Shown here: positions 1-64,000 of the stretch, in pieces
Layout of the letters: each line of letters starts with the position of its first letter
How positions within the stretch are numbered: the first letter of the stretch is position 1
DNA from: an uncultured Sphingomonadaceae bacterium
Lineage (GTDB): Bacteria > Pseudomonadota > Alphaproteobacteria > Sphingomonadales > Sphingomonadaceae
Assembly: GCA_947499255.1 (NCBI GenBank)
Contig: CANMNF010000002.1
Location: 260,430 to 324,429 of the forward strand
Reading direction: 5' to 3'
DNA: 64,000 nt
The notes under the pieces: model-generated
Told to the model about the DNA's origin: nothing
The model's database searches: none
What the model saw: the letters and a program-made list of their open reading frames with translations, nothing else
Position numbers and translations under genes: made by a program

Positions 1-19
1 CGGCGGCTAAGCGAGATCC

Positions 20-1003
20 GTGGCGACGCGTAACACCCTGCGAAAAGCCCCGCGCAAAGGCAGGCGGCTGGGTTTGCGCCGAGCCTTGCTGGTATTCCTG
101 ATCTTGGCGCTGGGCGTGCTTGGCGCAGGGCAATTGGGTGGCGATTATCCAACGCTTGATCTTGCCAATGTCGCGCTTGTGCCCGGCGCGATTGCCGCGA
201 TTGTCGTTGCCATCCTTTTGGCTTGGTTGACCAAGCGGTGGGCCAAGCGATGCGCTTATGGAGTGATCATCGCAATTGCGGCCTATCTGATGATCCCTCC
301 ACCCAGCGCGATGGGCACATGCGATGTGGATGCAGCGCGCGTAACGGTCGCATGGCTCAACCTGCAAGGCAGCACACAGCCGCAACCGATCGTGGATTGG
401 CTGGAGCAGGAGCGGCCCGATATTGTCGGCTTTGGCGAACTTCACAGCAGTGTTGAGCCAACGCGCACCGTTTTGGCCGAACGCTATGCCCACGCGCAAT
501 CCTGCCTTGCCAATGGGCGTTGTTCGACCATCCTTTACACCGCCAATCCCCTGCTTGGATCGCAGCCGCTGTCACGCGGCGATGTGCAAAACCGCAAGAC
601 ACTTTCTGCCGCCCGCATGACCATTGCCGATAGCGATGGCGCACCGCTGCATGTGATCGCTGCGCATCTCTCGCGCCCGCCATATATGCAGCGCCAGCGG
701 GAAGAGCTGACGCAGCTGCAATTGTTGCTGGAAGATACGGCCAACACTGTGATGATCGGCGATCTTAATATGGTGCGCCGGATGCAAGGCTTGCGCAATT
801 TTGCCCAAGGCAGCGGCTTTGCGACCACCCCTGCGGATCGCTCCACATGGCCGCTTTGGTACAAGGGCACCAGCGTCACGCCCTTTGTGCAGATTGATCA
901 CGTGCTTGCAGGCCAAAGCTGGCAGGTCGAGGCCCTGCGCAGCTCAGATGACCTTGGCTCTGACCATCGCGGTATTGTGGCCGATTTGTGCCGTGTTGGC
1001 TGA
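20..1003 (+). CDS. Membrane-anchored endonuclease/exonuclease/phosphatase family protein
   Basis: The C-terminal two thirds has the hallmarks of the EEP (DNase I-like) fold: FGELHS near residue 140 (metal-binding Glu), AAHLSRP, GDLNMV, IDHVLAG and a final SDHRGIVADL, which supplies the Asp-His pair. The first 100 residues hold three hydrophobic segments, so the catalytic domain is probably held in the membrane and faces the periplasm. The start is a GTG. The gene is convergent with tolC, 25 bases away, and is probably not part of the EPS locus. The substrate (nucleic acid, phospholipid or sugar phosphate) cannot be read from sequence; EEP enzymes of this membrane-anchored type are mostly uncharacterised. 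Confidence 0.8.
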   Translation: MATRNTLRKAPRKGRRLGLRRALLVFLILALGVLGAGQLGGDYPTLDLANVALVPGAIAAIVVAILLAWLTKRWAKRCAYGVIIAIAAYLMIPPPSAMGTCDVDAARVTVAWLNLQGSTQPQPIVDWLEQERPDIVGFGELHSSVEPTRTVLAERYAHAQSCLANGRCSTILYTANPLLGSQPLSRGDVQNRKTLSAARMTIADSDGAPLHVIAAHLSRPPYMQRQREELTQLQLLLEDTANTVMIGDLNMVRRMQGLRNFAQGSGFATTPADRSTWPLWYKGTSVTPFVQIDHVLAGQSWQVEALRSSDDLGSDHRGIVADLCRVG

Positions 1004-1028
1004 AAGATCAGCCGACTAGGCGGATCAA

Positions 1029-2492
1029 TTAGTCCAGCGGATCGTCAAGCTGTTGCGCAGGTTCGTAGACATCGTCATCTTCCACTACAACGCCAGCATC
1101 CTTGGTCCGGCCATTGGTGAACGCTGCATCAATCGGGTCCAGCAATGGGCGCAAAGGCAAACCGGCAACGCCGCCTGTGTCATAATCCATCGGATCATAA
1201 TCGGTCACCTGTGTAAACAAACCGATCGAGAGCAAGCCCGCATCGCGCAAGGCCGCGGCATGGCTGATATACCGGTCTGCTTCCGCCTGCGCCGCAGCAG
1301 AGCGTGCATTGAACAGATCATTTGTCACATCCAGCACATCGCGCAATGTGCGAATGCCCGATGTTTCCTGCTGCTGCACACCGGCAACGGCTCGCCGTGC
1401 TGCTTCGACAGCTGAACGAAAGCGCGGGAGAGAGAGATTGGCTGCCTGATACTGGTTCCAATCCGCTGCCAACGCGCCGCGCACCGTACGCCGGGTCTGC
1501 TCCACAAGGTATTGTGCAGCGATATTGCGCTCACGCGCCTCACGAATGCGTGAGGATACAAGGCCGCCTGTATAGAGCGGCACGGTGAGCGATACACCGG
1601 CAACGATCTGATCCGCCGTGTCGGAATTGGCAAAAGGCGACAAAGGCAAACGCCCGGCTGTCACATCCGCCTGCGCGCGCGGCCCTATTTGGGCACGGGA
1701 AGCGGCCAATTGCGCAACCGATGCCTGCCGTGTGTACAACGCACTAAGCAGTTCCGGGCTGCTTTGCTCGGCTAATAAATACATCTCTTCAATAGAGGTG
1801 AGTGGCGGCAATTGCGGAGGCGGCGGCAAATCATCGGGATATTTGCCAACCAGACTGCGATACGCCGCTGCGCTTGCTTCCAGATTGGAGCGCGCCTGTA
1901 TCACCCGGCCAGCAGCAATTTCAGCTCGGTTGACGGTTTGATCAACATCGGGCGCGGTTGCATCGCGCAGATCAAACCGTGACCTTGTAATATCGCTTTG
2001 TTCATCAAGCAGTTCGTAAATGTCGCTGGCGACTTCAAACAGCTCCAGATCGCGGCGAACCGTCACATAAGCTTCGATGACATCAAGGATGAGCTGCTGA
2101 CTGTTCGCGCGCAAATCCTCATGCGAGGCAAGCCTGTTCGCTTCTGCCAGATCCAGGCCAGCAGCCAAAGCGCCCGAAGTAAACAGCGGCTGCGACAAAT
2201 TGGCCGAAGCCGTTGTAGCAAAACCATCATTGCTAAAAGTGGTGCCGCTCAAATCATTGCGTTGATAGGTGTAATCATGGGAAGCGTTGATAGTCAGATT
2301 GGGGCCATAAGCCGCCTTTGCCTGCGCGACACCTTCATCATTGGCCCGCGTCAAAGCCCGCTCAAGCTCAATCCCGGGATTGTTCTCATAAGCTGCGATC
2401 AACGCTTCTTCGAGCGTATCGGCATTGGCAGGAACTGCGCCCAAAAATGCGCCAGACGCAACCGCAGTCAGCAGAAAATACCGTGTAAGCAC
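1029..2492 (-). CDS. tolC: TolC family outer-membrane efflux/secretion protein
   Basis: A 487-residue protein with a Sec signal peptide (about residues 1-24, ending PANA) followed by the duplicated coiled-coil architecture of TolC. Visible family signatures include ALIAAYENNPGIELER near the N-terminus, the TLSQPLFTSGAL-like strand and the second-repeat VPLYTGGLVSSRIREAR. The acidic C-terminal tail is typical of alphaproteobacterial TolC. It forms the outer-membrane channel of tripartite exporters. It is transcribed divergently from the ABC transporter/adaptor pair that starts 196 bases away, so together they make a full type I secretion system. The likely passengers are the two RTX proteins encoded further along the locus. 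Confidence 0.92.
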   Translation of the reverse strand: MLTRYFLLTAVASGAFLGAVPANADTLEEALIAAYENNPGIELERALTRANDEGVAQAKAAYGPNLTINASHDYTYQRNDLSGTTFSNDGFATTASANLSQPLFTSGALAAGLDLAEANRLASHEDLRANSQQLILDVIEAYVTVRRDLELFEVASDIYELLDEQSDITRSRFDLRDATAPDVDQTVNRAEIAAGRVIQARSNLEASAAAYRSLVGKYPDDLPPPPQLPPLTSIEEMYLLAEQSSPELLSALYTRQASVAQLAASRAQIGPRAQADVTAGRLPLSPFANSDTADQIVAGVSLTVPLYTGGLVSSRIREARERNIAAQYLVEQTRRTVRGALAADWNQYQAANLSLPRFRSAVEAARRAVAGVQQQETSGIRTLRDVLDVTNDLFNARSAAAQAEADRYISHAAALRDAGLLSIGLFTQVTDYDPMDYDTGGVAGLPLRPLLDPIDAAFTNGRTKDAGVVVEDDDVYEPAQQLDDPLD

Positions 2493-2688
2493 GTATTGGC
2501 CCCCATAATCTCAATACTCACCATAATAAAACCTAATATAGCGAGTGTGTTGAAGCTTAACCCATGGATAGGTATAGACGCAGTTCGCAGGCGCAGCAAC
2601 AGCGTCGATTGACGCGCGCCAAGGGGTTTGGGCACATAATGATTTCTAAGCAAGGCCACTTTCGCCGTGCTGCGTGCGAGCACGCATC

Positions 2689-4581
2689 ATGAGCGGGGTA
2701 AACACCGATCTGGGTGAGCTGAAAGAGGCGATTGCGCCGTTTCGCAAGATACTTGTGCCGCTGGTGATGATCTCCAGCGTGTATAATATCCTGCTGCTTT
2801 CCGGCTCGTTCTTCATGCTGATAGTGTATGATGATATTTTGCCCAGCCGCTCTATCCCCTCCCTGGTCAGCCTGTTCCTGATGGTATCGATTGCCTATAC
2901 TTTTCAGGCATTTCTTGATGTCACGCGGGGGCGCATCATGGTGAATGTGGGCACATTGTTCATGCGCCGGGTGAGCGACCGGGTGCTAGATGTGATCTCG
3001 CGCTGGGAAATGGTGCGTGGGCCAATGCCGCAAGGTATTCAGATTGTGCGCGATCTTGATGCTATTCGCGGGTTTTTGTCAGGCGCAGGGCCATTGGCCT
3101 TTATCGATCTGCCGTGGATCGTGGTGTATGTGCTGATCTTGTTCATCTTCCACTGGAGCATTGGCGTTTTGGCCTTGTTCGGTGTGGTCGTCTTGGTCGC
3201 GCTGATGGCGGTGAACAGCCGTTTGACCAGCCCGCTTGCGCAAGAAACCGTGGAAGCTGGTGCCAGCCGCTTCCAGATCGCGGAAAGCAATATGCGCAAC
3301 GCAGAAACGATCAAAGCGCTGGGCATGCAAAATGCGCGGCGCAAAGCATGGCATGAAAGCGAAGAAGAATACCTGCAAGCCAATGACCGGTTGTCGATGA
3401 TCAGCTCCAAACTGACCGGCACGTCCAAGGCATTTCGCATGTTGCTGCAATCAGCAACTTTGGGTCTGGGCGCATATCTTGTGATCCAGGGCCAGGCGAC
3501 AGGCGGCATCATTATCGCCGCCTCCATCCTGACGGCCCGCGCCCTTGCTCCGGTGGAGCAGGTGATCGCGCATTGGAAAAATATGGTGCAATGCCGGCAA
3601 GCACATGCGCGCTTGCAAGAAGCTTTCAATGCCATTCCCGCCGTACATGAACCGATGGGGCTTGAACTGCCATCGGAAGAACTCATGCTGCAAGGGCTGA
3701 CCTCTGGCCCTCCAGGTGCGCGCATTGTGACGGTGGCCGATGTCAATTTAAAGCTCAAAACGGGCGATGCGCTGGCTATTGTGGGACCAAGTGGTTCTGG
3801 CAAGACGGCGCTGGCACGGGTGCTGTGCGGATTGTGGCCGCCTTTGCGCGGGTCTGTCCGGCTTGATGGCGCGACGCTGGATCAATGGTCAAGCGATCAG
3901 ATGGGTGACATAATCGGCTATGTCCCGCAATCGATTGAGCTGTTTGAAGGCACGATTGCGCAAAATATTTCCCGCTTTCGCGAAGATGCAGACAGGGATG
4001 CCGTTTTGGCCGCAGCCAAAGCGGCCGATTGCCACGATATGATTGTGCGGCTGCCCGATGGTTATGATTATCTGATCAACAATAAAGGCGGCAATCTTTC
4101 CGCCGGTCAGCAACAGCGCATCGCACTGGCCCGCGCGCTTTATGGCGATCCTTTCCTGATTGTGCTGGATGAACCCAATTCCAATCTGGATTATGATGGC
4201 GAGGCCGCTTTGGGTGTTGCCATTGGCCGAGCGCGTGAACGCGGCGCTATTGTCATCGTGATCGCGCACCGCCCGCAAGTGGTTGCTCATGTCAGCCATA
4301 TTATGGTGCTTAACGCAGGCCGGGTGGAAAGCTTTGAGACAAAAGCTGATTTTGATGCACGCAAACGCGCACAACGCCAAGGCCATCTGCCCAGCAATGC
4401 AGGAACAGGCGGTACAGTAACCGCTGCAAGCTCCAAATCGGCAGGCGGCACGATACAGTCATCTATTGGTCAGAAAAAAACTGATAAGCCAGACCAGCAA
4501 TCCGCAGATGGTGATGACGAACCGCAAGATAGCGGCCCACCGTCCGCCCCCGACGATGATGAGCGAGGAACCGAAAGGTGA
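2689..4581 (+). CDS. Type I secretion system permease/ATPase (PrtD/PrsD/AtrB-like)
   Basis: A fused exporter half-transporter of 630 residues from ATG 2689; a GTG five codons upstream is an alternative start. The transmembrane region (about 20-310) carries family segments such as LLLSGSFFMLIVYDDILPSR. The nucleotide-binding domain has Walker A GPSGSGKT (366-373), an ABC signature in the variant form LSAGQQQR (from 470) and Walker B ending in D494-E495. This matches the PrtD/HasD/PrsD family, which exports RTX proteins without peptide cleavage. The last 60 residues are polar, Ser/Gly/Asp-rich and probably disordered. Its stop overlaps the adaptor start by four bases (GTGA), so the two are translationally coupled. 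Sphingan clusters of Sphingomonas carry a similar pair called atrB/atrD. Confidence 0.93.
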   Translation: MSGVNTDLGELKEAIAPFRKILVPLVMISSVYNILLLSGSFFMLIVYDDILPSRSIPSLVSLFLMVSIAYTFQAFLDVTRGRIMVNVGTLFMRRVSDRVLDVISRWEMVRGPMPQGIQIVRDLDAIRGFLSGAGPLAFIDLPWIVVYVLILFIFHWSIGVLALFGVVVLVALMAVNSRLTSPLAQETVEAGASRFQIAESNMRNAETIKALGMQNARRKAWHESEEEYLQANDRLSMISSKLTGTSKAFRMLLQSATLGLGAYLVIQGQATGGIIIAASILTARALAPVEQVIAHWKNMVQCRQAHARLQEAFNAIPAVHEPMGLELPSEELMLQGLTSGPPGARIVTVADVNLKLKTGDALAIVGPSGSGKTALARVLCGLWPPLRGSVRLDGATLDQWSSDQMGDIIGYVPQSIELFEGTIAQNISRFREDADRDAVLAAAKAADCHDMIVRLPDGYDYLINNKGGNLSAGQQQRIALARALYGDPFLIVLDEPNSNLDYDGEAALGVAIGRARERGAIVIVIAHRPQVVAHVSHIMVLNAGRVESFETKADFDARKRAQRQGHLPSNAGTGGTVTAASSKSAGGTIQSSIGQKKTDKPDQQSADGDDEPQDSGPPSAPDDDERGTER

Positions 4582-5942
4582 GCGAATCCAGAGAACTCGT
4601 AGCCCCCGGGCAAGACGGCACCGCGCTGGTCCCTTTCAGCACCGAGCTTGATGAACAGGCCGATGCTGCTTTGGGCAAGAACACGCGCCACGGCCTGATC
4701 GCGATTGCCATTCTGGTGCTGGGATTTGGCGGCTTGATGGCTTTTTTGCCGATGGCAGGTGCAGTGATCGCCAGCGGTGAAGTTTCTGTAGAAACACAAA
4801 TTAAACAGATCGCGCATCCTTTTGGCGGAGTGGCCGCTGATATTCTGGTGTCCGATGGCGACGAGGTGAAAGAAGGCGATGTTCTTGTCCGCCTTGATGA
4901 TACAGTTGCCGGAGCGAATGCGGATTTAACGGGCCTTAGCCTTGATCAACTGCTCGCCAAAGAAGCGCGGTTGCGCGCATCGCGCGATGGCGCTGGATCC
5001 ATCACTTTCCCTGAAGAATTGCTTGAGAGGTCCAATGATCCCATCGTCCAACGCATCATGGAAGATGAGCGGCGCGAATTTTCGCTGGGCCGCACCGCGC
5101 AAGGCGATCAAGTCGGTCAGCTAAGCGCGCGGATCAGCCAGACCCAGGCCGAAATAAGCAGCGCCAACAGCCGCATCGCCGCTTTATCCCAGCAAGAACG
5201 GCTGATCGGTGAAGAACTGGCGCAAACGCGTGAGCTGTATGAAAACCGGCTCAGCACGCTGGATCGATTAAATGCGCTTGAACGCGCCGCTGTGGATTTG
5301 AATGCGCAGCGCGCAATTGCCCAATCCACCATCGCTTCATCGCAAGCACGCATTTCTGAATTGCGCCGGCAAATGTCTTCTCTGGGCAGCGATTCGCGCA
5401 GCCGTTCTGCAGGCGAATTGGCACAGGTCCAGTCACTCATCACCGAAAGCCGTCAACGCGAAATTGCCGCCAGCGATACCAATGAACGCACTGCCATCCG
5501 CGCTCCGCAAGATGGCATCGTAGCCAAGCTTACACTCCAGACCATTGGCGGCGTTGTGCCTGCCGGTGAAACGTTGATGGAAATCGTGCCTGCCGATGAT
5601 CGGTTGGTTATCGAAGCGCAAGTGGCCACCACCGATATCGATCAGGTTGTACTGCAACAGCCCGCTTTTATGCGCTTTACCTCTTTGCCCATGCGCACGA
5701 CGCCTGAAATTGAAGGCATTGTGACGCGCGTCGATGCCAACAGGCGCATCGATCAAGTCAGCGGTATTCCCTATTATTCGGCCACAATTGAAATTCCCGA
5801 AGATGAAATGGCCAAGCTGGGTGAGATCAATTTATCGGTTGGTATGCCGGTTGAAGTGTTCATCCAAACAGGTGAGCGAACCATCCTGAATTACATTTTG
5901 CGGCCTATTCGCGATCAGCTCAACCGGGCTTTGCGCGAATAA
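4578..5942 (+). CDS. HlyD family type I secretion periplasmic adaptor
   Basis: A membrane-fusion protein of 454 residues with a GTG start overlapping the exporter stop. It has a short cytoplasmic N-terminus, one membrane helix (about 35-57), a biotinyl-lipoyl-like first half (VSVETQIKQIAHPFGG, then SDGDEVKEGDVLVRLDD), a long helical hairpin (about 110-290) rich in Gln and Arg, and the second lipoyl half RAPQDGIVAKL. The final beta domain (VEAQVATTDIDQV; GMPVEVFIQTGERT) is typical of the PrtE/HlyD group. It links the inner-membrane ABC transporter to TolC. The order ABC then adaptor is the standard arrangement. Confidence 0.93.
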   Translation: MSESRELVAPGQDGTALVPFSTELDEQADAALGKNTRHGLIAIAILVLGFGGLMAFLPMAGAVIASGEVSVETQIKQIAHPFGGVAADILVSDGDEVKEGDVLVRLDDTVAGANADLTGLSLDQLLAKEARLRASRDGAGSITFPEELLERSNDPIVQRIMEDERREFSLGRTAQGDQVGQLSARISQTQAEISSANSRIAALSQQERLIGEELAQTRELYENRLSTLDRLNALERAAVDLNAQRAIAQSTIASSQARISELRRQMSSLGSDSRSRSAGELAQVQSLITESRQREIAASDTNERTAIRAPQDGIVAKLTLQTIGGVVPAGETLMEIVPADDRLVIEAQVATTDIDQVVLQQPAFMRFTSLPMRTTPEIEGIVTRVDANRRIDQVSGIPYYSATIEIPEDEMAKLGEINLSVGMPVEVFIQTGERTILNYILRPIRDQLNRALRE

Positions 5943-6052
5943 GTAGCGCGGCTTTGTTGCACCTTTTGCAATGCACACTGGACACGCCTTATCGCAAAAT
6001 GGAATAAAGCGAACAGATTTTGGTGGGATTCCGCGCTCAACGCGGTAAGGAA

Positions 6053-6067
6053 TGCCGCATTGCAGCA
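6053..6067 (+). promoter_or_regulatory. TGC-rich imperfect palindrome (PhaR-like box)
   Basis: TGCCGCATTGCAGCA, with arms TGCCGC and GCAGCA around ATT and one mismatch. It lies 12-26 bases before the chosen start of the beta-barrel gene, close to its ribosome binding site, where a bound regulator could block expression. It matches sites at 15300, 27273, 28230, 33569 and 59697. The regulator is inferred. Confidence 0.4.
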
Positions 6068-6078
6068 TGGGGAATACG

Positions 6079-7368
6079 ATGCGCGCCGTTTATAAGGCTA
6101 TAGGCCAAATTGCCGTTGCTCTTCCGGTGCTGTGTGCACCTACCGCGTTGATGGCGCAGGAAATTGGTGGTGCCAATTCCATCGTTATCAACCCGCAGCT
6201 TGATCGCAGTGATGCCGCAGGCGCCCGCAACGAGCCTGAGTTTGAGCCACAGCCATTGCGTGCCGGACCGTTCATTTTGCAACCATCCTTGTCGGTTGTG
6301 GGAGGATACAATTCCAACGTCCTGAATTCCGCTAACGAGCTTAGCGACGCGGTCCTGACAATTACGCCCCGGCTGACTGCGCGCGCCGATACACCGCTAC
6401 ATCTGTTTGAAGTTACTGCGACCGGATTCATCCGCCGCTTCGCCTCGTTTGAAACGGAAAATTCCGAAGAATTCAATGTTGCGAGCCGATCGCGTTACGA
6501 TTTCACTGAGGAAAGCTCGCTCTTCGCAAATGCCAGCTATTCGCAAAATATTGAACCGCGCAGCAGCTTTACCGCCAATCCCAATGCCGCTGAACCGGTA
6601 AGCTATACCAACACAGCTGGCCAGGTCGGTGCAACCATTGGCCTGGGCTCACTTGAATTGCGGCCTTCGGTTAGCCTTGCGACGCGCGATTATTCGACGC
6701 TTGACCTTATTGGGGGCGGCAGCGCTGATCTGAGCTTTCGCGATAGCCGCAGGCTTGGGGGCAGCCTGTCTGTGGGATACAGGGTTTCCCCGATGGTTTC
6801 GGTTTTTGCTGCCGGCAATGTGACCGATGTCGAAAGTCGCAATCCGCTGCCCGGATTGGACCGCGGCGCACAAGACCTATCGCTGGTTGGCGGTGTGCGC
6901 GGGGAATTGACACCTGTGCTTTCAGGCGAAGTTGCAGTGGGATATCGCAAACGTGAATATGACCTTGCATTGTTCCGCGATTTTGGTGGCCTGACTTACC
7001 GTGCAGACCTGCAATATTTTCCGACACAGCTTTTGACGATCCGCCTTCAGGCACAGCAAGTCTTCCAGAATAGCGGCAATGTGCAAGTGGCAGGAATTCT
7101 CTCCAATCGCTTCACCGTGACAGCTTATTATGACCCACTGCGCAATGTCCGCGTCTCGGCGCAGGCAGGGTATGAAATTAACGATTTTCGCGAAGCGGAT
7201 ACCGATGCCAGCCGTCCTTCTGTGCGCATAGCAGGCGAATATCGGTTCAATCCAAATGTCTCGGTAGGCGCTTATGCAGGCGTATTGCGCCAGGATGTTA
7301 GCGGTGTGCTGGCGTTGCAAGAGTTTACCTCTTTCAGCGCAGGATTTGGGGTTACGCTGACACCGTGA
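6079..7368 (+). CDS. Outer-membrane beta-barrel protein of EPS locus (BBP2-like)
   Basis: A 429-residue protein from ATG 6079, chosen because GGGGA lies eight bases upstream and a Sec signal peptide (about 1-27, ending LMAQ) starts exactly there. In-frame ATGs at 6052 and 6067 would only lengthen the leader. After a short linker the chain is an unbroken series of alternating polar/hydrophobic strands (VVGGYNSNVLN, LRPSVSLATRDYSTLD, VSVGAYAGVLRQDVSG), consistent with a beta-barrel of the putative beta-barrel porin 2 type. Similar proteins (e.g. GelF/SpsF-like) sit next to Wzc/Wza genes in sphingan-type clusters. It probably acts in outer-membrane passage or assembly of the polymer alongside the short Wza. 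Confidence 0.75.
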   Translation: MRAVYKAIGQIAVALPVLCAPTALMAQEIGGANSIVINPQLDRSDAAGARNEPEFEPQPLRAGPFILQPSLSVVGGYNSNVLNSANELSDAVLTITPRLTARADTPLHLFEVTATGFIRRFASFETENSEEFNVASRSRYDFTEESSLFANASYSQNIEPRSSFTANPNAAEPVSYTNTAGQVGATIGLGSLELRPSVSLATRDYSTLDLIGGGSADLSFRDSRRLGGSLSVGYRVSPMVSVFAAGNVTDVESRNPLPGLDRGAQDLSLVGGVRGELTPVLSGEVAVGYRKREYDLALFRDFGGLTYRADLQYFPTQLLTIRLQAQQVFQNSGNVQVAGILSNRFTVTAYYDPLRNVRVSAQAGYEINDFREADTDASRPSVRIAGEYRFNPNVSVGAYAGVLRQDVSGVLALQEFTSFSAGFGVTLTP

Positions 7369-7402
7369 CACAAGCGAAGATCTCTTTTGAGGAGTTGCAG
7401 CC

Positions 7403-9637
7403 GTGAACTTGCCTGATGTTTACGAAGATCGCCGCCGTGCCCCGCAAGTCGCGACTACGGAAGATCCCAGTTTCTTTCGTGAAAACGATGATGAGATCAC
7501 GTTTAGTTATTTGTTCGCAATGCTGCGTCGGCGCTTGCCGGTTATGTTGCTGACTGCAGCCTTGTGTTTCCTTCTAGGTGTGCTGCTCACCACAGCTTCG
7601 CCGCGTGTCTATAACGCTCAAGCCGATGTGGTCTTGATCACCAATCAGGCCGATCTGGTACCAGGTGATGCGGATTCCGATGGGCTTACCCGCATCCGCG
7701 CTGAAGATGTGGAGACCCAGCTTCAGCTGATCAGCTCGCGCGAAATGGCCGAACAGGTGCTGGATGACACCGGCCTTGCCAATGATGATGCCTTCCGCGC
7801 CGATGTCCTGCAGCCGCGTTCCACTATCGATAACATCCGCAGCGCTATCGGACTTGATCGCGATGTTCTGCTTTCACCTGATGATGTGAACCCTGATACG
7901 CTGCGCAATCGCTCGCTTGCTTATCTGATGAAAGGTCTGGAAGTTTCGCGGGTGGGAAATTCCTATACGCTGCGCATCAAAATGTCGGATTCTGTTCCCG
8001 ACCGTTCCGCCCAGATCGCCAACAGCTATGCCCGCCTTTACACCACTGACGATGCCCGCCAGCGGGCACAGCGCAATGCAACTGCAGCGCAGGTGCTTGG
8101 TGAAAGGTTGGAAGAACTGCGCGAACAGGCGAATGACGATTTTGCCGCCGTGCAAAGTTACCGCGTTAGCAACAATCTGCTCAGCGCTTCGGCCACGGGC
8201 CTTTCTGAACAGGAAGTCTCCACGCTCAATTCACAAATAGCTTCTGCCCGCGCAGAAGCTGCCGAGGCGGCTCAGGCGTTGGCAACTGCGCGCTCTCAAC
8301 TATCGGGCGGCGGCGCTGGCGAAGTGGGGCGCGGCACTGCATCTTCTGTGATCGCGTCGCTGCGTTCCCAACGTGCGCAGCTGACCACGCGTGAGGCGGA
8401 TCTGGCCCGGCGTTATCTCGACGGTCACCCTGAGCTCATCACGGTGCGCGAACAGATCGCTGGCATCGATCAACAAATCAACGCCGAAGTGGGCCGCGAA
8501 GTGCGCGCTTTGGAATCGCGCGCGCAAGCAACGCAGCAACGCCTCAATTCGCTGCTCAGCAGCCGTGGCGGCACACGTTCAACTTTGCGCGGTGACAACA
8601 TCGCCATGATCGAATTGGCTGACCTTGAACGGCAAGCCGATGCCTCGCAGGCGCAGTACCAGTCTTACTTGCAACGCTATAACGAAGTGCTCGCTGGATC
8701 CGGCACAGAACAGCCAAGCGCGCGCATGATCTCCTTTGCCAATGTGCCCGGATTGCCCTCTTCTCCCAACTGGCCGTTAATGTTGGCGCTGTCTCTCGTC
8801 GTTGGTGTTGGCTTGGGCGCTTTGCTGGCCATTTTAAGCGAAATTGCCTATCGCGGGATCACCACGCTTGATGATGTGGAAAGCCGCCTTGGCCTCAATG
8901 CTTTGGGCTTTGTGCCCGCCTATCAATCGGTTAAGCCGGCGGGCGACGATGCCCTTACAACCATCACCGAACACCCTGACGGGCCGTTTGCGGAAAGTTT
9001 GCGCAATATCCTTGTGTCCATTGGCCGCGCGACAACGGGCCGGTGCGCAGTAATCGCCATCACCTCCTCCATTCCCGGCGAAGGCAAGACCACGCTTTCC
9101 ACCTGCATGGCCAAGGCAATCGCAATGGCCAATCAAAGCGTCATCGTGGTGGATTGCGACATTATCCGTTCGCAATTGAGCCAGAAGTTCAAATTGAACA
9201 ATGGCGATGTTGGTCTGCATGAAGCTTTGGAAGAAGGCGGGGAAATCGCGCAATATCAAGATAGCGACACCGGCATGCACATCCTGCCGATCACCAAACC
9301 ATTTCGCAAAGGTGAGCGGCTGACGGAAAATGGCCGCTTGCACCGCGTTGTCTCGCAGCTGCGCGACAGGTATGATTTTGTGATCCTGGATTGTCCGCCA
9401 ATCCTGCCCATTGCAGAATCGCGCGAGATCGTGGCGATTGCTGATCATGTGGTGATGGCAGTTGCCTGGCGCAAAACGCTCGACAAAATCGTGAAATCGG
9501 CCATCCGCCAATTGCCAATGCGCGTTCTGGCGAAAACCGGCGTCGCGCTCAACATGGTCGATATGCGCAAACAAGTGCGCTTTGGCGGCAATGACGCAGC
9601 CAGCTTTTATAAGCATTACGAAGCGTATTACGGCTAA
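7403..9637 (+). CDS. Wzz-domain polysaccharide co-polymerase / BY-kinase
   Basis: A fused co-polymerase and autokinase of 744 residues. The first membrane helix is about 45-66, followed by a Wzz domain and long periplasmic coiled coils with the GNVR region. The second helix is about 455-478, and the cytoplasmic kinase fills 530-744. It has the BY-kinase Walker A SSIPGEGKTT (near 557), Walker A' VIVVDCDI and Walker B FVILDCPP. The C-terminal FYKHYEAYYG gives a cluster of four tyrosines for autophosphorylation. Such proteins control chain length and export of Wzx/Wzy polymers through a cycle of phosphorylation. Its stop overlaps the next glycosyltransferase start (TAATG), so they share an operon. 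In some Sphingomonas sphingan clusters these two functions are split into separate proteins. Confidence 0.93.
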   Translation: MNLPDVYEDRRRAPQVATTEDPSFFRENDDEITFSYLFAMLRRRLPVMLLTAALCFLLGVLLTTASPRVYNAQADVVLITNQADLVPGDADSDGLTRIRAEDVETQLQLISSREMAEQVLDDTGLANDDAFRADVLQPRSTIDNIRSAIGLDRDVLLSPDDVNPDTLRNRSLAYLMKGLEVSRVGNSYTLRIKMSDSVPDRSAQIANSYARLYTTDDARQRAQRNATAAQVLGERLEELREQANDDFAAVQSYRVSNNLLSASATGLSEQEVSTLNSQIASARAEAAEAAQALATARSQLSGGGAGEVGRGTASSVIASLRSQRAQLTTREADLARRYLDGHPELITVREQIAGIDQQINAEVGREVRALESRAQATQQRLNSLLSSRGGTRSTLRGDNIAMIELADLERQADASQAQYQSYLQRYNEVLAGSGTEQPSARMISFANVPGLPSSPNWPLMLALSLVVGVGLGALLAILSEIAYRGITTLDDVESRLGLNALGFVPAYQSVKPAGDDALTTITEHPDGPFAESLRNILVSIGRATTGRCAVIAITSSIPGEGKTTLSTCMAKAIAMANQSVIVVDCDIIRSQLSQKFKLNNGDVGLHEALEEGGEIAQYQDSDTGMHILPITKPFRKGERLTENGRLHRVVSQLRDRYDFVILDCPPILPIAESREIVAIADHVVMAVAWRKTLDKIVKSAIRQLPMRVLAKTGVALNMVDMRKQVRFGGNDAASFYKHYEAYYG

Positions 9638-10761
9638 TGGACAGTCCTGCGCCACTTGATCAGCGCGTGGCGCTGATACACTATTGGCTGGTTTCCATGC
9701 GCGGCGGAGAGCGTGTGCTGGAAAAGCTGCTCGATATGCATCCCGGTGCAGATATCTTCACCCACGTCCACAATCCTGACAAAATGTCGGACACGATCAA
9801 AGCGGCAAGGGTACACGAAAGCTTTATCGCCAGGATGCCCGGCGCCAAAAAGCACTATCAGAAATATCTGCCTTTGATGCCGATGGCTTTGGAAGAGCTG
9901 GATCTGCGCGAATATGATCTGGTGATCAGTTCAGAAAGCGGCCCCGCCAAAGGTGTGATCACCCGGCCCGATGCGCTGCATGTGTGTTATTGCCATTCGC
10001 CCATGCGATATTTGTGGGATCATTATCACGATTACAAAAGCTCAGCGGGGCGGTTGAGCAAGCTGATGATGCCGATGATGTTCCACCGCTTGCGCCAATG
10101 GGATGTCTCCTCGGCCAGCCGGGTGGATGGCTTTATCGCCAATTCCAACTTCATTGCCCGGCGCATTCGCCGCGTCTGGGGCCGCAATGCCAAAGTGGTG
10201 CATCCTCCCGTGGCGATTGATGAATTTAAGCCATCGGACAATGTCACCGACCGCTATCTCTGGGTCAGCCAGATGACGCCATATAAACGCGCAGATCTGG
10301 CGATGGAGGCATTTAATCGGCTGGGCGTGCCTGCATTGATGGTCGGCGATGGCGAGATGTACAAATATGTAAAGAAGAACGCTGGCCCCAATATCGAAGT
10401 GCGCCAGCGCCTGTCCTTCCCCGAATTGAAAGAAGCCTACGCCACCAGCCGCGCTCTGGTCTTCACGCCGGAGGAGGATTTTGGCATAGTGCCGGTCGAA
10501 GCCAATGCAAGCGGGCGACCGGTTATCGCCTATGGTCGCGGCGGCGCGCGCGATTCCATTATCGAAGGCGAAACCGGATTGTTCTATAACGATCACACGG
10601 TTGAAGGCCTGATGGACGCGATCCAGAGATTTGAAGAATGGGAGCCGGATTTCAAACCGGTCAATGCCCTTGCCAATGCCGAACGCTTTTCACCGGCAAA
10701 TTTCGACAAGGGCTTTCGCGAAGCGGTAGAGTATTTCCGCACAAGAGAATTACAGGACTGA
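9637..10761 (+). CDS. Glycosyltransferase family 4 protein
   Basis: A GT-B-fold transferase of 374 residues. The N-terminal acceptor domain contains HYWLVSMRGGERVLE and YCHSPMRYLWD. The C-terminal nucleotide-sugar domain shows YLWVSQMTPYKRADLA and EEDFGIVPVEANASG, the E-X7-E donor motif of retaining GT4 enzymes. No signal peptide or membrane segment is evident, so it should act at the cytoplasmic face on lipid-linked intermediates. It is translationally coupled to the BY-kinase gene. The sugar it adds cannot be predicted. Confidence 0.88.
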   Translation: MDSPAPLDQRVALIHYWLVSMRGGERVLEKLLDMHPGADIFTHVHNPDKMSDTIKAARVHESFIARMPGAKKHYQKYLPLMPMALEELDLREYDLVISSESGPAKGVITRPDALHVCYCHSPMRYLWDHYHDYKSSAGRLSKLMMPMMFHRLRQWDVSSASRVDGFIANSNFIARRIRRVWGRNAKVVHPPVAIDEFKPSDNVTDRYLWVSQMTPYKRADLAMEAFNRLGVPALMVGDGEMYKYVKKNAGPNIEVRQRLSFPELKEAYATSRALVFTPEEDFGIVPVEANASGRPVIAYGRGGARDSIIEGETGLFYNDHTVEGLMDAIQRFEEWEPDFKPVNALANAERFSPANFDKGFREAVEYFRTRELQD

Positions 10762-10807
10762 TTCGCAAGCTTACCTTGCACCAGGACGAACACAAAAGGT
10801 GACGATT

Positions 10808-11356
10808 ATGGTATTTCGGGCATTGATCGCAGCATTCACGCTGGCCCTTGCGGCCTGCACCACAACGCCAACGGCCACTCTGCCTTCGATCGATCAGGTC
10901 GAATATCGCATTGGCGCGGGCGACAAGCTGAACCTCACCGTGTTCCGCGAAGATTCGCTTTCCGGCGAATTCCAAGTCAACGAAGCCGGGCTTTTGAGCC
11001 TGCCTTTGGTTGGCGATATTCAAGCTTCAGGCAAAACCTTGTCGCAATTTCGCGATGATCTAACGACGCTGCTTGGCAGCGAGTTTGTGCGCGATCCACG
11101 CGTTACCGTAAACGTCGCCAGCTACCGTCCCGTTTATGTGCTGGGCGAAGTCTCAAACCCGGGCGAATATGCGTATACAGAGCGGATGACTGTTTACGCG
11201 CTCGTCGCGAAGGCAGGCGGCTTTACGTACCGTGCGAACCAGAACGTTGCCTTCATCCGGCATGAAAACGAAGCGCAGGAACGCGCTTATTCGCTCACCA
11301 GTGGCGGTGCGATAATGCCCGGTGACACGATCCGGTTTGAACAGCGATACTTCTGA
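10808..11356 (+). CDS. Short Wza-type polysaccharide export lipoprotein
   Basis: An outer-membrane export protein of 182 residues from ATG 10808. AAAAGGTGA sits just upstream, so ATG 10808 is preferred over an in-frame GTG three codons earlier. The leader ends in the lipobox LAAC, giving a lipidated Cys at residue 17. The mature part has the polysaccharide-export domain (YRIGAGDKLNLTVFRE, DIQASGKTLSQFRDDL, DPRVTVNV) and one SLBB domain (YVLGEVSNPGEY). It lacks the second SLBB and the C-terminal membrane helix of E. coli Wza, as is common in GumB-like exporters of alphaproteobacteria. The beta-barrel protein upstream may supply the missing outer-membrane part. Confidence 0.9.
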   Translation: MVFRALIAAFTLALAACTTTPTATLPSIDQVEYRIGAGDKLNLTVFREDSLSGEFQVNEAGLLSLPLVGDIQASGKTLSQFRDDLTTLLGSEFVRDPRVTVNVASYRPVYVLGEVSNPGEYAYTERMTVYALVAKAGGFTYRANQNVAFIRHENEAQERAYSLTSGGAIMPGDTIRFEQRYF

Positions 11357-11396
11357 TCCCAGCGGCCATACGCCAAGCCTGAAGGGGCTTCGATCC

Positions 11397-12632
11397 ATGC
11401 AGACCGAACGCCCGCAATTGCCTGACAGAGTAGTCCTGTTCCATGACTATAGTCAGGCGCTTGGCGGTGCTTCCTATCTGGTGCAAGTGTTGATCCAGCA
11501 GCTGCGTGAGCGCTGCATCCCGGTCACTTTTATCACAGGTGATGACGCGGCCAATTTCACGCATGATGATGTGGAGGTTATCGCGCTTGGCGAAAAACCA
11601 TTGCTGGAACGCTCCAAAGCGGGCGCTTTCACCAAAGGCGCATATCTTCCATCAGCCCGCGCGCAAACGGCGGCGTGGATCGCGGCCCATGATACACCGC
11701 GCACCGTTTATCACGTGCATGGCTGGTGCAAAATCCTCACTCCATCCATCTTTGCAGCGTTAAAGCCTGTTCGTGATCGGCTGATCTTGCATGGGCATGA
11801 CTATTTCAACGGCTGCCCCAATGGCGCGTTCTTTAACTATGTGACCGAAGCGGACTGCACCCTCACCCCGCTCTCTCGCGATTGCATCACCTGTCAGTGC
11901 GACAAAACCGGTTATGCGCAAAAGCTGTGGCGATCAGGGCGCGAAGGATTGCGCCGGGGCATGATGGGTGGCGGCACCAATGCCAATCGCTTGTTGATGA
12001 TCCATCCCGGACAACAGCCCAATTTTGAACTGGCTGGCTGGCCGTCGGACAAGCTGCATCCGGTGCCCAACCCCGTCACCCCGCCTTTGCCAGAACGCGT
12101 CAAGGCAGAGGCCAATCAGGGGGTGATCTTTATCGGCCGTATCTCTGCTGAAAAAGGCGCCGATCTTGCAGCCGCTGCGGCGGGCAAAGCGGGTGTACCG
12201 ATCACCTTTGTGGGCGATGGGGCAGAGCTGGAAGCGGTTGCCAAGATCAATCCGCAAGCCAAATTGCTGGGGCGGCAAGACCGCGAAGGCGTGGCCAACG
12301 CTTTGTCGAAGGCGCGTGTCGCCGTAATGCCCAGCCGATGGTCAGAACCATTTGGCTTGGTCGCGTTGGAAGCTATTGGTTCTGGCGTTCCGGCCATCGT
12401 TAGCGACCGGGCTTTGGTAGGCGAAGGGATTGCAGATGCAGGCTTTGGACTTGCGCTGGATACTACCGATGTCGATGCTTTTGCAGTAGCGCTCACCCGG
12501 CTATCGCAAGATGATGATACGGTCCGCACAATGTCTGAGGCAGGCCACACGCGCTATGGTGAGCTATGCCATAGCGAGGCGAGCTGGGCCGATGCGATTA
12601 TCGCTCATTATAACGCGGTGATGCACGGTTAG
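11397..12632 (+). CDS. Glycosyltransferase family 4 protein with Cys-rich insert
   Basis: A 411-residue GT-B transferase from ATG 11397, preceded by GAAGGGG; a longer reading frame back to 11322 would overlap the Wza gene and lacks a clear ribosome site. The donor domain contains VIFIGRISAEKGADLA and WSEPFGLVALEAIGSG, the EX7E motif. The acceptor domain holds an unusual cysteine group: one Cys in FNGCPNG, then EADC and CITCQCDK within about 35 residues, which could bind a metal or cluster. The gene ends convergently with the polymerase gene, with a four-base overlap. The donor sugar is unknown. Confidence 0.85.
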   Translation: MQTERPQLPDRVVLFHDYSQALGGASYLVQVLIQQLRERCIPVTFITGDDAANFTHDDVEVIALGEKPLLERSKAGAFTKGAYLPSARAQTAAWIAAHDTPRTVYHVHGWCKILTPSIFAALKPVRDRLILHGHDYFNGCPNGAFFNYVTEADCTLTPLSRDCITCQCDKTGYAQKLWRSGREGLRRGMMGGGTNANRLLMIHPGQQPNFELAGWPSDKLHPVPNPVTPPLPERVKAEANQGVIFIGRISAEKGADLAAAAAGKAGVPITFVGDGAELEAVAKINPQAKLLGRQDREGVANALSKARVAVMPSRWSEPFGLVALEAIGSGVPAIVSDRALVGEGIADAGFGLALDTTDVDAFAVALTRLSQDDDTVRTMSEAGHTRYGELCHSEASWADAIIAHYNAVMHG

Positions 12633-14149
12633 GCCGCGCCAGGTGTTGGCCCTCCTGCACCATCAGCGCTCAATTGCTGCCCGTTCGACAATGCCAATGC
12701 CGGACGCTCCATGCCGGGATATGGCCGCATTGCAAGACGGCTCCGCCGCGCTTGTCTACGCCGCGCGAGATTGCTGCGCGATATTACCGTGGCTGTGACA
12801 ATCCCTAAGAAGAAGGCGTTCATCGGTCCAAAGTTCGCACCACCCACCATCATGCTGACGACAAATGGCGGGATGAAGGCGAAGCGCACAGCGGATATGA
12901 CAAATTGGCCTTCCCAATCCATATGCCGCGACCGCCGCAAAAGCGTTTGCAAAACAAAGCCGTAAAACAAAAGGCCGCCCAGAAAGCCCGTGCCTGCAAA
13001 AATAGCCACCACGCTGCTGGAAGATCGCGTTCCCCCAAGACCAACGCCGAGGCCATGAGAAGCGAACAAAGCTTCGATCGCTGTGGCGCGCCAAAAACCA
13101 CGCTCTTCAAAAGAGCCACTTTCAGTCTTTGACAAAACCATGCGGTCCACAATCGCATAGATCGGGTCCATGATCGTCGGCTGCAGGATCACGAAAATAC
13201 CCGCTACCACCACAATGCCCAGAACCAGCATGAATTCGCCAACCAGATCTTGCCGATGAAGCTTGCGCTGGCCGCCGCGGCTAAATGCGCGGAACATCGC
13301 TTCGGACAATATCAGCAGTACCAGCACGGCAAGCCCCAGATACGCCCCCGAAGACTTGGCCAGCCAAACGCACAGCACCAGCCCGCCGATAACGATCGGG
13401 GCATAAAAGTTGCGCACCCGCGCGCTCTGGATCACGCGGCGCAGGAATATCAATGCGCACAACATGGCCAATGCCACACCGCCAAATGCGCTCGCCTCCG
13501 GCATTAAGCCGACGACGCGCTTGCTGCCAAAAACCTCTACATTGGTGGCCAAAGCGTAGCTTGCTGTGCGCCAGGGTGTGAGCAGCGGTTCAATCGGGGC
13601 AAATTGCGTGGCGAAATCCAGCAGACCGGTAAACACCGCCACCGCTCCGCCAAGGACAAGCGCTTTGAGCGCGTGCTGGCGATCATCGCGCGATTGCAGG
13701 ATGCGGGCAAAAGCAAACACGGTGAGCACCGAAATGGTCATATAGACCACCTGCGTGATATTTTGCGGCGTTGGAAACAACGCCATCGTTTCTCCCAGAT
13801 CGCCGCGGATAGGCACGATCCTGATATCGCCCATAAAGATGCGCGGCATGAACATTGTCGTCACAACCGCGACCACCCAGAACAAGAACAGCAGCAGCAT
13901 ACGCCCAGGCCGCAAAGCAGATGTAAGCAGGAAATCGGGGCCTTTGCGGTCCAGAAAAACCTTGCCGATAAGCAGCGCACTGATCATCGGTGTGGCGGTT
14001 AATGTCACGCCGGCTGTCAAATTGGTTGGGATGGTGGCGAATGCACCGACCGGAATGCTGGCGAAAAACAGATACAGCACAACCGGGCGCTTGCTAAACA
14101 TCGCCCACCCAAACAGCATCCAGAATATGGCCAGCGGAACGTATATCAT
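12629..14149 (-). CDS. O-antigen ligase/polymerase-like membrane protein (putative Wzy)
   Basis: A 506-residue integral membrane protein with about eleven or twelve hydrophobic segments (e.g. VVLYLFFASIPVGAFA, YLGLAVLVLLILSEAM), a long extracytoplasmic loop in the second half, and a basic, polar C-terminal tail. This layout is that of Wzy polymerases and WaaL-type ligases, which are poorly conserved in sequence. Lying among glycosyltransferases, Wza and BY-kinase genes with no other polymerase nearby, it is the best candidate for the EPS polymerase. It is transcribed against the preceding genes. Confidence 0.72.
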   Translation of the reverse strand: MIYVPLAIFWMLFGWAMFSKRPVVLYLFFASIPVGAFATIPTNLTAGVTLTATPMISALLIGKVFLDRKGPDFLLTSALRPGRMLLLFLFWVVAVVTTMFMPRIFMGDIRIVPIRGDLGETMALFPTPQNITQVVYMTISVLTVFAFARILQSRDDRQHALKALVLGGAVAVFTGLLDFATQFAPIEPLLTPWRTASYALATNVEVFGSKRVVGLMPEASAFGGVALAMLCALIFLRRVIQSARVRNFYAPIVIGGLVLCVWLAKSSGAYLGLAVLVLLILSEAMFRAFSRGGQRKLHRQDLVGEFMLVLGIVVVAGIFVILQPTIMDPIYAIVDRMVLSKTESGSFEERGFWRATAIEALFASHGLGVGLGGTRSSSSVVAIFAGTGFLGGLLFYGFVLQTLLRRSRHMDWEGQFVISAVRFAFIPPFVVSMMVGGANFGPMNAFFLGIVTATVISRSNLARRRQARRSRLAMRPYPGMERPALALSNGQQLSADGAGGPTPGAA

Positions 14150-14268
14150 CGCAGCAATTGCGCTTTGCTTATCAGGGTTTCTCGCTCTGGCATGGTTAGC
14201 CTAATAGCAGAAAGCCCAATTGGCACAAAGCCAGGTTAGCAGCAAAGGGGGCCTTCTCACATGGCCAA

Positions 14269-15234
14269 TCATTCCGCAGCCCCTGTGGTATCGATCCGAG
14301 GACCCCAGGCATCAATTTTGCGCCCGATCAGCTCTTCAAAGGCAATCCGGCGCGGCGCCAGATGGCGGGCGAGATATTCGCGCGCGCCTGTTTCATCGAC
14401 TTCCCTTTTGTCAAAAGTGGTCGTTGAGGCATCACGCAAGCCATCCACCATGTCCTGCGGCAAATATTTGCGCGCAAAGGCCCACAAGCCTGAATTGCGA
14501 AATTTGCTCACCAAAGGAAAGCGTTCCTTGCGGGTGGTTGGCGGAGATTTGTGGCGTTCTGTAATTTGCGAATCGCTGTATTCGTAATCCTCAAGCCCCA
14601 GCCATCTGATCACATCGGCCAACGTTTCCCGGCGATGGCTGCGCAAATCTTCGGCAACCACGATCTTGATTCGCGAACGATCAAAATAACGCAGATATTG
14701 CTCAAGCTGCAGCGCATAATCAGACGTATCGCGGTAAAGCGCATTGGCGCGCATCGCTTGATCGATGGGCAATGGTTCCTGAAATTCCTTGAAGCGCTGC
14801 CAATAATGACCAATTGCGCGCGCCACAGGTTCGCGAACTGTATAAATGATGCGGGCATCCGGGCAGGCATTGGCGATGCGTGCAGCAACGCCGCTGCGAT
14901 GTGGGGCTTGCGAGTAATATACGCTGCCTTCGCCGCGATACAGCGCCTCTTCCCCGCCTTCCCAAAGATCGAGATAATCGTTCCAGCGATGCGAGCACGC
15001 CTGCCGCGCCATAATCGGCCAGGCTTCTTCGAGCTCTTTGCGTTCAATAAAAAAGCACGGTTCTTTCTCACGGCTCATACATATCTGCGGATGCGGGCTG
15101 AGATACGCATGTAGAGCGCTAGAGCCTGATTTGGACGCGCCGATCACAAACAGATTGGGCATCAGACGAAGTTTTGAAGGGTCAGACGGGGGCGGCGGGA
15201 ATCCGCGCAGCGCCTGTGCATCGTCAACGGTCAT
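14269..15234 (-). CDS. Sulfotransferase domain protein
   Basis: A 321-residue protein from the ATG at 15234, which has TTGGAG about seven bases upstream; the frame runs open for 30 further codons. It shows the two PAPS-binding motifs of the heparan/steroid sulfotransferase fold: 5'-phosphosulfate loop FVIGASKSGSSALHAYL near residue 27 and the 3'-phosphate motif IIYTVREPVARAIGHYW near 115. It should transfer sulfate from PAPS to a hydroxyl of the EPS repeat unit or its precursor. A TGC-rich box and three copies of TGCACAA lie upstream. PAPS would come from cysD/cysNC at the end of the locus. Confidence 0.85.
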   Translation of the reverse strand: MTVDDAQALRGFPPPPSDPSKLRLMPNLFVIGASKSGSSALHAYLSPHPQICMSREKEPCFFIERKELEEAWPIMARQACSHRWNDYLDLWEGGEEALYRGEGSVYYSQAPHRSGVAARIANACPDARIIYTVREPVARAIGHYWQRFKEFQEPLPIDQAMRANALYRDTSDYALQLEQYLRYFDRSRIKIVVAEDLRSHRRETLADVIRWLGLEDYEYSDSQITERHKSPPTTRKERFPLVSKFRNSGLWAFARKYLPQDMVDGLRDASTTTFDKREVDETGAREYLARHLAPRRIAFEELIGRKIDAWGPRIDTTGAAE

Positions 15235-15299
15235 CTCAAACTCCAATTTCGCTGGAGCTTTAGTGCACAATCCAATCAAATATCGCAACTGCACAATCA

Positions 15300-15314
15300 T
15301 GCCGCATTGCACAA
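15300..15314 (-). promoter_or_regulatory. TGC-rich box upstream of sulfotransferase
   Basis: On the plus strand TGCCGCATTGCACAA, 66-80 bases before the sulfotransferase start. It is nearly identical to the cysD-upstream site. The heptamer TGCACAA occurs three times here, from 15264, 15290 and 15308. Regulatory use is inferred from recurrence only. Confidence 0.35.
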
Positions 15315-15345
15315 ATAGCGCCAAAACGAGGCATAAAACAGAGCG

Positions 15346-17784
15346 CTAGAAGATGAAATCGCCTGCGTTGAGATCGCCTTCGGAGATGCTCATCAGTGTT
15401 ATCTTGTTGTTCTCAATCGTGATCGTGGCGGATTTCTTGCCATAGGCGATGTCGAGATCTGAGAAGTTTTCGATATCGTCAAAAGCAGAGAGATCAATAT
15501 GATCTCCGCGCGCAAAATCCATCACCATGTCGCGACCAAAATCGCCTTCGAAATGGAAGATGTCTCGCCCATCGCCGCCTGTCAGGCGATCATTGCCTTC
15601 ACCGCCATCGAGCCAGTCATTGCCTTTGCCGCCATCAAGCCTGTCTTTCCCGCTGCCACTTAGCAAAGTATCAGTCCCGCCATTGCCGGTCAGCCTGATA
15701 TTGGTGGTAGCAGAGCCGGCATCAAAGCGATCATCGCCGTCATTGCCTATAGCAATTTCGATATTGGCGGCGGCAATGTCAAAACTTACACCATCCGATC
15801 CGCTGACAATCAATTTATCCCGGCCAGCGCCGCCGTCGACCGACACATCATCGCCATCCACATACAGCCGATCATTGCCTTTGCCGCCGATCAGCGTGTC
15901 TGCGCCTTCTTCGCCATAGAGCCGATCTTTGCCCGATCCGCCCAAAATCACATCATCTTGTTCTGTCCCGACCAGTTTTAGATTGGACCTGGCGTCAGAG
16001 CGGTCAATGACGTTGACCTCTCGGGGTGATGGCGCCTCTGGCTCTTGAACAGGATCAGGATCAGGATGGCTGACCGGCACATCAGCAGGTCCATCGGCAA
16101 GTCCATTATCTGGCCCATCTACCGGCTTGGATACGTCCACATTCTCATCGATGATCTGGATGTGGCGGGATGTGACATCGCCGCTTGCATTGTTGCGGGA
16201 ATAGATCACGAAATCGAGTGTATCGCCAGCGGTAAGGGTGATGCCAGACAAGTTCAGATCAAACTCATGGCCATTCTTTTTATTGTAGATGACCTGCGTA
16301 AAGATCGCCTCGTCATTGTGCTCAATGGTCAACAACACGCCATCTCTGGTGTGATTGGCCACGTCCCAATTGCCTTTGATCGTGACCACGCTATCTGTCT
16401 CAGCGGTAAAGCGTTCCACCACCGAAAACTCTGAACGCGGATCATCATTGTTCTTCTTGAAATCCGCCGGAGTGACCCTTGTTGCGCTGACGTGAAACGG
16501 GCGCAGCGCGCCGGAGCCTAAATATGGCGTCCAAGCTTCCCCACCGCCAAGACCGCCGCCCATCGTATACAAAGCGCGCGCATCACCAAGGCCGTTCTCT
16601 GCAAAGTAGGACCAAGGGCCTTCAAAGCCATCGGTGCTGCCTTTGGTGTTGGTGAGATCAAAATCGTACAGACTATCTGCCAAAACAGCGCTTGCGGAAA
16701 AAGTGATGCTTTGGGCATCAATCGTATCACCGCTGCGCAACAAAACCGGCTGATCTTCGGAGATGCTATCAAACTTGCGAATGCGATCACCGGACAGGTC
16801 CCAAGCGGTGACGCCATCGGCAAGATCAACGTCGCGCTCCAATCCCCAGACGATCGCAGCATTGGGGCCAAACGCATACATGTGCACATATTGATCAACA
16901 TCGAGGCGTGTCACTTGCGTGTCATCAGCCAGCAGACCTTCGAGCAGGGCAAACGTTTCGCCAGCGGGCGTCGCACTGTCGGACGATCGCGCCCACAATT
17001 CCATATTGGGAAAGAAGCTTTGCGTGGCAAAAGCATACCAATTGGCTGATTCCACCCCTGCGGCGGCCATCACGCTGACCATTTTGGCGAGATAATTTGG
17101 CGCTTCATCCAGACTATCGAAATTGCTGCCAAACTCGGTCACATGGATGGCGATATCCTCACCCACCACACCGCGCAGCAGATCGATTTGCTGGCTAAAT
17201 TCTTCAGGGCGCGTTGTGTAAGGATGGATGGAGATACCATCGGCATGGTCAAGAGCGCCGCTGCCTTCGAGTTGAGCGAAGTAATCGACCGGGATCGAAT
17301 GCGTTGATGCGCCGATAATCGTGACATCGATGCCAGCTTTATCGACGGCCTTGTCAACCGCTTCGATCAGATTGGTGTAAAACTCATCCCGCTCCGAACG
17401 CGGGGCATTGGCGACTTTGCCGGTGACAAAATCATTGCCGTTAAATTCATTGCCGATCTCAATTGCCGCAATGGCGGGATATTCTTTCAATACCGCGACT
17501 ACATAATCGGCAAAGGCATCCAGCCCTTTATCCGAATAGATGGTCTGACCTTTATCATACAGTTTGTTGATCGGATTAAAAGCCAACACAACATCAAGAC
17601 CAGCATCCAAAGCTTCTTCGAGCCAGCCTGCGCCTCTTACGTCAAAATCGTACTCACCGCGCTTGGTTTCAATCCGGCCCCATGGAATGGAATCGCGGAT
17701 CATATCCGTGCCAAGACTTTGAACATCCTCCAAAAGATTGGTGTTCCAGCCTTGGCTAAAATGCGTCTGCGTACTCAATTTCAT
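15346..17784 (-). CDS. RTX-tailed glycoside hydrolase, likely type I secreted
   Basis: An 812-residue modular enzyme. Residues 1-300 form a (beta/alpha)8 glycosidase of clan GH-A type (GH5/GH39-like): acid/base Glu113 in EIGNEFNGN, HPYTT near 187-191 and nucleophile Glu217 in HVTEFGS. A beta-sandwich-like region follows (about 400-560), then a Pro/Asp-rich linker. Two blocks of calcium-binding RTX nonapeptides (GGxGxDxLx; about 608-650 and 705-750) come next, with a C-terminal FARGDHIDLSAFDD-type export region. There is no N-terminal signal peptide. RTX tails without Sec signals are exported by PrtD-type systems, and one is encoded in this locus. By analogy with PslG or rhizobial Ply enzymes it may trim the EPS outside the cell. 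Its substrate is not known. Confidence 0.85.
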   Translation of the reverse strand: MKLSTQTHFSQGWNTNLLEDVQSLGTDMIRDSIPWGRIETKRGEYDFDVRGAGWLEEALDAGLDVVLAFNPINKLYDKGQTIYSDKGLDAFADYVVAVLKEYPAIAAIEIGNEFNGNDFVTGKVANAPRSERDEFYTNLIEAVDKAVDKAGIDVTIIGASTHSIPVDYFAQLEGSGALDHADGISIHPYTTRPEEFSQQIDLLRGVVGEDIAIHVTEFGSNFDSLDEAPNYLAKMVSVMAAAGVESANWYAFATQSFFPNMELWARSSDSATPAGETFALLEGLLADDTQVTRLDVDQYVHMYAFGPNAAIVWGLERDVDLADGVTAWDLSGDRIRKFDSISEDQPVLLRSGDTIDAQSITFSASAVLADSLYDFDLTNTKGSTDGFEGPWSYFAENGLGDARALYTMGGGLGGGEAWTPYLGSGALRPFHVSATRVTPADFKKNNDDPRSEFSVVERFTAETDSVVTIKGNWDVANHTRDGVLLTIEHNDEAIFTQVIYNKKNGHEFDLNLSGITLTAGDTLDFVIYSRNNASGDVTSRHIQIIDENVDVSKPVDGPDNGLADGPADVPVSHPDPDPVQEPEAPSPREVNVIDRSDARSNLKLVGTEQDDVILGGSGKDRLYGEEGADTLIGGKGNDRLYVDGDDVSVDGGAGRDKLIVSGSDGVSFDIAAANIEIAIGNDGDDRFDAGSATTNIRLTGNGGTDTLLSGSGKDRLDGGKGNDWLDGGEGNDRLTGGDGRDIFHFEGDFGRDMVMDFARGDHIDLSAFDDIENFSDLDIAYGKKSATITIENNKITLMSISEGDLNAGDFIF

Positions 17785-17937
17785 TGTCGGCAGGTCCCTG
17801 TTGATCGTGTCTCCAAGGCCACCGAGTAATGCGACAAGGTTACTATTTGGTTTGGGCTAACCCCTAACGAAGCTTAAGATCACCGACAGAATTGATAAGG
17901 CACCTTTGCCCACTCTCACCTATAGATCCGACACATT

Positions 17938-17955
17938 CGCTTGAAATTTCAAGCG
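17938..17955. promoter_or_regulatory. 18-bp perfect palindrome in divergent intergenic region
   Basis: CGCTTGAAATTTCAAGCG is a perfect inverted repeat with no spacer. It lies between the divergent RTX-glycosidase and FAD-oxidoreductase genes, about 40 bases before the latter. Its symmetry and position suit an operator for a dimeric repressor or activator. No other perfect copy was seen in the window. Confidence 0.45.
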
Positions 17956-17995
17956 GCCCGGTCCAAGCAATTACCCTTAAAAGATATTTAGGATT

Positions 17996-19378
17996 GTGAG
18001 GGTGCACGCAGATATGGCCGATGGGGAAACGCCTGCAACTGCGCGTGATGTCATCGTGCTTGGGGCAGGTATTGGTGGGCTTGCCGCAGCAGATCATCTT
18101 AACCGCGCCGGGTACCGTGTTACCGTGCTGGAACGCAGCAATCGGTGCGGCGGCGCGCACAAATCGTACAATATCGGCCCATATACGTTTGATGTCGGCA
18201 GCATTTTTTACGAACCGCGCGCGCAGATTTTCAATATGGCTCAAGATCTGCGCGCGCTGTGTCCGGCGGTGATGCGGCGTCAGCGCCGGGTGGCGCAAGA
18301 TGGCCGCTTGTTGCATTACCCCGTAGAACCGCGCGATATGCTGCGCAGCAATCCGTGGCGTGCAGCGCTTGGCGTTGCTGATATGCTTTCAAACCAGTTG
18401 GTTTTGCAGCGCGATGGGACGCTTGAGACTATCTGCCGCAAAAGGTTGGGCGATACGTTCTTCGATAATACGGGCCTGCGCGCTTACATCACGCGGTTCC
18501 ACCATGCAGCGCCTGCTGAAATCGATGAGCAGTTCTATTTCCAGCGCATGAAGTTCATCGAAAAGGCCACCCGCCTCAAATCGATCATGGCACGCGGCGC
18601 GCGCAGCGTATTTACCAAAAAAGCGGTGAATGCGCGAATGCTCAAACCGCTGCATATCCGCCCGCAATCAGGGTTCGATACGCTGTTTGCCCCCATCCAG
18701 CAAAGGCTTGAAAAAGCAGGCGTCCGGTTTGTCTTTGGACAGGATGTTCAGCGCGTTTCGCAAACGAGTGAGGGGTTTGATATCGAAACCGATGCAGGCC
18801 GGCATCACACTGACAGTTTGGTCAGCACCATTCCCCTTACCCAGCTGTACCGGGCCATGTTCGGCAAATACCCCGCCCTCACCCTGCTCGATATGACGAC
18901 GCTATTCGTTTCAGCACAGCGGCTTGATCCGCAAAGCGGGAATGTTCTATTTAACTTTCACAATGATGGGTTGTGGAAACGCGCAACCGTGTATTCCCAG
19001 CTTTATCCCGGCGCCGATACAGACCGGGCCTTTATGGGCGTAGAAGTCACCATTCCTCATGGCGGCACGCACGATCCGGAACGCACTTTTGCCGACTTTC
19101 GCGATCATCTTACCGGGCTTGGTATTGCAAGCGATATCAAGCTGGAAGGCAGCGCGCTGGTTGAAGGATGTTATCCTTTTCTGGCTAAGGGTACTGACGC
19201 GTTGCTTGCCGCTGCATTAAAACGCATAAGCGCAGCAGGAGTGATCGTTGCGGGCAGACAAGGACGCTTTGAATATCTGCCGACTTCATCGCGCGTCATA
19301 ACCCGCGTGGGGGAGGAATTGGAGAGGGCCACCACATTGCAAATGCTAAGGGCCGATCCGCATGTCGCCAGCCATTGA
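17996..19378 (+). CDS. FAD-dependent oxidoreductase (protoporphyrinogen oxidase / UGM-like)
   Basis: A 460-residue flavoprotein with an N-terminal Rossmann dinucleotide site VIVLGAGIGGLAAADHL followed by VLERSNRCGG, the arrangement of amine-oxidase/UDP-galactopyranose-mutase-like enzymes. The start is a GTG; GTG 18002 (AGGA eight bases upstream) and ATG 18014 are equally possible. Its 3' end overlaps the pyruvyl transferase gene by 17 bases. Similar proteins are found in capsule and EPS loci, where they may modify a nucleotide sugar or a lipid-linked sugar. It lacks enough recognisable active-site detail to name a reaction. Confidence 0.72.
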   Translation: MRVHADMADGETPATARDVIVLGAGIGGLAAADHLNRAGYRVTVLERSNRCGGAHKSYNIGPYTFDVGSIFYEPRAQIFNMAQDLRALCPAVMRRQRRVAQDGRLLHYPVEPRDMLRSNPWRAALGVADMLSNQLVLQRDGTLETICRKRLGDTFFDNTGLRAYITRFHHAAPAEIDEQFYFQRMKFIEKATRLKSIMARGARSVFTKKAVNARMLKPLHIRPQSGFDTLFAPIQQRLEKAGVRFVFGQDVQRVSQTSEGFDIETDAGRHHTDSLVSTIPLTQLYRAMFGKYPALTLLDMTTLFVSAQRLDPQSGNVLFNFHNDGLWKRATVYSQLYPGADTDRAFMGVEVTIPHGGTHDPERTFADFRDHLTGLGIASDIKLEGSALVEGCYPFLAKGTDALLAAALKRISAAGVIVAGRQGRFEYLPTSSRVITRVGEELERATTLQMLRADPHVASH

Positions 19379-20609
19379 TGAACATTCCGCTTCTTCCGCT
19401 GCCCCCCACATCCGCATATTCAACGTCAAATTCAGCCCCAATCTGGGCGATGGCCTGCTATCGGAATGCCTTGAACAAGCGCTGATCGCTTGCGGCGCGC
19501 ATGAAGATAGCTGGTCGATCGATCTGGCAGGCCGCACGCATTATAGCGATGGCTCTGAACAACGGTCTTTGAAACTGCGCGTTCTGGAAGCAATGCCGGG
19601 TTTTATCCGCCCGCTCGCCGTGCGCCTGCCATTGGCACTGGCGGCATCGCGGCAATGGGCACCGCATTACCGCGCGAACCTGACCAATTGCGATGGTGTG
19701 ATGATAGGCGGCGGCAATCTGCTTGCCGATCTTGATCTCAATTTTCCCACCAAATTGGCGCTGGCCATCAACACTGCGGCCCAGCGCGGCCTGCCGGTGG
19801 TGATTTATGGCTGCGGCGTGTCCAGCGGGTGGAGCAAGCGCGGGCTGGCTCTGCTCAACGATGCTCTGGCGACAGGCGCGGTCAAGGCTGTGTTTGTGCG
19901 TGATACACGTTCACAAGAGCTGTGGGATCAGATGTTTGGCGATGCGCATAATTTGCCAGCGGGCGTGGTGCGCGATCCGGGACTGCTGGCCTGCAACAGC
20001 TTTGCGCTTTCGGATGGCAACTCTTCTAGACGCGGGCATACTGGCCGCAAAACAATTGGCCTCAATATCACCAGCCAGCTGGCGGTGAAGTATCATTCCA
20101 GCGATGCGCCCTCGCCTGAACAATTGCGGCAGTTCTATCTCGATTTCGCAGCCAAAGTGCTGGAGGCTGGCAATGATCTTTGCGTCTTCACCAATGGCAG
20201 CCCTGAAGACCGCGTGGCGCTGAGTGAATTGCGCGCACCGATTGATGCGCTCGCACCAGAAAGCCGCGTGCATTATCCCGATGCGACAACGCCTGCGCAG
20301 CTGGTCAAGATCATCGATGGTTTGGATGGAATCCTGGCGTTTCGCATGCACGCAATCATCGCTGCCTATTCCTGCGGCACGCCATTTTGCGCACTGTCAT
20401 GGGATCCCAAGCTCGATTCCTTTGTCCAATCTGTCAATCAGGCGAACCGCATTTTGCGCGTCACACAAAGTTCAGGCGCAGATGCGGCGCGCGTCCTTGC
20501 GCAGGCGATGGCCGATGGCATTGATGAAGCCGAACGGCAGCAAATCGTCTTACAAGCGCAGCAAGACGTAGCACGCGCCTATACAGCGTTGCGCGGTGTG
20601 ATAGACTGA
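19362..20609 (+). CDS. Polysaccharide pyruvyl transferase family protein
   Basis: A 415-residue member of the PF04230 (WcaK/CsaB-like) family. Typical segments are NLGDGLLSECLEQAL near the N-terminus, DGVMIGGGNLLADLD, VVIYGCGVSSGW, VFVRDTRSQELW, and the C-terminal FRMHAIIAAYSCGTPF, whose Arg/His residues belong to the catalytic site in characterised members. These enzymes form pyruvate ketals on EPS sugars from phosphoenolpyruvate, adding negative charge. The start overlaps the FAD gene by 17 bases, so the two are probably co-translated. Some family members act on other substrates, so ketal formation is likely but not certain. Confidence 0.83.
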   Translation: MSPAIDEHSASSAAPHIRIFNVKFSPNLGDGLLSECLEQALIACGAHEDSWSIDLAGRTHYSDGSEQRSLKLRVLEAMPGFIRPLAVRLPLALAASRQWAPHYRANLTNCDGVMIGGGNLLADLDLNFPTKLALAINTAAQRGLPVVIYGCGVSSGWSKRGLALLNDALATGAVKAVFVRDTRSQELWDQMFGDAHNLPAGVVRDPGLLACNSFALSDGNSSRRGHTGRKTIGLNITSQLAVKYHSSDAPSPEQLRQFYLDFAAKVLEAGNDLCVFTNGSPEDRVALSELRAPIDALAPESRVHYPDATTPAQLVKIIDGLDGILAFRMHAIIAAYSCGTPFCALSWDPKLDSFVQSVNQANRILRVTQSSGADAARVLAQAMADGIDEAERQQIVLQAQQDVARAYTALRGVID

Positions 20610-20646
20610 ACTGCATCATCGCCAGCGCTTTGGAGAGCTGCTGATT

Positions 20647-22365
20647 ATGGCTTACCTGCGACCGAAATTGCTGACCCATTGCCTTGCCTTTTGCATCGCG
20701 CTTGGCGCGGGCAATGTCTCCGCTTCGGCGCAGGAGCCATCGACTGCGCGGCAAGAGCCTATGACATTGGGTGTCGCGGCCGCTTTTTCGCAAGGATCAC
20801 GCGAAGCCAATTGGCGCGGGCTGGACGCGCTATCATTACAGCAATTTCGCGCCGGTATCCGCTGGGGCGAGGTGGAACGCAAAGAGGGCCAGTACCGCTT
20901 ACCCAGACCGCGCCACTTGTATCCCGACCGCCTCGAACGCGAAGGGCGCGAGCTTGTCCTCACGCTCAATTTTGGCAATCCGCTTTATGATGATGGGCAT
21001 ACGCCGCATTCCCCCGAAGCGGTGGCCGCCTTTGGACGCTTTGCCGCTGCCATGGTGGAGCGGTTTCCGGCCATCACGGCGGTGGAAGTGGGCAATGAGT
21101 TTAATGGCAACAATTTTGTTACCGGGCCGGTGAAGGATGCAGGGCTTGCGGCACGCGGCGCCTATCACCTCGCTATGGTGCGCAGCGCGGCGCGAGCGGT
21201 GCGTGCAGTGCGTCCTGAAATTCCCGTTCTGGGCGGCGCAACGCATTCCATTCCAGCAGGCTATCTGTGGCCCATCCTTGATGCAGGCGCGGGCGATATG
21301 GATGGGATTGCGCTGCATCCTTACACAACACCGATCGATCAATTGCCTGCGCAGATTTCCGTTCTGCGCCGCCATCCGGCCATGCAGGACATGCCGATCT
21401 GGGTGACAGAATGGGGCAGCGAAAACATACGCCAGGCACCAGATGATCTGGTTCGCGGCTATCTGACGATGGCAGCGCTCGGCTTTCGCGCGCTCTATTG
21501 GTATCCTTTGAGCGATCGCGGCGATGGGTTGGTGCCGTTGCTCGATAATGTCGGCAATCCCACCACTGCGGGCCAAGCTTTCGCCTTTGTGCAAAGCCAG
21601 ATGGCAGACAAACCCGTCACTGATATCAGCCCCGATGCCTTCACGATCATGCACCGCGTGGGGCCAAACATGGTCGCGATATGGGGAGAGCCGCGCCCAC
21701 TCGATCTTAGGCGCGATGATATTGCCGTGTTCAATGCGCGGGGGCAGGAAATGCCTGCAACCGGCCTGCTGCTATCGCGCACAAAACCTATGATCCTGCG
21801 CGCACCAGCGCCTATCGATCCCGCGCACGATATCGCGTTGGGTTGCCAAGATCTGGTGGCCGATACACGCGATCAATTCACCTTCCCGCCTGATGATGAG
21901 CGGGCAGGATCAGGCTTTGTTCGCAAGCTGCGCATCGGCGGGGAGGAGCGCGATTTTGTAACCCTGCCCGGACAACAGCGCTCCGGCACGCCGTGGACGC
22001 CGTATCTGGGTCTGGCCAATCGCCTGTCACTGCGGCTTACCGCACGCGGCATGATCCCTGCAGGCCGGGCGCGCGATGATCTGGCGATCATTCACCGGTT
22101 TACCGCCCCTGCGCCTATGCAATTGCAGCTCAACGCATCGCTTAGCGTGGGCGAGCGCAGTTCCGACGGGATCAATGTGACCATTACGCAAGGCGCGCGC
22201 GCCCTCCTTCTGGCACAGCAAACGCGCAATGTTGCGTTTTCCGAGCCTATCGCCCTTGCGGCAGGCGAAACGGTGGCGATCACAGTTTCCGGCGGGGAAG
22301 AACAGCGCGGTGATCATGTGCGCTACCGCTATCAATTGCGCGATCTGGAACGCTGTGCATTCTGA
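20647..22365 (+). CDS. Sec-exported glycoside hydrolase, paralogue of the RTX-tailed enzyme
   Basis: A 572-residue protein with a cleavable signal peptide (about 1-28, ending SASAQ) and a clan GH-A-like catalytic domain. Acid/base Glu151 lies in EVGNEFNGN, the HPYTT motif near 224-228, and nucleophile Glu255 in WVTEWGS. The two Glu are 104 residues apart, exactly as in the RTX-tailed paralogue, and the C-terminal beta-rich domain shares the WTPYLG block. It has no RTX repeats, so it should stay in the periplasm or reach the surface by another path. PslG, a periplasmic GH39 enzyme of the Psl locus, is a functional parallel. It follows the pyruvyl transferase by 37 bases and is probably in the same operon. 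Confidence 0.82.
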   Translation: MAYLRPKLLTHCLAFCIALGAGNVSASAQEPSTARQEPMTLGVAAAFSQGSREANWRGLDALSLQQFRAGIRWGEVERKEGQYRLPRPRHLYPDRLEREGRELVLTLNFGNPLYDDGHTPHSPEAVAAFGRFAAAMVERFPAITAVEVGNEFNGNNFVTGPVKDAGLAARGAYHLAMVRSAARAVRAVRPEIPVLGGATHSIPAGYLWPILDAGAGDMDGIALHPYTTPIDQLPAQISVLRRHPAMQDMPIWVTEWGSENIRQAPDDLVRGYLTMAALGFRALYWYPLSDRGDGLVPLLDNVGNPTTAGQAFAFVQSQMADKPVTDISPDAFTIMHRVGPNMVAIWGEPRPLDLRRDDIAVFNARGQEMPATGLLLSRTKPMILRAPAPIDPAHDIALGCQDLVADTRDQFTFPPDDERAGSGFVRKLRIGGEERDFVTLPGQQRSGTPWTPYLGLANRLSLRLTARGMIPAGRARDDLAIIHRFTAPAPMQLQLNASLSVGERSSDGINVTITQGARALLLAQQTRNVAFSEPIALAAGETVAITVSGGEEQRGDHVRYRYQLRDLERCAF

Positions 22366-22387
22366 CCGGCTATTCCCGGTGCGCTTA

Positions 22388-22416
22388 CAATAGCGTGACA
22401 CATCCAATAGCGTGAC
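22388..22416 (+). repeat. 12-bp direct repeat CAATAGCGTGAC, two copies
   Basis: Two exact copies, at 22388-22399 and 22405-22416, 17 bases (about one and a half helical turns) apart, just after the Sec-type glycosidase gene. They could be a tandem binding site or simple duplication debris. Confidence 0.6.
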
Positions 22417-22900
22417 GTGGTGATTGCCCTGATCGTATCGGCGGTCCGCAGTGGATTGCCATCCTCGATGTTGGCGAACTCGGCGGTAGTTTCAAAATCC
22501 CAAAAGTCGGCACAATCAGTCGATCTTGCCCATGCGCAACACATCGGTCTGAAGCAAAGCGAGGTGGCGGCTCCCGATTATGGTTTCACGAACGCGTGCA
22601 GCCGACAATCAAGTCCTTTCGCGCCAATCATGCGCCATGGGCGCACTAGCGCCCCGTAGTACTACATAGTGCAATTGTTGAAAAACTACACTAACAAAAT
22701 CGCCTAAGGGCAAAGTTTGATAAAATTCCGCACTATTATGAACTTTTGTCAGAGGGGAATTTTTCCTCTTCGCGATTATAATGATCCAGCACGGATGTAG
22801 TTCAGGTGGATCATGCAACTTTTACGGATACATCTATTGAAGGCACATGCTAATATTTATGGTTAATAGCTTGGACGATGTATGATGTATTTTGCTTCAA
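22417..22900. other. Gene-poor, partly AT-rich stretch before the small RTX gene
   Basis: No convincing gene. An 80-codon open frame on the plus strand (to 22659) has no ribosome site and no recognisable protein features. From about 22640 the base composition turns markedly AT-rich compared with the rest of the window and stays so up to the small RTX gene, which suggests promoter and leader DNA, or acquired DNA. No inverted repeats of insertion-sequence type were seen. Confidence 0.5.
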
Positions 22901-22994
22901 CTGTGTGCCAGAATTATTGGTTTTCTTTTAACGTACAGCAAGTCTGCAATTGAAGACTCTGTCCACTTGAAACTTGAAGGAATGGGGAAATAAT

Positions 22995-23567
22995 ATGGCA
23001 ACGACTATTGGCACAGCAGGCCCAGACAGAATTAAAGGCACGGATAATGCAGATATCATCTTCTCCGGTGGTGCAAGGGATGTAGTTCGGGGCGGCGAAG
23101 GTGATGATTTCATCGATGGCGGCGCCAACCGTGATCGCCTGTATGGCGATGAAGGCGACGACATGATCAATGGCGGAGGCTCCAACGATAAGCTGTTTGG
23201 TGGTACCGGCGATGATACGCTTTTTGGCGGTGGCCAGAATGATCGTGTGTACGGCGGTTCTGGCGATGACAAAATCATCGGCGGCGACGATAATGACGTT
23301 CTCTATGGTGACAGCCCATCTGACAGTAACGACAGCGAAGGTGGTAATGACGAATTCTACTTCGACAGTGATGACGGTAGAGACCGGGTCTTCGACTTTG
23401 AAACTGGTGTCGACACCGTCGTGCTGACAGATGGTGGCAGCTGGACACTAACCAATGATGGTAACAATTCGTACCTGACCTATGGTTCGACCAAGGTGAC
23501 TTTCTTCGACGAAATCCTCGACTCCAGCGATATTACTACAGGCACCATGCCTGAGTTCTCGCTCTAA
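22995..23567 (+). CDS. Small RTX calcium-binding repeat protein
   Basis: A 190-residue protein from ATG 22995, preceded by GGGGA; an upstream in-frame start at 22974 is less likely. After a short head (MATTIGTAGPDRIKGTDNAD) about 110 residues are consecutive RTX nonapeptides of the form GGxGDDxLx (e.g. YGDEGDDMINGGGSNDKL). The acidic C-terminal region contains FDFETGVDTVVLTDGG, the usual end of the beta-roll, and a hydrophobic FDEILDSSDI segment. There is no Sec signal, so type I export is expected. With no catalytic domain it may be a matrix or surface protein, or a calcium-dependent EPS-binding factor like rhizobial Rap proteins. A strong terminator follows at once. Confidence 0.85.
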   Translation: MATTIGTAGPDRIKGTDNADIIFSGGARDVVRGGEGDDFIDGGANRDRLYGDEGDDMINGGGSNDKLFGGTGDDTLFGGGQNDRVYGGSGDDKIIGGDDNDVLYGDSPSDSNDSEGGNDEFYFDSDDGRDRVFDFETGVDTVVLTDGGSWTLTNDGNNSYLTYGSTKVTFFDEILDSSDITTGTMPEFSL

Positions 23568-23588
23568 GAGAAACACCCATCACAAACG

Positions 23589-23617
23589 GAAAAGGGCGGC
23601 TTCGGTCGCCCTTTTTT
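23589..23617 (+). terminator. Rho-independent terminator after small RTX gene
   Basis: Stem AAAGGGCG/CGCCCTTT closed by a TTCG-containing loop and followed by six T. The position, 22 bases after the stop, suits a short monocistronic transcript. Confidence 0.88.
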
Positions 23618-23648
23618 GTGTCACACCTTACACGGTATGAATTGCGCG

Positions 23649-24722
23649 CTACAAAAGCGGGCGCAAGACATCGTATAATCGATCACCCGCAGCGGCCCAG
23701 CTCAATTGCTTGGCTCGCCTCTCGCCTGATGCAACCAATGCAGATCGCAAAGCCTCGTCCGACACTATTGCGTCAATAGCTTCGCGATAGGCGGCCGGAT
23801 CGTTAGCTTTCACCAACATGGACGCATCGCCAAGAACTTCGGGCATCGCGCCCGCTTTGGCGGAGACAACCGGGCACCCGCAATGCATCGCTTCAACCGG
23901 CGGCAGGCCAAACCCTTCGGTCAGCGATGGGAAAGCGAACACAGCTGCACTGGAATATAGCGCGCGCAGCTCGGCATCGCTGACAAAGCCTGTGAAGATC
24001 ACCTCTTCAGGCGGCTGCCAACCCCTGGCGCGGTACGCCTCTGCTCCGGGTCCGCCAGCCACCACCAGCGGCAATCCGGATCGCAGCGGCTTGCGCATCG
24101 CATCGAAAACCGCGCGCATATTCTTGTACCCTTTGCCCGATCCCAGAACCATCACAAAGCCACCTTTGGCCAGGCCATGGCGATCAAGGATCGCGGTGTC
24201 AGGCGCCGTCGCCAAGATATGATCGGTGCCATTATGGACAACGGAGATTTTGTCGAGCGTGCCCACACCATGCTGTGCAAGCGACTGGCGGGAAAATTCT
24301 GACACGGTCAGAATGTGCCTTGCCCGCTTACCAATCAAGGGCAGCAATAGACGGTAAAACGTGGCCTGTTTGCCGGTATAGTCCTCAGGAAACAGATAAG
24401 TCTGCGCATCGTGGATCATCACCACACTATTGCGGTGAAGCAGCGGCGCCAGATTGCAGAAATTGATCAGCAGCGCGTCCTTTGTGGCGCGCGGCAAAGT
24501 GATCATTTCCCACCCTTGCCCCTGACCAAAAGCGCCGCTGATTTGTGTGGGCTGCAAATCTGGGAAATCGGGATTGCGAGCATTCGCATCCGGGCCGAAC
24601 AATTCAACGTCATGCTGCGCGCTCGCCCGGGCGATCAGTTCTTGCGAGAAATGAGCAGCGGTGCGGTGCACACCGTTCAGGTTTGCGCCAAGGAATTTAC
24701 CGTTGATCGCGACTTTGCTCAT
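23649..24722 (-). CDS. Glycosyltransferase family 4 protein
   Basis: A GT-B transferase of 357 residues. The acceptor domain starts VAINGKFLGANLNGVHR and has VVMIHDAQTYLFPEDY, ILTVSEFSRQSLAQHG and VVHNGTDHIL. The donor domain contains FVMVLGSGKGYKNM and LTEGFGLPPVEAMHCG, the EX7E motif. Its ATG overlaps the stop of the upstream sulfotransferase-like gene by four bases, so sulfation and glycosylation genes are coupled here. Substrates are unknown. Confidence 0.87.
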   Translation of the reverse strand: MSKVAINGKFLGANLNGVHRTAAHFSQELIARASAQHDVELFGPDANARNPDFPDLQPTQISGAFGQGQGWEMITLPRATKDALLINFCNLAPLLHRNSVVMIHDAQTYLFPEDYTGKQATFYRLLLPLIGKRARHILTVSEFSRQSLAQHGVGTLDKISVVHNGTDHILATAPDTAILDRHGLAKGGFVMVLGSGKGYKNMRAVFDAMRKPLRSGLPLVVAGGPGAEAYRARGWQPPEEVIFTGFVSDAELRALYSSAAVFAFPSLTEGFGLPPVEAMHCGCPVVSAKAGAMPEVLGDASMLVKANDPAAYREAIDAIVSDEALRSALVASGERRAKQLSWAAAGDRLYDVLRPLL

Positions 24723-25585
24723 TGCTTGGCCGCTCCGCCAGGCTCACCAGTACCAAGCTGTGCCGCAACGCAAGCCTCTTCGTACAAAGTCGCATCATCG
24801 GCATAATATTCAGCAATGAAACGCTCGACATCATCACCAAGTGTGGTGGACTGATAACGGCCAGAAGCATCGGCAAACATCGCACTTTTGGTCCAGGTCG
24901 AATAGAGCGCCTTTTTCAGAAACGATGGCATAAGCCTGCGGCCAACCACACGCGCAGCAGGCTGGAGAGACCTCGCCCATACCTTGGGTTCGCGGCGCAC
25001 ATGATCCTGGTCAATATCGATTACAAGTCCGGTCTCTTGCTTGATCCATTGTACCGCGAGATCGGTGCGCTCCACAGGAAAAACCGCGGAAACCATACGT
25101 TCACCTCGCAGATCGACAAAATCTCTCTGGCGGCCAAAATGGATAAACTCGCGATCTGCGAATTGGGACCGTCCATCGAGAAAATCGCAAACGATTTTGG
25201 CCTCCTCGATCACGATCGGATCATCGACGCGAATGGCCACGGCTCCGCGATATTCCCGCAGCCGCTGTATCAGCGCAGAGAAAAAACGATCACGCGGGGC
25301 GCGAGCAAGGACAAAGCTGCGTGAACGGCAAAACACTTCCCAACTTTCCGGGAAATGAGACTCCAGATATTGCAACGTCATATGCTCTGGCTGCACCCGC
25401 CCGATATCGGGAAAATGCACGCCTATTTCCAACATCTGCTCTGCTTGCTCTTCGTTGATATCCAGATCCCTCGCAAAGCTGGCATAGGATATATCTGCAG
25501 CAGCCATCAGCGCCTTTTTGACCGCTTTCCCGGCATTCTTTGGGATATGCAGAAATGCCAGATTTCTTGACGGAATGTAGAACAC
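24719..25585 (-). CDS. Sulfotransferase family protein (HIPKNAG type)
   Basis: A 288-residue protein with the N-terminal motif LAFLHIPKNAGKAVKKAL, the phosphosulfate-binding loop of the carbohydrate sulfotransferase family seen in many bacterial EPS loci. A downstream RSFVLARAPRDRFFSALIQR provides the likely 3'-phosphate-binding Arg/Ser. This is clearly different from the sulfotransferase at 14.3 kb, so it probably sulfates another position or sugar. It overlaps the following glycosyltransferase by four bases. Some members of this broad family are not proven sulfotransferases, so the activity is inferred from motif and context. Confidence 0.75.
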   Translation of the reverse strand: MFYIPSRNLAFLHIPKNAGKAVKKALMAAADISYASFARDLDINEEQAEQMLEIGVHFPDIGRVQPEHMTLQYLESHFPESWEVFCRSRSFVLARAPRDRFFSALIQRLREYRGAVAIRVDDPIVIEEAKIVCDFLDGRSQFADREFIHFGRQRDFVDLRGERMVSAVFPVERTDLAVQWIKQETGLVIDIDQDHVRREPKVWARSLQPAARVVGRRLMPSFLKKALYSTWTKSAMFADASGRYQSTTLGDDVERFIAEYYADDATLYEEACVAAQLGTGEPGGAAKQ

Positions 25586-25688
25586 TGCTTCGATCCCTGA
25601 TTATAAATTCATCTGACAACACGGCGAAAAATTGAAGTTGCCAGCTTTTCTCGCAAAGCTTGCGAAGGAGGGTTGTGCCAAGCGTGCC

Positions 25689-27164
25689 TTACCCACGAAA
25701 AACGTCGAGCGTGAACACGCGCAAAACATAGCCCGCGACCAGGAACAAAGGGATAAGTACCCCGCCAAGCACGAACCCGGCAATCAATTGCACAAGATCG
25801 TCGGCTGCAACCAGCTCTTTCAACGTGTCATATCCCCAGAACAGGCAAAGGCCAAAGACCGCAGCAACCGCCAAAGCCACCAAATAATCGCGCATCATTC
25901 CAGCAACAGGCAGCCCGGCTTTCCATTTGATCATTGTAAACGCCCACATTGATGCCCCCAAAATCACGACGACCTGCCCCCATGATACCGCAGCATAGCC
26001 AAAAGGCAGCGTGGCGAGAATGACCATCAGGGAGCAGACCGCTGAAACCGCGTTAAACGTTAAAATCCAGCCCGTTTGCCCGGTGGCAGAGAATAACGGT
26101 TCCATGATGGTATTGCCGGTGCCAATGGCCGCACGCGTCGCCAAAGCATAAGCGATCACCGCTGCCCCAAGATACGCTTCATCGAAGAAAAGCTTCAGAA
26201 TGTCTTCGGCAAAGACGATTACAATCGCGCCCATCATGCCGGACAACAATGCGATGGCTCCTATAAAACGGCGAGCGGGCCGTTCAAATTGGCGATCCGT
26301 ACGGGCGGCAACGCCAAGGTGGCTAATGGCAAAACTGCTCATCGGTTGCACCAGAACATCCGTTGCACTGTTGGCGAAGCGGCTGCCAAATCGGTACAAG
26401 CCCACTTCGGCGGCTGTGTAATACAAGCCCAGCAATATCTCTGCGGCGTATTTGGAGAGAAACGCCAGAAAGCGCGATCCGTACAGCCCCCCGGAATAAG
26501 CAACGGCGCGTTTGGCCAACGCTTTACTAAATGCAAATCCAGGAAACCGCGCGCCGGCAATAAGATAGAAAATCAGACCCGCCCCCACGCGGATAAAGCG
26601 ATAGGCAACCAGTGCGAACAACGATTGCCACATCACCAGCAGAATCACGCCGCCCACAAGAGCGGTGAGGTTTTGGAAGAACATCACCACAAAGTTCACA
26701 TTGGTCGCCTCGCGTCGCAGCAAAGCGGCAGAGGCCCATGCCCCAAAACTTGCAAAAGGTTGCGAAGCGGCCAGCAGTATCAAAACCAGCGCTAGATCTG
26801 TCGCGTCATAAAGCCACTCCAACGGAAACGCTGCCAGGGCCAGCACAATCGAGGCCGCGGTTGCAAGGCCGGTGATTAGCCAGAAACTGGTGCCCAGAAC
26901 TTCGCGATCGTCCTCGGGCGAGGTGATAATGAAATTGTAAAAGCCGCTATAAGTAAGCGTTTGAATCAAAGTGAGAAAGATTATGCCCAGAGCATAAACA
27001 CCATATTCCGCCGGCATCAGGAAGGCGGCAGCCAACAGCGTGATAACCAAAGTCGAAATTTGTTGTAGAGAGCGCGCCACGATGGCAAATATTGCCATGC
27101 CGCTGCGCCGTGACACGCCGCCGACAGAACTCTTCAAACCAGCTAGATTTTTCAGCTTAGCCAC
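25689..27164 (-). CDS. Oligosaccharide flippase family protein (Wzx-like)
   Basis: A 491-residue membrane protein with about twelve to fourteen hydrophobic segments, as in MOP/PST-family flippases. Segments such as FLMPAEYGVYALGIIFLT near the N-terminus and YYTAAEVGLYRFGSRFAN in the middle match the Polysacc_synt/Wzx pattern (A-E-Y/V-G-x-Y). It should move lipid-linked repeat units across the inner membrane for the Wzy polymerase. It is the only flippase in the locus. The gap to the sulfotransferase-like gene downstream is about 100 bases, so it may head that operon. Confidence 0.86.
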   Translation of the reverse strand: MAKLKNLAGLKSSVGGVSRRSGMAIFAIVARSLQQISTLVITLLAAAFLMPAEYGVYALGIIFLTLIQTLTYSGFYNFIITSPEDDREVLGTSFWLITGLATAASIVLALAAFPLEWLYDATDLALVLILLAASQPFASFGAWASAALLRREATNVNFVVMFFQNLTALVGGVILLVMWQSLFALVAYRFIRVGAGLIFYLIAGARFPGFAFSKALAKRAVAYSGGLYGSRFLAFLSKYAAEILLGLYYTAAEVGLYRFGSRFANSATDVLVQPMSSFAISHLGVAARTDRQFERPARRFIGAIALLSGMMGAIVIVFAEDILKLFFDEAYLGAAVIAYALATRAAIGTGNTIMEPLFSATGQTGWILTFNAVSAVCSLMVILATLPFGYAAVSWGQVVVILGASMWAFTMIKWKAGLPVAGMMRDYLVALAVAAVFGLCLFWGYDTLKELVAADDLVQLIAGFVLGGVLIPLFLVAGYVLRVFTLDVFRG

Positions 27165-27272
27165 AATGTGCCCTATCCCTCTTCTTCCGGCCCAACCTAA
27201 CCTGAATGCTTTGGCAGGTGCCTGACAGCTAGCGCGGTGACTGAGTCTGGCTTTGAGGTTTCTTTAGGAAGC

Positions 27273-27287
27273 TGTTGCACCGCAGCA
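27273..27287 (+). promoter_or_regulatory. TGC-rich palindromic box upstream of sulfotransferase-like gene
   Basis: TGTTGCACCGCAGCA, with arms TGTTGC and GCAGCA around ACC. It differs by one base from the perfect copy at 28230. It sits about 85 bases before the start of the next gene, in the divergent region shared with the flippase gene. Confidence 0.45.
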
Positions 27288-27358
27288 TAGGAAAGCGCAA
27301 GAGCCGTTTCACTTAACTGGCTTGTGATTATCGTTTTTGTGGATCAAGGTTGTCGGGC

Positions 27359-28153
27359 ATGAGATTGCAAATTCGCGACTGGGCAAAAGGTATCGCGGGC
27401 CACCTTCTGGCACGCGACAAAGAACGCTTCGCCTTTCGCAATTGCATTTTCATCATTGCGCATATGCGCTGCGGCTCAACCGCGCTGTCCAATATCCTGT
27501 GTTCGCGCGATGATGTGACCGGGTATGGAGAGGCGCATATCCGGTATTCCAACCGCGAAGCAATCGGCCAGCTCGCTTTGAACATGCGCAAGCGTGGCGG
27601 ATGGTCTTCAGATGCGCCACACTTCTTCGACAAGATCCTGCATTCACGTCATGATTTGCGCGCCCCCGATGCGTTTTTCACAGCCCGCGCGATTTTCATG
27701 CTGCGCGAGCCTGAACCTGCCATCCGATCCATCTGCAAGCTATATCGTGATCTGGGGCGCGCAGAATATGCCACGCATGAACGGGCCGCTGCCTATTATA
27801 TTGAACGCGTCAATGCGATGGCCATCCTGTGGCAAAAATTTGCACCAGAACAGCGCTTTGGCCTTACGCATGGTGGGCTTCTTGGCGATCCTGATGCAAT
27901 GCTGGCCAAAATGTCGCAGGCGCTGCGCTTCGATCCGCCATTGCGCAACCATTATGAAAGCCTTGCCGCATCACGCAAAGGAGGCGGCGGTGATCCGATG
28001 GTGAGCGGGAAACACAATAGGATTGAGCCAGGACTGCTCAAACCAGCGGGCGAACTGGCGAGTCTTGAACTTGGCGAAGGCCAGGCTGCGGCGGCGCAAA
28101 CGGCCTACGACTCCATGGCAAATTTGATAGCCGCACAAGCCAACACGGGCTGA
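27359..28153 (+). CDS. Sulfotransferase-like P-loop protein (Stf0-like)
   Basis: A 264-residue protein, starting at the ATG that ends the sequence TTGTCGGGCATG (AAGG nine bases upstream); a TTG three codons earlier is an alternative. It has FIIAHMRCGSTALSNIL near residue 35, a phosphosulfate-binding loop of RCGST type, then GYGEAHIRYSN, and the 3'-phosphate motif IFMLREPEPAIRSICKLY near 120. The order and spacing fit the sulfotransferase fold and recall Stf0-type enzymes. It is the third sulfotransferase-like gene of the locus and is not close in sequence to the other two. PAPS-binding boxes flank both its sides at DNA level only in the sense that TGC-rich regulatory boxes occur up- and downstream. 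Confidence 0.72.
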   Translation: MRLQIRDWAKGIAGHLLARDKERFAFRNCIFIIAHMRCGSTALSNILCSRDDVTGYGEAHIRYSNREAIGQLALNMRKRGGWSSDAPHFFDKILHSRHDLRAPDAFFTARAIFMLREPEPAIRSICKLYRDLGRAEYATHERAAAYYIERVNAMAILWQKFAPEQRFGLTHGGLLGDPDAMLAKMSQALRFDPPLRNHYESLAASRKGGGGDPMVSGKHNRIEPGLLKPAGELASLELGEGQAAAAQTAYDSMANLIAAQANTG

Positions 28154-28170
28154 TCGCATGCTTTAACGTC

Positions 28171-28202
28171 AAAATACGTGGTCTTACCAAGGCGTATTTT
28201 CT
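28171..28202 (+). terminator. Possible terminator hairpin
   Basis: AAAATACG pairs with CGTATTTT across a 14-base loop whose ends (TGG/CCA) can extend the pairing. The T run is short, so it may be a weak or bidirectional terminator. Confidence 0.5.
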
Positions 28203-28229
28203 CCCGAATTTCGCACACTCTATCGCCCA

Positions 28230-28244
28230 TGCTGCACCGCAGCA
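28230..28244 (+). promoter_or_regulatory. Perfect TGC-rich palindrome (CTGC-N3-GCAG, PhaR-like)
   Basis: TGCTGCACCGCAGCA has perfect six-base arms around ACC and contains CTGC-N3-GCAG, the consensus reported for PhaR of Rhodobacter and Paracoccus. It lies 217-231 bases before the ExoY-type gene. The following AATGT is shared with the phaZ-upstream copy at 59697. Confidence 0.5.
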
Positions 28245-28460
28245 ATGTACGGTAATGCCGATTTCTGCGCTTTTTCAGTGGTTTAGATTATGCCGCAATA
28301 ATGGTCCGAACTGGGACAAATGCCGCATCACGGAAGAAATGGCTCTAATTTATTGCAATTGCGAACGCTCTGGTGATAGAAGCCTTCAGACGAAATTTAC
28401 TGTGTTCGCAAAATCGCTTTAATCTTTGCGGCCTGCTCGCATCAATCCGTTGGGGAAACC

Positions 28461-29153
28461 ATGAACGCGCAAATCGCTATTCCAAGTGAGGGAGATGGTC
28501 GCTCAGCGCCATTAACGCTCACACCCCCTGCGGTCGCACCAACATCGGCGGCGCTTTGGCGCGCGTTTGATATCGTGGTGGCTGCGGGCGTTCTGATTGT
28601 GGCCTTGCCCTTTTTGATGATCCTGGCTGCGGTGATGTATCTCAGCGATCCGGGCCCGCTATTCTTCGTTCACCGCCGGCTTGGTTTTCAGGGTCGGTTT
28701 TTTGGCTGCATGAAATTCCGCTCGATGAAAATGAACGGCGATCAGGTTCTTCACGAACATTTGGCGAAATCGCCTGAGGCGCGCCGGGAATGGGAAGAAA
28801 CCCACAAACTTAAAGACGATCCTCGCGTGACAGCGATCGGCGCCATCGTGCGCAAGCTAAGCCTGGATGAATTCCCGCAGCTTATCAACGTCTTGCGCGG
28901 TGAGATGAGCATCGTTGGCCCACGTCCGATCGTGGAAGCTGAAGTGGTGCGTTATGGCCGCTTTTTTGAACATTACTGCGCGGTAAAGCCCGGCCTAACC
29001 GGCCTGTGGCAGATCAGCGGGCGGAACGACACGACCTATCGGGAGCGGATTGAACTCGATGTAAGTTACGTGGCACGCAAAAGCCTGGCGCTTGATACAT
29101 GGCTGTTGATCAAGACGGTGCCAGCGGTATTGTTCGCTCGCGGATCTTACTAA
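28461..29153 (+). CDS. Sugar transferase, ExoY-type initiating phosphoglycosyltransferase
   Basis: A 230-residue monotopic phosphoglycosyltransferase (PF02397). One hydrophobic re-entrant segment (about 38-62) precedes the catalytic domain: GPLFFVHRRLGFQGRFFG, KFRSMKMNGD, the acidic DDPRVTAIGAIVRKLSLDEF (the Asp-Glu catalytic dyad region) and GEMSIVGPRP. The C-terminal part has VKPGLTGLWQISGRND. It transfers a sugar phosphate to undecaprenyl phosphate, the first step of repeat-unit synthesis. It is the short ExoY form rather than the long WbaP form with four extra membrane helices. GGGGA precedes the start. Confidence 0.93.
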   Translation: MNAQIAIPSEGDGRSAPLTLTPPAVAPTSAALWRAFDIVVAAGVLIVALPFLMILAAVMYLSDPGPLFFVHRRLGFQGRFFGCMKFRSMKMNGDQVLHEHLAKSPEARREWEETHKLKDDPRVTAIGAIVRKLSLDEFPQLINVLRGEMSIVGPRPIVEAEVVRYGRFFEHYCAVKPGLTGLWQISGRNDTTYRERIELDVSYVARKSLALDTWLLIKTVPAVLFARGSY

Positions 29154-29166
29154 GCTTTTCAGGCTG

Positions 29167-29382
29167 TTAAAAAATTGCCCTGATCATCAGGGTCCAAAGC
29201 CAGAGCCCAGACATAATGGCGAGAAACCACCCGGTATAAGACACACGGTCTTTCAGCCGGCGGGCAACCCATTGCGAATCTTCGGTGTTTTTCAAAATCA
29301 TGCGACCTCTCCGAGGAGCCACATTGTTATGTTCTAGGCTCTTAACATTGTCATTTTCTAATGATTGCAATGAAAGTGCCAT
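29167..29382 (-). CDS. Small single-pass membrane protein, function unknown
   Basis: A 71-residue protein preceded by TTGGAG nine bases before its ATG, which supports translation. The first half is polar (many Asn, Glu, Arg). One hydrophobic helix (about 49-67) lies close to the C-terminus, so it is a tail-anchored or N-in membrane protein. No family is recognised. It sits between the priming transferase and a family 2 glycosyltransferase, with its own terminator built from its last codons, so it is probably a separate short transcript. Confidence 0.6.
   Translation of the reverse strand: MALSLQSLENDNVKSLEHNNVAPRRGRMILKNTEDSQWVARRLKDRVSYTGWFLAIMSGLWLWTLMIRAIF
29169..29192 (-). terminator. 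Terminator formed within the last codons of the small membrane gene
   Basis: On the minus strand CCCTGA-TGA-TCAGGG is followed three bases later by six T. The T tract overlaps the final Phe codon and stop of the 71-residue protein. The plus strand of the same hairpin could attenuate readthrough from the ExoY-type gene but lacks a T run. Confidence 0.65.
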
Positions 29383-29662
29383 AATTCAATCTCCAATTCA
29401 ATAACAGTCGCACACAAGCATCCGCCAACGGTACGCAACAGTACGCGAACGCCGGGTTGCACAGCCGCTCTTCGCAGCGTCATCGCACTGTAATTTTCGA
29501 GAGATTATAGGTGTTTATTGCTCACATAGGGGCGACTACGTATCGCGCTTTTGCCTGTGTAAAGAAAATGTGAAAAATCGCGCCACAAAACCGTTTCCCA
29601 TGGGGGAAGTGGATTAAAATCGAGGTTAATCTGGCAACAGGATTGAGCCTGCAAAAAGGCGT

Positions 29663-30571
29663 TCAAAGTCTCTCGATTCGTTCCGGCGTCAAACGACCGC
29701 GCAACAAATCAAACAACCCGATCCAATTTCCTTTGGCGCGCCCGACCCGGTCAACCCACGGCTCAGGCGACATAGATTTGAGGTGATTCGCAACGAAATT
29801 GCGCACCATTAACCTGGTCGCAAAACGCAAAGTCATCGTGCCTTTGTCCACCAGATAGGCTGGATTGATAATCTGGGAATAGCCGAGCCTGACACCTGGC
29901 GTGCGGCCATACTTTACGCCTTGATGCACGCCCGCAAATGCAAAGGTGCGCACAACACGTCCGCGATCCTGCAAGCTTGCGGCAAAATCGATATCTTCCT
30001 GCCAGGCATACAGCGGCAAACGTTCGTCAAACCGCGTATCGCCAATCGCGCTGCTGCGGTACGCCATGTTGCAACCATACAGGCCTCCCAAAGGGGCCAC
30101 GACACAATTGGGCGTAAAATCTTTCGCCTCAAACTTTTCAAGAATGTCGAGCGCTTCATCATAAGAGATGCCCGCGGTGTTGATGCCATCTGCCACCACA
30201 TTGCCGGTGGCGCCCACAACATCGGGATGCGTGCGGAAGAACTGCTCAATCGCGGCGAGACTTCCTTTACCTGGTACAAAATCGTCATCGTAAAATACAA
30301 TGACATCGTAGGCATCGCCCAAAGTGTTGAGCGCATTGTTGCGTTGCTTGGTCAGGCCTTTGGGCCCGGTGATCACTTTGCAGTTTTGACCGGGCGCGAA
30401 ATCATCTGGAGTGTCCGATTCGTTCACTACAGAAAACAGCAGAAAATCGGGCTGGCGCGTTTGCCGCTCCATCAAGGTGCACATCTGCGTTATCAGTTCT
30501 GGCCGCCCGAGGCTGGCGATGACGACAGCGACGCTCAAAGGACGCTCATCCACCATGAGATCCATGCTCAT
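29663..30571 (-). CDS. Glycosyltransferase family 2 protein
   Basis: A GT-A transferase of 302 residues from the ATG at 30571, which has GGGA about eight bases upstream; the frame is open 22 codons further to 30637. It begins LSVAVVIASLGRPELITQM, the family 2 nucleotide-binding strand, then has YDVIVFYDDDFVPG with the DXD metal site and a later WQEDIDFAASLQDRGR (ED acidic motif of the catalytic base region). It probably acts in EPS repeat-unit assembly. It follows cysNC on the same strand, so it may be transcribed together with the sulfate-activation genes. Confidence 0.85.
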   Translation of the reverse strand: MSMDLMVDERPLSVAVVIASLGRPELITQMCTLMERQTRQPDFLLFSVVNESDTPDDFAPGQNCKVITGPKGLTKQRNNALNTLGDAYDVIVFYDDDFVPGKGSLAAIEQFFRTHPDVVGATGNVVADGINTAGISYDEALDILEKFEAKDFTPNCVVAPLGGLYGCNMAYRSSAIGDTRFDERLPLYAWQEDIDFAASLQDRGRVVRTFAFAGVHQGVKYGRTPGVRLGYSQIINPAYLVDKGTMTLRFATRLMVRNFVANHLKSMSPEPWVDRVGRAKGNWIGLFDLLRGRLTPERIERL

Positions 30572-30722
30572 CGCGTGTTCCCAAATATGGGCCAAGGGAT
30601 CACCTGCACTTGCCATTGCCCTGTCTGCTAGGCGCATTTTGCGCGCGAAAAAAGTCAGTTGGTTGTTTTTGTCCCATTCCCACCCGGATTTGTTGGTCCG
30701 AACAGGCCTTGAATTTGCGTCA

Positions 30723-32651
30723 TCACTTCAACGGCATAATCGCATCGACGATAAATTTGGCCGCTTCCTGTGGGCTCATCTCTACCGTATTGACGCGGAT
30801 TTCCGCATTTTCTGGCTCTTCATACGGGCTATCGATGCCGGTGAAGTTCTTCAACTCACCATCGCGCGCCTTTTTATACAGGCCTTTCACATCGCGCGCT
30901 TCGGCAACTTCGAGCGGCGTATCGACAAACACCTCGATAAATTCGGTATCTGGCAACATCGCGCGCACCATTTGCCGCTCTGCCCGGAAAGGCGAGATAA
31001 AGGCGGTGAGGACAATCAGGCCCGCATCCGTCATTAGCTTGGCAACTTCGCCAATGCGGCGGATATTCTCCACCCGATCTGCATCGGTGAAGCCCAGATC
31101 CTTGTTCAAACCGTGACGCACATTGTCCCCATCGAGCAGGAATGTGTGGCGGTTCATCAGGTTCAAGCGTTTCTCCACCTCATTGGCAATGGTCGATTTG
31201 CCTGAGCCAGAAAGCCCGGTAAACCACAGCACTTTGGGCGTTTGGTTCTTCAGATTGGCGTGCTCTTCACGCGTTACATCGGTGGCCTGCCAATGCACAT
31301 TTTGTGCGCGGCGCAGGCTGAAATGCAGCATGCCAGCGGCAACCGTTGCGTTGGTCACTTTATCGATCAGAATAAAGCCACCCATCGCGCGGCTATCTTC
31401 ATAGGCTTCAAAAGCGATCGGGCGGTCCGTAGTCAGCTCAGCCACACCGATTGAGTTCAGCTCCAGCGTTTTTGCTGCCAGCTGATCCATCGTGTTGATG
31501 TTGACTTCATATTTCGGCTGCGAAACCGTGGCTGAAACCATCTGCGCGCCGATTTTCAGGAAATAGGCACGGCCCGGCAGCAGCGCTTCATCATCCATCC
31601 ACACGATGGTGGATTCAAATTGATCGGCCGCTTCGGGCGGATCATCAGACGTCGCGATTACATCACCGCGCGAACAATCAATCTCATCTGTCAGCGTGAG
31701 GGTGACCGATTGGCCAGCAACTGCTTCGTCAAGATCGCCATCAATCGTGACGATTGAGCGCACATTGCTGGTCTTGCCCGATGGCAAAACGCGGATCGCA
31801 TCGCCCGGTTTCACCGTGCCACTGGCGATCAGACCGGAAAAACCGCGGAAATCCAGATTGGGCCGATTGACCCATTGCACGGGCATACGGAACGGCTTGC
31901 TCGCCGCCAGATCGCTGCGCAGTTCCACGGTTTCAAGATGGTCCATCAGGCTGGGGCCATCATACCACGGCGTCGTTTCAGACGGCGCGGTGGTGACATT
32001 GTCGCCCTTGAAGCCCGAAATGGGGATCGCGGTGAAAGCCTCAATCCCGATTTCTTCGGCGAACTCTTTATACTCGCTGACGATTGCATCGAATTTGGCC
32101 TGATCGTAATCGACCAGATCCATCTTGTTCACCGCCAGCACGATATTTTTGATGCCCAGCAGATTGCACAAATAAGAATGCCGCCGCGTCTGCACCAGCA
32201 CGCCTTTGCGCGCATCAACCAGAATAATCGCCAGATCAGCGGTGGAGGCACCGGTTACCATATTGCGCGTATATTGTTCATGCCCCGGACAATCCGCGAC
32301 GATGAATTTGCGCTTTTCCGTTGCGAAGAAGCGATAGGCAACGTCAATCGTAATGCCCTGTTCGCGTTCTGCTGCAAGCCCATCAACCAGCAGCGCGAAA
32401 TCAATTTCTTCTCCCTGCGTGCCAACTTTCTTGCTATCGCTTTCCAGCGCATCGAGCTGATCTTCAAAGATCATTTTGGAATCATAAAGCAGGCGGCCAA
32501 TCAGCGTTGATTTGCCATCGTCCACGCTGCCGCAAGTGATAAAGCGCAGCATCGTTTTGTTCTGATGCTGATCGAGATATGCATCGATATCTTGTGCGAT
32601 CAGATCATCGACTTTAAAGCTGCTTTCGCTTTGAGTGCCAATATCGGTCAT
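30723..32651 (-). CDS. cysNC: Bifunctional sulfate adenylyltransferase subunit 1 / APS kinase
   Basis: A 642-residue fusion. The N-terminal CysN part is an EF-Tu-like GTPase with G1 [10 protein letters not shown] (residues 40-49), [17 protein letters not shown] (G3) and [10 protein letters not shown] (G4), followed by beta-barrel domains. The C-terminal CysC part has P-loop GLSGSGKST near 480, [15 protein letters not shown] and [13 protein letters not shown]. With CysD it makes APS and then PAPS, the sulfate donor for sulfotransferases. Its ATG overlaps the cysD stop (TGATG). No reductive genes (cysH, cysI) are near, so the pair appears dedicated to sulfation. Confidence 0.95.
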
Positions 32652-33553
32652 CAGAAATAGCCCTCCTGCTTTTTATCTTCCATCGACGCGGATTCCCCTT
32701 TGTCGATGGCGCGGCCCTGGCGTTCTGAGCCAGTCGCGAGCAGCATTTCCTGAATAATCTTGGACATATCGGTGGCCTCGCTCTCCACCGCGCCGGTCAG
32801 CGGGTAACACCCCAGCGTGCGGAAACGGACAGAGCGTTCGACCGCCTCTTCGCCTTTCTCAAAGCGGAAGCGTTCATCATCGATCACAAGCAATTGACCA
32901 TCGCGCTCCAGCGTGGGGCGCGGGCTGGAGAAATAAAGCGGCACAATCTTGATGTTCTCCACCATGATATATTGCCAGATATCCAGTTCGGTCCAATTGG
33001 AGATCGGAAAAACACGGATGCTTTCACCTTTGGCCTTTTTCGCATTGTAGATGTTCCACAATTCAGGCCGCTGGTTTTTCGGGTCCCAGCGATGCGAGGC
33101 GCTGCGGAAGCTGAAAATGCGTTCCTTGGCGCGGGCCTTTTCCTCATCACGGCGGCCGCCACCAAAGGCAGCGTCAAAACCATGCTTGGTCAATGCAGCT
33201 TTCAGCGGATCGGTCAGCAAAGTTTGTGAATAGAGGGCAGAGCCTGTGTCAAACGGGTTGATACCGCGTTCGTTGGCTTCTTCGGCCTGCGCCACGATCA
33301 ATTCCAGATTATATTCTTTCACCGTCCAATCGCGATGATCGAGCAGCGCCTGAAAGTCCCACCCGCTGGCCACATGCAGCATCGGGAATGGCGGCGGCGA
33401 GGGATAGAACGCCTTGCGCGCCAGATGCAGCATTACCGAGCTGTCTTTGCCGACCGAATACAACATCACCGGATTCGTGGCTTCAGCCACAACTTCGCGC
33501 ATGATATGAATGCTCTCGGCTTCGAGCCGTTCGAGGTGAGTCATCGTTTTCAT
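32651..33553 (-). CDS. cysD: Sulfate adenylyltransferase subunit 2
   Basis: A 300-residue ATP-pyrophosphatase-fold enzyme starting at ATG 33553 or, equally, ATG 33544 ([18 protein letters not shown], which aligns with the usual CysD N-terminus). It shows the PP-loop-like [17 protein letters not shown], then [30 protein letters not shown] and [15 protein letters not shown]. It forms APS from sulfate and ATP with the CysN GTPase. Translation is coupled to cysNC. A TGC-rich box lies 16-30 bases before the start. It heads the cysD-cysNC(-GT2) unit at the end of the EPS locus. Confidence 0.95.
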
Positions 33554-33568
33554 ATCCGTCGCTTTAAT

Positions 33569-33583
33569 TGTTGCACTGCACAA
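33569..33583 (-). promoter_or_regulatory. TGC-rich box upstream of cysD
   Basis: Plus strand TGTTGCACTGCACAA; minus strand TTGTGCAGTGCAACA. It aligns with the box at 15300 at 12 of 15 positions. The location just before cysD would let one regulator set PAPS supply together with sulfotransferase expression. Confidence 0.4.
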
Positions 33584-33757
33584 TCGCAAGGCAGATTCTG
33601 GCCAATATGGGCGCGTTAACCTAAGTTTTTTCGTGGTCTGTCGATACTTCAGCTATTTGCCTCATAGCACGTCGCCCGAGCAACCACTGGCAAGTGATAC
33701 TCTGCGCACCTATGTCCGCTCGATAGAAAAGACAAAGCGCGCAGGAGCACCAAGCCC

Positions 33758-35572
33758 ATGTTGATGAAAACCCACGAAGCTCGCCTTAAGGCGCTGCGCG
33801 AAGAAATGGCGCGCCGCGGGCTGGATGGATTTGTCGTGCCGATCAGCGATGAACATCTGTCAGAATATGTCGGCGCCTACGCGCAGCGTATGGAATGGCT
33901 AACCGGCTTTGGCGGATCTGCGGGCAGTGTGGCGGTGATGAAAGACCGCGCGGCAATCTTTGTGGATGGGCGATACTCTTTGCAGGTGCGCGATCAGGTC
34001 GATGGCGCTTTGTATGAATACAAATCCGTGGCTGATGATTCGATGGCGGATTGGTTTGCACAGCAGGCCAGCGAAGGGATGTGCATAGGCTATGACGCAT
34101 GGCTGCATACCAAAGGCTGGGCCGATGGGGTGCGCAGCAAATTGGAAGGTATAGGTGCCAAGCTAACCGCAACGCCAAGCAATCCCATCGATGCGATTTG
34201 GGACGATCGCCCCGCGCCTTCGGATGCCAAAGTCTTCGCGCAAGATGATGCACTGACAGGCCGCAGCAGCGCGGAAAAACGTGCCGAAATTGCCGAATGG
34301 CTCAAAGCGGAAAAACTGGACGCGGTTGTGATCAGCGCGCTCGATTCGGTGGCTTGGGTGCTTAATATTCGCGGATCTGATGTAGACCGCACCCCTGTCG
34401 CCTTATCCTATTTGATCGTCCACAACGATGGCACCGCAGACTGGTTCATTGTGAATGACAAAGTGCCCGCCGAAGTGATCGCAGGGCTTGGCAGTGCTGT
34501 GCGCGTTCAGGAACGCGATAGCTTCGCGCCCGCTTTTGCCCAATTGGCCGGGCAGCGCATCGCCGTTGATCCTGCACGCACGGTTGCCGCGGTGTTTGAA
34601 CGGTTGGAAGAAGTCGGCGCACAAGCGGTGAGCAAAACCGATCCCGCTGTTTTGCCCAAAGCTGTCAAAACCACCGCTGAGCTTGATGGTCACCGCGCCG
34701 CACAAGCACGCGATGGTGTGGCGGTTTCACGCTTCCTGCATTGGCTCAGCGTCGAAGCGCCCAAAGGCGGAGTGGATGAATTGAGCGCAGCAGCGCAGCT
34801 CGAGATGTTCCGCAAGCGATCCGCTCTGCTGCGCGATTTGTCTTTCGATACCATTTCCGGCGCGGGCACCAATGGCGCCATTTGCCATTACCGGGTGAGC
34901 GAGGAAACCAATCTGACACTTGAACCTGGCAGCGTCTATCTGGTCGATTCGGGCGGACAATATCCTGACGGCACCACCGATATCACGCGCACCGTGTGGA
35001 TTGCGGGCGACGAAGATCCATCGCATGAAGTGCGTGACCGGTTTACGCGCGTTTTGAAAGGGCATATCCGGCTCGCCACTCAAACCTTCCCGACCGGCAC
35101 AGTGGGCTCACAGCTTGATGCGCTGGCGCGGCAATATCTGTGGGAGGCGGGCGTGGATTATGCCCATGGCACAGGTCACGGCGTGGGCAGTTTTCTGGGC
35201 GTTCACGAAGGCCCTCAAGGCATCTCAAAACCGCGCGGGAAAGCAGAGCAGGCGTTGTTGCCGGGTATGATTTTGAGCAATGAGCCAGGCTATTACAAAA
35301 CCGGCGAATACGGCATTCGGATCGAAAATCTCGTGATCGTGGAAAACCGCGATATTGCCGGGCGGGAAGGCGATTGGATGGGTTTTGAAACGGTAACGCT
35401 GGCCCCGATTGATCGCACGCTTGTGCTGCCTGAATTGCTGTCAGATGATGAAAAAACGTGGTGGAACAGCTATCACGCGCGGGTTCTGGAAGTGATTGCC
35501 CCGCAGTTGGCCCCGCAGATGGATGGCGAAGCGCTGAAATGGCTGGAAGAGGCTTGCAAACCGCTTTCATAG
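33758..35572 (+). CDS. Xaa-Pro aminopeptidase (M24B family)
   Basis: A 604-residue, long-form aminopeptidase P. It has two creatinase-like N-terminal domains (first one starting LKALREEMARRGLDGFVVP) and the pita-bread catalytic domain. The metal ligands are visible: Asp in YLVDSGGQYPDGT, Asp in TTDITRTVW, His in GTGHGVGSFLGVHEGP, Glu in ILSNEPGYY and Glu in GIRIENLVIV. The extra C-terminal region is that of eukaryote-like XPNPEP1 forms common in alphaproteobacteria. AGGAG lies nine bases before the start. It releases N-terminal residues from X-Pro peptides in the cytoplasm. It is not linked to EPS function. Confidence 0.93.
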   Translation: MLMKTHEARLKALREEMARRGLDGFVVPISDEHLSEYVGAYAQRMEWLTGFGGSAGSVAVMKDRAAIFVDGRYSLQVRDQVDGALYEYKSVADDSMADWFAQQASEGMCIGYDAWLHTKGWADGVRSKLEGIGAKLTATPSNPIDAIWDDRPAPSDAKVFAQDDALTGRSSAEKRAEIAEWLKAEKLDAVVISALDSVAWVLNIRGSDVDRTPVALSYLIVHNDGTADWFIVNDKVPAEVIAGLGSAVRVQERDSFAPAFAQLAGQRIAVDPARTVAAVFERLEEVGAQAVSKTDPAVLPKAVKTTAELDGHRAAQARDGVAVSRFLHWLSVEAPKGGVDELSAAAQLEMFRKRSALLRDLSFDTISGAGTNGAICHYRVSEETNLTLEPGSVYLVDSGGQYPDGTTDITRTVWIAGDEDPSHEVRDRFTRVLKGHIRLATQTFPTGTVGSQLDALARQYLWEAGVDYAHGTGHGVGSFLGVHEGPQGISKPRGKAEQALLPGMILSNEPGYYKTGEYGIRIENLVIVENRDIAGREGDWMGFETVTLAPIDRTLVLPELLSDDEKTWWNSYHARVLEVIAPQLAPQMDGEALKWLEEACKPLS

Positions 35573-35604
35573 CGCTTTCATAGCGCTTTCATAGCGCTTT
35601 CATA
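35562..35604 (+). repeat. 11-bp tandem repeat, about four copies, over a stop codon
   Basis: Unit GCGCTTTCATA occurs at 35572, 35583 and 35594, with a ten-base partial copy from 35562. The first copy carries the TAG stop of the aminopeptidase gene, so the array is the 3' end of the gene repeated into the spacer. Copy number may vary by slippage. Confidence 0.9.
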
Positions 35605-35787
35605 ACTGTGGTATGAACCGCTGCGCGCAATTGCGACAAATTGGTACAAAACTGCGGCTCCAAGGCACAATGCTGCGACACGCTGGCCCTAGAACCGGTA
35701 GTTGAGAGCAATACAAGGCTTGCAACTTACCCCCTCCTCTATCTGGCCTTGTGTTGCTCTACCATGTGACGATAATTGGAGAGTATT

Positions 35788-36435
35788 ATGACCAGGACAC
35801 TAACTTTTGGCATCGCCGCCATCGCCTTGATAAGCAGCACCGCTGCCATTGCCCAGAACCGTTCTGGCGGTGAAGACATGACCCGCGCCGCTGCTGAAAC
35901 ACGCGCTGGCGAAATGTTCGCAAAAATGGATGTGAACGGCGATGGAGAACTGAACCAAGCTGATCGTGAAGCCAAGCGGATGGAACGCTTTGCCGCAACC
36001 GATACCGATGGCAATGGTGAGCTAAGCTATGCTGAAATGACCGCTGCACGCGAAGCCAAAAAGGCAAAGCGCAGCGAACGGCGCGAACAACGCCGTGCCC
36101 AACGCGCACAACGCGGCGCCGAAGCTGGTGCCCAAACCGAAGAGCGCCGTGGCAGCGGTGAACGTCGCGCAATGCGCGGCAAGCGTGGCGGTGAACGCGG
36201 CGATATGGGTCGCCGGATGATGCAGCGCGCGGATACCGATCAATCGGGCAGCGTTAGTCAGGCAGAATTCATGACCGCTGCCCTTACCCGTTTTGACCGC
36301 ACCGATGCCAATAGCGATGGCACGGTGACTACCGAAGAACGCCGCGCCCAACGCGCAAGTATGCGCAGCCAAATGCGCGAGAAAAAGCGCGAGCGCCGCA
36401 GCGCCAACCGCGCCGAACGCGCAACGCAAGGATGA
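35788..36435 (+). CDS. Exported EF-hand domain protein
   Basis: A 215-residue protein from ATG 35788 (TTGGAGAG upstream), with a signal peptide (about 1-22, ending AIAQ). Four EF-hand loops can be read: DVNGDGELNQAD, DTDGNGELSYAE, DTDQSGSVSQAE and DANSDGTVTTEE. They are separated by a long Arg/Ala/Glu-rich helical region, and the C-terminus is very basic. It should bind calcium in the periplasm. Its stop overlaps the response-regulator start by four bases, so it belongs to one operon with the two-component system and may provide its signal. The exact role is unknown. Confidence 0.82.
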   Translation: MTRTLTFGIAAIALISSTAAIAQNRSGGEDMTRAAAETRAGEMFAKMDVNGDGELNQADREAKRMERFAATDTDGNGELSYAEMTAAREAKKAKRSERREQRRAQRAQRGAEAGAQTEERRGSGERRAMRGKRGGERGDMGRRMMQRADTDQSGSVSQAEFMTAALTRFDRTDANSDGTVTTEERRAQRASMRSQMREKKRERRSANRAERATQG

Positions 36436-37178
36436 GCGAAAGCCCGCTTTGTGTGTTGCTGGTCGATGATGAAGCCAGTCTTCGTGAGCCCCTGGCCGAG
36501 TATCTCACTCGCCAGGGGTTTCGCGTCATCGAAGCTGACGATGCTGCCAAAGCGCGCTCGTCCCTGCGCGAAGAAACGCCTGACCTGGTGCTGCTTGATA
36601 TCATGATGCCGGGTGAAGATGGCCTTTCGTTATGCCGCCACCTTGTCGAAACACAGAACTTGCCGGTAATCCTGCTCACCGCGCGCGGGGAAGCAACGGA
36701 CAGGATTGTCGGACTGGAAATTGGCGCTGACGATTATGTCGTCAAACCGTTTGAACCGCGCGAGCTGGTAGCGCGCATCCGCTCTGTTCTTAGGCGCGCC
36801 AGCAAAAGCAGCGCGCCCAGCGATCAAAGCGATGATCATTACAGCTTTGATGGCTGGCAGCTTGATCCGCTCAAACGCCGCCTCAGCGATCCAGAGGGGA
36901 CCATTGTGCCGATCTCCTCAGCAGAATTTCGGCTGTTGACCGCGTTTCTGGAACATCCGCGTCAAGTGCTCGACCGGGATCGATTGCTCGATATGGTACA
37001 AGGGCGCGAGGCGCATTTGTTTGACCGTGCGGTCGATAATCAAGTCAGCCGCCTGCGCCGCAAAATCGAAGTTGACAGCCGCGATGCCAAATTGATCCAA
37101 ACCGTTTGGGGCGGTGGGTATCGCTTTGCTTGCGATGTCAAACGTATCGCGCCGCCTGTTCAGGCCAGCACGGACTAA
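36432..37178 (+). CDS. OmpR-family response regulator
   Basis: A 248-residue regulator with a receiver domain (about 5-118; phospho-acceptor Asp56 in LVLLDIMMPGEDG, conserved Lys in DDYVVKPFEP) and a winged-helix Trans_reg_C domain (FRLLTAFLEHPRQVLDRDRL, ending VWGGGYRFACD). It is coupled by ATGA overlap to the EF-hand gene and is followed by the histidine kinase seven bases after its stop. Target genes are unknown. Similar EF-hand/regulator/kinase trios occur in other Sphingomonadales. Confidence 0.93.
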   Translation: MSESPLCVLLVDDEASLREPLAEYLTRQGFRVIEADDAAKARSSLREETPDLVLLDIMMPGEDGLSLCRHLVETQNLPVILLTARGEATDRIVGLEIGADDYVVKPFEPRELVARIRSVLRRASKSSAPSDQSDDHYSFDGWQLDPLKRRLSDPEGTIVPISSAEFRLLTAFLEHPRQVLDRDRLLDMVQGREAHLFDRAVDNQVSRLRRKIEVDSRDAKLIQTVWGGGYRFACDVKRIAPPVQASTD

Positions 37179-37185
37179 AGCGCTG

Positions 37186-38571
37186 ATGCGCCGCTATCTG
37201 CCCAAAAGCCTGCTTGGCCAAATGCTGCTGGCGGTGGCGCTGGCCTTGTTGGTGGCGCAAAGTATTTCTGCTGTGCTGATCTATCGCAGCGATCAACAGC
37301 TTCGCGAGGCACGGCTTATCAATGGCCTGGCTTTCCAGCTTGTCGCGCCGGGACGCGGGCCGCGCGTAGCCGAAGGCCCCTTAAGAAGCCAGCGCGGCGA
37401 ACGCCGGCAACGGCGCATTGCGCGCCTGTTTGAAAATGTTCAGGAACCGCGCGAAACAGCGCGCGAGCAGGCACTTATCACTGTGCTCGAACGGCAAGAT
37501 ATCGCGGTAGAAAAGGTGGTTGTATTGCGCCGCGAAGTCCCGCAACCCGGCGGTGAGCCTGACACAATGCTGGGCCGCCGTTTGATTGAGCGTGCGCGAA
37601 TGGATGGGGCCGAAAACTTTCTACTGGCAGGGCTGAAGCGTGAAGGGGCTGACAATTGGAGCCTGGCCCGCACCATTATTCCGGCCCCCACACGCAGCCC
37701 CGCCATCGCTATCGCTTTGCAGACATTGGTGCTTTTTTTGGTGTTGGTGGGAGGCCTTGCGTTTTTGTTGCGCCGTATCACCCGCCCTTTGGCAGAACTG
37801 GCCGACAGAACGGACAAATTTGCCGGATTGCCGGGCGAAATCACGCCGCTGGAACCCTCTGGTCCGGCAGATATGCGCCGCCTGATCACTGCGCATAATG
37901 CCATGGAGCGACGCATCGCTGCTTTGATCGATGAAAAGGATGTGATGCTGGGTGCAATCGGCCATGATTTGAAAACACCGCTCGCCGCGATGCGCGTGCG
38001 GATTGAAAGCGTGGAAGATGAAACAGAACGCGCCCGCATGGCAGCAAGCATTGAGGACATTACCGTAACGCTCGACGATATCTTGTCACTGGCCCGCGTA
38101 GGCCGCCCCTCCGATCCTTTGGAGCGGACCGATCTTGGCGCGTTGGTTGCATCAATTGTTGAAGAATTTGAAGATATGCAGCGTGATGTTGAGCTGGTGA
38201 TCAGCGAACGTATCGCCACAAAACTACGCGCAACCTGGCTGCGGCGTGCTTTGCGCAATCTGATCGGCAATGCACTGCGTTATGGGGAACAGGCGCGGGT
38301 GTCTGTGCTCAAAAAGGGTAATGAAGCGGTGATCTGCATTGTCGATAAAGGCCCCGGCATCCCCGATGGTCGCATCGCTGATATGTTGGAGCCGTTCAAA
38401 CGCGGCGATGCCTCGCGCAATCGCGGCACAGGCGGCACGGGTCTTGGCCTGACATTGGCGCGCGCTATCGCTGAACAGCATGGCGGGACGCTATCGCTCA
38501 GCAACCAGATGGGCGAAGACGGCAAGGTTGAAGGGCTAAGGGCAGAATTGCGCTTGCCGCTGATCGGATAA
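37186..38571 (+). CDS. Sensor histidine kinase
   Basis: A 461-residue kinase from ATG 37186, the first start after the regulator stop (the frame is open back to 37114 but would overlap). It has a membrane helix near 8-30, a periplasmic sensor region of about 140 residues rich in Arg/Glu, a second helix near 178-200 and a HAMP domain (RRITRPLAELADRTDKF). The HisKA box carries His260 in AIGHDLKTPLAAM. The ATPase has N box GNALRYGE, G1 DKGPGIPDG and G2 GGTGLGLTLARAIAEQHGG. It should phosphorylate the neighbouring OmpR-type regulator. Confidence 0.93.
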   Translation: MRRYLPKSLLGQMLLAVALALLVAQSISAVLIYRSDQQLREARLINGLAFQLVAPGRGPRVAEGPLRSQRGERRQRRIARLFENVQEPRETAREQALITVLERQDIAVEKVVVLRREVPQPGGEPDTMLGRRLIERARMDGAENFLLAGLKREGADNWSLARTIIPAPTRSPAIAIALQTLVLFLVLVGGLAFLLRRITRPLAELADRTDKFAGLPGEITPLEPSGPADMRRLITAHNAMERRIAALIDEKDVMLGAIGHDLKTPLAAMRVRIESVEDETERARMAASIEDITVTLDDILSLARVGRPSDPLERTDLGALVASIVEEFEDMQRDVELVISERIATKLRATWLRRALRNLIGNALRYGEQARVSVLKKGNEAVICIVDKGPGIPDGRIADMLEPFKRGDASRNRGTGGTGLGLTLARAIAEQHGGTLSLSNQMGEDGKVEGLRAELRLPLIG

Positions 38572-38669
38572 ACACTCGATTTAAGGCTTGCACTCTGATA
38601 AACGGTTTCTCCTGAAATCAAAAGCGCTGTAAAACGCGCTCATCACCATCAGGGATTTACCGACAAACC

Positions 38670-41345
38670 ATGCGATCCATTTATGCCGCTGCACTTCTTG
38701 CCAGCGCCGCACTCTTTGCCCCCGTCACAGCTTTTGCCGATGATCATGGCGCAAGCTTCACCGCCGCCCCGCTTGATGCCAGCATCCCCAGTGATCTGCC
38801 ACGCAATGCGCGCCCGCTGCATTATGACATCACCATTCGCCCCGTCGCTGATACGCTTTGGCTCGGCGGATCGGTGCGCATCACGATGGAAGTGTATGAA
38901 AACTCTGACAATTTGACTCTGCACGCCAATTCTATCGAAGTGGCCGATGCGGTGCTGCACAGCCCCGGCGGTTCGCAAACCACGCTCACCCTTGCAGGCA
39001 GTGACGATGCCAAACAGACCATCACTTTGGCTGCGCCCAATACCATCGCGCCTGGAACCTATTACCTCGACATCACCTATACCGGCACAATCACCACGCA
39101 GGCGGTTGGGCTGTTCGCGCTGGATTATGCGGACAAGATTACAGGCAAGGAAAAGCGCGGGCTGTTCACGCAATTCCAGGCTCCTGATGCACGCCGCTTT
39201 GCGCCCATGTTTGATGAGCCTGCTTATAAAGCCACATTTGATCTGACCGCGATCGTGCCAGCAGCACAGATGCCGATCAGCAATATGCCGATCACACGCG
39301 AACACGCGCTTGGCGATGGCATGAAACAGGTATCCTTCGACACCAGCCCTGTCATGTCATCCTATCTGCTGTTTTTCAGTGTCGGCGATTTTGAACGGGC
39401 CAGCATGATCGCCCCTGATGGCACCGATATCGGCATTATCGCGCCGCAAGGTAGCGGTGAACAGGCCCGCTTCGCGCTGGAAGAAAGCGCGCGCATGATG
39501 CCGTGGTTTGAAGATTACTTTGGCATGCCTTACGGGCTGCCCAAGCTGGATAATGTCGCGGGACCGGGGCGATCGCAATTTTTCGGCGCGATGGAAAATT
39601 GGGGCGCGATTTTCACGTTCGAGCGGTATTTGCTCAACGATCCGGCCAATACCAGCCCTGCGGCCCGGCAAACGATTGTGGTGTTTCTGGCCCATGAAAT
39701 CGCACATCAATGGTTTGGCAATATCATCACTATGGCATGGTGGGATGATCTGTGGCTCAACGAAGGGTTTGCCAGCTGGCTTGAGACAAAGATCACCCAT
39801 GATCTGCACCCCAGCTGGCATGCCGATATGCGCCGTATCCGGGTGCGAGAACGGGCGATGGAACTGGATGCAGTGCGTTCGGCAAAACCGGTAATCAGAC
39901 CCATCAGCACCGTAGCGCAAACCGCACAGGCCTTTGACCAGATCACCTATGCCAAAGGCGAAGCGGTGATCGCGATGTTCGAAGCGGCAGCGGGCGAAGA
40001 TACTTTCCGCGAAGGCCTGCAATTGTATTTTGATCGCCATGCATTTGAAAACACTGTCAGTGATGATTTATGGAATGCAATGGAAGCGGCGGGCGCTAAT
40101 GGTCTGCGCGATATTGCCAATGATTTTACCCGGCAGGCCGGCGTCCCACTGGTCACCGCGCAAAGCCAATGCGTGGCAGGGCAAACCCGGTTGTCATTGA
40201 CGCAAGGGCAATTCACGCTGGACCGGCGCGAAGATCCGAATTTCAAACCGGCCAGCTGGCGCGTTCCGCTCAACATTTCGGTCAATGGCAGCGCACCTAT
40301 ACCACATGTTTTGCAAGGCGAAGCTGAGCTTACCCTGCCTGGATGCGGCGCGGTCAACGTGAATGCCGGGCAAGTTGGCTATTTCCGGGTTGATTATACC
40401 GATGCGATGATGGCCGATCATGTCGCCGCCTTTGGCGATTACCAGCCGCTTGATCAAATGGGCTTGTTGCGTGAAGCGATTGCGATGAGCTTTGCCGGAT
40501 ATAAACCGATTGATTACGGTTTGGCTTTGCTGGAAGCGGTGCCAGCCGATGCCAATCCGTTGGTGACGCAATATGCCGTTGGCCTGTGGGCAGACATGTA
40601 TGCGGCAATCTCAGAAGAGCTCCCACAAGAGCGCGCGCAAATTGCCGCGATTGCGATGGAAAACTGGGCCAGCCGCCTGGAAAGCTTGGGGCTGGAACCC
40701 AAACCGGGGGAGCCTTTGGCCGATGCCAATTTGCGCGCCGGAATGATCGCGGCATTTGGCCAATTGGGGGATGAGGCCATCCTTGCTCAGGCGCGCGCCA
40801 ACTTTGCCGCGCTGGCCGATGATCCGCGCGCTTTGGATGGACCGCTCAAAACCACATGGCTCAATCTGGCGACGCAAGATGCTGGCTTGGAGCAGTGGGA
40901 ATTGTTGGTCGATCTGGCGGCCAATTCAGACAGCGCAGTGGAGCGCGAGCTGTATTATGGCCGCTTGGGCGCAACCTATGATGAAGAGCTTGCACAACGG
41001 GCGCTGGATCTGGCGCTGACCGGGGAGGCGGGCACGTTTTCCGCGCAAATCATAAATTCTGTTTCCATTCGCCACCCCGCATTGGCGTTTGAATTTGCCG
41101 TTGCCAATTACGATGCCGTGCGCGCGCTGGTCGATGATTCAGGCTGGCAAGGTTATATCGCGGATCTGGCGCTCAACTCCAGTGATCCGGCCATCATCGA
41201 TCAATTGCGCGAATTCAGCAAGGATTTGCCAGCCGATGAGGCCGAACCGTTTGAACGCGTGATGGGCGTAATCGCGCTGACCATTGCGCGCCAGGGATCA
41301 ACGCAGGACGGTGTTATACAATGGCTGGCAACACGCGCGCAGTGA
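38670..41345 (+). CDS. M1 family aminopeptidase (aminopeptidase N-like), exported
   Basis: An 891-residue gluzincin with a Sec signal peptide (about 1-24, ending AFAD). The exopeptidase motif GAMENWGAI lies near residue 310. The zinc site HEIAHQWFG starts at His342, and the third ligand Glu is in LNEGFASW, about 18 residues on. A catalytic Tyr-bearing segment and an ERAP1-like alpha-helical C-terminal domain follow. It cleaves N-terminal residues from peptides in the periplasm. It stands alone between the two-component system and the convergent HerA-like gene, four bases away. Confidence 0.92.
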   Translation: MRSIYAAALLASAALFAPVTAFADDHGASFTAAPLDASIPSDLPRNARPLHYDITIRPVADTLWLGGSVRITMEVYENSDNLTLHANSIEVADAVLHSPGGSQTTLTLAGSDDAKQTITLAAPNTIAPGTYYLDITYTGTITTQAVGLFALDYADKITGKEKRGLFTQFQAPDARRFAPMFDEPAYKATFDLTAIVPAAQMPISNMPITREHALGDGMKQVSFDTSPVMSSYLLFFSVGDFERASMIAPDGTDIGIIAPQGSGEQARFALEESARMMPWFEDYFGMPYGLPKLDNVAGPGRSQFFGAMENWGAIFTFERYLLNDPANTSPAARQTIVVFLAHEIAHQWFGNIITMAWWDDLWLNEGFASWLETKITHDLHPSWHADMRRIRVRERAMELDAVRSAKPVIRPISTVAQTAQAFDQITYAKGEAVIAMFEAAAGEDTFREGLQLYFDRHAFENTVSDDLWNAMEAAGANGLRDIANDFTRQAGVPLVTAQSQCVAGQTRLSLTQGQFTLDRREDPNFKPASWRVPLNISVNGSAPIPHVLQGEAELTLPGCGAVNVNAGQVGYFRVDYTDAMMADHVAAFGDYQPLDQMGLLREAIAMSFAGYKPIDYGLALLEAVPADANPLVTQYAVGLWADMYAAISEELPQERAQIAAIAMENWASRLESLGLEPKPGEPLADANLRAGMIAAFGQLGDEAILAQARANFAALADDPRALDGPLKTTWLNLATQDAGLEQWELLVDLAANSDSAVERELYYGRLGATYDEELAQRALDLALTGEAGTFSAQIINSVSIRHPALAFEFAVANYDAVRALVDDSGWQGYIADLALNSSDPAIIDQLREFSKDLPADEAEPFERVMGVIALTIARQGSTQDGVIQWLATRAQ

Positions 41346-41349
41346 TGCT

Positions 41350-42924
41350 CTAGCGCATTAACCCGCCCACCAGATTGCGCACGAAACGCCCGGCAACACC
41401 GCCGCCAAGCTCTGTCGCAATTGTGCCCGCTGCCGATGTGGCTGCGGTGCGCATGGGATTGGCGCGCGATGTCTTGCCCAGCACGGCAGCAGCGGCGACA
41501 GAGGCCAGCGAGCCAGCTGCAGCTTTCATCGCCCGCTCACCCGCTTTTTTCCAGATGGAGGTGGATTTGCGGCTCTTTTTGCGCACTTCCTCCTCGCCCT
41601 TTTCCTCAACTTCGGCAGCGGTTTCGGCCGCATCCAGCGCTTTTTGGGCGAGCACTTCTTCTGCGCTTTCCCGGTCAACCAGCACATCATATTTGCCTTC
41701 TGCCGGGCTGATTGACTGGATGATTGCGCGTTCTTTCTTGGTCACCGGGCCAAGGCGCGAACGCGGCGGCTTGATCAAAGTGCGCTCAACAATCGTGGGC
41801 GCGCCATCTTCATCCAAAGTGGAAACCAGCGCCTCACCCACGCGCAATTCGGTAATCGCTGTTTCCACATCAAGGTCAGGATTGATGCGAAAGGTCTCTG
41901 CCGCCGCCTTGATCGCGCGCTTATCGCGCGGGGTGAAAGCACGCAGGGCATGTTGCGCGCGGTTGCCCAACTGCCCGGCGACGTCTTCCGGAATATCAAT
42001 CGGGTTTTGCGTCACGAAAAACACGCCCACCCCTTTGGACCGGATCAGGCGCACGACCTGTTCAATCTTGTCTTCCAAGGCCTTTGGCGCATCATCGAAC
42101 AGCAAATGCGCCTCATCAAAGAAGAACACGAGCTTGGGCTTTTCCGGATCGCCCACTTCGGGCAGGCTTTCAAACAGTTCTGCCAGCAACCACAGCAGGA
42201 ATGTTGCATAAAGCTTGGGGCTGCGCATCAATTTGTCAGCCGCCAGCACATTTACATAGCCGCGGCCATTTTCATCAACCTGAAGAAAATCATCGATTTC
42301 CAGCGCCGGTTCGCCAAAGAAATTGTCCGCCCCTTGCGCTTCAAAGCTGAGCAATTGCCGCTGGATCGCGCCCACGCTGGCCCTGGTGACATTGCCATAT
42401 TGCTCAGAGAGTTCTTTGGCATTTTGCGATGCCCACAAAAGCATGGACTGCAAATCTTCAAAATCGAGCAGCAGCAGGCCATTTTCATCAGCATAGCGGA
42501 AGATGATCTGCAACACGCCTTCCTGCGTGTCGTTCAAATCCAGCAAGCGCGCCAAAAGCAGCGGCCCCATTTCTGAAACGGTGGTGCGCACAGGATGGCC
42601 TTGCTCCCCGTACAAATCCCAGAAAATCACCGGATTATCGGAGTATTCGTAATCCTCCATGCCCAGCAATTCAGCGCGCTCTTCCAGCTTGTCAGCATGT
42701 TTGAACTTGGGCGAACCGGCCATCGCAATGCCCGACAAATCGCCTTTCACATCGGCCACAAACACCGGCACGCCATTGGCTGAAAAGCTCTCTGCCATGC
42801 CTTGCAAGGTCACCGTTTTGCCCGTGCCGGTGGCCCCTGCGATCAGCCCGTGCCGATTGGCCCGCGACAAATCGAGCGCCTGGCGCTCTCCATCAAGATC
42901 ATTGCCGAGAAATATGTCCGCCAT
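41350..42924 (-). CDS. HerA-like ATPase, DUF853 family
   Basis: A 524-residue P-loop ATPase. Walker A is [16 protein letters not shown] near residue 31, Walker [16 protein letters not shown] near 265, and a sensor/Arg motif [20 protein letters not shown] follows. The C-terminal 90 residues are Lys/Glu- then Ala/Gly-rich. The family resembles the HerA/FtsK translocases but has no settled function. It was once called NrpA or YjgR. It is divergent from the PabB-PabC gene; the frame of that gene runs far into this one on the other strand but without a start signal. Confidence 0.88.
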
Positions 42925-43027
42925 GTGTGAACCTGCTCTTATGTTGCCCTATGCACTAAACCGTGACGAGCCACTGCCTGTCGGTCAAGCGATAGACACA
43001 CGCGCCCATTGCGCTAGAGCGGAGAAT

Positions 43028-44827
43028 ATGGACCGCGCATCCCCTTTCGTGCTGCTTGATGATGCCCGCGCTGATGGCGCGAGCGATGCTCTACTGTATA
43101 AAAACCCGCGCGAGATCTTCATGGCAAAGCGGCCCGAAGATGTGCTGGGCATGTTGTTCGCCGCCGAAGAAGCGCGCGCCAGTACTGGCGGACATCTTGC
43201 AGGCTATCTCTGCTATGAAGCGGGCCTTGCGATGGAAGCCAAGCTTGCCCCTTTGGCAGCAAAGCGCAGCGGAGCAGATGGACCGCTTTTGTGGTTCGGC
43301 CTGTTTGATGATGTCACGCGCATATCAGCCGAAACGATGCCCCAATGGCTTAGCCAGCAAAGCACAGGCGAGGCCGCGATTGGCCCGATGGTGCCGCAAG
43401 TGTCGCTATCGGCCTATCTCGATGCGTTTGATCACCTGCAGGACGCGATCAAAGCGGGCGATATCTATCAAGCCAATTTGACTTTCCCGATGGCAGGGCC
43501 AGCCAAAGGCGATCCGCTTGCTTTGTATGCCGCGATCCGGCCCGATGCAGCGGCGGGCTATGGCGGGCTGATTTTCGATGGCTCGCACTGGCTTTTGTCA
43601 TTCAGCCCGGAACTGTTTGTCTCGCTCAAAGGCGATGCGGCCAAGGTCAAACCGATGAAAGGCACCCGCCCGCGCGCCGCCACTGCCGCTGCAGACAATG
43701 CCCTGCGCGATGAACTGGCCGCCAGTGTGAAAGACAAAGCGGAAAACCTGATGATCGTTGATCTGATGCGCAACGATCTTAGCCGCGTGGCAATACCGGG
43801 CAGCGTGCAAGTGGATGCGCCGTTCTCGGTCGAAAGCTATCCCACCGTGCACCAGATGGTCTCCACCGTTCATGCGCGATTGGACAAAAGCAAAGGCGCG
43901 GTGGATTTGCTGCGCGCTTTGTTCCCCTGCGGCTCGATCACCGGCACGCCCAAAATCCGCGCGATGGAGCTGATCGACGATGTCGAGCGCGATGCGCGCG
44001 GGCCTTATTGCGGAGCGATTGGGCGGATTGGCAGCGATGGCGATGCCGCTTTTAACGTGGCAATCCGCACTATCCGGCTGACCCCGGGCGAAAATGACAA
44101 GCACAAAGCTGTGTTGGGCGTTGGCGGCGCGATTGTTGCAGATAGCGATGGCATGGGCGAATGGCGCGAATGCCTCATCAAAAGCGCCTTTGTACGGGGC
44201 CGCGCGGGCGGACATGATCTGATTGAAACCATGCGCTTTGATCCCGAAGAAGGCATCGCTCTGCTCGAACTGCATCTGGAACGCATGAAAGCCAGCGCTG
44301 CGCAGCTGGGCTTTGCTTTCGACAGGCATGATGCGCGCAACCGCATTCAAGCGCTGTGTTTTGAGCTGGAGGAGGCGGCGAAACTGCGCCTGATGCTGGC
44401 GCGCAGCGGAGCGATTGCATTGGAAGTGCAACCTTTGCCCGAAGCGCTGGGCGAACCGGCGGCCTGCCTTGCTTTGCCCCATCCCACTGTTACAGGTGAT
44501 TGGCGTTTGCGGCACAAAACCACCGATCGCAATTTTTACGAAGAAGCGCTCATGGTGGCGCACGCAGCAGGCGCGAAAGAGGCATTGTTGGTGCGCGAAG
44601 ATGGGCAGCTGACAGAAGGGTGCTGGACCTCCATCTTTGTGGAGCGTGACGGCATCTTGCTGACCCCGCCATTGGAACTTGGCCTGTTGCCCGGTGTGCT
44701 GCGCCGATCACTGATCGAAGAAGGCCGCGCCTGCGAAGCGGCTTTATCATTAAGCGATCTTGAAGGCGGGTTTCTCATCGGCAACGCTTTACGAGGTCTT
44801 ATGCAAGCCAAGGTCATCACACCATGA
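43028..44827 (+). CDS. pabB: Aminodeoxychorismate synthase component I fused to aminodeoxychorismate lyase
   Basis: A 599-residue fusion from ATG 43028 (GGAGA upstream); earlier in-frame starts lie inside the divergent HerA-like gene and are rejected. Residues 1-370 form the chorismate-binding PabB domain (KAGDIYQANLTFP, PMKGTRPRA, FPCGSITGTPKIRAMELID). Residues 390-599 form a class IV aminotransferase/lyase (PabC) domain with LIETMRFDPEEG and a Lys in RLRHKTTDRNFYEEA for pyridoxal phosphate. Together they turn chorismate into 4-aminobenzoate for folate, given a PabA glutaminase from elsewhere. The stop overlaps the aminotransferase start by four bases. Confidence 0.92.
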   Translation: MDRASPFVLLDDARADGASDALLYKNPREIFMAKRPEDVLGMLFAAEEARASTGGHLAGYLCYEAGLAMEAKLAPLAAKRSGADGPLLWFGLFDDVTRISAETMPQWLSQQSTGEAAIGPMVPQVSLSAYLDAFDHLQDAIKAGDIYQANLTFPMAGPAKGDPLALYAAIRPDAAAGYGGLIFDGSHWLLSFSPELFVSLKGDAAKVKPMKGTRPRAATAAADNALRDELAASVKDKAENLMIVDLMRNDLSRVAIPGSVQVDAPFSVESYPTVHQMVSTVHARLDKSKGAVDLLRALFPCGSITGTPKIRAMELIDDVERDARGPYCGAIGRIGSDGDAAFNVAIRTIRLTPGENDKHKAVLGVGGAIVADSDGMGEWRECLIKSAFVRGRAGGHDLIETMRFDPEEGIALLELHLERMKASAAQLGFAFDRHDARNRIQALCFELEEAAKLRLMLARSGAIALEVQPLPEALGEPAACLALPHPTVTGDWRLRHKTTDRNFYEEALMVAHAAGAKEALLVREDGQLTEGCWTSIFVERDGILLTPPLELGLLPGVLRRSLIEEGRACEAALSLSDLEGGFLIGNALRGLMQAKVITP

Positions 44828-46002
44828 GCCAAGCTTCGCTTTCTTCCGCGCTGCGCCGTATGGAAGCCTCCCCCACCACCGCGATGACTGACCGCGCCAG
44901 CCAGCTGCGCAGCGAGGGCCGCGATATCATCTCGCTTTCGGTGGGAGAGCCTGATTTCGATACCCCGCCCCATGTCATCGCCGCTGCCAAAGCCGCGCTT
45001 GATGCAGGTGAAACGCGCTATACGCCCGTGGCCGGAACGCTTGCTTTACGCAAAGCCGCCGCAGCGCATTATGAACGTGATTTGGGCATTGCTTGCGCTG
45101 CCAAAGATGTGATTGTGACTGCTGGTGGCAAACAGGCGTTGTTCTTTGCATTGGCCGCCACTGTGAACCCTGGTGATGAAGTCATCGTGCCATCGCCATG
45201 GTGGGTCAGCTATCCGCAAATGGTACGTTATGCCGGGGGGCGCGTGGTGCCTTTGATCACCCATGCGCATGACAATTTCTGTTTTGATCCGGGCGATTTT
45301 TCCGCGTTGATCACCCCTTCGACAAAATGGCTTGTGCTCAATTCACCCGGCAATCCCACAGGCGCTGCGTTTTCTGCACAAATGCTCGATGGCATTGCCG
45401 AGGTGCTGCGCCGCAACCCCCATGTGCTGGTGCTCAGCGATGATATCTATGCGCCGCTAATTTATACAGACGCTCCGCATTGCAGCCTTGCTGCACGCCA
45501 TCCTGACTTGGCGAGCCGGATCTGCACCATATCAGGTGTATCGAAAAGCCATGCCATGACCGGCTTTCGCATTGGCTTTGCCACCGGGCCAGATTGGCTG
45601 ATCGGCGCAATGACAAAACTGCAAAGCAATGCTTGCGGCAATCCAGTAGCTCCCAGTCAGGCAGCAGCCGTGGCGGCTTTGACAGGTTCGCAAGACTTCC
45701 TTGGCCAATGGCGCGAAACATTCCGGCGGCGGCGCGATCTGGTGGTCAGCGCGGTCAATGCGATTGAGGGGCTTTCAACGCCCGTTCCCGATGGCGCGTT
45801 TTACTGCTTTATCGATGCCAGCCCGCTGATGGACCGGTTTGGCGGCGATGATGGAAAGCTCGCGCTGCATCTGCTCGAACATGGTGTGGCGGTGGTGGCG
45901 GCAAGCGGTTTTGGCGGCAAAAACGGCTTCCGCATCAGCTTTGCCGCCAGCGAAGAAACTCTTACACAGGCAATGGTGCGCATCGCCAAAGCCCTATCTT
46001 AG
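44824..46002 (+). CDS. Class I pyridoxal-phosphate aminotransferase (aspartate aminotransferase-like)
   Basis: A 392-residue fold-type I aminotransferase. Family blocks include ISLSVGEPDFDTP, TAGGKQALFFALAAT, VLNSPGNPTGAAFS, LSDDIYAPLIY and the pyridoxal-phosphate Lys in TISGVSKSHAMTGFRIG. The C-terminal FRISFAAS provides the substrate-binding Arg. It resembles the aspartate/prephenate aminotransferases (subgroup 1-gamma) of alphaproteobacteria. It is coupled to pabBC by ATGA overlap. The amino acid used is not certain. Confidence 0.9.
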   Translation: MSQASLSSALRRMEASPTTAMTDRASQLRSEGRDIISLSVGEPDFDTPPHVIAAAKAALDAGETRYTPVAGTLALRKAAAAHYERDLGIACAAKDVIVTAGGKQALFFALAATVNPGDEVIVPSPWWVSYPQMVRYAGGRVVPLITHAHDNFCFDPGDFSALITPSTKWLVLNSPGNPTGAAFSAQMLDGIAEVLRRNPHVLVLSDDIYAPLIYTDAPHCSLAARHPDLASRICTISGVSKSHAMTGFRIGFATGPDWLIGAMTKLQSNACGNPVAPSQAAAVAALTGSQDFLGQWRETFRRRRDLVVSAVNAIEGLSTPVPDGAFYCFIDASPLMDRFGGDDGKLALHLLEHGVAVVAASGFGGKNGFRISFAASEETLTQAMVRIAKALS

Positions 46003-46029
46003 CGCAGCGCGTTCGGGCATGGGGCGCGT

Positions 46030-46824
46030 ATGAGCCAAATTCCCATCATTTACGAAGACGGCGAAGCGCTCGTCATCAACAAGCCTGCCGGCCTGCCTGT
46101 GGACCGTCCGCGGCGCGGCGGCGAATCGCTGGAAGATCATCTCGATTCGTTAAAGCTGGGCTTTATGCGGCGGCCCGTTGCTGTGCACCGCTTGGATCAG
46201 GACACATCCGGCTGCCTGCTATTGGCGCGCAATCCCAAAGCGTTGAAGCGCTTTAACGCCGCTTTCGAAGCGCGGCTGGTGGAAAAAATCTATTGCGGCA
46301 TCATCGACAAATCTTTGTCCGAGGATGAAGGCACAATCGAACTTTCACTTTCCAAGATCAGCAGCGCGGAACGCGGTTGGCGCATGATTGCGGCAAAAAA
46401 GGGCAAGCCTTCGATTTCGCACTGGCGCAAACTGGCCGAGCTTCCCGGCGGGTTGACCTTTGTGGAATTTCGCCCCGAAACTGGCCGGACACACCAATTG
46501 CGCGTGCATTCACAGCTGGGCCTTGGCGCGCCGCTGCTCAGCGATCCGATTTACGGCAAGAAAGATGCGCGTGCCCCGCGCACCATGCTCCATGCCAGCC
46601 GCCTTGTGGTGCACCGCCCCGGCAAAACCAGTATTGCTGCAAGCGCTCCGCTGCCACCCGAATTTGCCGCCTTGGGCGCGCAGCTTGAAGATGTGAGCCT
46701 GCCAGAAATTGCGCTGGAAACAGGGCCAGAAGCTGGGGCGGTAACTGGGCCAGAAACGGGGCCAGAAACGGAGCCAGCTTCTGGGCCAGCTTCTGGGCCG
46801 GATACAGGTGTCGGGCTTGGGTAA
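46030..46824 (+). CDS. RluA-family pseudouridine synthase with repetitive tail
   Basis: A 264-residue enzyme. Residues 1-220 are the RluA/C/D-type catalytic domain: NKPAGLPVDRPRRGG, the catalytic Asp in VHRLDQDTSGCLLLARN, FRPETGRTHQLRVH and LGAPLLSDPIYG. It lacks an N-terminal S4 domain, as in RluA and TruC. The last 35 residues are a low-complexity run of Gly, Pro, Glu and Ser (TGPETGPETEPASG) encoded by near-exact DNA repeats. The tail overlaps the start of the ArfB-like gene by 17 bases. The RNA position modified is unknown. Confidence 0.9.
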   Translation: MSQIPIIYEDGEALVINKPAGLPVDRPRRGGESLEDHLDSLKLGFMRRPVAVHRLDQDTSGCLLLARNPKALKRFNAAFEARLVEKIYCGIIDKSLSEDEGTIELSLSKISSAERGWRMIAAKKGKPSISHWRKLAELPGGLTFVEFRPETGRTHQLRVHSQLGLGAPLLSDPIYGKKDARAPRTMLHASRLVVHRPGKTSIAASAPLPPEFAALGAQLEDVSLPEIALETGPEAGAVTGPETGPETEPASGPASGPDTGVGLG

Positions 46825-47221
46825 AATCCTTGATCGCGCGATGGCTCTGGCTGAGGAGAGCTTTGTTACGGCTTCCGGGCCGGGCGGTCAGAATGTGAAC
46901 AAGGTCGCAACCGCAGTGCAGCTGCGCGTCAATATCTATGCCCTCGCTTTGCCGCCGCCAATCTTTCACCGCTTGAAAGATCTGGCCGGAAATCGCCTCA
47001 ACAAGGTGGGCGACATCCTGATCATTGCGCGCAATCATCGCACGCAAGAGGCCAATCGGCGCGATGCGCGCGAACGGCTGACCGCGCTGATTGAAGAAGC
47101 TTTGAAGGAGCCCAAAAAGCGCAAGAAAGTGCACATCAACCGCGTGGGCAAAACCAAACGGCTCGCCAGCAAGAAAGCCCATGCGCAAAAGAAGGCCAAT
47201 CGCGGCAAGGTGGATTGGTAG
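46808..47221 (+). CDS. arfB: ArfB/YaeJ-like peptidyl-tRNA hydrolase (ribosome rescue)
   Basis: A 137-residue class I release-factor-like protein with the catalytic GGQ in TASGPGGQNVNKVATAVQLR. It has no codon-recognition domain, and the C-terminal tail is strongly basic (KKRKKVHINRVGKTKRLASK), the tail that ArfB inserts into the empty mRNA channel of stalled ribosomes. It frees nascent chains from non-stop complexes. The GTG start lies inside the repetitive 3' end of the pseudouridine synthase gene, so length changes there could affect both genes. Confidence 0.9.
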   Translation: MSGLGKILDRAMALAEESFVTASGPGGQNVNKVATAVQLRVNIYALALPPPIFHRLKDLAGNRLNKVGDILIIARNHRTQEANRRDARERLTALIEEALKEPKKRKKVHINRVGKTKRLASKKAHAQKKANRGKVDW

Positions 47222-47395
47222 TTTGCGCGCCGCTGGCCCGGCAATGGGACCTGCAAGATTTCTTGACTTTCCCCCGATTCTCTCGCAAAGGCGCGACCAA
47301 TCGGGCGGCGCGTGGCGTCGCTTTTGTTTTTTAGGCATATTTTTCGGGCCGCCATCCTCATTCGTGGGGCCCTTTCAAATTTCGAAGGCAAGACC

Positions 47396-47563
47396 ATGGC
47401 GAAGCCCGCAACCATCAAAATCCGTCTGAACTCGACCGCGGATACCGGCCACTTTTACGTGACCAAAAAGAACCCGCGCAACCACACCGAAAAATTCGTA
47501 TTCCGTAAATACGATCCGGTTGTGAAAAAGCATGTCGAGTACAAAGAAGGCAAAATCAAATAG
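47396..47563 (+). CDS. rpmG: 50S ribosomal protein L33
   Basis: A 55-residue protein starting [11 protein letters not shown] at ATG 47396, matching full-length L33; an in-frame extension to 47312 is spurious. [19 protein letters not shown] and [18 protein letters not shown] are the typical L33 blocks. It has no Cys pairs, so it is the zinc-independent (C-) form. The 174-base gap upstream and lone placement suggest its own promoter. Confidence 0.97.
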
Positions 47564-47628
47564 TCTGAACGCCAGCATAGCTGCGCAGTTCAGTGACTAT
47601 TCAATGCTCCGCCTGTAAGGATGCGAGC

Positions 47629-48294
47629 ATGACAGCTTTTCGTTCGATATTCGCCCGCCCGCTGACGCTTGCCATTGCAAGCGCGCTGGTCGCTGCCGTG
47701 CCTGCCACATTGGCAGCCCCCGCATCCGCGCAAACGGCATCCGAAATCGCGCAATTGGACCGTGCAGTTGCGGCTTTGCGGGCGATCTCCACACTCAAGG
47801 CGGATTTCACGCAAACGGACCGCTCTGGTCAGGCCATTCGCGGCGAGTTGACGTTGAAAAATCCGGGCCGCATCCGCTTTGAATATGGCGATGATACCAA
47901 TTTACTGGTGGTGTCCGATGGGCGTGCGCTCACGCTGATTGATTATGATGTGCAACAGGTCGAACGCTGGCCGATCAGCAATTCTCCGCTGGGGGCATTG
48001 CTTGATCCCGATCGCGATGTGCGGCGTTATGGCACGTTGATCCCGACCAGCAATCCCAATGTTATCTCGATCGAGGTGAGCGATTCTGAACGGCCCGAAT
48101 TTGGCCGTATCCGTCTGATTTTCCTGAATAGTGCAAGCGCGCCGGGCGGAATGGAGCTGGTCAGTTGGGTGGCGCTTGATTCGCAAAATACGCGGACCAC
48201 CATCAGGTTGACGAACCACCGTTATGGTATGAATGTGCCCAACTCCACATTCAGGTTCCGTGACCCGCGCCGCACCACCCGTCGCCCGGGATAA
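47629..48294 (+). CDS. lolA: Outer-membrane lipoprotein carrier protein LolA
   Basis: A 221-residue periplasmic protein from ATG 47629 (AAGG upstream). The signal peptide is about 1-35, ending ASAQ. The mature protein has ISTLKADFTQTDRSG, LTLKNPGRIRFEYGDD and DGRALTLIDYDVQQVERWP, the LolA barrel motif order. It shuttles lipoproteins from LolCDE to LolB or the outer membrane. The outer-membrane lipoproteins of this locus, including the Wza-type exporter, would depend on it. Confidence 0.93.
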   Translation: MTAFRSIFARPLTLAIASALVAAVPATLAAPASAQTASEIAQLDRAVAALRAISTLKADFTQTDRSGQAIRGELTLKNPGRIRFEYGDDTNLLVVSDGRALTLIDYDVQQVERWPISNSPLGALLDPDRDVRRYGTLIPTSNPNVISIEVSDSERPEFGRIRLIFLNSASAPGGMELVSWVALDSQNTRTTIRLTNHRYGMNVPNSTFRFRDPRRTTRRPG

Positions 48295-48470
48295 ACGCTC
48301 CGCCGTCAGAGTGTTTGAACGCTGCGATAAATGACCCGGCCCGTTCATTATCGCGAAAGCCACGGTTGGCTATTGTTTGTCTATCGAATCGCAAGTCCGG
48401 CCGGGTTTCCCCCCTGTTATCCCGGCCCTTCAGTACCCGGTTCGTGAAGCGTGACGAACGCTCAAAAAGG

Positions 48471-48508
48471 AACCCCTGTCCCACTTGCCCCCGGGACAGG
48501 GGTTTTTT
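48471..48508 (+). terminator. Strong Rho-independent terminator
   Basis: AACCCCTGTCCC pairs perfectly with GGGACAGGGGTT over a ten-base loop and is followed by six T. On the other strand the stem is followed by CC and five T, so it could work both ways. It lies 177 bases after lolA. Confidence 0.9.
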
Positions 48509-48562
48509 GTTGGAAAACTGGTTTTTGTTCGCCTGATTAGCGCCCTCCGCTTGCGGCCCCGG

Positions 48563-48583
48563 CCCGCTCCCCCTCCCAACCAC
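48563..48583 (+). repeat. CCCTCCCAACCAC element, solitary copy
   Basis: A 21-base stretch beginning CCCGCTCCCCCTCCC and ending AACCAC. The same core forms both arms of the inverted repeat 46 bases downstream. The CCTCCC core is complementary to ribosome binding sites. Confidence 0.7.
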
Positions 48584-48628
48584 AGTTTGTTTGATGCGCT
48601 TCGGGCGTCCGCCCTGCGCTTTCGGTGC

Positions 48629-48701
48629 CAGCCCGCCCCCCTCCCAACCACCCGATGTGCTTCCCGTAAGGTATCGGGTGGTTGGGAGGGGGAGCGGGCT
48701 G
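48629..48701. repeat. Long inverted repeat with 28-base arms
   Basis: The arm at 48629-48656 pairs with 48673-48701 with a single extra base; the loop is 16 bases. The arm core is CTCCCAACCACCCGAT. It resembles dispersed palindromic (REP/ERIC-like) elements rather than a terminator, as no T run follows. It lies 56 bases before exonuclease III. Confidence 0.85.
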
Positions 48702-48756
48702 GTGCCGCACACGACAAATCTTGCTGGCAGCGATCCATGCACCTATGCCACCTTGC

Positions 48757-49551
48757 ATGGTCACTATCGCTACTTGGAATATCAACTCTGTTCGCCTGCG
48801 CATGCCGATTGTTGAGCGCTTCTTGAAAGCAGAAGCGCCCGATGTGCTGTGCCTGCAGGAAATCAAATGTCAGGAGTTTCAATTCCCGGCCAAAGCCTTT
48901 GCCAAGCTTGGTTATAAACACATCGCTGTGCATGGGCAAAAGGGCTATCACGGCGTCGCCACCGTCAGCCGCATACCATTGCGCGAAGTGTCCCGCCACG
49001 ACTGGCAAGACAATGGCGAAGCGCGCCATGTTGGGGTGGAGCTGCTTGGTGCTGGCCAGGGCATGGTGCTCGAAAACGTTTATGTGCCCGCGGGTGGCGA
49101 TGTGCCGGATCGTAAAGTGAATGCGAAATTCGGCCAAAAGCTCGATTTTCTTGACCGCATGACCCGCTGGGCAGAGACGATTGATCGGCCCAGCATGATC
49201 GTTGGCGATTTCAATATCGCCCCGCTGGAAAGCGATGTGTGGTCACACAAGCAATTGCTCAAAGTGGTCAGCCACACGCCGCTTGAAGTCGAGACGCTTA
49301 ACCGGTTTCGCGATGCCCATGGGTGGAGCGATATTGGCCGCGAACATATCCTCGCGCCGGAACGCTATTTCAGCTGGTGGAGCTATCGTTCGAAAGACTG
49401 GCGCGTGAATGATCGCGGGCGGCGGCTGGATCATATGTGGGCTTCACCTCAACTGGCCAAGCAAGCGACACGGCATTGGCTGCTCGAAGAAGCGCGCGAT
49501 TGGGAAAAGCCGTCCGATCACATCCCGTTGATGACGCAATTCTCGCTTTAA
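48757..49551 (+). CDS. xthA: Exodeoxyribonuclease III
   Basis: A 264-residue AP endonuclease/3'-5' exonuclease from ATG 48757, the start that gives the canonical MVTIATWNINSVRLR. The metal-binding Glu is in VLCLQEIKC, the active-site region in GDFNIAPLESD, and the catalytic His in KPSDHIPLMTQF. Full length for the family. It repairs abasic sites. The stop abuts the GTP cyclohydrolase gene directly (TAAATG), so they may share a transcript. Confidence 0.95.
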   Translation: MVTIATWNINSVRLRMPIVERFLKAEAPDVLCLQEIKCQEFQFPAKAFAKLGYKHIAVHGQKGYHGVATVSRIPLREVSRHDWQDNGEARHVGVELLGAGQGMVLENVYVPAGGDVPDRKVNAKFGQKLDFLDRMTRWAETIDRPSMIVGDFNIAPLESDVWSHKQLLKVVSHTPLEVETLNRFRDAHGWSDIGREHILAPERYFSWWSYRSKDWRVNDRGRRLDHMWASPQLAKQATRHWLLEEARDWEKPSDHIPLMTQFSL

Positions 49552-50622
49552 ATGAGCAACCCCTCTCCTTCTCCATCCCGCAGGATTGCGCAGGCCGTGG
49601 ACGCATTGCGCCATGGCTGGCCGATTCGCGTTGGCGAAGGGCCTGTTTTGCTGCCTGTAGAAACTGCGATTGCACATGGGGCAAAGGCAGAGCAGCTGCT
49701 GATCTCAACCGCGCGCGCAGAAACATTGCGCCTCACCAATCAACGCGAAGCCGCGCGCGGGTCTGATCCGGTTTTCATCCGTTCAGGCGCACCTGTAACG
49801 TTGCACGAAGCGCTGGCAATTGCGGATCCCTCGCTCGATCTGCAAAACCCGCTTAAAGGCCCGTTTCTGGCCGAACCCCTAGATCGGGAGCAGGATGCAA
49901 TCACCGCATTGGAGCTGGCGCGCATTGCCGGAATTTTGCCCGCCTTTATGGTCGATGCAAGCGATGCAGGGGAGCTGCATAGAATTGAGCCGGGCGATCT
50001 GGACATTTGGTCTGCGCCGCAAAATCTTGGCATCGCCACGCGCGCGCGCCTGCCCATTGCCGCGCAAGAAGACGCCGAGATCATCGCCTTTCGCAGTACC
50101 AATGATTTGCGTGAACATGTCGCGCTGATCCTTGGCCAAGCTGATGGGGACCGCCCGCCGCTTGTCCGGCTGCATTCTGAATGCCTGACCGGCGATATTT
50201 TCGGCAGTCTCAAATGCGATTGTGGCCCGCAATTGGATGCAGCGCTGGCCGCGATGAGCGCGGAAGCGAGCCAGGATGGTTGGGGCATTGTCCTATATAT
50301 GCGGCAAGAAGGGCGCGGGATCGGCCTAGTGAACAAGCTGCGCGCATATCGCCTGCAGGATGAAGGGTTCGATACGCTGGAGGCCAATCGCCGCCTTGGC
50401 CTGCCCGAAGAAGCGCGCGATTTCCCGCTGGCAGCGCGGATGCTCGATCTGCTGGGCGTGAGCGGCGTGCGCTTGATGACCAACAATCCTGAAAAAGTCG
50501 CCGCTTTGGAAGAAGCCGGAGTGACAGTGCTGGAACGCGTGGCGCACCAATTGCCCGCCAATCCACACAACCTGCGCTATCTGGAAACCAAGCGCGATAA
50601 GGCCGGCCATCTGCTTAGGTAA
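49552..50622 (+). CDS. ribA: GTP cyclohydrolase II with degenerate RibB-like N-terminal domain
   Basis: A 356-residue protein. The C-terminal half is a complete GCH II: VRLHSECLTGDIFGSLKCDCG supplies the three zinc Cys, then YMRQEGRGIGLVNKLRAY, and the C-terminal TNNPEKVAALEEAGV. The N-terminal 150 residues are arranged like 3,4-dihydroxy-2-butanone-4-phosphate synthase but I do not see its usual acidic metal/substrate motifs, so this domain is probably inactive. It opens GTP in the first step of riboflavin synthesis. A similar two-domain form is known in alphaproteobacteria. Confidence 0.88.
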   Translation: MSNPSPSPSRRIAQAVDALRHGWPIRVGEGPVLLPVETAIAHGAKAEQLLISTARAETLRLTNQREAARGSDPVFIRSGAPVTLHEALAIADPSLDLQNPLKGPFLAEPLDREQDAITALELARIAGILPAFMVDASDAGELHRIEPGDLDIWSAPQNLGIATRARLPIAAQEDAEIIAFRSTNDLREHVALILGQADGDRPPLVRLHSECLTGDIFGSLKCDCGPQLDAALAAMSAEASQDGWGIVLYMRQEGRGIGLVNKLRAYRLQDEGFDTLEANRRLGLPEEARDFPLAARMLDLLGVSGVRLMTNNPEKVAALEEAGVTVLERVAHQLPANPHNLRYLETKRDKAGHLLR

Positions 50623-50679
50623 GGCGCACTTTTCGCCGCCGCCACATCATACCGTATAATAACGGGGTTTTGCGCGGAA

Positions 50680-51660
50680 TTACTGCCGCGCAAATGCCGT
50701 CAATCGGCGATCCAGCGCGTTTTCGCCAATGCCCAACATATCGCCGGACCAATCGCGCACGAATACAGCATTGCGGTCTACGCCGGTTGCAAAGCGGGCA
50801 TCATTGCCGGCAACTTGCAGTTCGGCAGAGCTGTGCCATTGCGCTTCGGGTGCAACCGCGATGAAGGTTGAGTAATTTTCTTTATCAGCGCCCTGGACGA
50901 ACCAATTGTTGGTAATCTGTCCGCCTGATCCAGCGCTTAGGTCGATCATGTAATTGGTCGCCCGCCCGCGTGAATCATCAAAGCTGTTGCTGGCGATGGC
51001 AACAGTGATGCCGCGCGTTTTGACATAATGCCCGCCGCGCCCTTCTTCAAACCGGCTGCGGGTGACGCGCAGTTCGCCATATTCGCCGGTGTAGATCGAA
51101 TGCGCACAGCCTCCGCCGCCTTCGCATGTGCCAAGGCGTGAGAAGGTGGAGCGGTCAATCACCAGACTGGCTTCGGGATCGTTATGGGTGAGAATGCCTT
51201 GCTGGCTATCGCGGAACCAGCTTTCCGCAACTGTCAGATTGCTTTTTTCGAGGCGAATGCCCGAGCCGTTAAAATCAGGCACACGCATATTTTCAAAAAT
51301 GATGCCGGAGACTTCTGCCCCTTCGCCGCGCAGCACCAAAGCCGCTTTGCCTTCGCAGCTTACCCCGTCAAACACGACAGAGCCGGGTTCGACAGCGAGA
51401 AACGACACAAAGCCGCGCTCCTGCACTGCGCATTGCGGATATCGGCCCGGCGCAATCGCAATCGTCCCACGCGCATCGCCAATCGCATTGACGGCATCTT
51501 GCAAACGATCAAATCCCTGGCCCGTTTCGGTCACCGTAAAAGGCGCCGTGCGGTTCTGCGCCAAGACAGCGGTTAGCGGGATCGCAGCAATAGCGGCAAC
51601 GGCCAACACGGCAGTAAAGGTAAGCGAGATACGCGGGCGTTCAGATCGGACATATTTCAT
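50680..51660 (-). CDS. Exported right-handed beta-helix repeat protein
   Basis: A 326-residue protein with a signal peptide or N-terminal anchor (about residues 12-35, ending VLAQ). The body has parallel beta-helix repeats: GFDRLQDAVNAIGDARG and TIAIAPGRYPQ at the cap, then coils such as GIIFENMRVPDFNGSGIRLE, LTVAESWFRDSQQGILTH and NSFDDSRGRATNYMIDLS. Such folds occur in pectate-lyase-like and polysaccharide-binding proteins. No catalytic set is evident. It is a monocistronic gene next to ribA and recQ, and its role is unknown. Confidence 0.72.
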   Translation of the reverse strand: MKYVRSERPRISLTFTAVLAVAAIAAIPLTAVLAQNRTAPFTVTETGQGFDRLQDAVNAIGDARGTIAIAPGRYPQCAVQERGFVSFLAVEPGSVVFDGVSCEGKAALVLRGEGAEVSGIIFENMRVPDFNGSGIRLEKSNLTVAESWFRDSQQGILTHNDPEASLVIDRSTFSRLGTCEGGGGCAHSIYTGEYGELRVTRSRFEEGRGGHYVKTRGITVAIASNSFDDSRGRATNYMIDLSAGSGGQITNNWFVQGADKENYSTFIAVAPEAQWHSSAELQVAGNDARFATGVDRNAVFVRDWSGDMLGIGENALDRRLTAFARQ

Positions 51661-51716
51661 AACGGATATTGTCTTACCCGATAATGGTTAACGCAGCCCA
51701 AAGGCAAAGCGCGGGG

Positions 51717-53516
51717 CTAATTCTCGGCTATCACTTTGAGGAAAGCCGTGCCGTAAGCGTCCAGCTTTTTCGCGCCAATACCCTGCAAATGGCCCAGCTC
51801 CTCGCGTGAGGAAGGCCGCTGTGATGCCATTTCGCGCAAAGTGGCATCATGAAAGACGACATAAGGCGGCACACCCGCCTCCTCGGCCAATTCGCGGCGT
51901 TTGGCGCGCAAAGCTTCGAACAGGGGATCGCCAACCGGATTGGGCGTAGGATCGACGCGTTTCCTGCGGCTGCGTTTCACCGGCTGTGCGATGGGCAGGG
52001 ACGCCTCCCCTTTCAACAGTTCGCGCGCTTCGCCGCCCAAAGCCAGTCCGCCATGCTCGGTTGCGGTAAGAAAGCCGCGCGCTTGCAAAGCGCGGGCGAC
52101 AGGCTTGAGCAATGCAGCCTCTTCCCCTTCGACAATGCCGAACACCGACAATTGATCATGGCGCCGCTGTGACACGCGATCATCCTGCACGCCTGTCAAA
52201 ACCTTTTGAATATGGCCAAAGCCGAAACTTTGCCCGGTGCGATAGACCGCAGACAGCACTTTGCGCGCGGTTTCAGTCGCATCGATTACGGCAGGCGGTG
52301 CATTGCAATTGTCGCAATTGCCGCAAGATTGGGGCGGCACTTCATCGAAATAACGCAGCAATACTGCACGGCGGCAGCCCACCCCTTCGACCAATGCGGC
52401 CAGTGCATCAAGGCGCACCTGTTCATCACGTTGGCGTGCTTCGGGCACTTCGGAAAGACGCGCGCGGGCCTGCACAAAATCGCCTGCACCCCACAGCATA
52501 ACCGCTTTGGCAGGATCCCCATCGCGGCCAGCGCGCCCTGTTTCCTGATAATAGGCTTCGATTGATTTGGGGATGCCGGCATGGGCAACAAAGCGCACAT
52601 CGGGTTTGTCGATCCCCATGCCAAAAGCGATGGTGGCGACAATCACCATATCCTCGCTGGCGACAAAGGCGGATTGGTTGTCGGCCCGCATTTGGGGATC
52701 AAGGCCTGCATGATAGGGCCGCACTTCGCGCCCCGTCGCTTTGGCCAGATCGGCGGCGAGCTGTTCCACCTTCTTGCGCGTGGGCGCATAGATGATGCCG
52801 GGGCCAGGCACTTCAGCCATCAATGTCGCCAGTTGGCGGGCCAGCGAATCGCGCGCGCGGATTGCATAATGGATGTTGGGCCGATCAAATCCGGCGATAA
52901 CCAGCGCTTCGTCAGGTAGGCCCAACTGGGTAAGGATATCGGCGCGCGTGCGTGCATCCGCCGTGGCCGTCAAAGCAAGCCGCGGGACATCGCTATGCGC
53001 ATCCATCAAACCGCGCAGCTGCCTGTAATCCGGGCGGAAATCATGGCCCCATTCCGAAACGCAATGCGCTTCATCCACCGCGATCAGCGCCAGTTTGGCT
53101 TGAGCCAAAAGCTCACGAAAATGCGGTTGGCTGGCGCGTTCGGGGGCCACGTAAAGCAGGTCCAGCTCGCCTGCACGAAAGGCATCTTGCGTTTCGCGCC
53201 AATCGCTATCTGCACTGGTAAGAGTGGCGGCGCGGATGCCATTGGCGCGCGCGCTGCGCAATTGATCATGCATCAACGCGATTAACGGCGAGATGACCAA
53301 AACCGTGCCATCCAGCATCGTTGCAGGCAATTGATAGAGCAGCGATTTGCCAGCACCGGTGGGCATAATCGCAAGGCTGGGCTGCCCGGCAAGAACGCGG
53401 GCGATCACATCTTGTTGTACCCCGCGAAAATTCTCAAAGCCAAAAACGCGGCGCAACGCCTCTTTCGCTTCAAGCAAAGGGGGTGCGATGTCATCTTGTG
53501 GGGGATCGGCCAACAT
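51717..53516 (-). CDS. recQ: ATP-dependent DNA helicase RecQ
   Basis: A 599-residue superfamily 2 helicase. The order of motifs is FGFENFRGVQQDVIARVL (motif 0), PTGAGKSLLYQLPA (I), ALIAVDEAHCVSEWGHDFR (II and the aromatic loop), LALTATADARTRADI (III), GIIYAPTRKKVEQLA (IV) and YYQETGRAGRDGDPA (VI). The zinc module has CRRAVLLRYFDE and CGNCDNC, then a winged helix, and an HRDC domain closes the protein (about 520-599). It unwinds recombination and replication intermediates. It is divergent from the small lipoprotein genes. Confidence 0.95.
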   Translation of the reverse strand: MLADPPQDDIAPPLLEAKEALRRVFGFENFRGVQQDVIARVLAGQPSLAIMPTGAGKSLLYQLPATMLDGTVLVISPLIALMHDQLRSARANGIRAATLTSADSDWRETQDAFRAGELDLLYVAPERASQPHFRELLAQAKLALIAVDEAHCVSEWGHDFRPDYRQLRGLMDAHSDVPRLALTATADARTRADILTQLGLPDEALVIAGFDRPNIHYAIRARDSLARQLATLMAEVPGPGIIYAPTRKKVEQLAADLAKATGREVRPYHAGLDPQMRADNQSAFVASEDMVIVATIAFGMGIDKPDVRFVAHAGIPKSIEAYYQETGRAGRDGDPAKAVMLWGAGDFVQARARLSEVPEARQRDEQVRLDALAALVEGVGCRRAVLLRYFDEVPPQSCGNCDNCNAPPAVIDATETARKVLSAVYRTGQSFGFGHIQKVLTGVQDDRVSQRRHDQLSVFGIVEGEEAALLKPVARALQARGFLTATEHGGLALGGEARELLKGEASLPIAQPVKRSRRKRVDPTPNPVGDPLFEALRAKRRELAEEAGVPPYVVFHDATLREMASQRPSSREELGHLQGIGAKKLDAYGTAFLKVIAEN

Positions 53517-53633
53517 TGCTGGGAGCCTGACAGGTTCTGTGCCTGCGACAAAGTGCCAATTGCACCATTTCCACGCAGGCGTGGCGCGGCTACGGTAAAG
53601 TCAGCAAAAAATCATCCCAAAGGATACGAAAAG

Positions 53634-53903
53634 ATGCGCCATTCTCGTTTCTCCCCTCTCTCCGTCGTGGCACTTGCTGCTGCTGGGCTTTTGACCGCAT
53701 GTGGCGGCGCGCAGGATGCCTCTGACGAAGCGACAGCTGAAAATGTCGAGTTTTCTGCCGATGCAGCGATGGACGGCGCGCCCGATCCGGTGGCCGATGC
53801 TGCGCTTGAAGCAGAAATGGATCAGGCCGAAGATGAAGCGATGGACGCAGCACAAGCCGCTGAAGCGGCCACCGCTGTGCTTGAAGAAGATGGCGCGCAA
53901 TGA
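53634..53903 (+). CDS. Small acidic lipoprotein
   Basis: An 89-residue protein from ATG 53634 (AAAGGA upstream). The signal peptide ends in lipobox LTAC, giving a lipidated Cys at about residue 23. The mature part is very acidic and Ala-rich (Asp/Glu on almost every third position) and probably a disordered or helical tail. No family is recognised. It overlaps the next lipoprotein gene by four bases (ATGA), so the two are co-translated. Confidence 0.65.
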   Translation: MRHSRFSPLSVVALAAAGLLTACGGAQDASDEATAENVEFSADAAMDGAPDPVADAALEAEMDQAEDEAMDAAQAAEAATAVLEEDGAQ

Positions 53904-54082
53904 AGCGGCTTGCGCCTGTAGTCATCCTTGTCGCAGCGGCGGCTTGTGGCAGCGGGGACAGCGTAGATGCCGGCCCCGGTGAAGCGACAGCGGGCGAAAT
54001 TCAATCTCTCGCAGATGCAGAAGCCATGTTGGCAACGCGCGAAGATACTAATGAAGATGGACCGGCGGACAAAGGCGAATAG
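53900..54082 (+). CDS. Small acidic lipoprotein, coupled to the preceding one
   Basis: A 60-residue protein with an 15-residue leader and lipobox AAAC. The mature chain is short and acidic (ATREDTNEDGPADKGE at the end). It resembles its upstream neighbour in design but not clearly in sequence. Function unknown; co-translation with the neighbour suggests they act together. Confidence 0.6.
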   Translation: MKRLAPVVILVAAAACGSGDSVDAGPGEATAGEIQSLADAEAMLATREDTNEDGPADKGE

Positions 54083-54125
54083 CGCCGCATCCCACACTGG
54101 TTATTTGGGGGTTATCCGGGCTTGG

Positions 54126-54404
54126 TTAACTGGCGATTTGCCGCCGCCATAGTGTGTATACCGTAAGCGCCAGGATTGAGCCCAGCATTGTGATCAACAC
54201 CGCATCAATGGTGTAATATCCACCAATTAGGCTACCTGTTCCCAGGCGCGGGCTCACCACCAGACCGGCCAGTAAAGCGCCAAGGATGCCAACGGCAATA
54301 TTTGCAAACGTATCAGATCTGGATTGCGCCTTCGATGCTGGCGCAATAATCAATGCCAACCATCCAAAGGCGGCTCCTGCTACGATTAAAAATACAATTC
54401 CCAT
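54126..54404 (-). CDS. GlsB/YeaQ/YmgE family stress-response membrane protein
   Basis: A 92-residue protein with three hydrophobic segments. FGWLALIIAPASKAQSR and VGILGALLAGLVV match the transglycosylase-associated (PF04226) pattern, in which a Gly-rich helix pair is typical. AAGG precedes the ATG. The family is stress-induced; its biochemical role is unknown. It lies 90 bases downstream of uppP on the same strand. Confidence 0.8.
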   Translation of the reverse strand: MGIVFLIVAGAAFGWLALIIAPASKAQSRSDTFANIAVGILGALLAGLVVSPRLGTGSLIGGYYTIDAVLITMLGSILALTVYTLWRRQIAS

Positions 54405-54493
54405 TGGCCTTACTCATTGCGCCCGTCATAGACCTAAACCCGTATTGGCGGGCAGAGTTCCGATTTTCTATGACAAAATACTTGCGTAAGCGC

Positions 54494-55339
54494 TTAAAAA
54501 AGCCAGAGCAGCGCGACACCCATTGCAATGCGATAGATCACAAAGATCATCATCGATGCTTTCTTGAGGAAATTCATCAGGAAAGCCATCGTGGCAAAAG
54601 CGGCCACGAAAGTCAGCGCGCCGGTGATCAAAGCTTCAATCAACAAATCGCCATCTGCAGCCAGCAAATCGGGCACAATCAGCACGCCGGCCCCCGCCAC
54701 TGCGGGAATGGACAGCAGGAAAGAGAAGCGCGCCGCTTCAAACCGGCCATAACCCAATGCGCGCGCCGCTGTCATCGTGACGCCAGAACGGCTGGTTCCC
54801 GGGATCAAAGCCAGCGCCTGTGCTGCACCCACCAGCAAGCCATCGCGCCAGGTCATATCCTCAAACTTCTTGGTCTCACCGCCAAAACGGTCTGCAATGC
54901 CAAGCAGGATGCCGTAGAATATAAGGTTGAACGCGATCAGATCGGTAAGGCGCAAGGACGCCATCAAATCATTATCGATAATGGCGAGGCCAAACACGCT
55001 TTCGGCAAACCCGTTGAGCGCGCCCGATTTGATCGCAAGGCCTACTATCACCGCAGGGATCGTGCCCAGCACAATCCACCAGAACAATCGCCTTTGTTCA
55101 GGCGCTTTACCAATGCCCACGCTGGCAAAGCCGCCTTTGGCAAGGCCTGCCACATCTTTGAAGAAATACACGATGATCGCCAGCAATGATCCGACATGCA
55201 CCGCAATATCGATCATCGGGCCTTGATCTTCAGCGCCAGTGAACACCGGGACAAGGATCAGATGCCCTGAGGAGGAGATCGGAAGAAATTCCGTAACCCC
55301 CTGAACAACCGCCAGAATCACCATTTGCAGGAATGTCAT
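54494..55339 (-). CDS. uppP: Undecaprenyl-diphosphate phosphatase
   Basis: A 281-residue BacA-type phosphatase with about eight membrane segments. The two catalytic motifs are present: the (E/Q)XXXE plus PXSXXGH region in GVTEFLPISSSGHLILVPVF (Glu, Ser, His) and the PGTSRSGVTM phosphate loop. It recycles undecaprenyl diphosphate to the monophosphate, the carrier for cell wall and for the EPS made by the locus at 1-33 kb. A weak TGC-rich box (TTTTGCACCGCTGCG, 55369-55383) lies upstream. Confidence 0.94.
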   Translation of the reverse strand: MTFLQMVILAVVQGVTEFLPISSSGHLILVPVFTGAEDQGPMIDIAVHVGSLLAIIVYFFKDVAGLAKGGFASVGIGKAPEQRRLFWWIVLGTIPAVIVGLAIKSGALNGFAESVFGLAIIDNDLMASLRLTDLIAFNLIFYGILLGIADRFGGETKKFEDMTWRDGLLVGAAQALALIPGTSRSGVTMTAARALGYGRFEAARFSFLLSIPAVAGAGVLIVPDLLAADGDLLIEALITGALTFVAAFATMAFLMNFLKKASMMIFVIYRIAMGVALLWLF

Positions 55340-55458
55340 GCCGCTTGGCCCTTGCTAACCGCGCGCGGTTTTGCACCGCTGCGCATGTGAGCGTGCTGCC
55401 ATCGCATTCCAGCGCGCGAAGTCAAGCCTTCGCAGATGCAGCATAGGCCGCTTTGCAC

Positions 55459-57621
55459 CTATTCCCAGATCTGCACACGATCTTGAGGCGCAAGATACAA
55501 AGCATGTTCGGGGCCAACATCAAACGCGGCATACCACGCATCCAGATGGCGCACAGCATTGTTAAGCCGGAATTCCGACGGTGGGTGCACAGCGGTCAAC
55601 ATGCGCTGCCGCAAAGCTTCGGGCCGCATTTTTGCACGCCAAACCTGCGCAAAGCCAAGCAAGAACCGCTGATCCCCGGTCACGCCGTCAAGCACCGGCG
55701 CTTCTTCGCCGCCGAGCGAGATTTGATAGGCGCGGTAAGCCATTTGCAGGCCAATCACGTCGCCCATCGTTTCCCCGATAGACAAATCGCCTTTTAGACA
55801 CAGCGTCTCATCAGCGGTTTCGATGGGACAATATTGTTCGATCAAAGCTTTGAGCTTGTCTGCCTGAGCATCGTAATATCCGCGGTCTTCAGGCTGCCAC
55901 CAATCGCGCAGCGTGCCCGAACCATCATAGCGTGAGCCCTGATCATCGAAGCCGTGGCCAATCTCATGCCCAATCACCGCGCCGATTGCGCCATAATTGA
56001 CCGCCTCATCCGCTTCGAGATTAAAGAAAGGCGGCTGCAAAATCGCGGCCGGAAACGCGACCTGATTGAAAACCGGCGCATAATAGGCGTTCACCGTTTG
56101 CGGCAACATCAACCATTTGGTCTTATCAACCCGCTGGCCCAAGTCCTTGCGCGAATCTTCCATCGACCACGCCGTTGAACGCACCGCATTGCCAAGCGGA
56201 TCATCGCCGCGAATTTCCAACCCGTCATAGGTTTCAAAGCTATCGGGATAGCCGATCAAGGGGATGAAATTGCCCAGCTTGGTTTGCGCTTCGGCAACGG
56301 TTGCCTGCGTCATCCAATCATTGCTTTCGATAAAATCGCCCATCGCAAGCAACAGGTTTTGCACCAGCATGTCCATGCGCTGTTTCGCTTCGGGTGGGAA
56401 ATGGCGTTCGACATAGAGCGTGGAAAGCTGTTCACCCAACTGGCTTTCAACCACAGCAATCGCGCGTTGAGAGCGTTCGCGCTGTTCTTCTGAGCCATAC
56501 AAAGTGCGGGCATTAAAATCGAAGGCGGCTTCATCCAGCTCGCTGGTCAGGCGTGAGGCATAAGTATCGAGGAAGTGCGCGGCCATCCATGCCTTGATCG
56601 TGGGAAGATCGGCTGTGTTGAGCATATCCATCATGCCCGGCAATCCGCCACCAATCATGCTTTGCGCATTTTCCGGCGTCAGGCCCGCTTCTTCCAATTC
56701 GTCCGGCGTTGGGGGGATTTGCGGCGCGAGGAATTGCGTTTGATCAGCAAAGCCGCCCGTCTCCAGCAGGGTCTGCAACGGGAAATCCGGCGACAGCGCG
56801 AGCAGTTCATCACGGCTGAGGGAATTGTAGGTCAGGCTGGAAATGCGCAGCGTCCGGCGATCCCATTCCAGCTGTGCGACCTTGCGTTCAAATTCATAAA
56901 CCGATGCCGCTGCCGCTTCGGGGTCGCCATATCCTGCCTCACCCAGAAGGAAGGCGAGATAGGCTTTGTACTTGTCCCGAATCTCCAGATTCTTCTCTGA
57001 ATCCACCAGATAATAATCCCGGTCCGGCAAGCCCATGCCGCCAAATCCGAAGCTGACAATATATTCTTCAGGGTTTTTGCTATCGACCGTAACGCCGGCG
57101 GCTACCAGCGCGGGATAGCCCGGCATGCCAAACAGCTGCGTCAATCGTTCCAGATCGGGCGCGGTGAAAATCTGCGTTAAAAACGGATAGGCCGGGGCAA
57201 GGCCGCTTGCATCAATCGCATCGGTATCGAGATAGGAATTATACGCATCGACAATGCGCCGTTCTGTGGTGCCGGGTGCCGGATCGGTGGCGACTATTTC
57301 TGCCACCAGTTCTTCCACATCCTTGATTGATTTCTCAATCAGAACATCAAATGCACCGAACCGCGATCGGTGGGAAGGGATTGCGGTGCGCGCAGTCCAT
57401 TTGCCATTGGCATAGGCGAAGAAATCATCTCCGGGCGAAACGGTGTGATCAATCTCATCCAGCCCAATCCCCCATGCGCCAAAATCAGGCGACAAATCCG
57501 CTTCTTCCAATGCAGCATCTTCCGATCCGAGGACTGCATCGTCCATTTCCTGTGCCTTCACAGGCACGGTAGCAAACATTAAAGCTGCAGAAGCGGTGGT
57601 TACAAAAAGAGTGCGAAGCAT
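55459..57621 (-). CDS. M13 family metallopeptidase (neprilysin-like), exported
   Basis: A 720-residue enzyme with a signal peptide (about 1-23, ending VKAQ). The N-terminal region has DFFAYANGKW and the PRDYYL-type segment LPDRDYYLVD. The zinc motif HEIGHGFDDQGSRYDG lies near residue 550, and the third ligand Glu is in SIGETMGDVIG. The end has VHPPSEFRLNNAVRHLDAWY, with the substrate-binding Arg. It degrades peptides in the periplasm. With the M1 and X-Pro enzymes it adds to a peptide-scavenging capacity. Confidence 0.93.
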   Translation of the reverse strand: MLRTLFVTTASAALMFATVPVKAQEMDDAVLGSEDAALEEADLSPDFGAWGIGLDEIDHTVSPGDDFFAYANGKWTARTAIPSHRSRFGAFDVLIEKSIKDVEELVAEIVATDPAPGTTERRIVDAYNSYLDTDAIDASGLAPAYPFLTQIFTAPDLERLTQLFGMPGYPALVAAGVTVDSKNPEEYIVSFGFGGMGLPDRDYYLVDSEKNLEIRDKYKAYLAFLLGEAGYGDPEAAAASVYEFERKVAQLEWDRRTLRISSLTYNSLSRDELLALSPDFPLQTLLETGGFADQTQFLAPQIPPTPDELEEAGLTPENAQSMIGGGLPGMMDMLNTADLPTIKAWMAAHFLDTYASRLTSELDEAAFDFNARTLYGSEEQRERSQRAIAVVESQLGEQLSTLYVERHFPPEAKQRMDMLVQNLLLAMGDFIESNDWMTQATVAEAQTKLGNFIPLIGYPDSFETYDGLEIRGDDPLGNAVRSTAWSMEDSRKDLGQRVDKTKWLMLPQTVNAYYAPVFNQVAFPAAILQPPFFNLEADEAVNYGAIGAVIGHEIGHGFDDQGSRYDGSGTLRDWWQPEDRGYYDAQADKLKALIEQYCPIETADETLCLKGDLSIGETMGDVIGLQMAYRAYQISLGGEEAPVLDGVTGDQRFLLGFAQVWRAKMRPEALRQRMLTAVHPPSEFRLNNAVRHLDAWYAAFDVGPEHALYLAPQDRVQIWE

Positions 57622-57807
57622 GGGCGGTCCTGTCCAGTCTTGGCCAAAAGAAAAGTGCAGCCGCCGCTCAGAACGAGGGGCGCACAGGCACGGTATTTGT
57701 TTCTCGTGTTACTGTATTGGGATTAACGCAAGAAATGGCAATGGTTTCTACGCTGCAACACTTGGCCGCTGCGGCAATCAGATACCAGAAATTCAGGTGC
57801 CAGTGCT

Positions 57808-59598
57808 TTAGGCGACAGCAGGTTCGTTAAATTGCAAGGAGGCCAGCCGCGCATAAAGTCCGCCGCGCGCGGTTAAGCTGGCATGATCGCCTTCTTCCAC
57901 GATCTGGCCATCTTCCATCACCACAATCCGGTCCGCCGCGCGGATCGTTGCTAGACGGTGCGCGATAACCAATGTGGTGCGCTGCGCCATTAAGCGTTCA
58001 AGCGCTTGTTGCACCAACAGCTCGCTTTCCGCATCCAGCGCGCTGGTCGCTTCATCAAGCAGCAGGATCGGCGCATCACACAAGACAGCGCGCGCAATGG
58101 CCATGCGTTGGCGTTGTCCGCCAGAAAGCCGTGCGCCGCCTTCGCCAAGGAAAGTTTCCAAACCTTCGGGCAAATCGCGCAGGAATTGTTCAGCATTGGC
58201 AGTGCGCGCCGCGTCCCAGATCGCATCTTCGCTAGCATTCCATGCGCCGTATCGCAGATTGTCGCGCGCGCTGGCGGCGAACAGAATGCCTTCCTGCGGA
58301 ACCAGAGCGATGCGCGCGCGCACTTCGGCAGGGTCGGCCGCAGTCAATGGCACGCCATCAATGCGCACAGTGCCTTCTTGCGGATCATAAAACCGTTCAA
58401 CGAGTTGAAAAATAGTCGATTTGCCAGCGCCCGATGGGCCAACGATTGCGACAGTTTCCCCTGGCTCCACAGTCAGGGAGAAATTGCTGATCGCTTTTTC
58501 CTTAAGCCGTGTGGGATAGCTGAAAGTGACGTTTTGAAACGCCAGGCCGCCGCGCGGTGGGACAGGCAATGCCTGCGGGCGCGCAGGCGCTGCGATATTG
58601 GGCTCTTCGCGCAACAGCTCATTCAAACGGCCTGCCGCGCCTGCCCCGCGCAGCAGCTCTCCATACACTTCAGCAAGAGCGCCAAACGCGCCTGCAACCA
58701 ACAGGCCGGTAAAGACAAAAGCGGCGATCGTGCCACCCGAAAGCAGGCCCTCGGCCACTTGATTGGCGCCGCGCCACATCAAAATCACCAGCGCTCCAAA
58801 GATCAAAGTGATCACGCAGAACGTCATTAAAGAACGCAGCATGATGCGGCGGCGCGCAGTCTGATAGGTTTCCTCGACACTATCGGAAAACCGTTCCAGC
58901 TCGCGCGCTTCCTGATTGAAGCCTTGCACGATCTTCATGGAGCCCAGCGCTTCGGAGGTGCGCGTGCCAACATCGGCAACGCGGTCCTGACTCTCGCGGC
59001 TGACATTGCGCAATTTGCGGCCAAACCAGATGATCGGAACGATCGTAATCGGTACTGCAATCAACAAAGCCAGCGTCAATCCGGGCGCAAGATAGAAAAG
59101 ATACGCAACGCCGCCAATGCCCATCAAGATATTGCGCAAAGCCATGGAAACGGTAGTGCCCACGACATGTTCAATCTGCGCGGTATCCGCCGTCATCCGG
59201 CTGGAGATTTCCTTGGGGCTGTTTTCTTCAAAAAAGCTGGGCGACAAGCGCAGCAGATTTTGCTGCACGGCAAGGCGGATATCGGCGACCACCCGCTCAC
59301 CCAGAAGGCTGACGAAATAAAACCGGCAGGCTGTGCCGATAGCCAACACAACGGCAATGCCCAGCAAATGCCGGAACCAGTAAGCGATTTCTTCTGAATT
59401 GGCGCCTTCGGCAAAACCGCGATCAATGATCAGGCGGAAGTAGGCCGGGATGCCCAATGTCGCACCGGCCGTGATCACCAGAGCGATCAGAGCAAGGCCG
59501 ATCAAAGTGGGATAACGCGCCGCCGCGCCAAATATCATGCGAAGCGGGCCCAGCGTTTTGGCTGGTTTGACGTCTTTTCTGGATGCACGCGAAGCCAT
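57808..59598 (-). CDS. ABC transporter, fused permease/ATPase (MsbA/LapB-like)
   Basis: A 596-residue half-transporter. Six membrane helices fill residues 20-320 (e.g. LIGLALIALVITAGATLG, FCVITLIFGALVILMW). The ATPase has Walker A GPSGAGKST, Q-loop VPQEGILFAASARDNLRYG, signature RLSGGQRQRMAIARAV, Walker B ILLLDEATSALD and the H-loop AHRLATIR. It is a full exporter of the lipid/drug type. Context gives no substrate. It is divergent from phaZ. Confidence 0.9.
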   Translation of the reverse strand: MASRASRKDVKPAKTLGPLRMIFGAAARYPTLIGLALIALVITAGATLGIPAYFRLIIDRGFAEGANSEEIAYWFRHLLGIAVVLAIGTACRFYFVSLLGERVVADIRLAVQQNLLRLSPSFFEENSPKEISSRMTADTAQIEHVVGTTVSMALRNILMGIGGVAYLFYLAPGLTLALLIAVPITIVPIIWFGRKLRNVSRESQDRVADVGTRTSEALGSMKIVQGFNQEARELERFSDSVEETYQTARRRIMLRSLMTFCVITLIFGALVILMWRGANQVAEGLLSGGTIAAFVFTGLLVAGAFGALAEVYGELLRGAGAAGRLNELLREEPNIAAPARPQALPVPPRGGLAFQNVTFSYPTRLKEKAISNFSLTVEPGETVAIVGPSGAGKSTIFQLVERFYDPQEGTVRIDGVPLTAADPAEVRARIALVPQEGILFAASARDNLRYGAWNASEDAIWDAARTANAEQFLRDLPEGLETFLGEGGARLSGGQRQRMAIARAVLCDAPILLLDEATSALDAESELLVQQALERLMAQRTTLVIAHRLATIRAADRIVVMEDGQIVEEGDHASLTARGGLYARLASLQFNEPAVA

Positions 59599-59696
59599 AT
59601 GGTTGAGGCCACTAGCCCAACATTGCGCGCACGCAAACCCGGATCATATGCCGAGGCGCAAAACTGTCTTTACCCGATACGGCCAAAGGTTGCCTT

Positions 59697-59711
59697 TGCC
59701 GCGCCGCAGCA
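59697..59711 (+). promoter_or_regulatory. TGC-rich palindromic box upstream of phaZ
   Basis: TGCCGCGCCGCAGCA followed by AATGT: 18 of 20 bases match the copy at 28230 in the EPS locus. It lies 48 bases before ATG 59759 (about 105 before the alternative TTG). PHB genes are the classical targets of PhaR, which supports the identity of this box. Confidence 0.5.
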
Positions 59712-59758
59712 ATGTGCCTATAGAGCGCCCATCAAAGAGATTTGCGGTAAGAGCTAGA

Positions 59759-61045
59759 ATGGCCAACCGCGCCTTAAGAGCGCCAGGTTTGTTGGCGCGT
59801 TGCAGGGGATCGCAATTGCTTTACGCCGCTTATGAACTGCAGAAAAACTGGCTGACTTCTGCCAGCAATATGGCCGCCGTGGGCGCGCAATTGCTGTCCA
59901 ATCCAGCTTTGCCGATTGGATATTTCGGCATGGGCCCGGCTGTGGCCAGCGCGCTCAAAGTGTTCGCGCATGTCTATGAAGAACGCGGCAAACCCGAATT
60001 TGGCATCACTACAGCTACGGTAGACGCAGTGGATTATCCGGTCGCTGAAAGCGTGGTGATGGAAAAGCCGTTTGGCAATTTGCGCCATTTTCGCCGCGAA
60101 GGCCTGCCCGATGATGCGCCCAAGATGCTGCTCGTTGCGCCGATGAGCGGGCATTACGCCACTTTGCTGCGCGGAACAGTGGCGCGGTTGGTGGAAAATC
60201 AGGAAGTGTACATCACCGATTGGGCCGATGCGCGCCGGGTGCCATTGTCCGATGGGCATTTCGATCTTGATGATTACATCGATTATCTGATTGAATTTTT
60301 GCAGTTTATTGGCCCCAACACGCATGTTCTTGCCGTGTGTCAGCCATCAGTGCCTGCTTTCGCTGCAACAGCTGTAATGGCTGCTGCCAAGGATAAGTGC
60401 CGCCCCGCCACCCTGACCATGATGGGCGGCCCGATAGATACGCGCGCCAGCCCGACAGGCGTGAATGATCTGGCGATGGAGCAGCCGCTAAGCTGGTTCC
60501 GTAACAATGTGATCGCGACCGTCCCGTTCAATTATCGCGGGGCCGGACGGCGGGTTTATCCCGGTTTTCTGCAATTGGCAGGCTTCCTGTCGATGAACCT
60601 GTCTGACCACATGCTGAGCCATTATGAGATGTTCAAACATCTCAATATCGGGGACCATGAAAGCGCGGATGCGACCAAACGGTTCTATGATGAATATCTG
60701 TCTGTCTGCGACATGACGGCGGAATTTTATCTGCAAACGATTGAGCATGTGTTCCAGAAGCACACGCTGCCCAAAGGCGAATTTGTCCATCGCGGCAAAG
60801 CCATCGATCCTGATGCGATTCGCGATACAGCGGTATTGGCAATTGAAGGCGAGAAGGACGATATCTCCGGCATCGGGCAAACGCGCGCTGCGTTGGATCT
60901 GACAAAGCATCTGCCACTTGCCATGCAGAAATATCATCTTGCGCCCGATGTGGGCCATTATGGCATCTTCAATGGCAGCAAATGGCGCGGCAAAATCGCG
61001 CCTGTTGTAGAAGAATGGATGCGCGCCAATCCCGGTGTGAATTGA
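59759..61045 (+). CDS. phaZ: Intracellular polyhydroxyalkanoate (PHB) depolymerase
   Basis: A 428-residue protein from ATG 59759; a TTG at 59816 with AGGGG eight bases upstream gives LLYAAYELQKNW, closer to the usual PhaZ N-terminus, and may be the true start (409 residues). The nucleophile Cys194 sits in THVLAVCQPSVPAFAAT, the Cys-type lipase box of intracellular PhaZ. The end has GEKDDISG and APDVGHYGIFNGSKWR, which supply the Asp and His of the triad. It mobilises stored PHB in the cytoplasm. A PhaR-like box lies upstream. Confidence 0.92.
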   Translation: MANRALRAPGLLARCRGSQLLYAAYELQKNWLTSASNMAAVGAQLLSNPALPIGYFGMGPAVASALKVFAHVYEERGKPEFGITTATVDAVDYPVAESVVMEKPFGNLRHFRREGLPDDAPKMLLVAPMSGHYATLLRGTVARLVENQEVYITDWADARRVPLSDGHFDLDDYIDYLIEFLQFIGPNTHVLAVCQPSVPAFAATAVMAAAKDKCRPATLTMMGGPIDTRASPTGVNDLAMEQPLSWFRNNVIATVPFNYRGAGRRVYPGFLQLAGFLSMNLSDHMLSHYEMFKHLNIGDHESADATKRFYDEYLSVCDMTAEFYLQTIEHVFQKHTLPKGEFVHRGKAIDPDAIRDTAVLAIEGEKDDISGIGQTRAALDLTKHLPLAMQKYHLAPDVGHYGIFNGSKWRGKIAPVVEEWMRANPGVN

Positions 61046-61060
61046 CGCTTTTCACAGCGT

Positions 61061-62164
61061 TTACCTGGCAGTTTGCTGGCTTGGCTGGATCAGCGGCAAA
61101 GCGCGATTGAACACGCGCTGCGCAGGCTTTTCCAGCCAGCGATACAAAGCAGCTGACAACGCCAGCAACACCGCGCAATACCCAGCAAAGCTGAGCGGTG
61201 ACAGCGTTAGGCTGGCATCGACAAATATCAGCTTCCACACGATCAGAAGCGGGAAATGTGCCAGATATGTCGCATAGCTTGCATCGCCCAGCCATCGCAG
61301 CACCGGCGCGCCCAAAAGCCGCGCAACAGGCCCTGCATCGAGCGCCAGCGCCAAAAGCATCGCCGCAAAGGCCACCGGCAGCGCCAGAGTTGCAGGAGCA
61401 AACCCTGCAAACATCAGCGCAAAGACGCCAATCGCTGTTGCAACCATCGCGATGCAGGCGACGCTTTTGCCGCGCCATGCCTGCCAGATATTGGCGATAA
61501 GCATGCCGATGGAAAACTCCATCACACATCGCATCAACCCAAGCTGCGGGATCTGCCCGCCCAAAGATGGCTCCCCCGCCATGCGGAACACGCCATATAG
61601 CAGCCCGGCGCACACCAATACGCAAGCGATCAGGATTGCAGGCGGCAAATTCTCCCAACGCACCGCCAGCACCAGAAATGGAAAAAACAGATACGCGCCC
61701 ATCTCGGTGCTGATTGACCATGCCGGGTGGTTCCATGTCAGCGAATCTGTCAGCCCCCAATTTTGCACCAGCGCGAAGTGTAGCGGCAGCTGCGCCAACG
61801 GATACCCCGCCATATCGCGCTGCGTCACCAGCAAAAGCAGCGCAAACCCCACCATCGCCAGCAAAATCGCGGCATGAAGCGGCCAGATGCGCGCCACTCT
61901 GCGCCACCAAAAACCGGGCGCACCGCGCAAGCCGTCGCGCCGCAGCCGAGGGCCATAGTTCAGCCACATGACAAAGCCGGACATGATGAAAAACAAGTCG
62001 ACTGCAAGAAAGCCGTAACCCGCAGCTTCAATCACCGGCGCTGGAAGCCAATCGACAAGCAGCGCGCGGGCATGGAACAGTACGACCATCCACGCCGCAA
62101 TACCGCGCAATCCCGTTAAAGCATCAAGGCGCGGCGGGCTATTGCCGGGCACAGGCGTGCTCAT
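61061..62164 (-). CDS. Acyltransferase family 3 (OafA-like) membrane protein
   Basis: A 367-residue integral membrane acyltransferase (PF01757) with about ten helices. It opens LDALTGLRGIAAWMVVLFHAR, with the conserved R-G-I-A and catalytic His. FLAVDLFFIMSGFVMWLNYG and WSISTEMGAYLFFPF are the other family blocks. It probably O-acetylates a sugar of a surface polysaccharide. Its ATG overlaps the stop of the ligase-like gene by four bases, so it belongs to the exosortase-A-type locus that continues past the right edge. Confidence 0.9.
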   Translation of the reverse strand: MSTPVPGNSPPRLDALTGLRGIAAWMVVLFHARALLVDWLPAPVIEAAGYGFLAVDLFFIMSGFVMWLNYGPRLRRDGLRGAPGFWWRRVARIWPLHAAILLAMVGFALLLLVTQRDMAGYPLAQLPLHFALVQNWGLTDSLTWNHPAWSISTEMGAYLFFPFLVLAVRWENLPPAILIACVLVCAGLLYGVFRMAGEPSLGGQIPQLGLMRCVMEFSIGMLIANIWQAWRGKSVACIAMVATAIGVFALMFAGFAPATLALPVAFAAMLLALALDAGPVARLLGAPVLRWLGDASYATYLAHFPLLIVWKLIFVDASLTLSPLSFAGYCAVLLALSAALYRWLEKPAQRVFNRALPLIQPSQQTAR

Positions 62165-63549
62165 GCGGGTGCTTTCGCAAATGCTTTGTCCGGCGCAGTA
62201 CCAGACTGGCCCGATAAAGCCGCGCGCTTGGCCTCATCCCGGTGCTTGAGATAGCGCTGCATAATAACGCTCAAGGCGATTTGCAGGCCTACCAATTTGA
62301 ACATGAAAGGTTGATAGCCAACGCCGATAAACAGCGCGCCGACAAGATACACGATCTGCCCCTGCTGCAACGCCACTGCGAGGCTGCGCCAGCGTTTGTC
62401 TTCGGGATCAGTGCTGCCTTTCAGCCGCCGCTGGATCCGCTCCATCTGCCACAATCCCGCAGCATGCAGCCACAGCCACAGGCCAAGACCAACCCAGCCC
62501 TGCTCACCCAGCAGTTCAAAATATGCAGAATGGTAGGCGCGGCTTTCTTCGGTGATAGTTTGCGTCTCGACAACCTGCGTACCGCCAACATCATTCACTG
62601 CGCGCGTTTCATAAGTGAAGCTATTGCCACGATAGGCGTCAAACCCGCCGCCCATCGGGTTTTGCTTGGCATATTCAAAAGTCCATGCCCACACCTGCAC
62701 GCGGGTGGAGGCGGATTGATCGGCGCGAAATTCGGTGATCGTGGCCATACGTTCGGTATAGGAAGCCGGCAAGAAAGGCAGAGCGGCAAACAAAGCAAAT
62801 GCGCCAAGCCCCATATAGATAAAGCGATACCGCACACTGCGCAAAAGCACGATGGCCAGCACGGCAATGCACATAAGGCCGGTGCGCGTTTGCGTGCCGA
62901 TAGGCACCAGCAATGCAGCAAAGACCAGCGCTCCGCCAAACAGCATCGTATAAGGCGAGCGCGGGAAAATCGTCCCATGCTTTGCCACCCACAAGATCAG
63001 CGGGATGATGGCAATCGCAACGGTGGAAAGCGTGCTGCCTTCATACAGCCCGAAATTGTCCTGCACCAGCGCGACAAGCACGCCATACCCCCCGCCCGAA
63101 AGCGCGGTCTTGATGCCTGCTGAAATGATGATCGAAGCTGCGGAAAGCACCATGATCAAGGCCGCGGCCTCTAGGCGCAATTTGGTGCGCAATGTCAGCG
63201 GCAGGAAAATCGCAAAGACCAGTGATTTCCACACCCAATCCCATTTCGACCAGGCGCTATCGGGAAATTCGGCCAGTATCGTTGTCAGCCCGCACCATAC
63301 CAGCAGCGCGACAAGCAGCCCTTGGCGCAAAGTGAAGCGCGCGCCTTTTTTGCTATCGAGCAATAACCAGCCGCCAAACGCCGCCAGAAACGCCATCAAG
63401 GACAGCTGAAGCTCTGTAATCAGGCCCCAGCCGACCTTTTGCGGAGTGACGATATCGATATAAAGATACATCAGCACCCACAAAAAAGGGCGCTTCAATC
63501 CCATCAACACAACAAGGCCGATAAAGGCGATCAGGAACACATCACGCAT
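62161..63549 (-). CDS. O-antigen-ligase-like protein, exosortase A-associated
   Basis: A 462-residue protein with about eleven membrane segments and a long loop containing VQVWAWTFEYAKQNPMGGG and YHSAYFELLGEQGWVGLGLW, the WaaL/Wzy pattern with its conserved His. The start at ATG 63549 gives MRDVFLIAFIGLVVL, matching the N-terminus of the putative O-glycosylation ligases associated with exosortase A; VTPQKVGWGLITELQ is also typical. The start overlaps the upstream small gene by eight bases. It may ligate or polymerise a polysaccharide made in the XrtA system. Confidence 0.83.
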   Translation of the reverse strand: MRDVFLIAFIGLVVLMGLKRPFLWVLMYLYIDIVTPQKVGWGLITELQLSLMAFLAAFGGWLLLDSKKGARFTLRQGLLVALLVWCGLTTILAEFPDSAWSKWDWVWKSLVFAIFLPLTLRTKLRLEAAALIMVLSAASIIISAGIKTALSGGGYGVLVALVQDNFGLYEGSTLSTVAIAIIPLILWVAKHGTIFPRSPYTMLFGGALVFAALLVPIGTQTRTGLMCIAVLAIVLLRSVRYRFIYMGLGAFALFAALPFLPASYTERMATITEFRADQSASTRVQVWAWTFEYAKQNPMGGGFDAYRGNSFTYETRAVNDVGGTQVVETQTITEESRAYHSAYFELLGEQGWVGLGLWLWLHAAGLWQMERIQRRLKGSTDPEDKRWRSLAVALQQGQIVYLVGALFIGVGYQPFMFKLVGLQIALSVIMQRYLKHRDEAKRAALSGQSGTAPDKAFAKAPA

Positions 63550-63781
63550 CGCCAGTACCGCCCTGCGTTTTGCCACCTTGCGCTTTGCCGCCCTGCAACT
63601 TGCCCGTGTGCAAATGCTTTTGATTGACCAGCCACGGTTTCACCGGGCCTTTTTCTGTATCCGCTGGCGTATCCCTGTCGCGCTCAGCCGGCTCAACATC
63701 CAGATCATCGCGCGCCAGCATACGCCAGCAGGCAAGCCCGATCAGGCCGTGGGTCAAAAGGATGGCGAAATAATCGATCAT
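63542..63781 (-). CDS. Small membrane protein of the exosortase A-type locus
   Basis: A 79-residue protein. One hydrophobic helix near the N-terminus (MIDYFAILLTHGLIGLACWR) is followed by a polar, acidic segment (DDLDVEPAERDRD) and a C-terminal threefold repeat of GK-x-QGG (GKLQGGKAQGGKTQGG). It overlaps the ligase-like gene by eight bases and is divergent from the glycosyltransferase at the right edge. Small single-pass proteins of this kind occur beside exosortase A genes in Sphingomonadales; no function is known. Confidence 0.65.
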   Translation of the reverse strand: MIDYFAILLTHGLIGLACWRMLARDDLDVEPAERDRDTPADTEKGPVKPWLVNQKHLHTGKLQGGKAQGGKTQGGTGDA

Positions 63782-63856
63782 GATAGGCTGCTCTATAGTC
63801 CACTAACGACAAGCCCTAAACGCCGCGTTAAGCAAGATGTGGCAGGAGCCCTCCTC

Positions 63857-64000
63857 ATGACACGCGCGTCCGATCCTACTCCCCCTTTGCGCATTTTGCA
63901 TGTGCTTGATCATTCCTTGCCGATGCATTCCGGCTATGCCTTTCGCACACGCGCGATTTTGAAAGGGCAGGAAGCCGATGGCTTGGTGGTGCATGGGATA
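63857..64000 (+). CDS. Glycosyltransferase, exosortase A-associated (partial)
   Basis: The first 48 codons of a gene cut by the window edge. After a short leader it reads LRILHVLDHSLPMHSGYAFR and then TRAILKGQEADG, which strongly resembles the N-terminus of family 4 glycosyltransferases associated with exosortase A/PEP-CTERM loci. AGGAG lies upstream of the ATG. It is divergent from the small membrane protein gene with a 75-base gap. Identification rests on the N-terminus only. Confidence 0.78.
   Translation, partial: MTRASDPTPPLRILHVLDHSLPMHSGYAFRTRAILKGQEADGLVVHGI

Follow-up and report, generated by a model that had tools for sequence, protein, structure and literature searches.

Genes and boxes of the locus

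The window—the whole stretch of DNA that was analysed—comprises 64,000 nt of an uncultured Sphingomonadaceae bacterium (GCA_947499255.1, contig CANMNF010000002.1, positions 260,430-324,429 of the forward strand). Its genes of interest here are the following, in window coordinates:

6067..7368, + strand: outer-membrane β-barrel gene (PF10082 BBP2_2, domain match), with a possible start at ATG 6079
7403..9637, + strand: Wzz/Wzc-type exopolysaccharide transport protein (best NCBIfam match below cut-off)
10799..11356, + strand: Poly_export/SLBB outer-membrane polysaccharide export protein (domain match)
14269..15234, − strand: sulfotransferase (PF13469 and PF00685, domain match)
25689..27098, − strand: polysaccharide flippase-like gene (PF13440), divergent from the gene at 27359
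27359..28153, + strand: sulfotransferase-family gene (PF13469, domain match)
28461..29153, + strand: ExoY-type initiating sugar transferase (PF02397); the gene caller preferred start 28575
30723..32651, − strand: CysNC, the GTPase subunit of sulfate adenylyltransferase fused to APS kinase (GTP_EFTU and APS_kinase domains), for PAPS supply
32651..33553, − strand: CysD, the sulfate adenylyltransferase small subunit (PF01507 PAPS_reduct domain), named from its position beside cysNC
59870..61045, + strand: intracellular PHB depolymerase PhaZ (TIGR01849 and PF06850 over cut-off), a known type of PhaR target that an earlier, sequence-only reading of this DNA had missed

The window also holds an amine-oxidase-family gene at 18014-19378.

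PhaR is a repressor that senses granules of stored bioplastic (PHB). The sequence-only reading had singled out five 15-base boxes as copies of a TGC-rich palindrome, at 6053, 15300, 27273, 28230 and 33569, and all five 15-mers are present exactly as written. We scored them with a matrix of 16 Sinorhizobium meliloti sites, which come from promoter fragments classed as bound 'Efficient' in PhaR (AniA) gel shifts (Table 3, PMC12542648); four exoH candidates from one fragment and the acyP reverse duplicate of rpoE8 were omitted. Together with two further boxes that had escaped the sequence-only reading—5964, before the same β-barrel gene as 6053, and the weak 59697—the candidate sites are:

5964..5978, + strand: TTTTGCAATGCACAC, sixth PhaR-type box, intergenic, preceding box 6053 by 89 bp; matrix score 16.2
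6053..6067, + strand: TGCCGCATTGCAGCA, PhaR-type box before the BBP2_2 β-barrel gene, abutting ATG 6067; matrix rank 5
15300..15314, + strand: TGCCGCATTGCACAA, PhaR-type box 65 bp upstream of the sulfotransferase gene 14269..15234; matrix rank 4
27273..27287, + strand: TGTTGCACCGCAGCA, PhaR-type box between the divergent flippase and sulfotransferase genes; matrix rank 3
28230..28244, + strand: TGCTGCACCGCAGCA, PhaR-type box 216 bp before ATG 28461 of the ExoY-type gene; matrix rank 2
33569..33583, + strand: TGTTGCACTGCACAA, PhaR-type box 15 bp upstream of cysD; matrix rank 1
59697..59711, + strand: TGCCGCGCCGCAGCA, degenerate PhaR-type box upstream of the PHB depolymerase gene; matrix score 11.4

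With the starts chosen here, all five original boxes lie between called genes, in agreement with their description as intergenic or just before a start. This placement depends on start choice, as the longest open reading frames from ATG 6052, TTG 15324 and TTG 33589 would include the boxes at 6053, 15300 and 33569, respectively. For cysD, the later start is supported by homologue matches, which set in within query residues 1-5 and in most cases at an ATG. Two details had to be corrected: box 6053 touches or runs into the probable start codon of its gene (ATG 6067 or 6079), and boxes 27273 and 33569 are situated between divergent genes. Read by eye, the cysD box is flanked by promoter-like elements; a promoter-consensus scan around box 28230 was uninformative.

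Enrichment of the motif over chance

Chance matches have to be excluded in TGC-rich DNA, a caveat already attached to the boxes when they were proposed. The S. meliloti matrix is independent of the five sites and yet places them at ranks 1-5 of the 63,986 window positions. Six positions—the five boxes and 5964—score at least 16.2. In 200 first-order Markov simulations the mean was 0.64 such positions and no simulation exceeded 3; nor are at least six reached by any of 1000 column-permuted matrices. Genome-wide, the proposed consensus finds 65 strand matches (62 unique sites) at up to one mismatch versus 5 for a reversed-pattern control. Outside the five boxes, 34 of 57 such sites fall inside called genes and 23 are intergenic, against an intergenic background of 11.5% (the share among 250,631 own-genome positions fetched; binomial p 2.5e-8). 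Hence, the matches are not equally dense inside genes and between them.

Looser definitions behave less clearly and are what a chance origin could draw on. At up to two mismatches the consensus is mildly enriched, with 21 window matches versus 13.8 ± 3.6 after shuffling, a count reached by 3 of 100 shuffles. The sequence-only reading had named CTGC-N3-GCAG as the PhaR consensus reported for Rhodobacter and Paracoccus. Box 28230 indeed holds this exact form, alone among the five; in the window as a whole, however, it occurs 6 times versus 3.1 expected (8 of 100 shuffles reach 6; not significant), and it was rejected as a stand-alone motif definition for this lack of enrichment. Given the matrix ranks, the simulations and permuted matrices, the intergenic enrichment and the positional conservation in relatives described below, a chance origin of the boxes is rejected and must be considered extremely improbable.

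PhaR as the candidate regulator

A profile search of the genome returns a single PHB_acc match, in a protein that carries both PF07879—the PHB_acc_N DNA-binding domain—and PF05233, the PHB_acc domain of this PhaR being located at G000 C1:702314-702433. A search by sequence for a solved PhaR structure found none. The operator core published for S. meliloti PhaR, YGCRNYGCR (PMC12542648), is found by inspection in all five boxes, and two strong boxes lie 47 bp apart between phaC and phasin in the own genome.

Conservation in relatives was scanned with the same matrix at a cut-off of at least 14 bits. Before phasin genes, a box is present in 23 of 24 loci, own included (all 24 fetched loci scanned; L172 lies at a contig end). 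Before phaZ, whose S. meliloti counterpart is bound by PhaR (PMC12542648), 20 of 30 loci have one (30/30 loci scanned; matches in 50 of 61 genomes); the own locus is part of this set with boxes of 11.4 and 13.6, below the 14 bits. For zwf the count is 16 of 26 loci, split into 16/19 within the genus and 0/7 outside it (fragments L200, L202 and L203 left out; matches in 26 of 31 genomes). SulP genes carry a box in 15 of 24 loci, out of 30, after omission of L251-L256 with at most 33% identity. Reversed-control matches numbered 0 in each of these four sets.

Likeness to gel-shifted S. meliloti sites, the motif at phasin, PHB depolymerase and zwf genes of relatives and the presence of a PhaR gene thus bear out the proposed PhaR type, and as a sequence-based prediction this assignment is well supported. 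Another transcription factor with a preference for TGC palindromes might bind the boxes instead. Such a factor would fit genus g48, where motif count fails to separate PF05233-positive from PF05233-negative members and is, if anything, slightly higher in the latter. Yet in g48, where the search used PF05233, PhaR may be too divergent for this 40-residue model, the boxes match published PhaR sites and conservation is strongest at phasin and PHB depolymerase genes; we consider this alternative improbable. Across order-level genomes outside the own family, motif density differs modestly, with a median of 7.4 per Mb in 33 PF05233-positive versus 5.7 in 28 negative genomes (p 0.006, kinship ignored; 61 of 247 genomes, ten of the 28 negatives inferred by elimination), and without g48 it amounts to 7.2 (26 positive) versus 4.2 (20 negative) per Mb, kinship again ignored. 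As a test, this comparison is weak, since many of the matches counted over whole genomes are coding ones.

Conservation at the predicted targets in the window

The check for conservation upstream of orthologues suggested along with the boxes gave a mixed outcome: patchy conservation at exoY and cysD, and none at distant homologues of the β-barrel gene. For exoY, the best 12 of 30 loci were scanned (55 of 61 genomes had a match), and 4, own included, have a box while 8 do not. The box precedes the homologues of G263, G264 and G018 (3 of 11 homologues scanned); in G263 the gene as called contains it, at its 5′ end. Over about 40 kb, the polysaccharide locus of G018 holds eight boxes scoring at least 16, every one of them intergenic.

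At cysD, 5 of 29 loci, own included, have a box and 24 do not (partial gene L095 omitted; matches in 28 of 31 genomes). An own-genome matrix (21 sites, 15 bits) shifts this to 6 with and 23 without. In the wider set, the best 80 of 559 relatives, a box is found in 5 of 80 loci; within it, the 29 closest homologues include 5 with the box at −30 to −32. These relatives were picked out by cysD, as none of the 63 stretches that fitted a pattern for the Wzz/Wzc protein encoded a relative. No box precedes any of the 13 distant homologues of the β-barrel gene (24-29% identity), for which the gene start was taken to lie 150 bases ahead of the match.

A putative link between carbon storage and the polysaccharide coat

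Since the palindrome before coat and sulfation genes resembles a PhaR site, the bacterium may couple its carbon storage to the making of its coat. We favour, at a probability of roughly 0.85, the reading that the boxes are operators of PhaR, which would repress the export/polymerisation, sulfotransferase, ExoY-type and cysD-cysNC units until PHB titrates it away. When PHB is scarce, free PhaR would bind TGYYGCANYGCARCA-type palindromes and hold these transcription units down, alongside phasin, zwf and other carbon genes. Once PHB accumulates, its granules would titrate PhaR and thus jointly derepress polysaccharide synthesis, sulfation and PAPS supply. Here we infer PhaR binding in the host organism, repression as its direction, titration by PHB and action of the sulfotransferases on the polysaccharide.

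The notion of one regulon for polymer synthesis, sulfation and PAPS supply has partial support: it agrees with the patchy exoY and cysD conservation and with further boxes before SulP and CysQ-like genes, and finds no counterpart at the distant β-barrel homologues. CysH (L060) was dropped as a target because its box lies 3′ of the gene. A link of PhaR to sulfation is plausible from these sequence comparisons but partly lineage-specific.

The boxes could also be real PhaR operators without a dedicated polymer-sulfation regulon. PhaR would then be a broad carbon-flux regulator, the sulfotransferases would act on another molecule—carotenoids, for instance—and the cysD box would serve general sulfur assimilation. 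The box-adjacent genes in the own genome are indeed diverse, including zwf, pgi, AhpC and ATP synthase delta, a manA-like gene (below cut-off), and FtsH and Kup (assigned by eye from N-terminal sequence alone). Erythrobacter species are described to make carotenoid sulfates, with sulfotransferase-like activity in E. flavus extracts (PMC6627997). Moreover, cysD probably serves assimilation too, because a single cysD match was found in the own genome. However, both sulfotransferase genes have their own boxes and are surrounded by flippase, glycosyltransferase, ExoY-type and export genes. No carotenoid gene was recognised in the scanned subset of window genes, although one gene, at 18014-19378, is of the amine-oxidase family. 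We regard this alternative as unlikely, though deserving of weight.

Returning to PhaR as regulator of polysaccharide and sulfation units, a wider reading can be put forward tentatively, at slightly short of even odds: Erythrobacter-type PhaR might act as a storage-to-coat switch, in which filling PHB granules titrate PhaR and thereby derepress, as one complete programme, polysaccharide initiation and export, the two sulfotransferases, cysD-cysNC, SulP (sulfate/anion uptake) and CysQ-like PAP recycling. Sulfated EPS would then be a PHB-gated overflow product. This suggests a way for the cell to match costly sulfate activation to surplus carbon.

Comparison with known PhaR systems

The present analysis extends the PhaR/PHB regulon to an Erythrobacter-type sphingomonad and offers a concrete list of candidate operators. 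The closest likeness is to the PhaR/AniA regulon of S. meliloti, which shares the core motif and has phasin, PHB depolymerase, zwf and EPS genes including exoY among its targets (PMC12542648). An effect of AniA on EPS in Sinorhizobium, which the sequence-only reading had brought up, is described there: the promoters of exoY, exoH and exoL are bound by PhaR, which reduces EPSI during growth on TY medium (PMC12542648). Sulfate metabolism is touched in S. meliloti as well, as NodP (sulfate adenylyltransferase subunit 2) rises without PhaR, by 4.34 log2 in phbC phaR versus phbC at low phosphate, and is undetected in TY (PMC12542648). Unlike that regulon, as far as the accessible parts of PMC12542648 describe it, the boxes here stand before sulfotransferase genes, cysD itself, and CysQ-like and SulP genes, and the host belongs to a different alphaproteobacterial order with a different EPS cluster. 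For S. meliloti, regulation of EPS by PhaR is already published; the addition of sulfotransferases, cysD and a CysQ-like gene is apparently new, as their coupling would be, if true.

The Bradyrhizobium diazoefficiens PhaR is likewise a pleiotropic regulator with TGC-rich or GC-N3-GC sites (PMC10888616), and a TGC-rich PhaR box is known from Paracoccus and Rhodobacter, as cited in the same work. The 12-bp motif of B. diazoefficiens is less sharply defined than the boxes described here, and the accessible text of PMC10888616 notes no sulfation gene among its subjects.

Boxes in the polysaccharide locus

The five TGC-rich 15-base palindromes that the sequence-only reading had picked out are present exactly at 6053, 15300, 27273, 28230, and 33569, and its description of them as intergenic or just before a start is borne out—a codon-usage gene caller places all five between genes. 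Longest-ORF starts would put three of the five within 5′ extensions, which are unsupported by the cysD homologues.

Boxes of the window and their neighboring genes
5964: ahead of the BBP2_2 beta-barrel gene, as is box 6053 (score at least 16.2 bits)
6053: immediately ahead of the BBP2_2 beta-barrel gene
15300: 65 bp upstream of a sulfotransferase gene (14269–15234, minus strand)
27273: between a flippase-like gene (minus strand) and a sulfotransferase-family gene (plus strand)
28230: 216 bp ahead of the start codon (ATG) of the ExoY-type gene
33569: 15 bp ahead of cysD, with cysNC next in the same direction

The 5964/6053 pair is spaced by 89 bp. Two RTX calcium-binding repeat proteins are also encoded within the locus (15346–17784 and 22995–23567).

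Chance or signal

The loose consensus is mildly enriched in the window (21 observed versus 13.8 expected), and the CTGC-N3-GCAG core that had been likened to the PhaR consensus is, taken alone, not enriched. Two tests settle that the boxes exceed chance, a point for which a genome scan of intergenic versus coding hits had been proposed. Genome-wide, the consensus with at most one mismatch gives 65 strand matches versus 5 for the reversed pattern, and, with the five boxes set aside, 23 of 57 unique sites fall between genes, compared with a background rate of 11.5% (p = 2.5e-8). The second test used a symmetric matrix independent of this genome, built from 16 Sinorhizobium meliloti sites on fragments efficiently bound by PhaR (PMC12542648, Table 3). 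With it, the five boxes are the five best matches of the window, and the sole further position reaching 16.2 bits is 5964. Simulated windows hold on average 0.64 such sites and at most three (200 simulations), and none of 1000 permuted matrices reaches six.

The probable regulator and its standard targets

The genome has one match to PHB_acc (PF05233), in a protein that also carries the PHB_acc_N DNA-binding domain. A point against the PhaR reading is that, among genomes of the order, motif counts separate PF05233-positive from PF05233-negative genomes only modestly (7.4 versus 5.7 per Mb); within genus g48 they do not separate them.

Judged by the target genes upstream of which it is found, the box behaves in relatives as a PhaR box would. 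Of 24 phasin loci, 23 carry it upstream of the gene, and in 13 the scanned stretch holds two copies spaced by 47–48 bp. It also precedes zwf in 16 of 26 loci (16/19 within the genus, 0/7 outside), the SulP transporter gene in 15 of 24, and, as a strong box, the PHB depolymerase gene in 20 of 30 loci scanned. Reversed controls gave no match of at least 14 bits in these four sets. In the own genome, phaC and the phasin gene are separated by a stretch with two strong tandem boxes (locus L054, 1454–1515) at a spacing of 47 bp. A PHB depolymerase gene, phaZ, also lies inside the window (59870–61045), and its boxes are weak, which also counts against the reading: the one at 59697 is degenerate (11.4 bits) but sits at −173, where the strong boxes of 20 relatives span −140 to −226. 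The SulP box (L037, 1501–1515, and L227–L243) is found at about −78 to −88 or at −44/−45 in 14 of 17 same-genus loci, own included.

Conservation at the targets of the window

The window's own targets keep the box less consistently than the standard PhaR targets do. The sequence-only reading had named conservation upstream of orthologous genes as a check, and this holds for some exoY loci (4 of the 12 best, own included) and some cysD loci (5 of 29, own included, reach 14 bits when scored with the S. meliloti matrix, and no control does); it fails for the majority of cysD homologues and for all 13 distant homologues of the beta-barrel gene. The cysD of genome G256 scores 13.8 bits with this matrix and passes with the own-genome matrix, making a sixth.

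Among 80 named cysD loci, five carry the box—always at −30 to −32, and all among the 29 with at least 83% identity, mostly Erythrobacter and Porphyrobacter. These named relatives suggest that the organism is an Erythrobacter-type sphingomonad. The gene order that begins with the M24 peptidase gene (33758) and extends to 47629 is kept in genome G263, where a 21.2-bit box precedes cysD. Read by eye, the cysD box is flanked by −35-like and −10-like sequences, which would suit a repressor blocking RNA polymerase. The window cysD (32651–33553; L072, L257–L285) is 82–88% identical to homologues of G002—a genome of another family—and of named Erythrobacter, and about 66–74% identical to those of sampled same-genus genomes; G253 bears two cysD copies with a box at one only. 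This pattern may reflect gene exchange or paralogy.

In a related species, genome G018, the polysaccharide locus (L211, L212) holds eight boxes of at least 16 bits in about 40 kb, all intergenic, which precede several glycosyltransferase genes and acyltransferase genes among others, and in one case a nitrite-reductase-type gene. Around the exoY homologues of G262 and G269, no box in the locus reaches 13 bits. Hence, PhaR boxes also occur in EPS loci outside the window, but not in all of them.

A possible PhaR regulon reaching sulfation

Further boxes lie ahead of a CysQ-like phosphatase gene (best NCBIfam match CysQ, below the cut-off) and of a partial SulP transporter gene (match likewise below the cut-off); SulP transporters may also take anions besides sulfate. 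By analogy with S. meliloti, the boxes would hold polysaccharide, sulfotransferase, and sulfate-activation genes repressed until PHB accumulates. The sulfotransferases may modify the polysaccharide or another molecule; carotenoid sulfates are also made by Erythrobacter (PMC6627997).

By titles, literature searches on PhaR in Erythrobacter or with sulfated exopolysaccharide gave nothing on the subject, and one linking PhaR with sulfotransferases gave no related title among the matches listed—both weak evidence of absence. The sulfation part of the proposed regulon appears to be new. PhaR control of EPS is already known: PMC12542648 describes S. meliloti PhaR as a repressor of phasin, EPS, and ED-pathway genes that is titrated by PHB. 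In the same source, NodP—a sulfate adenylyltransferase subunit—rises by 4.34 log2 in phbC phaR versus phbC S. meliloti at low phosphate.
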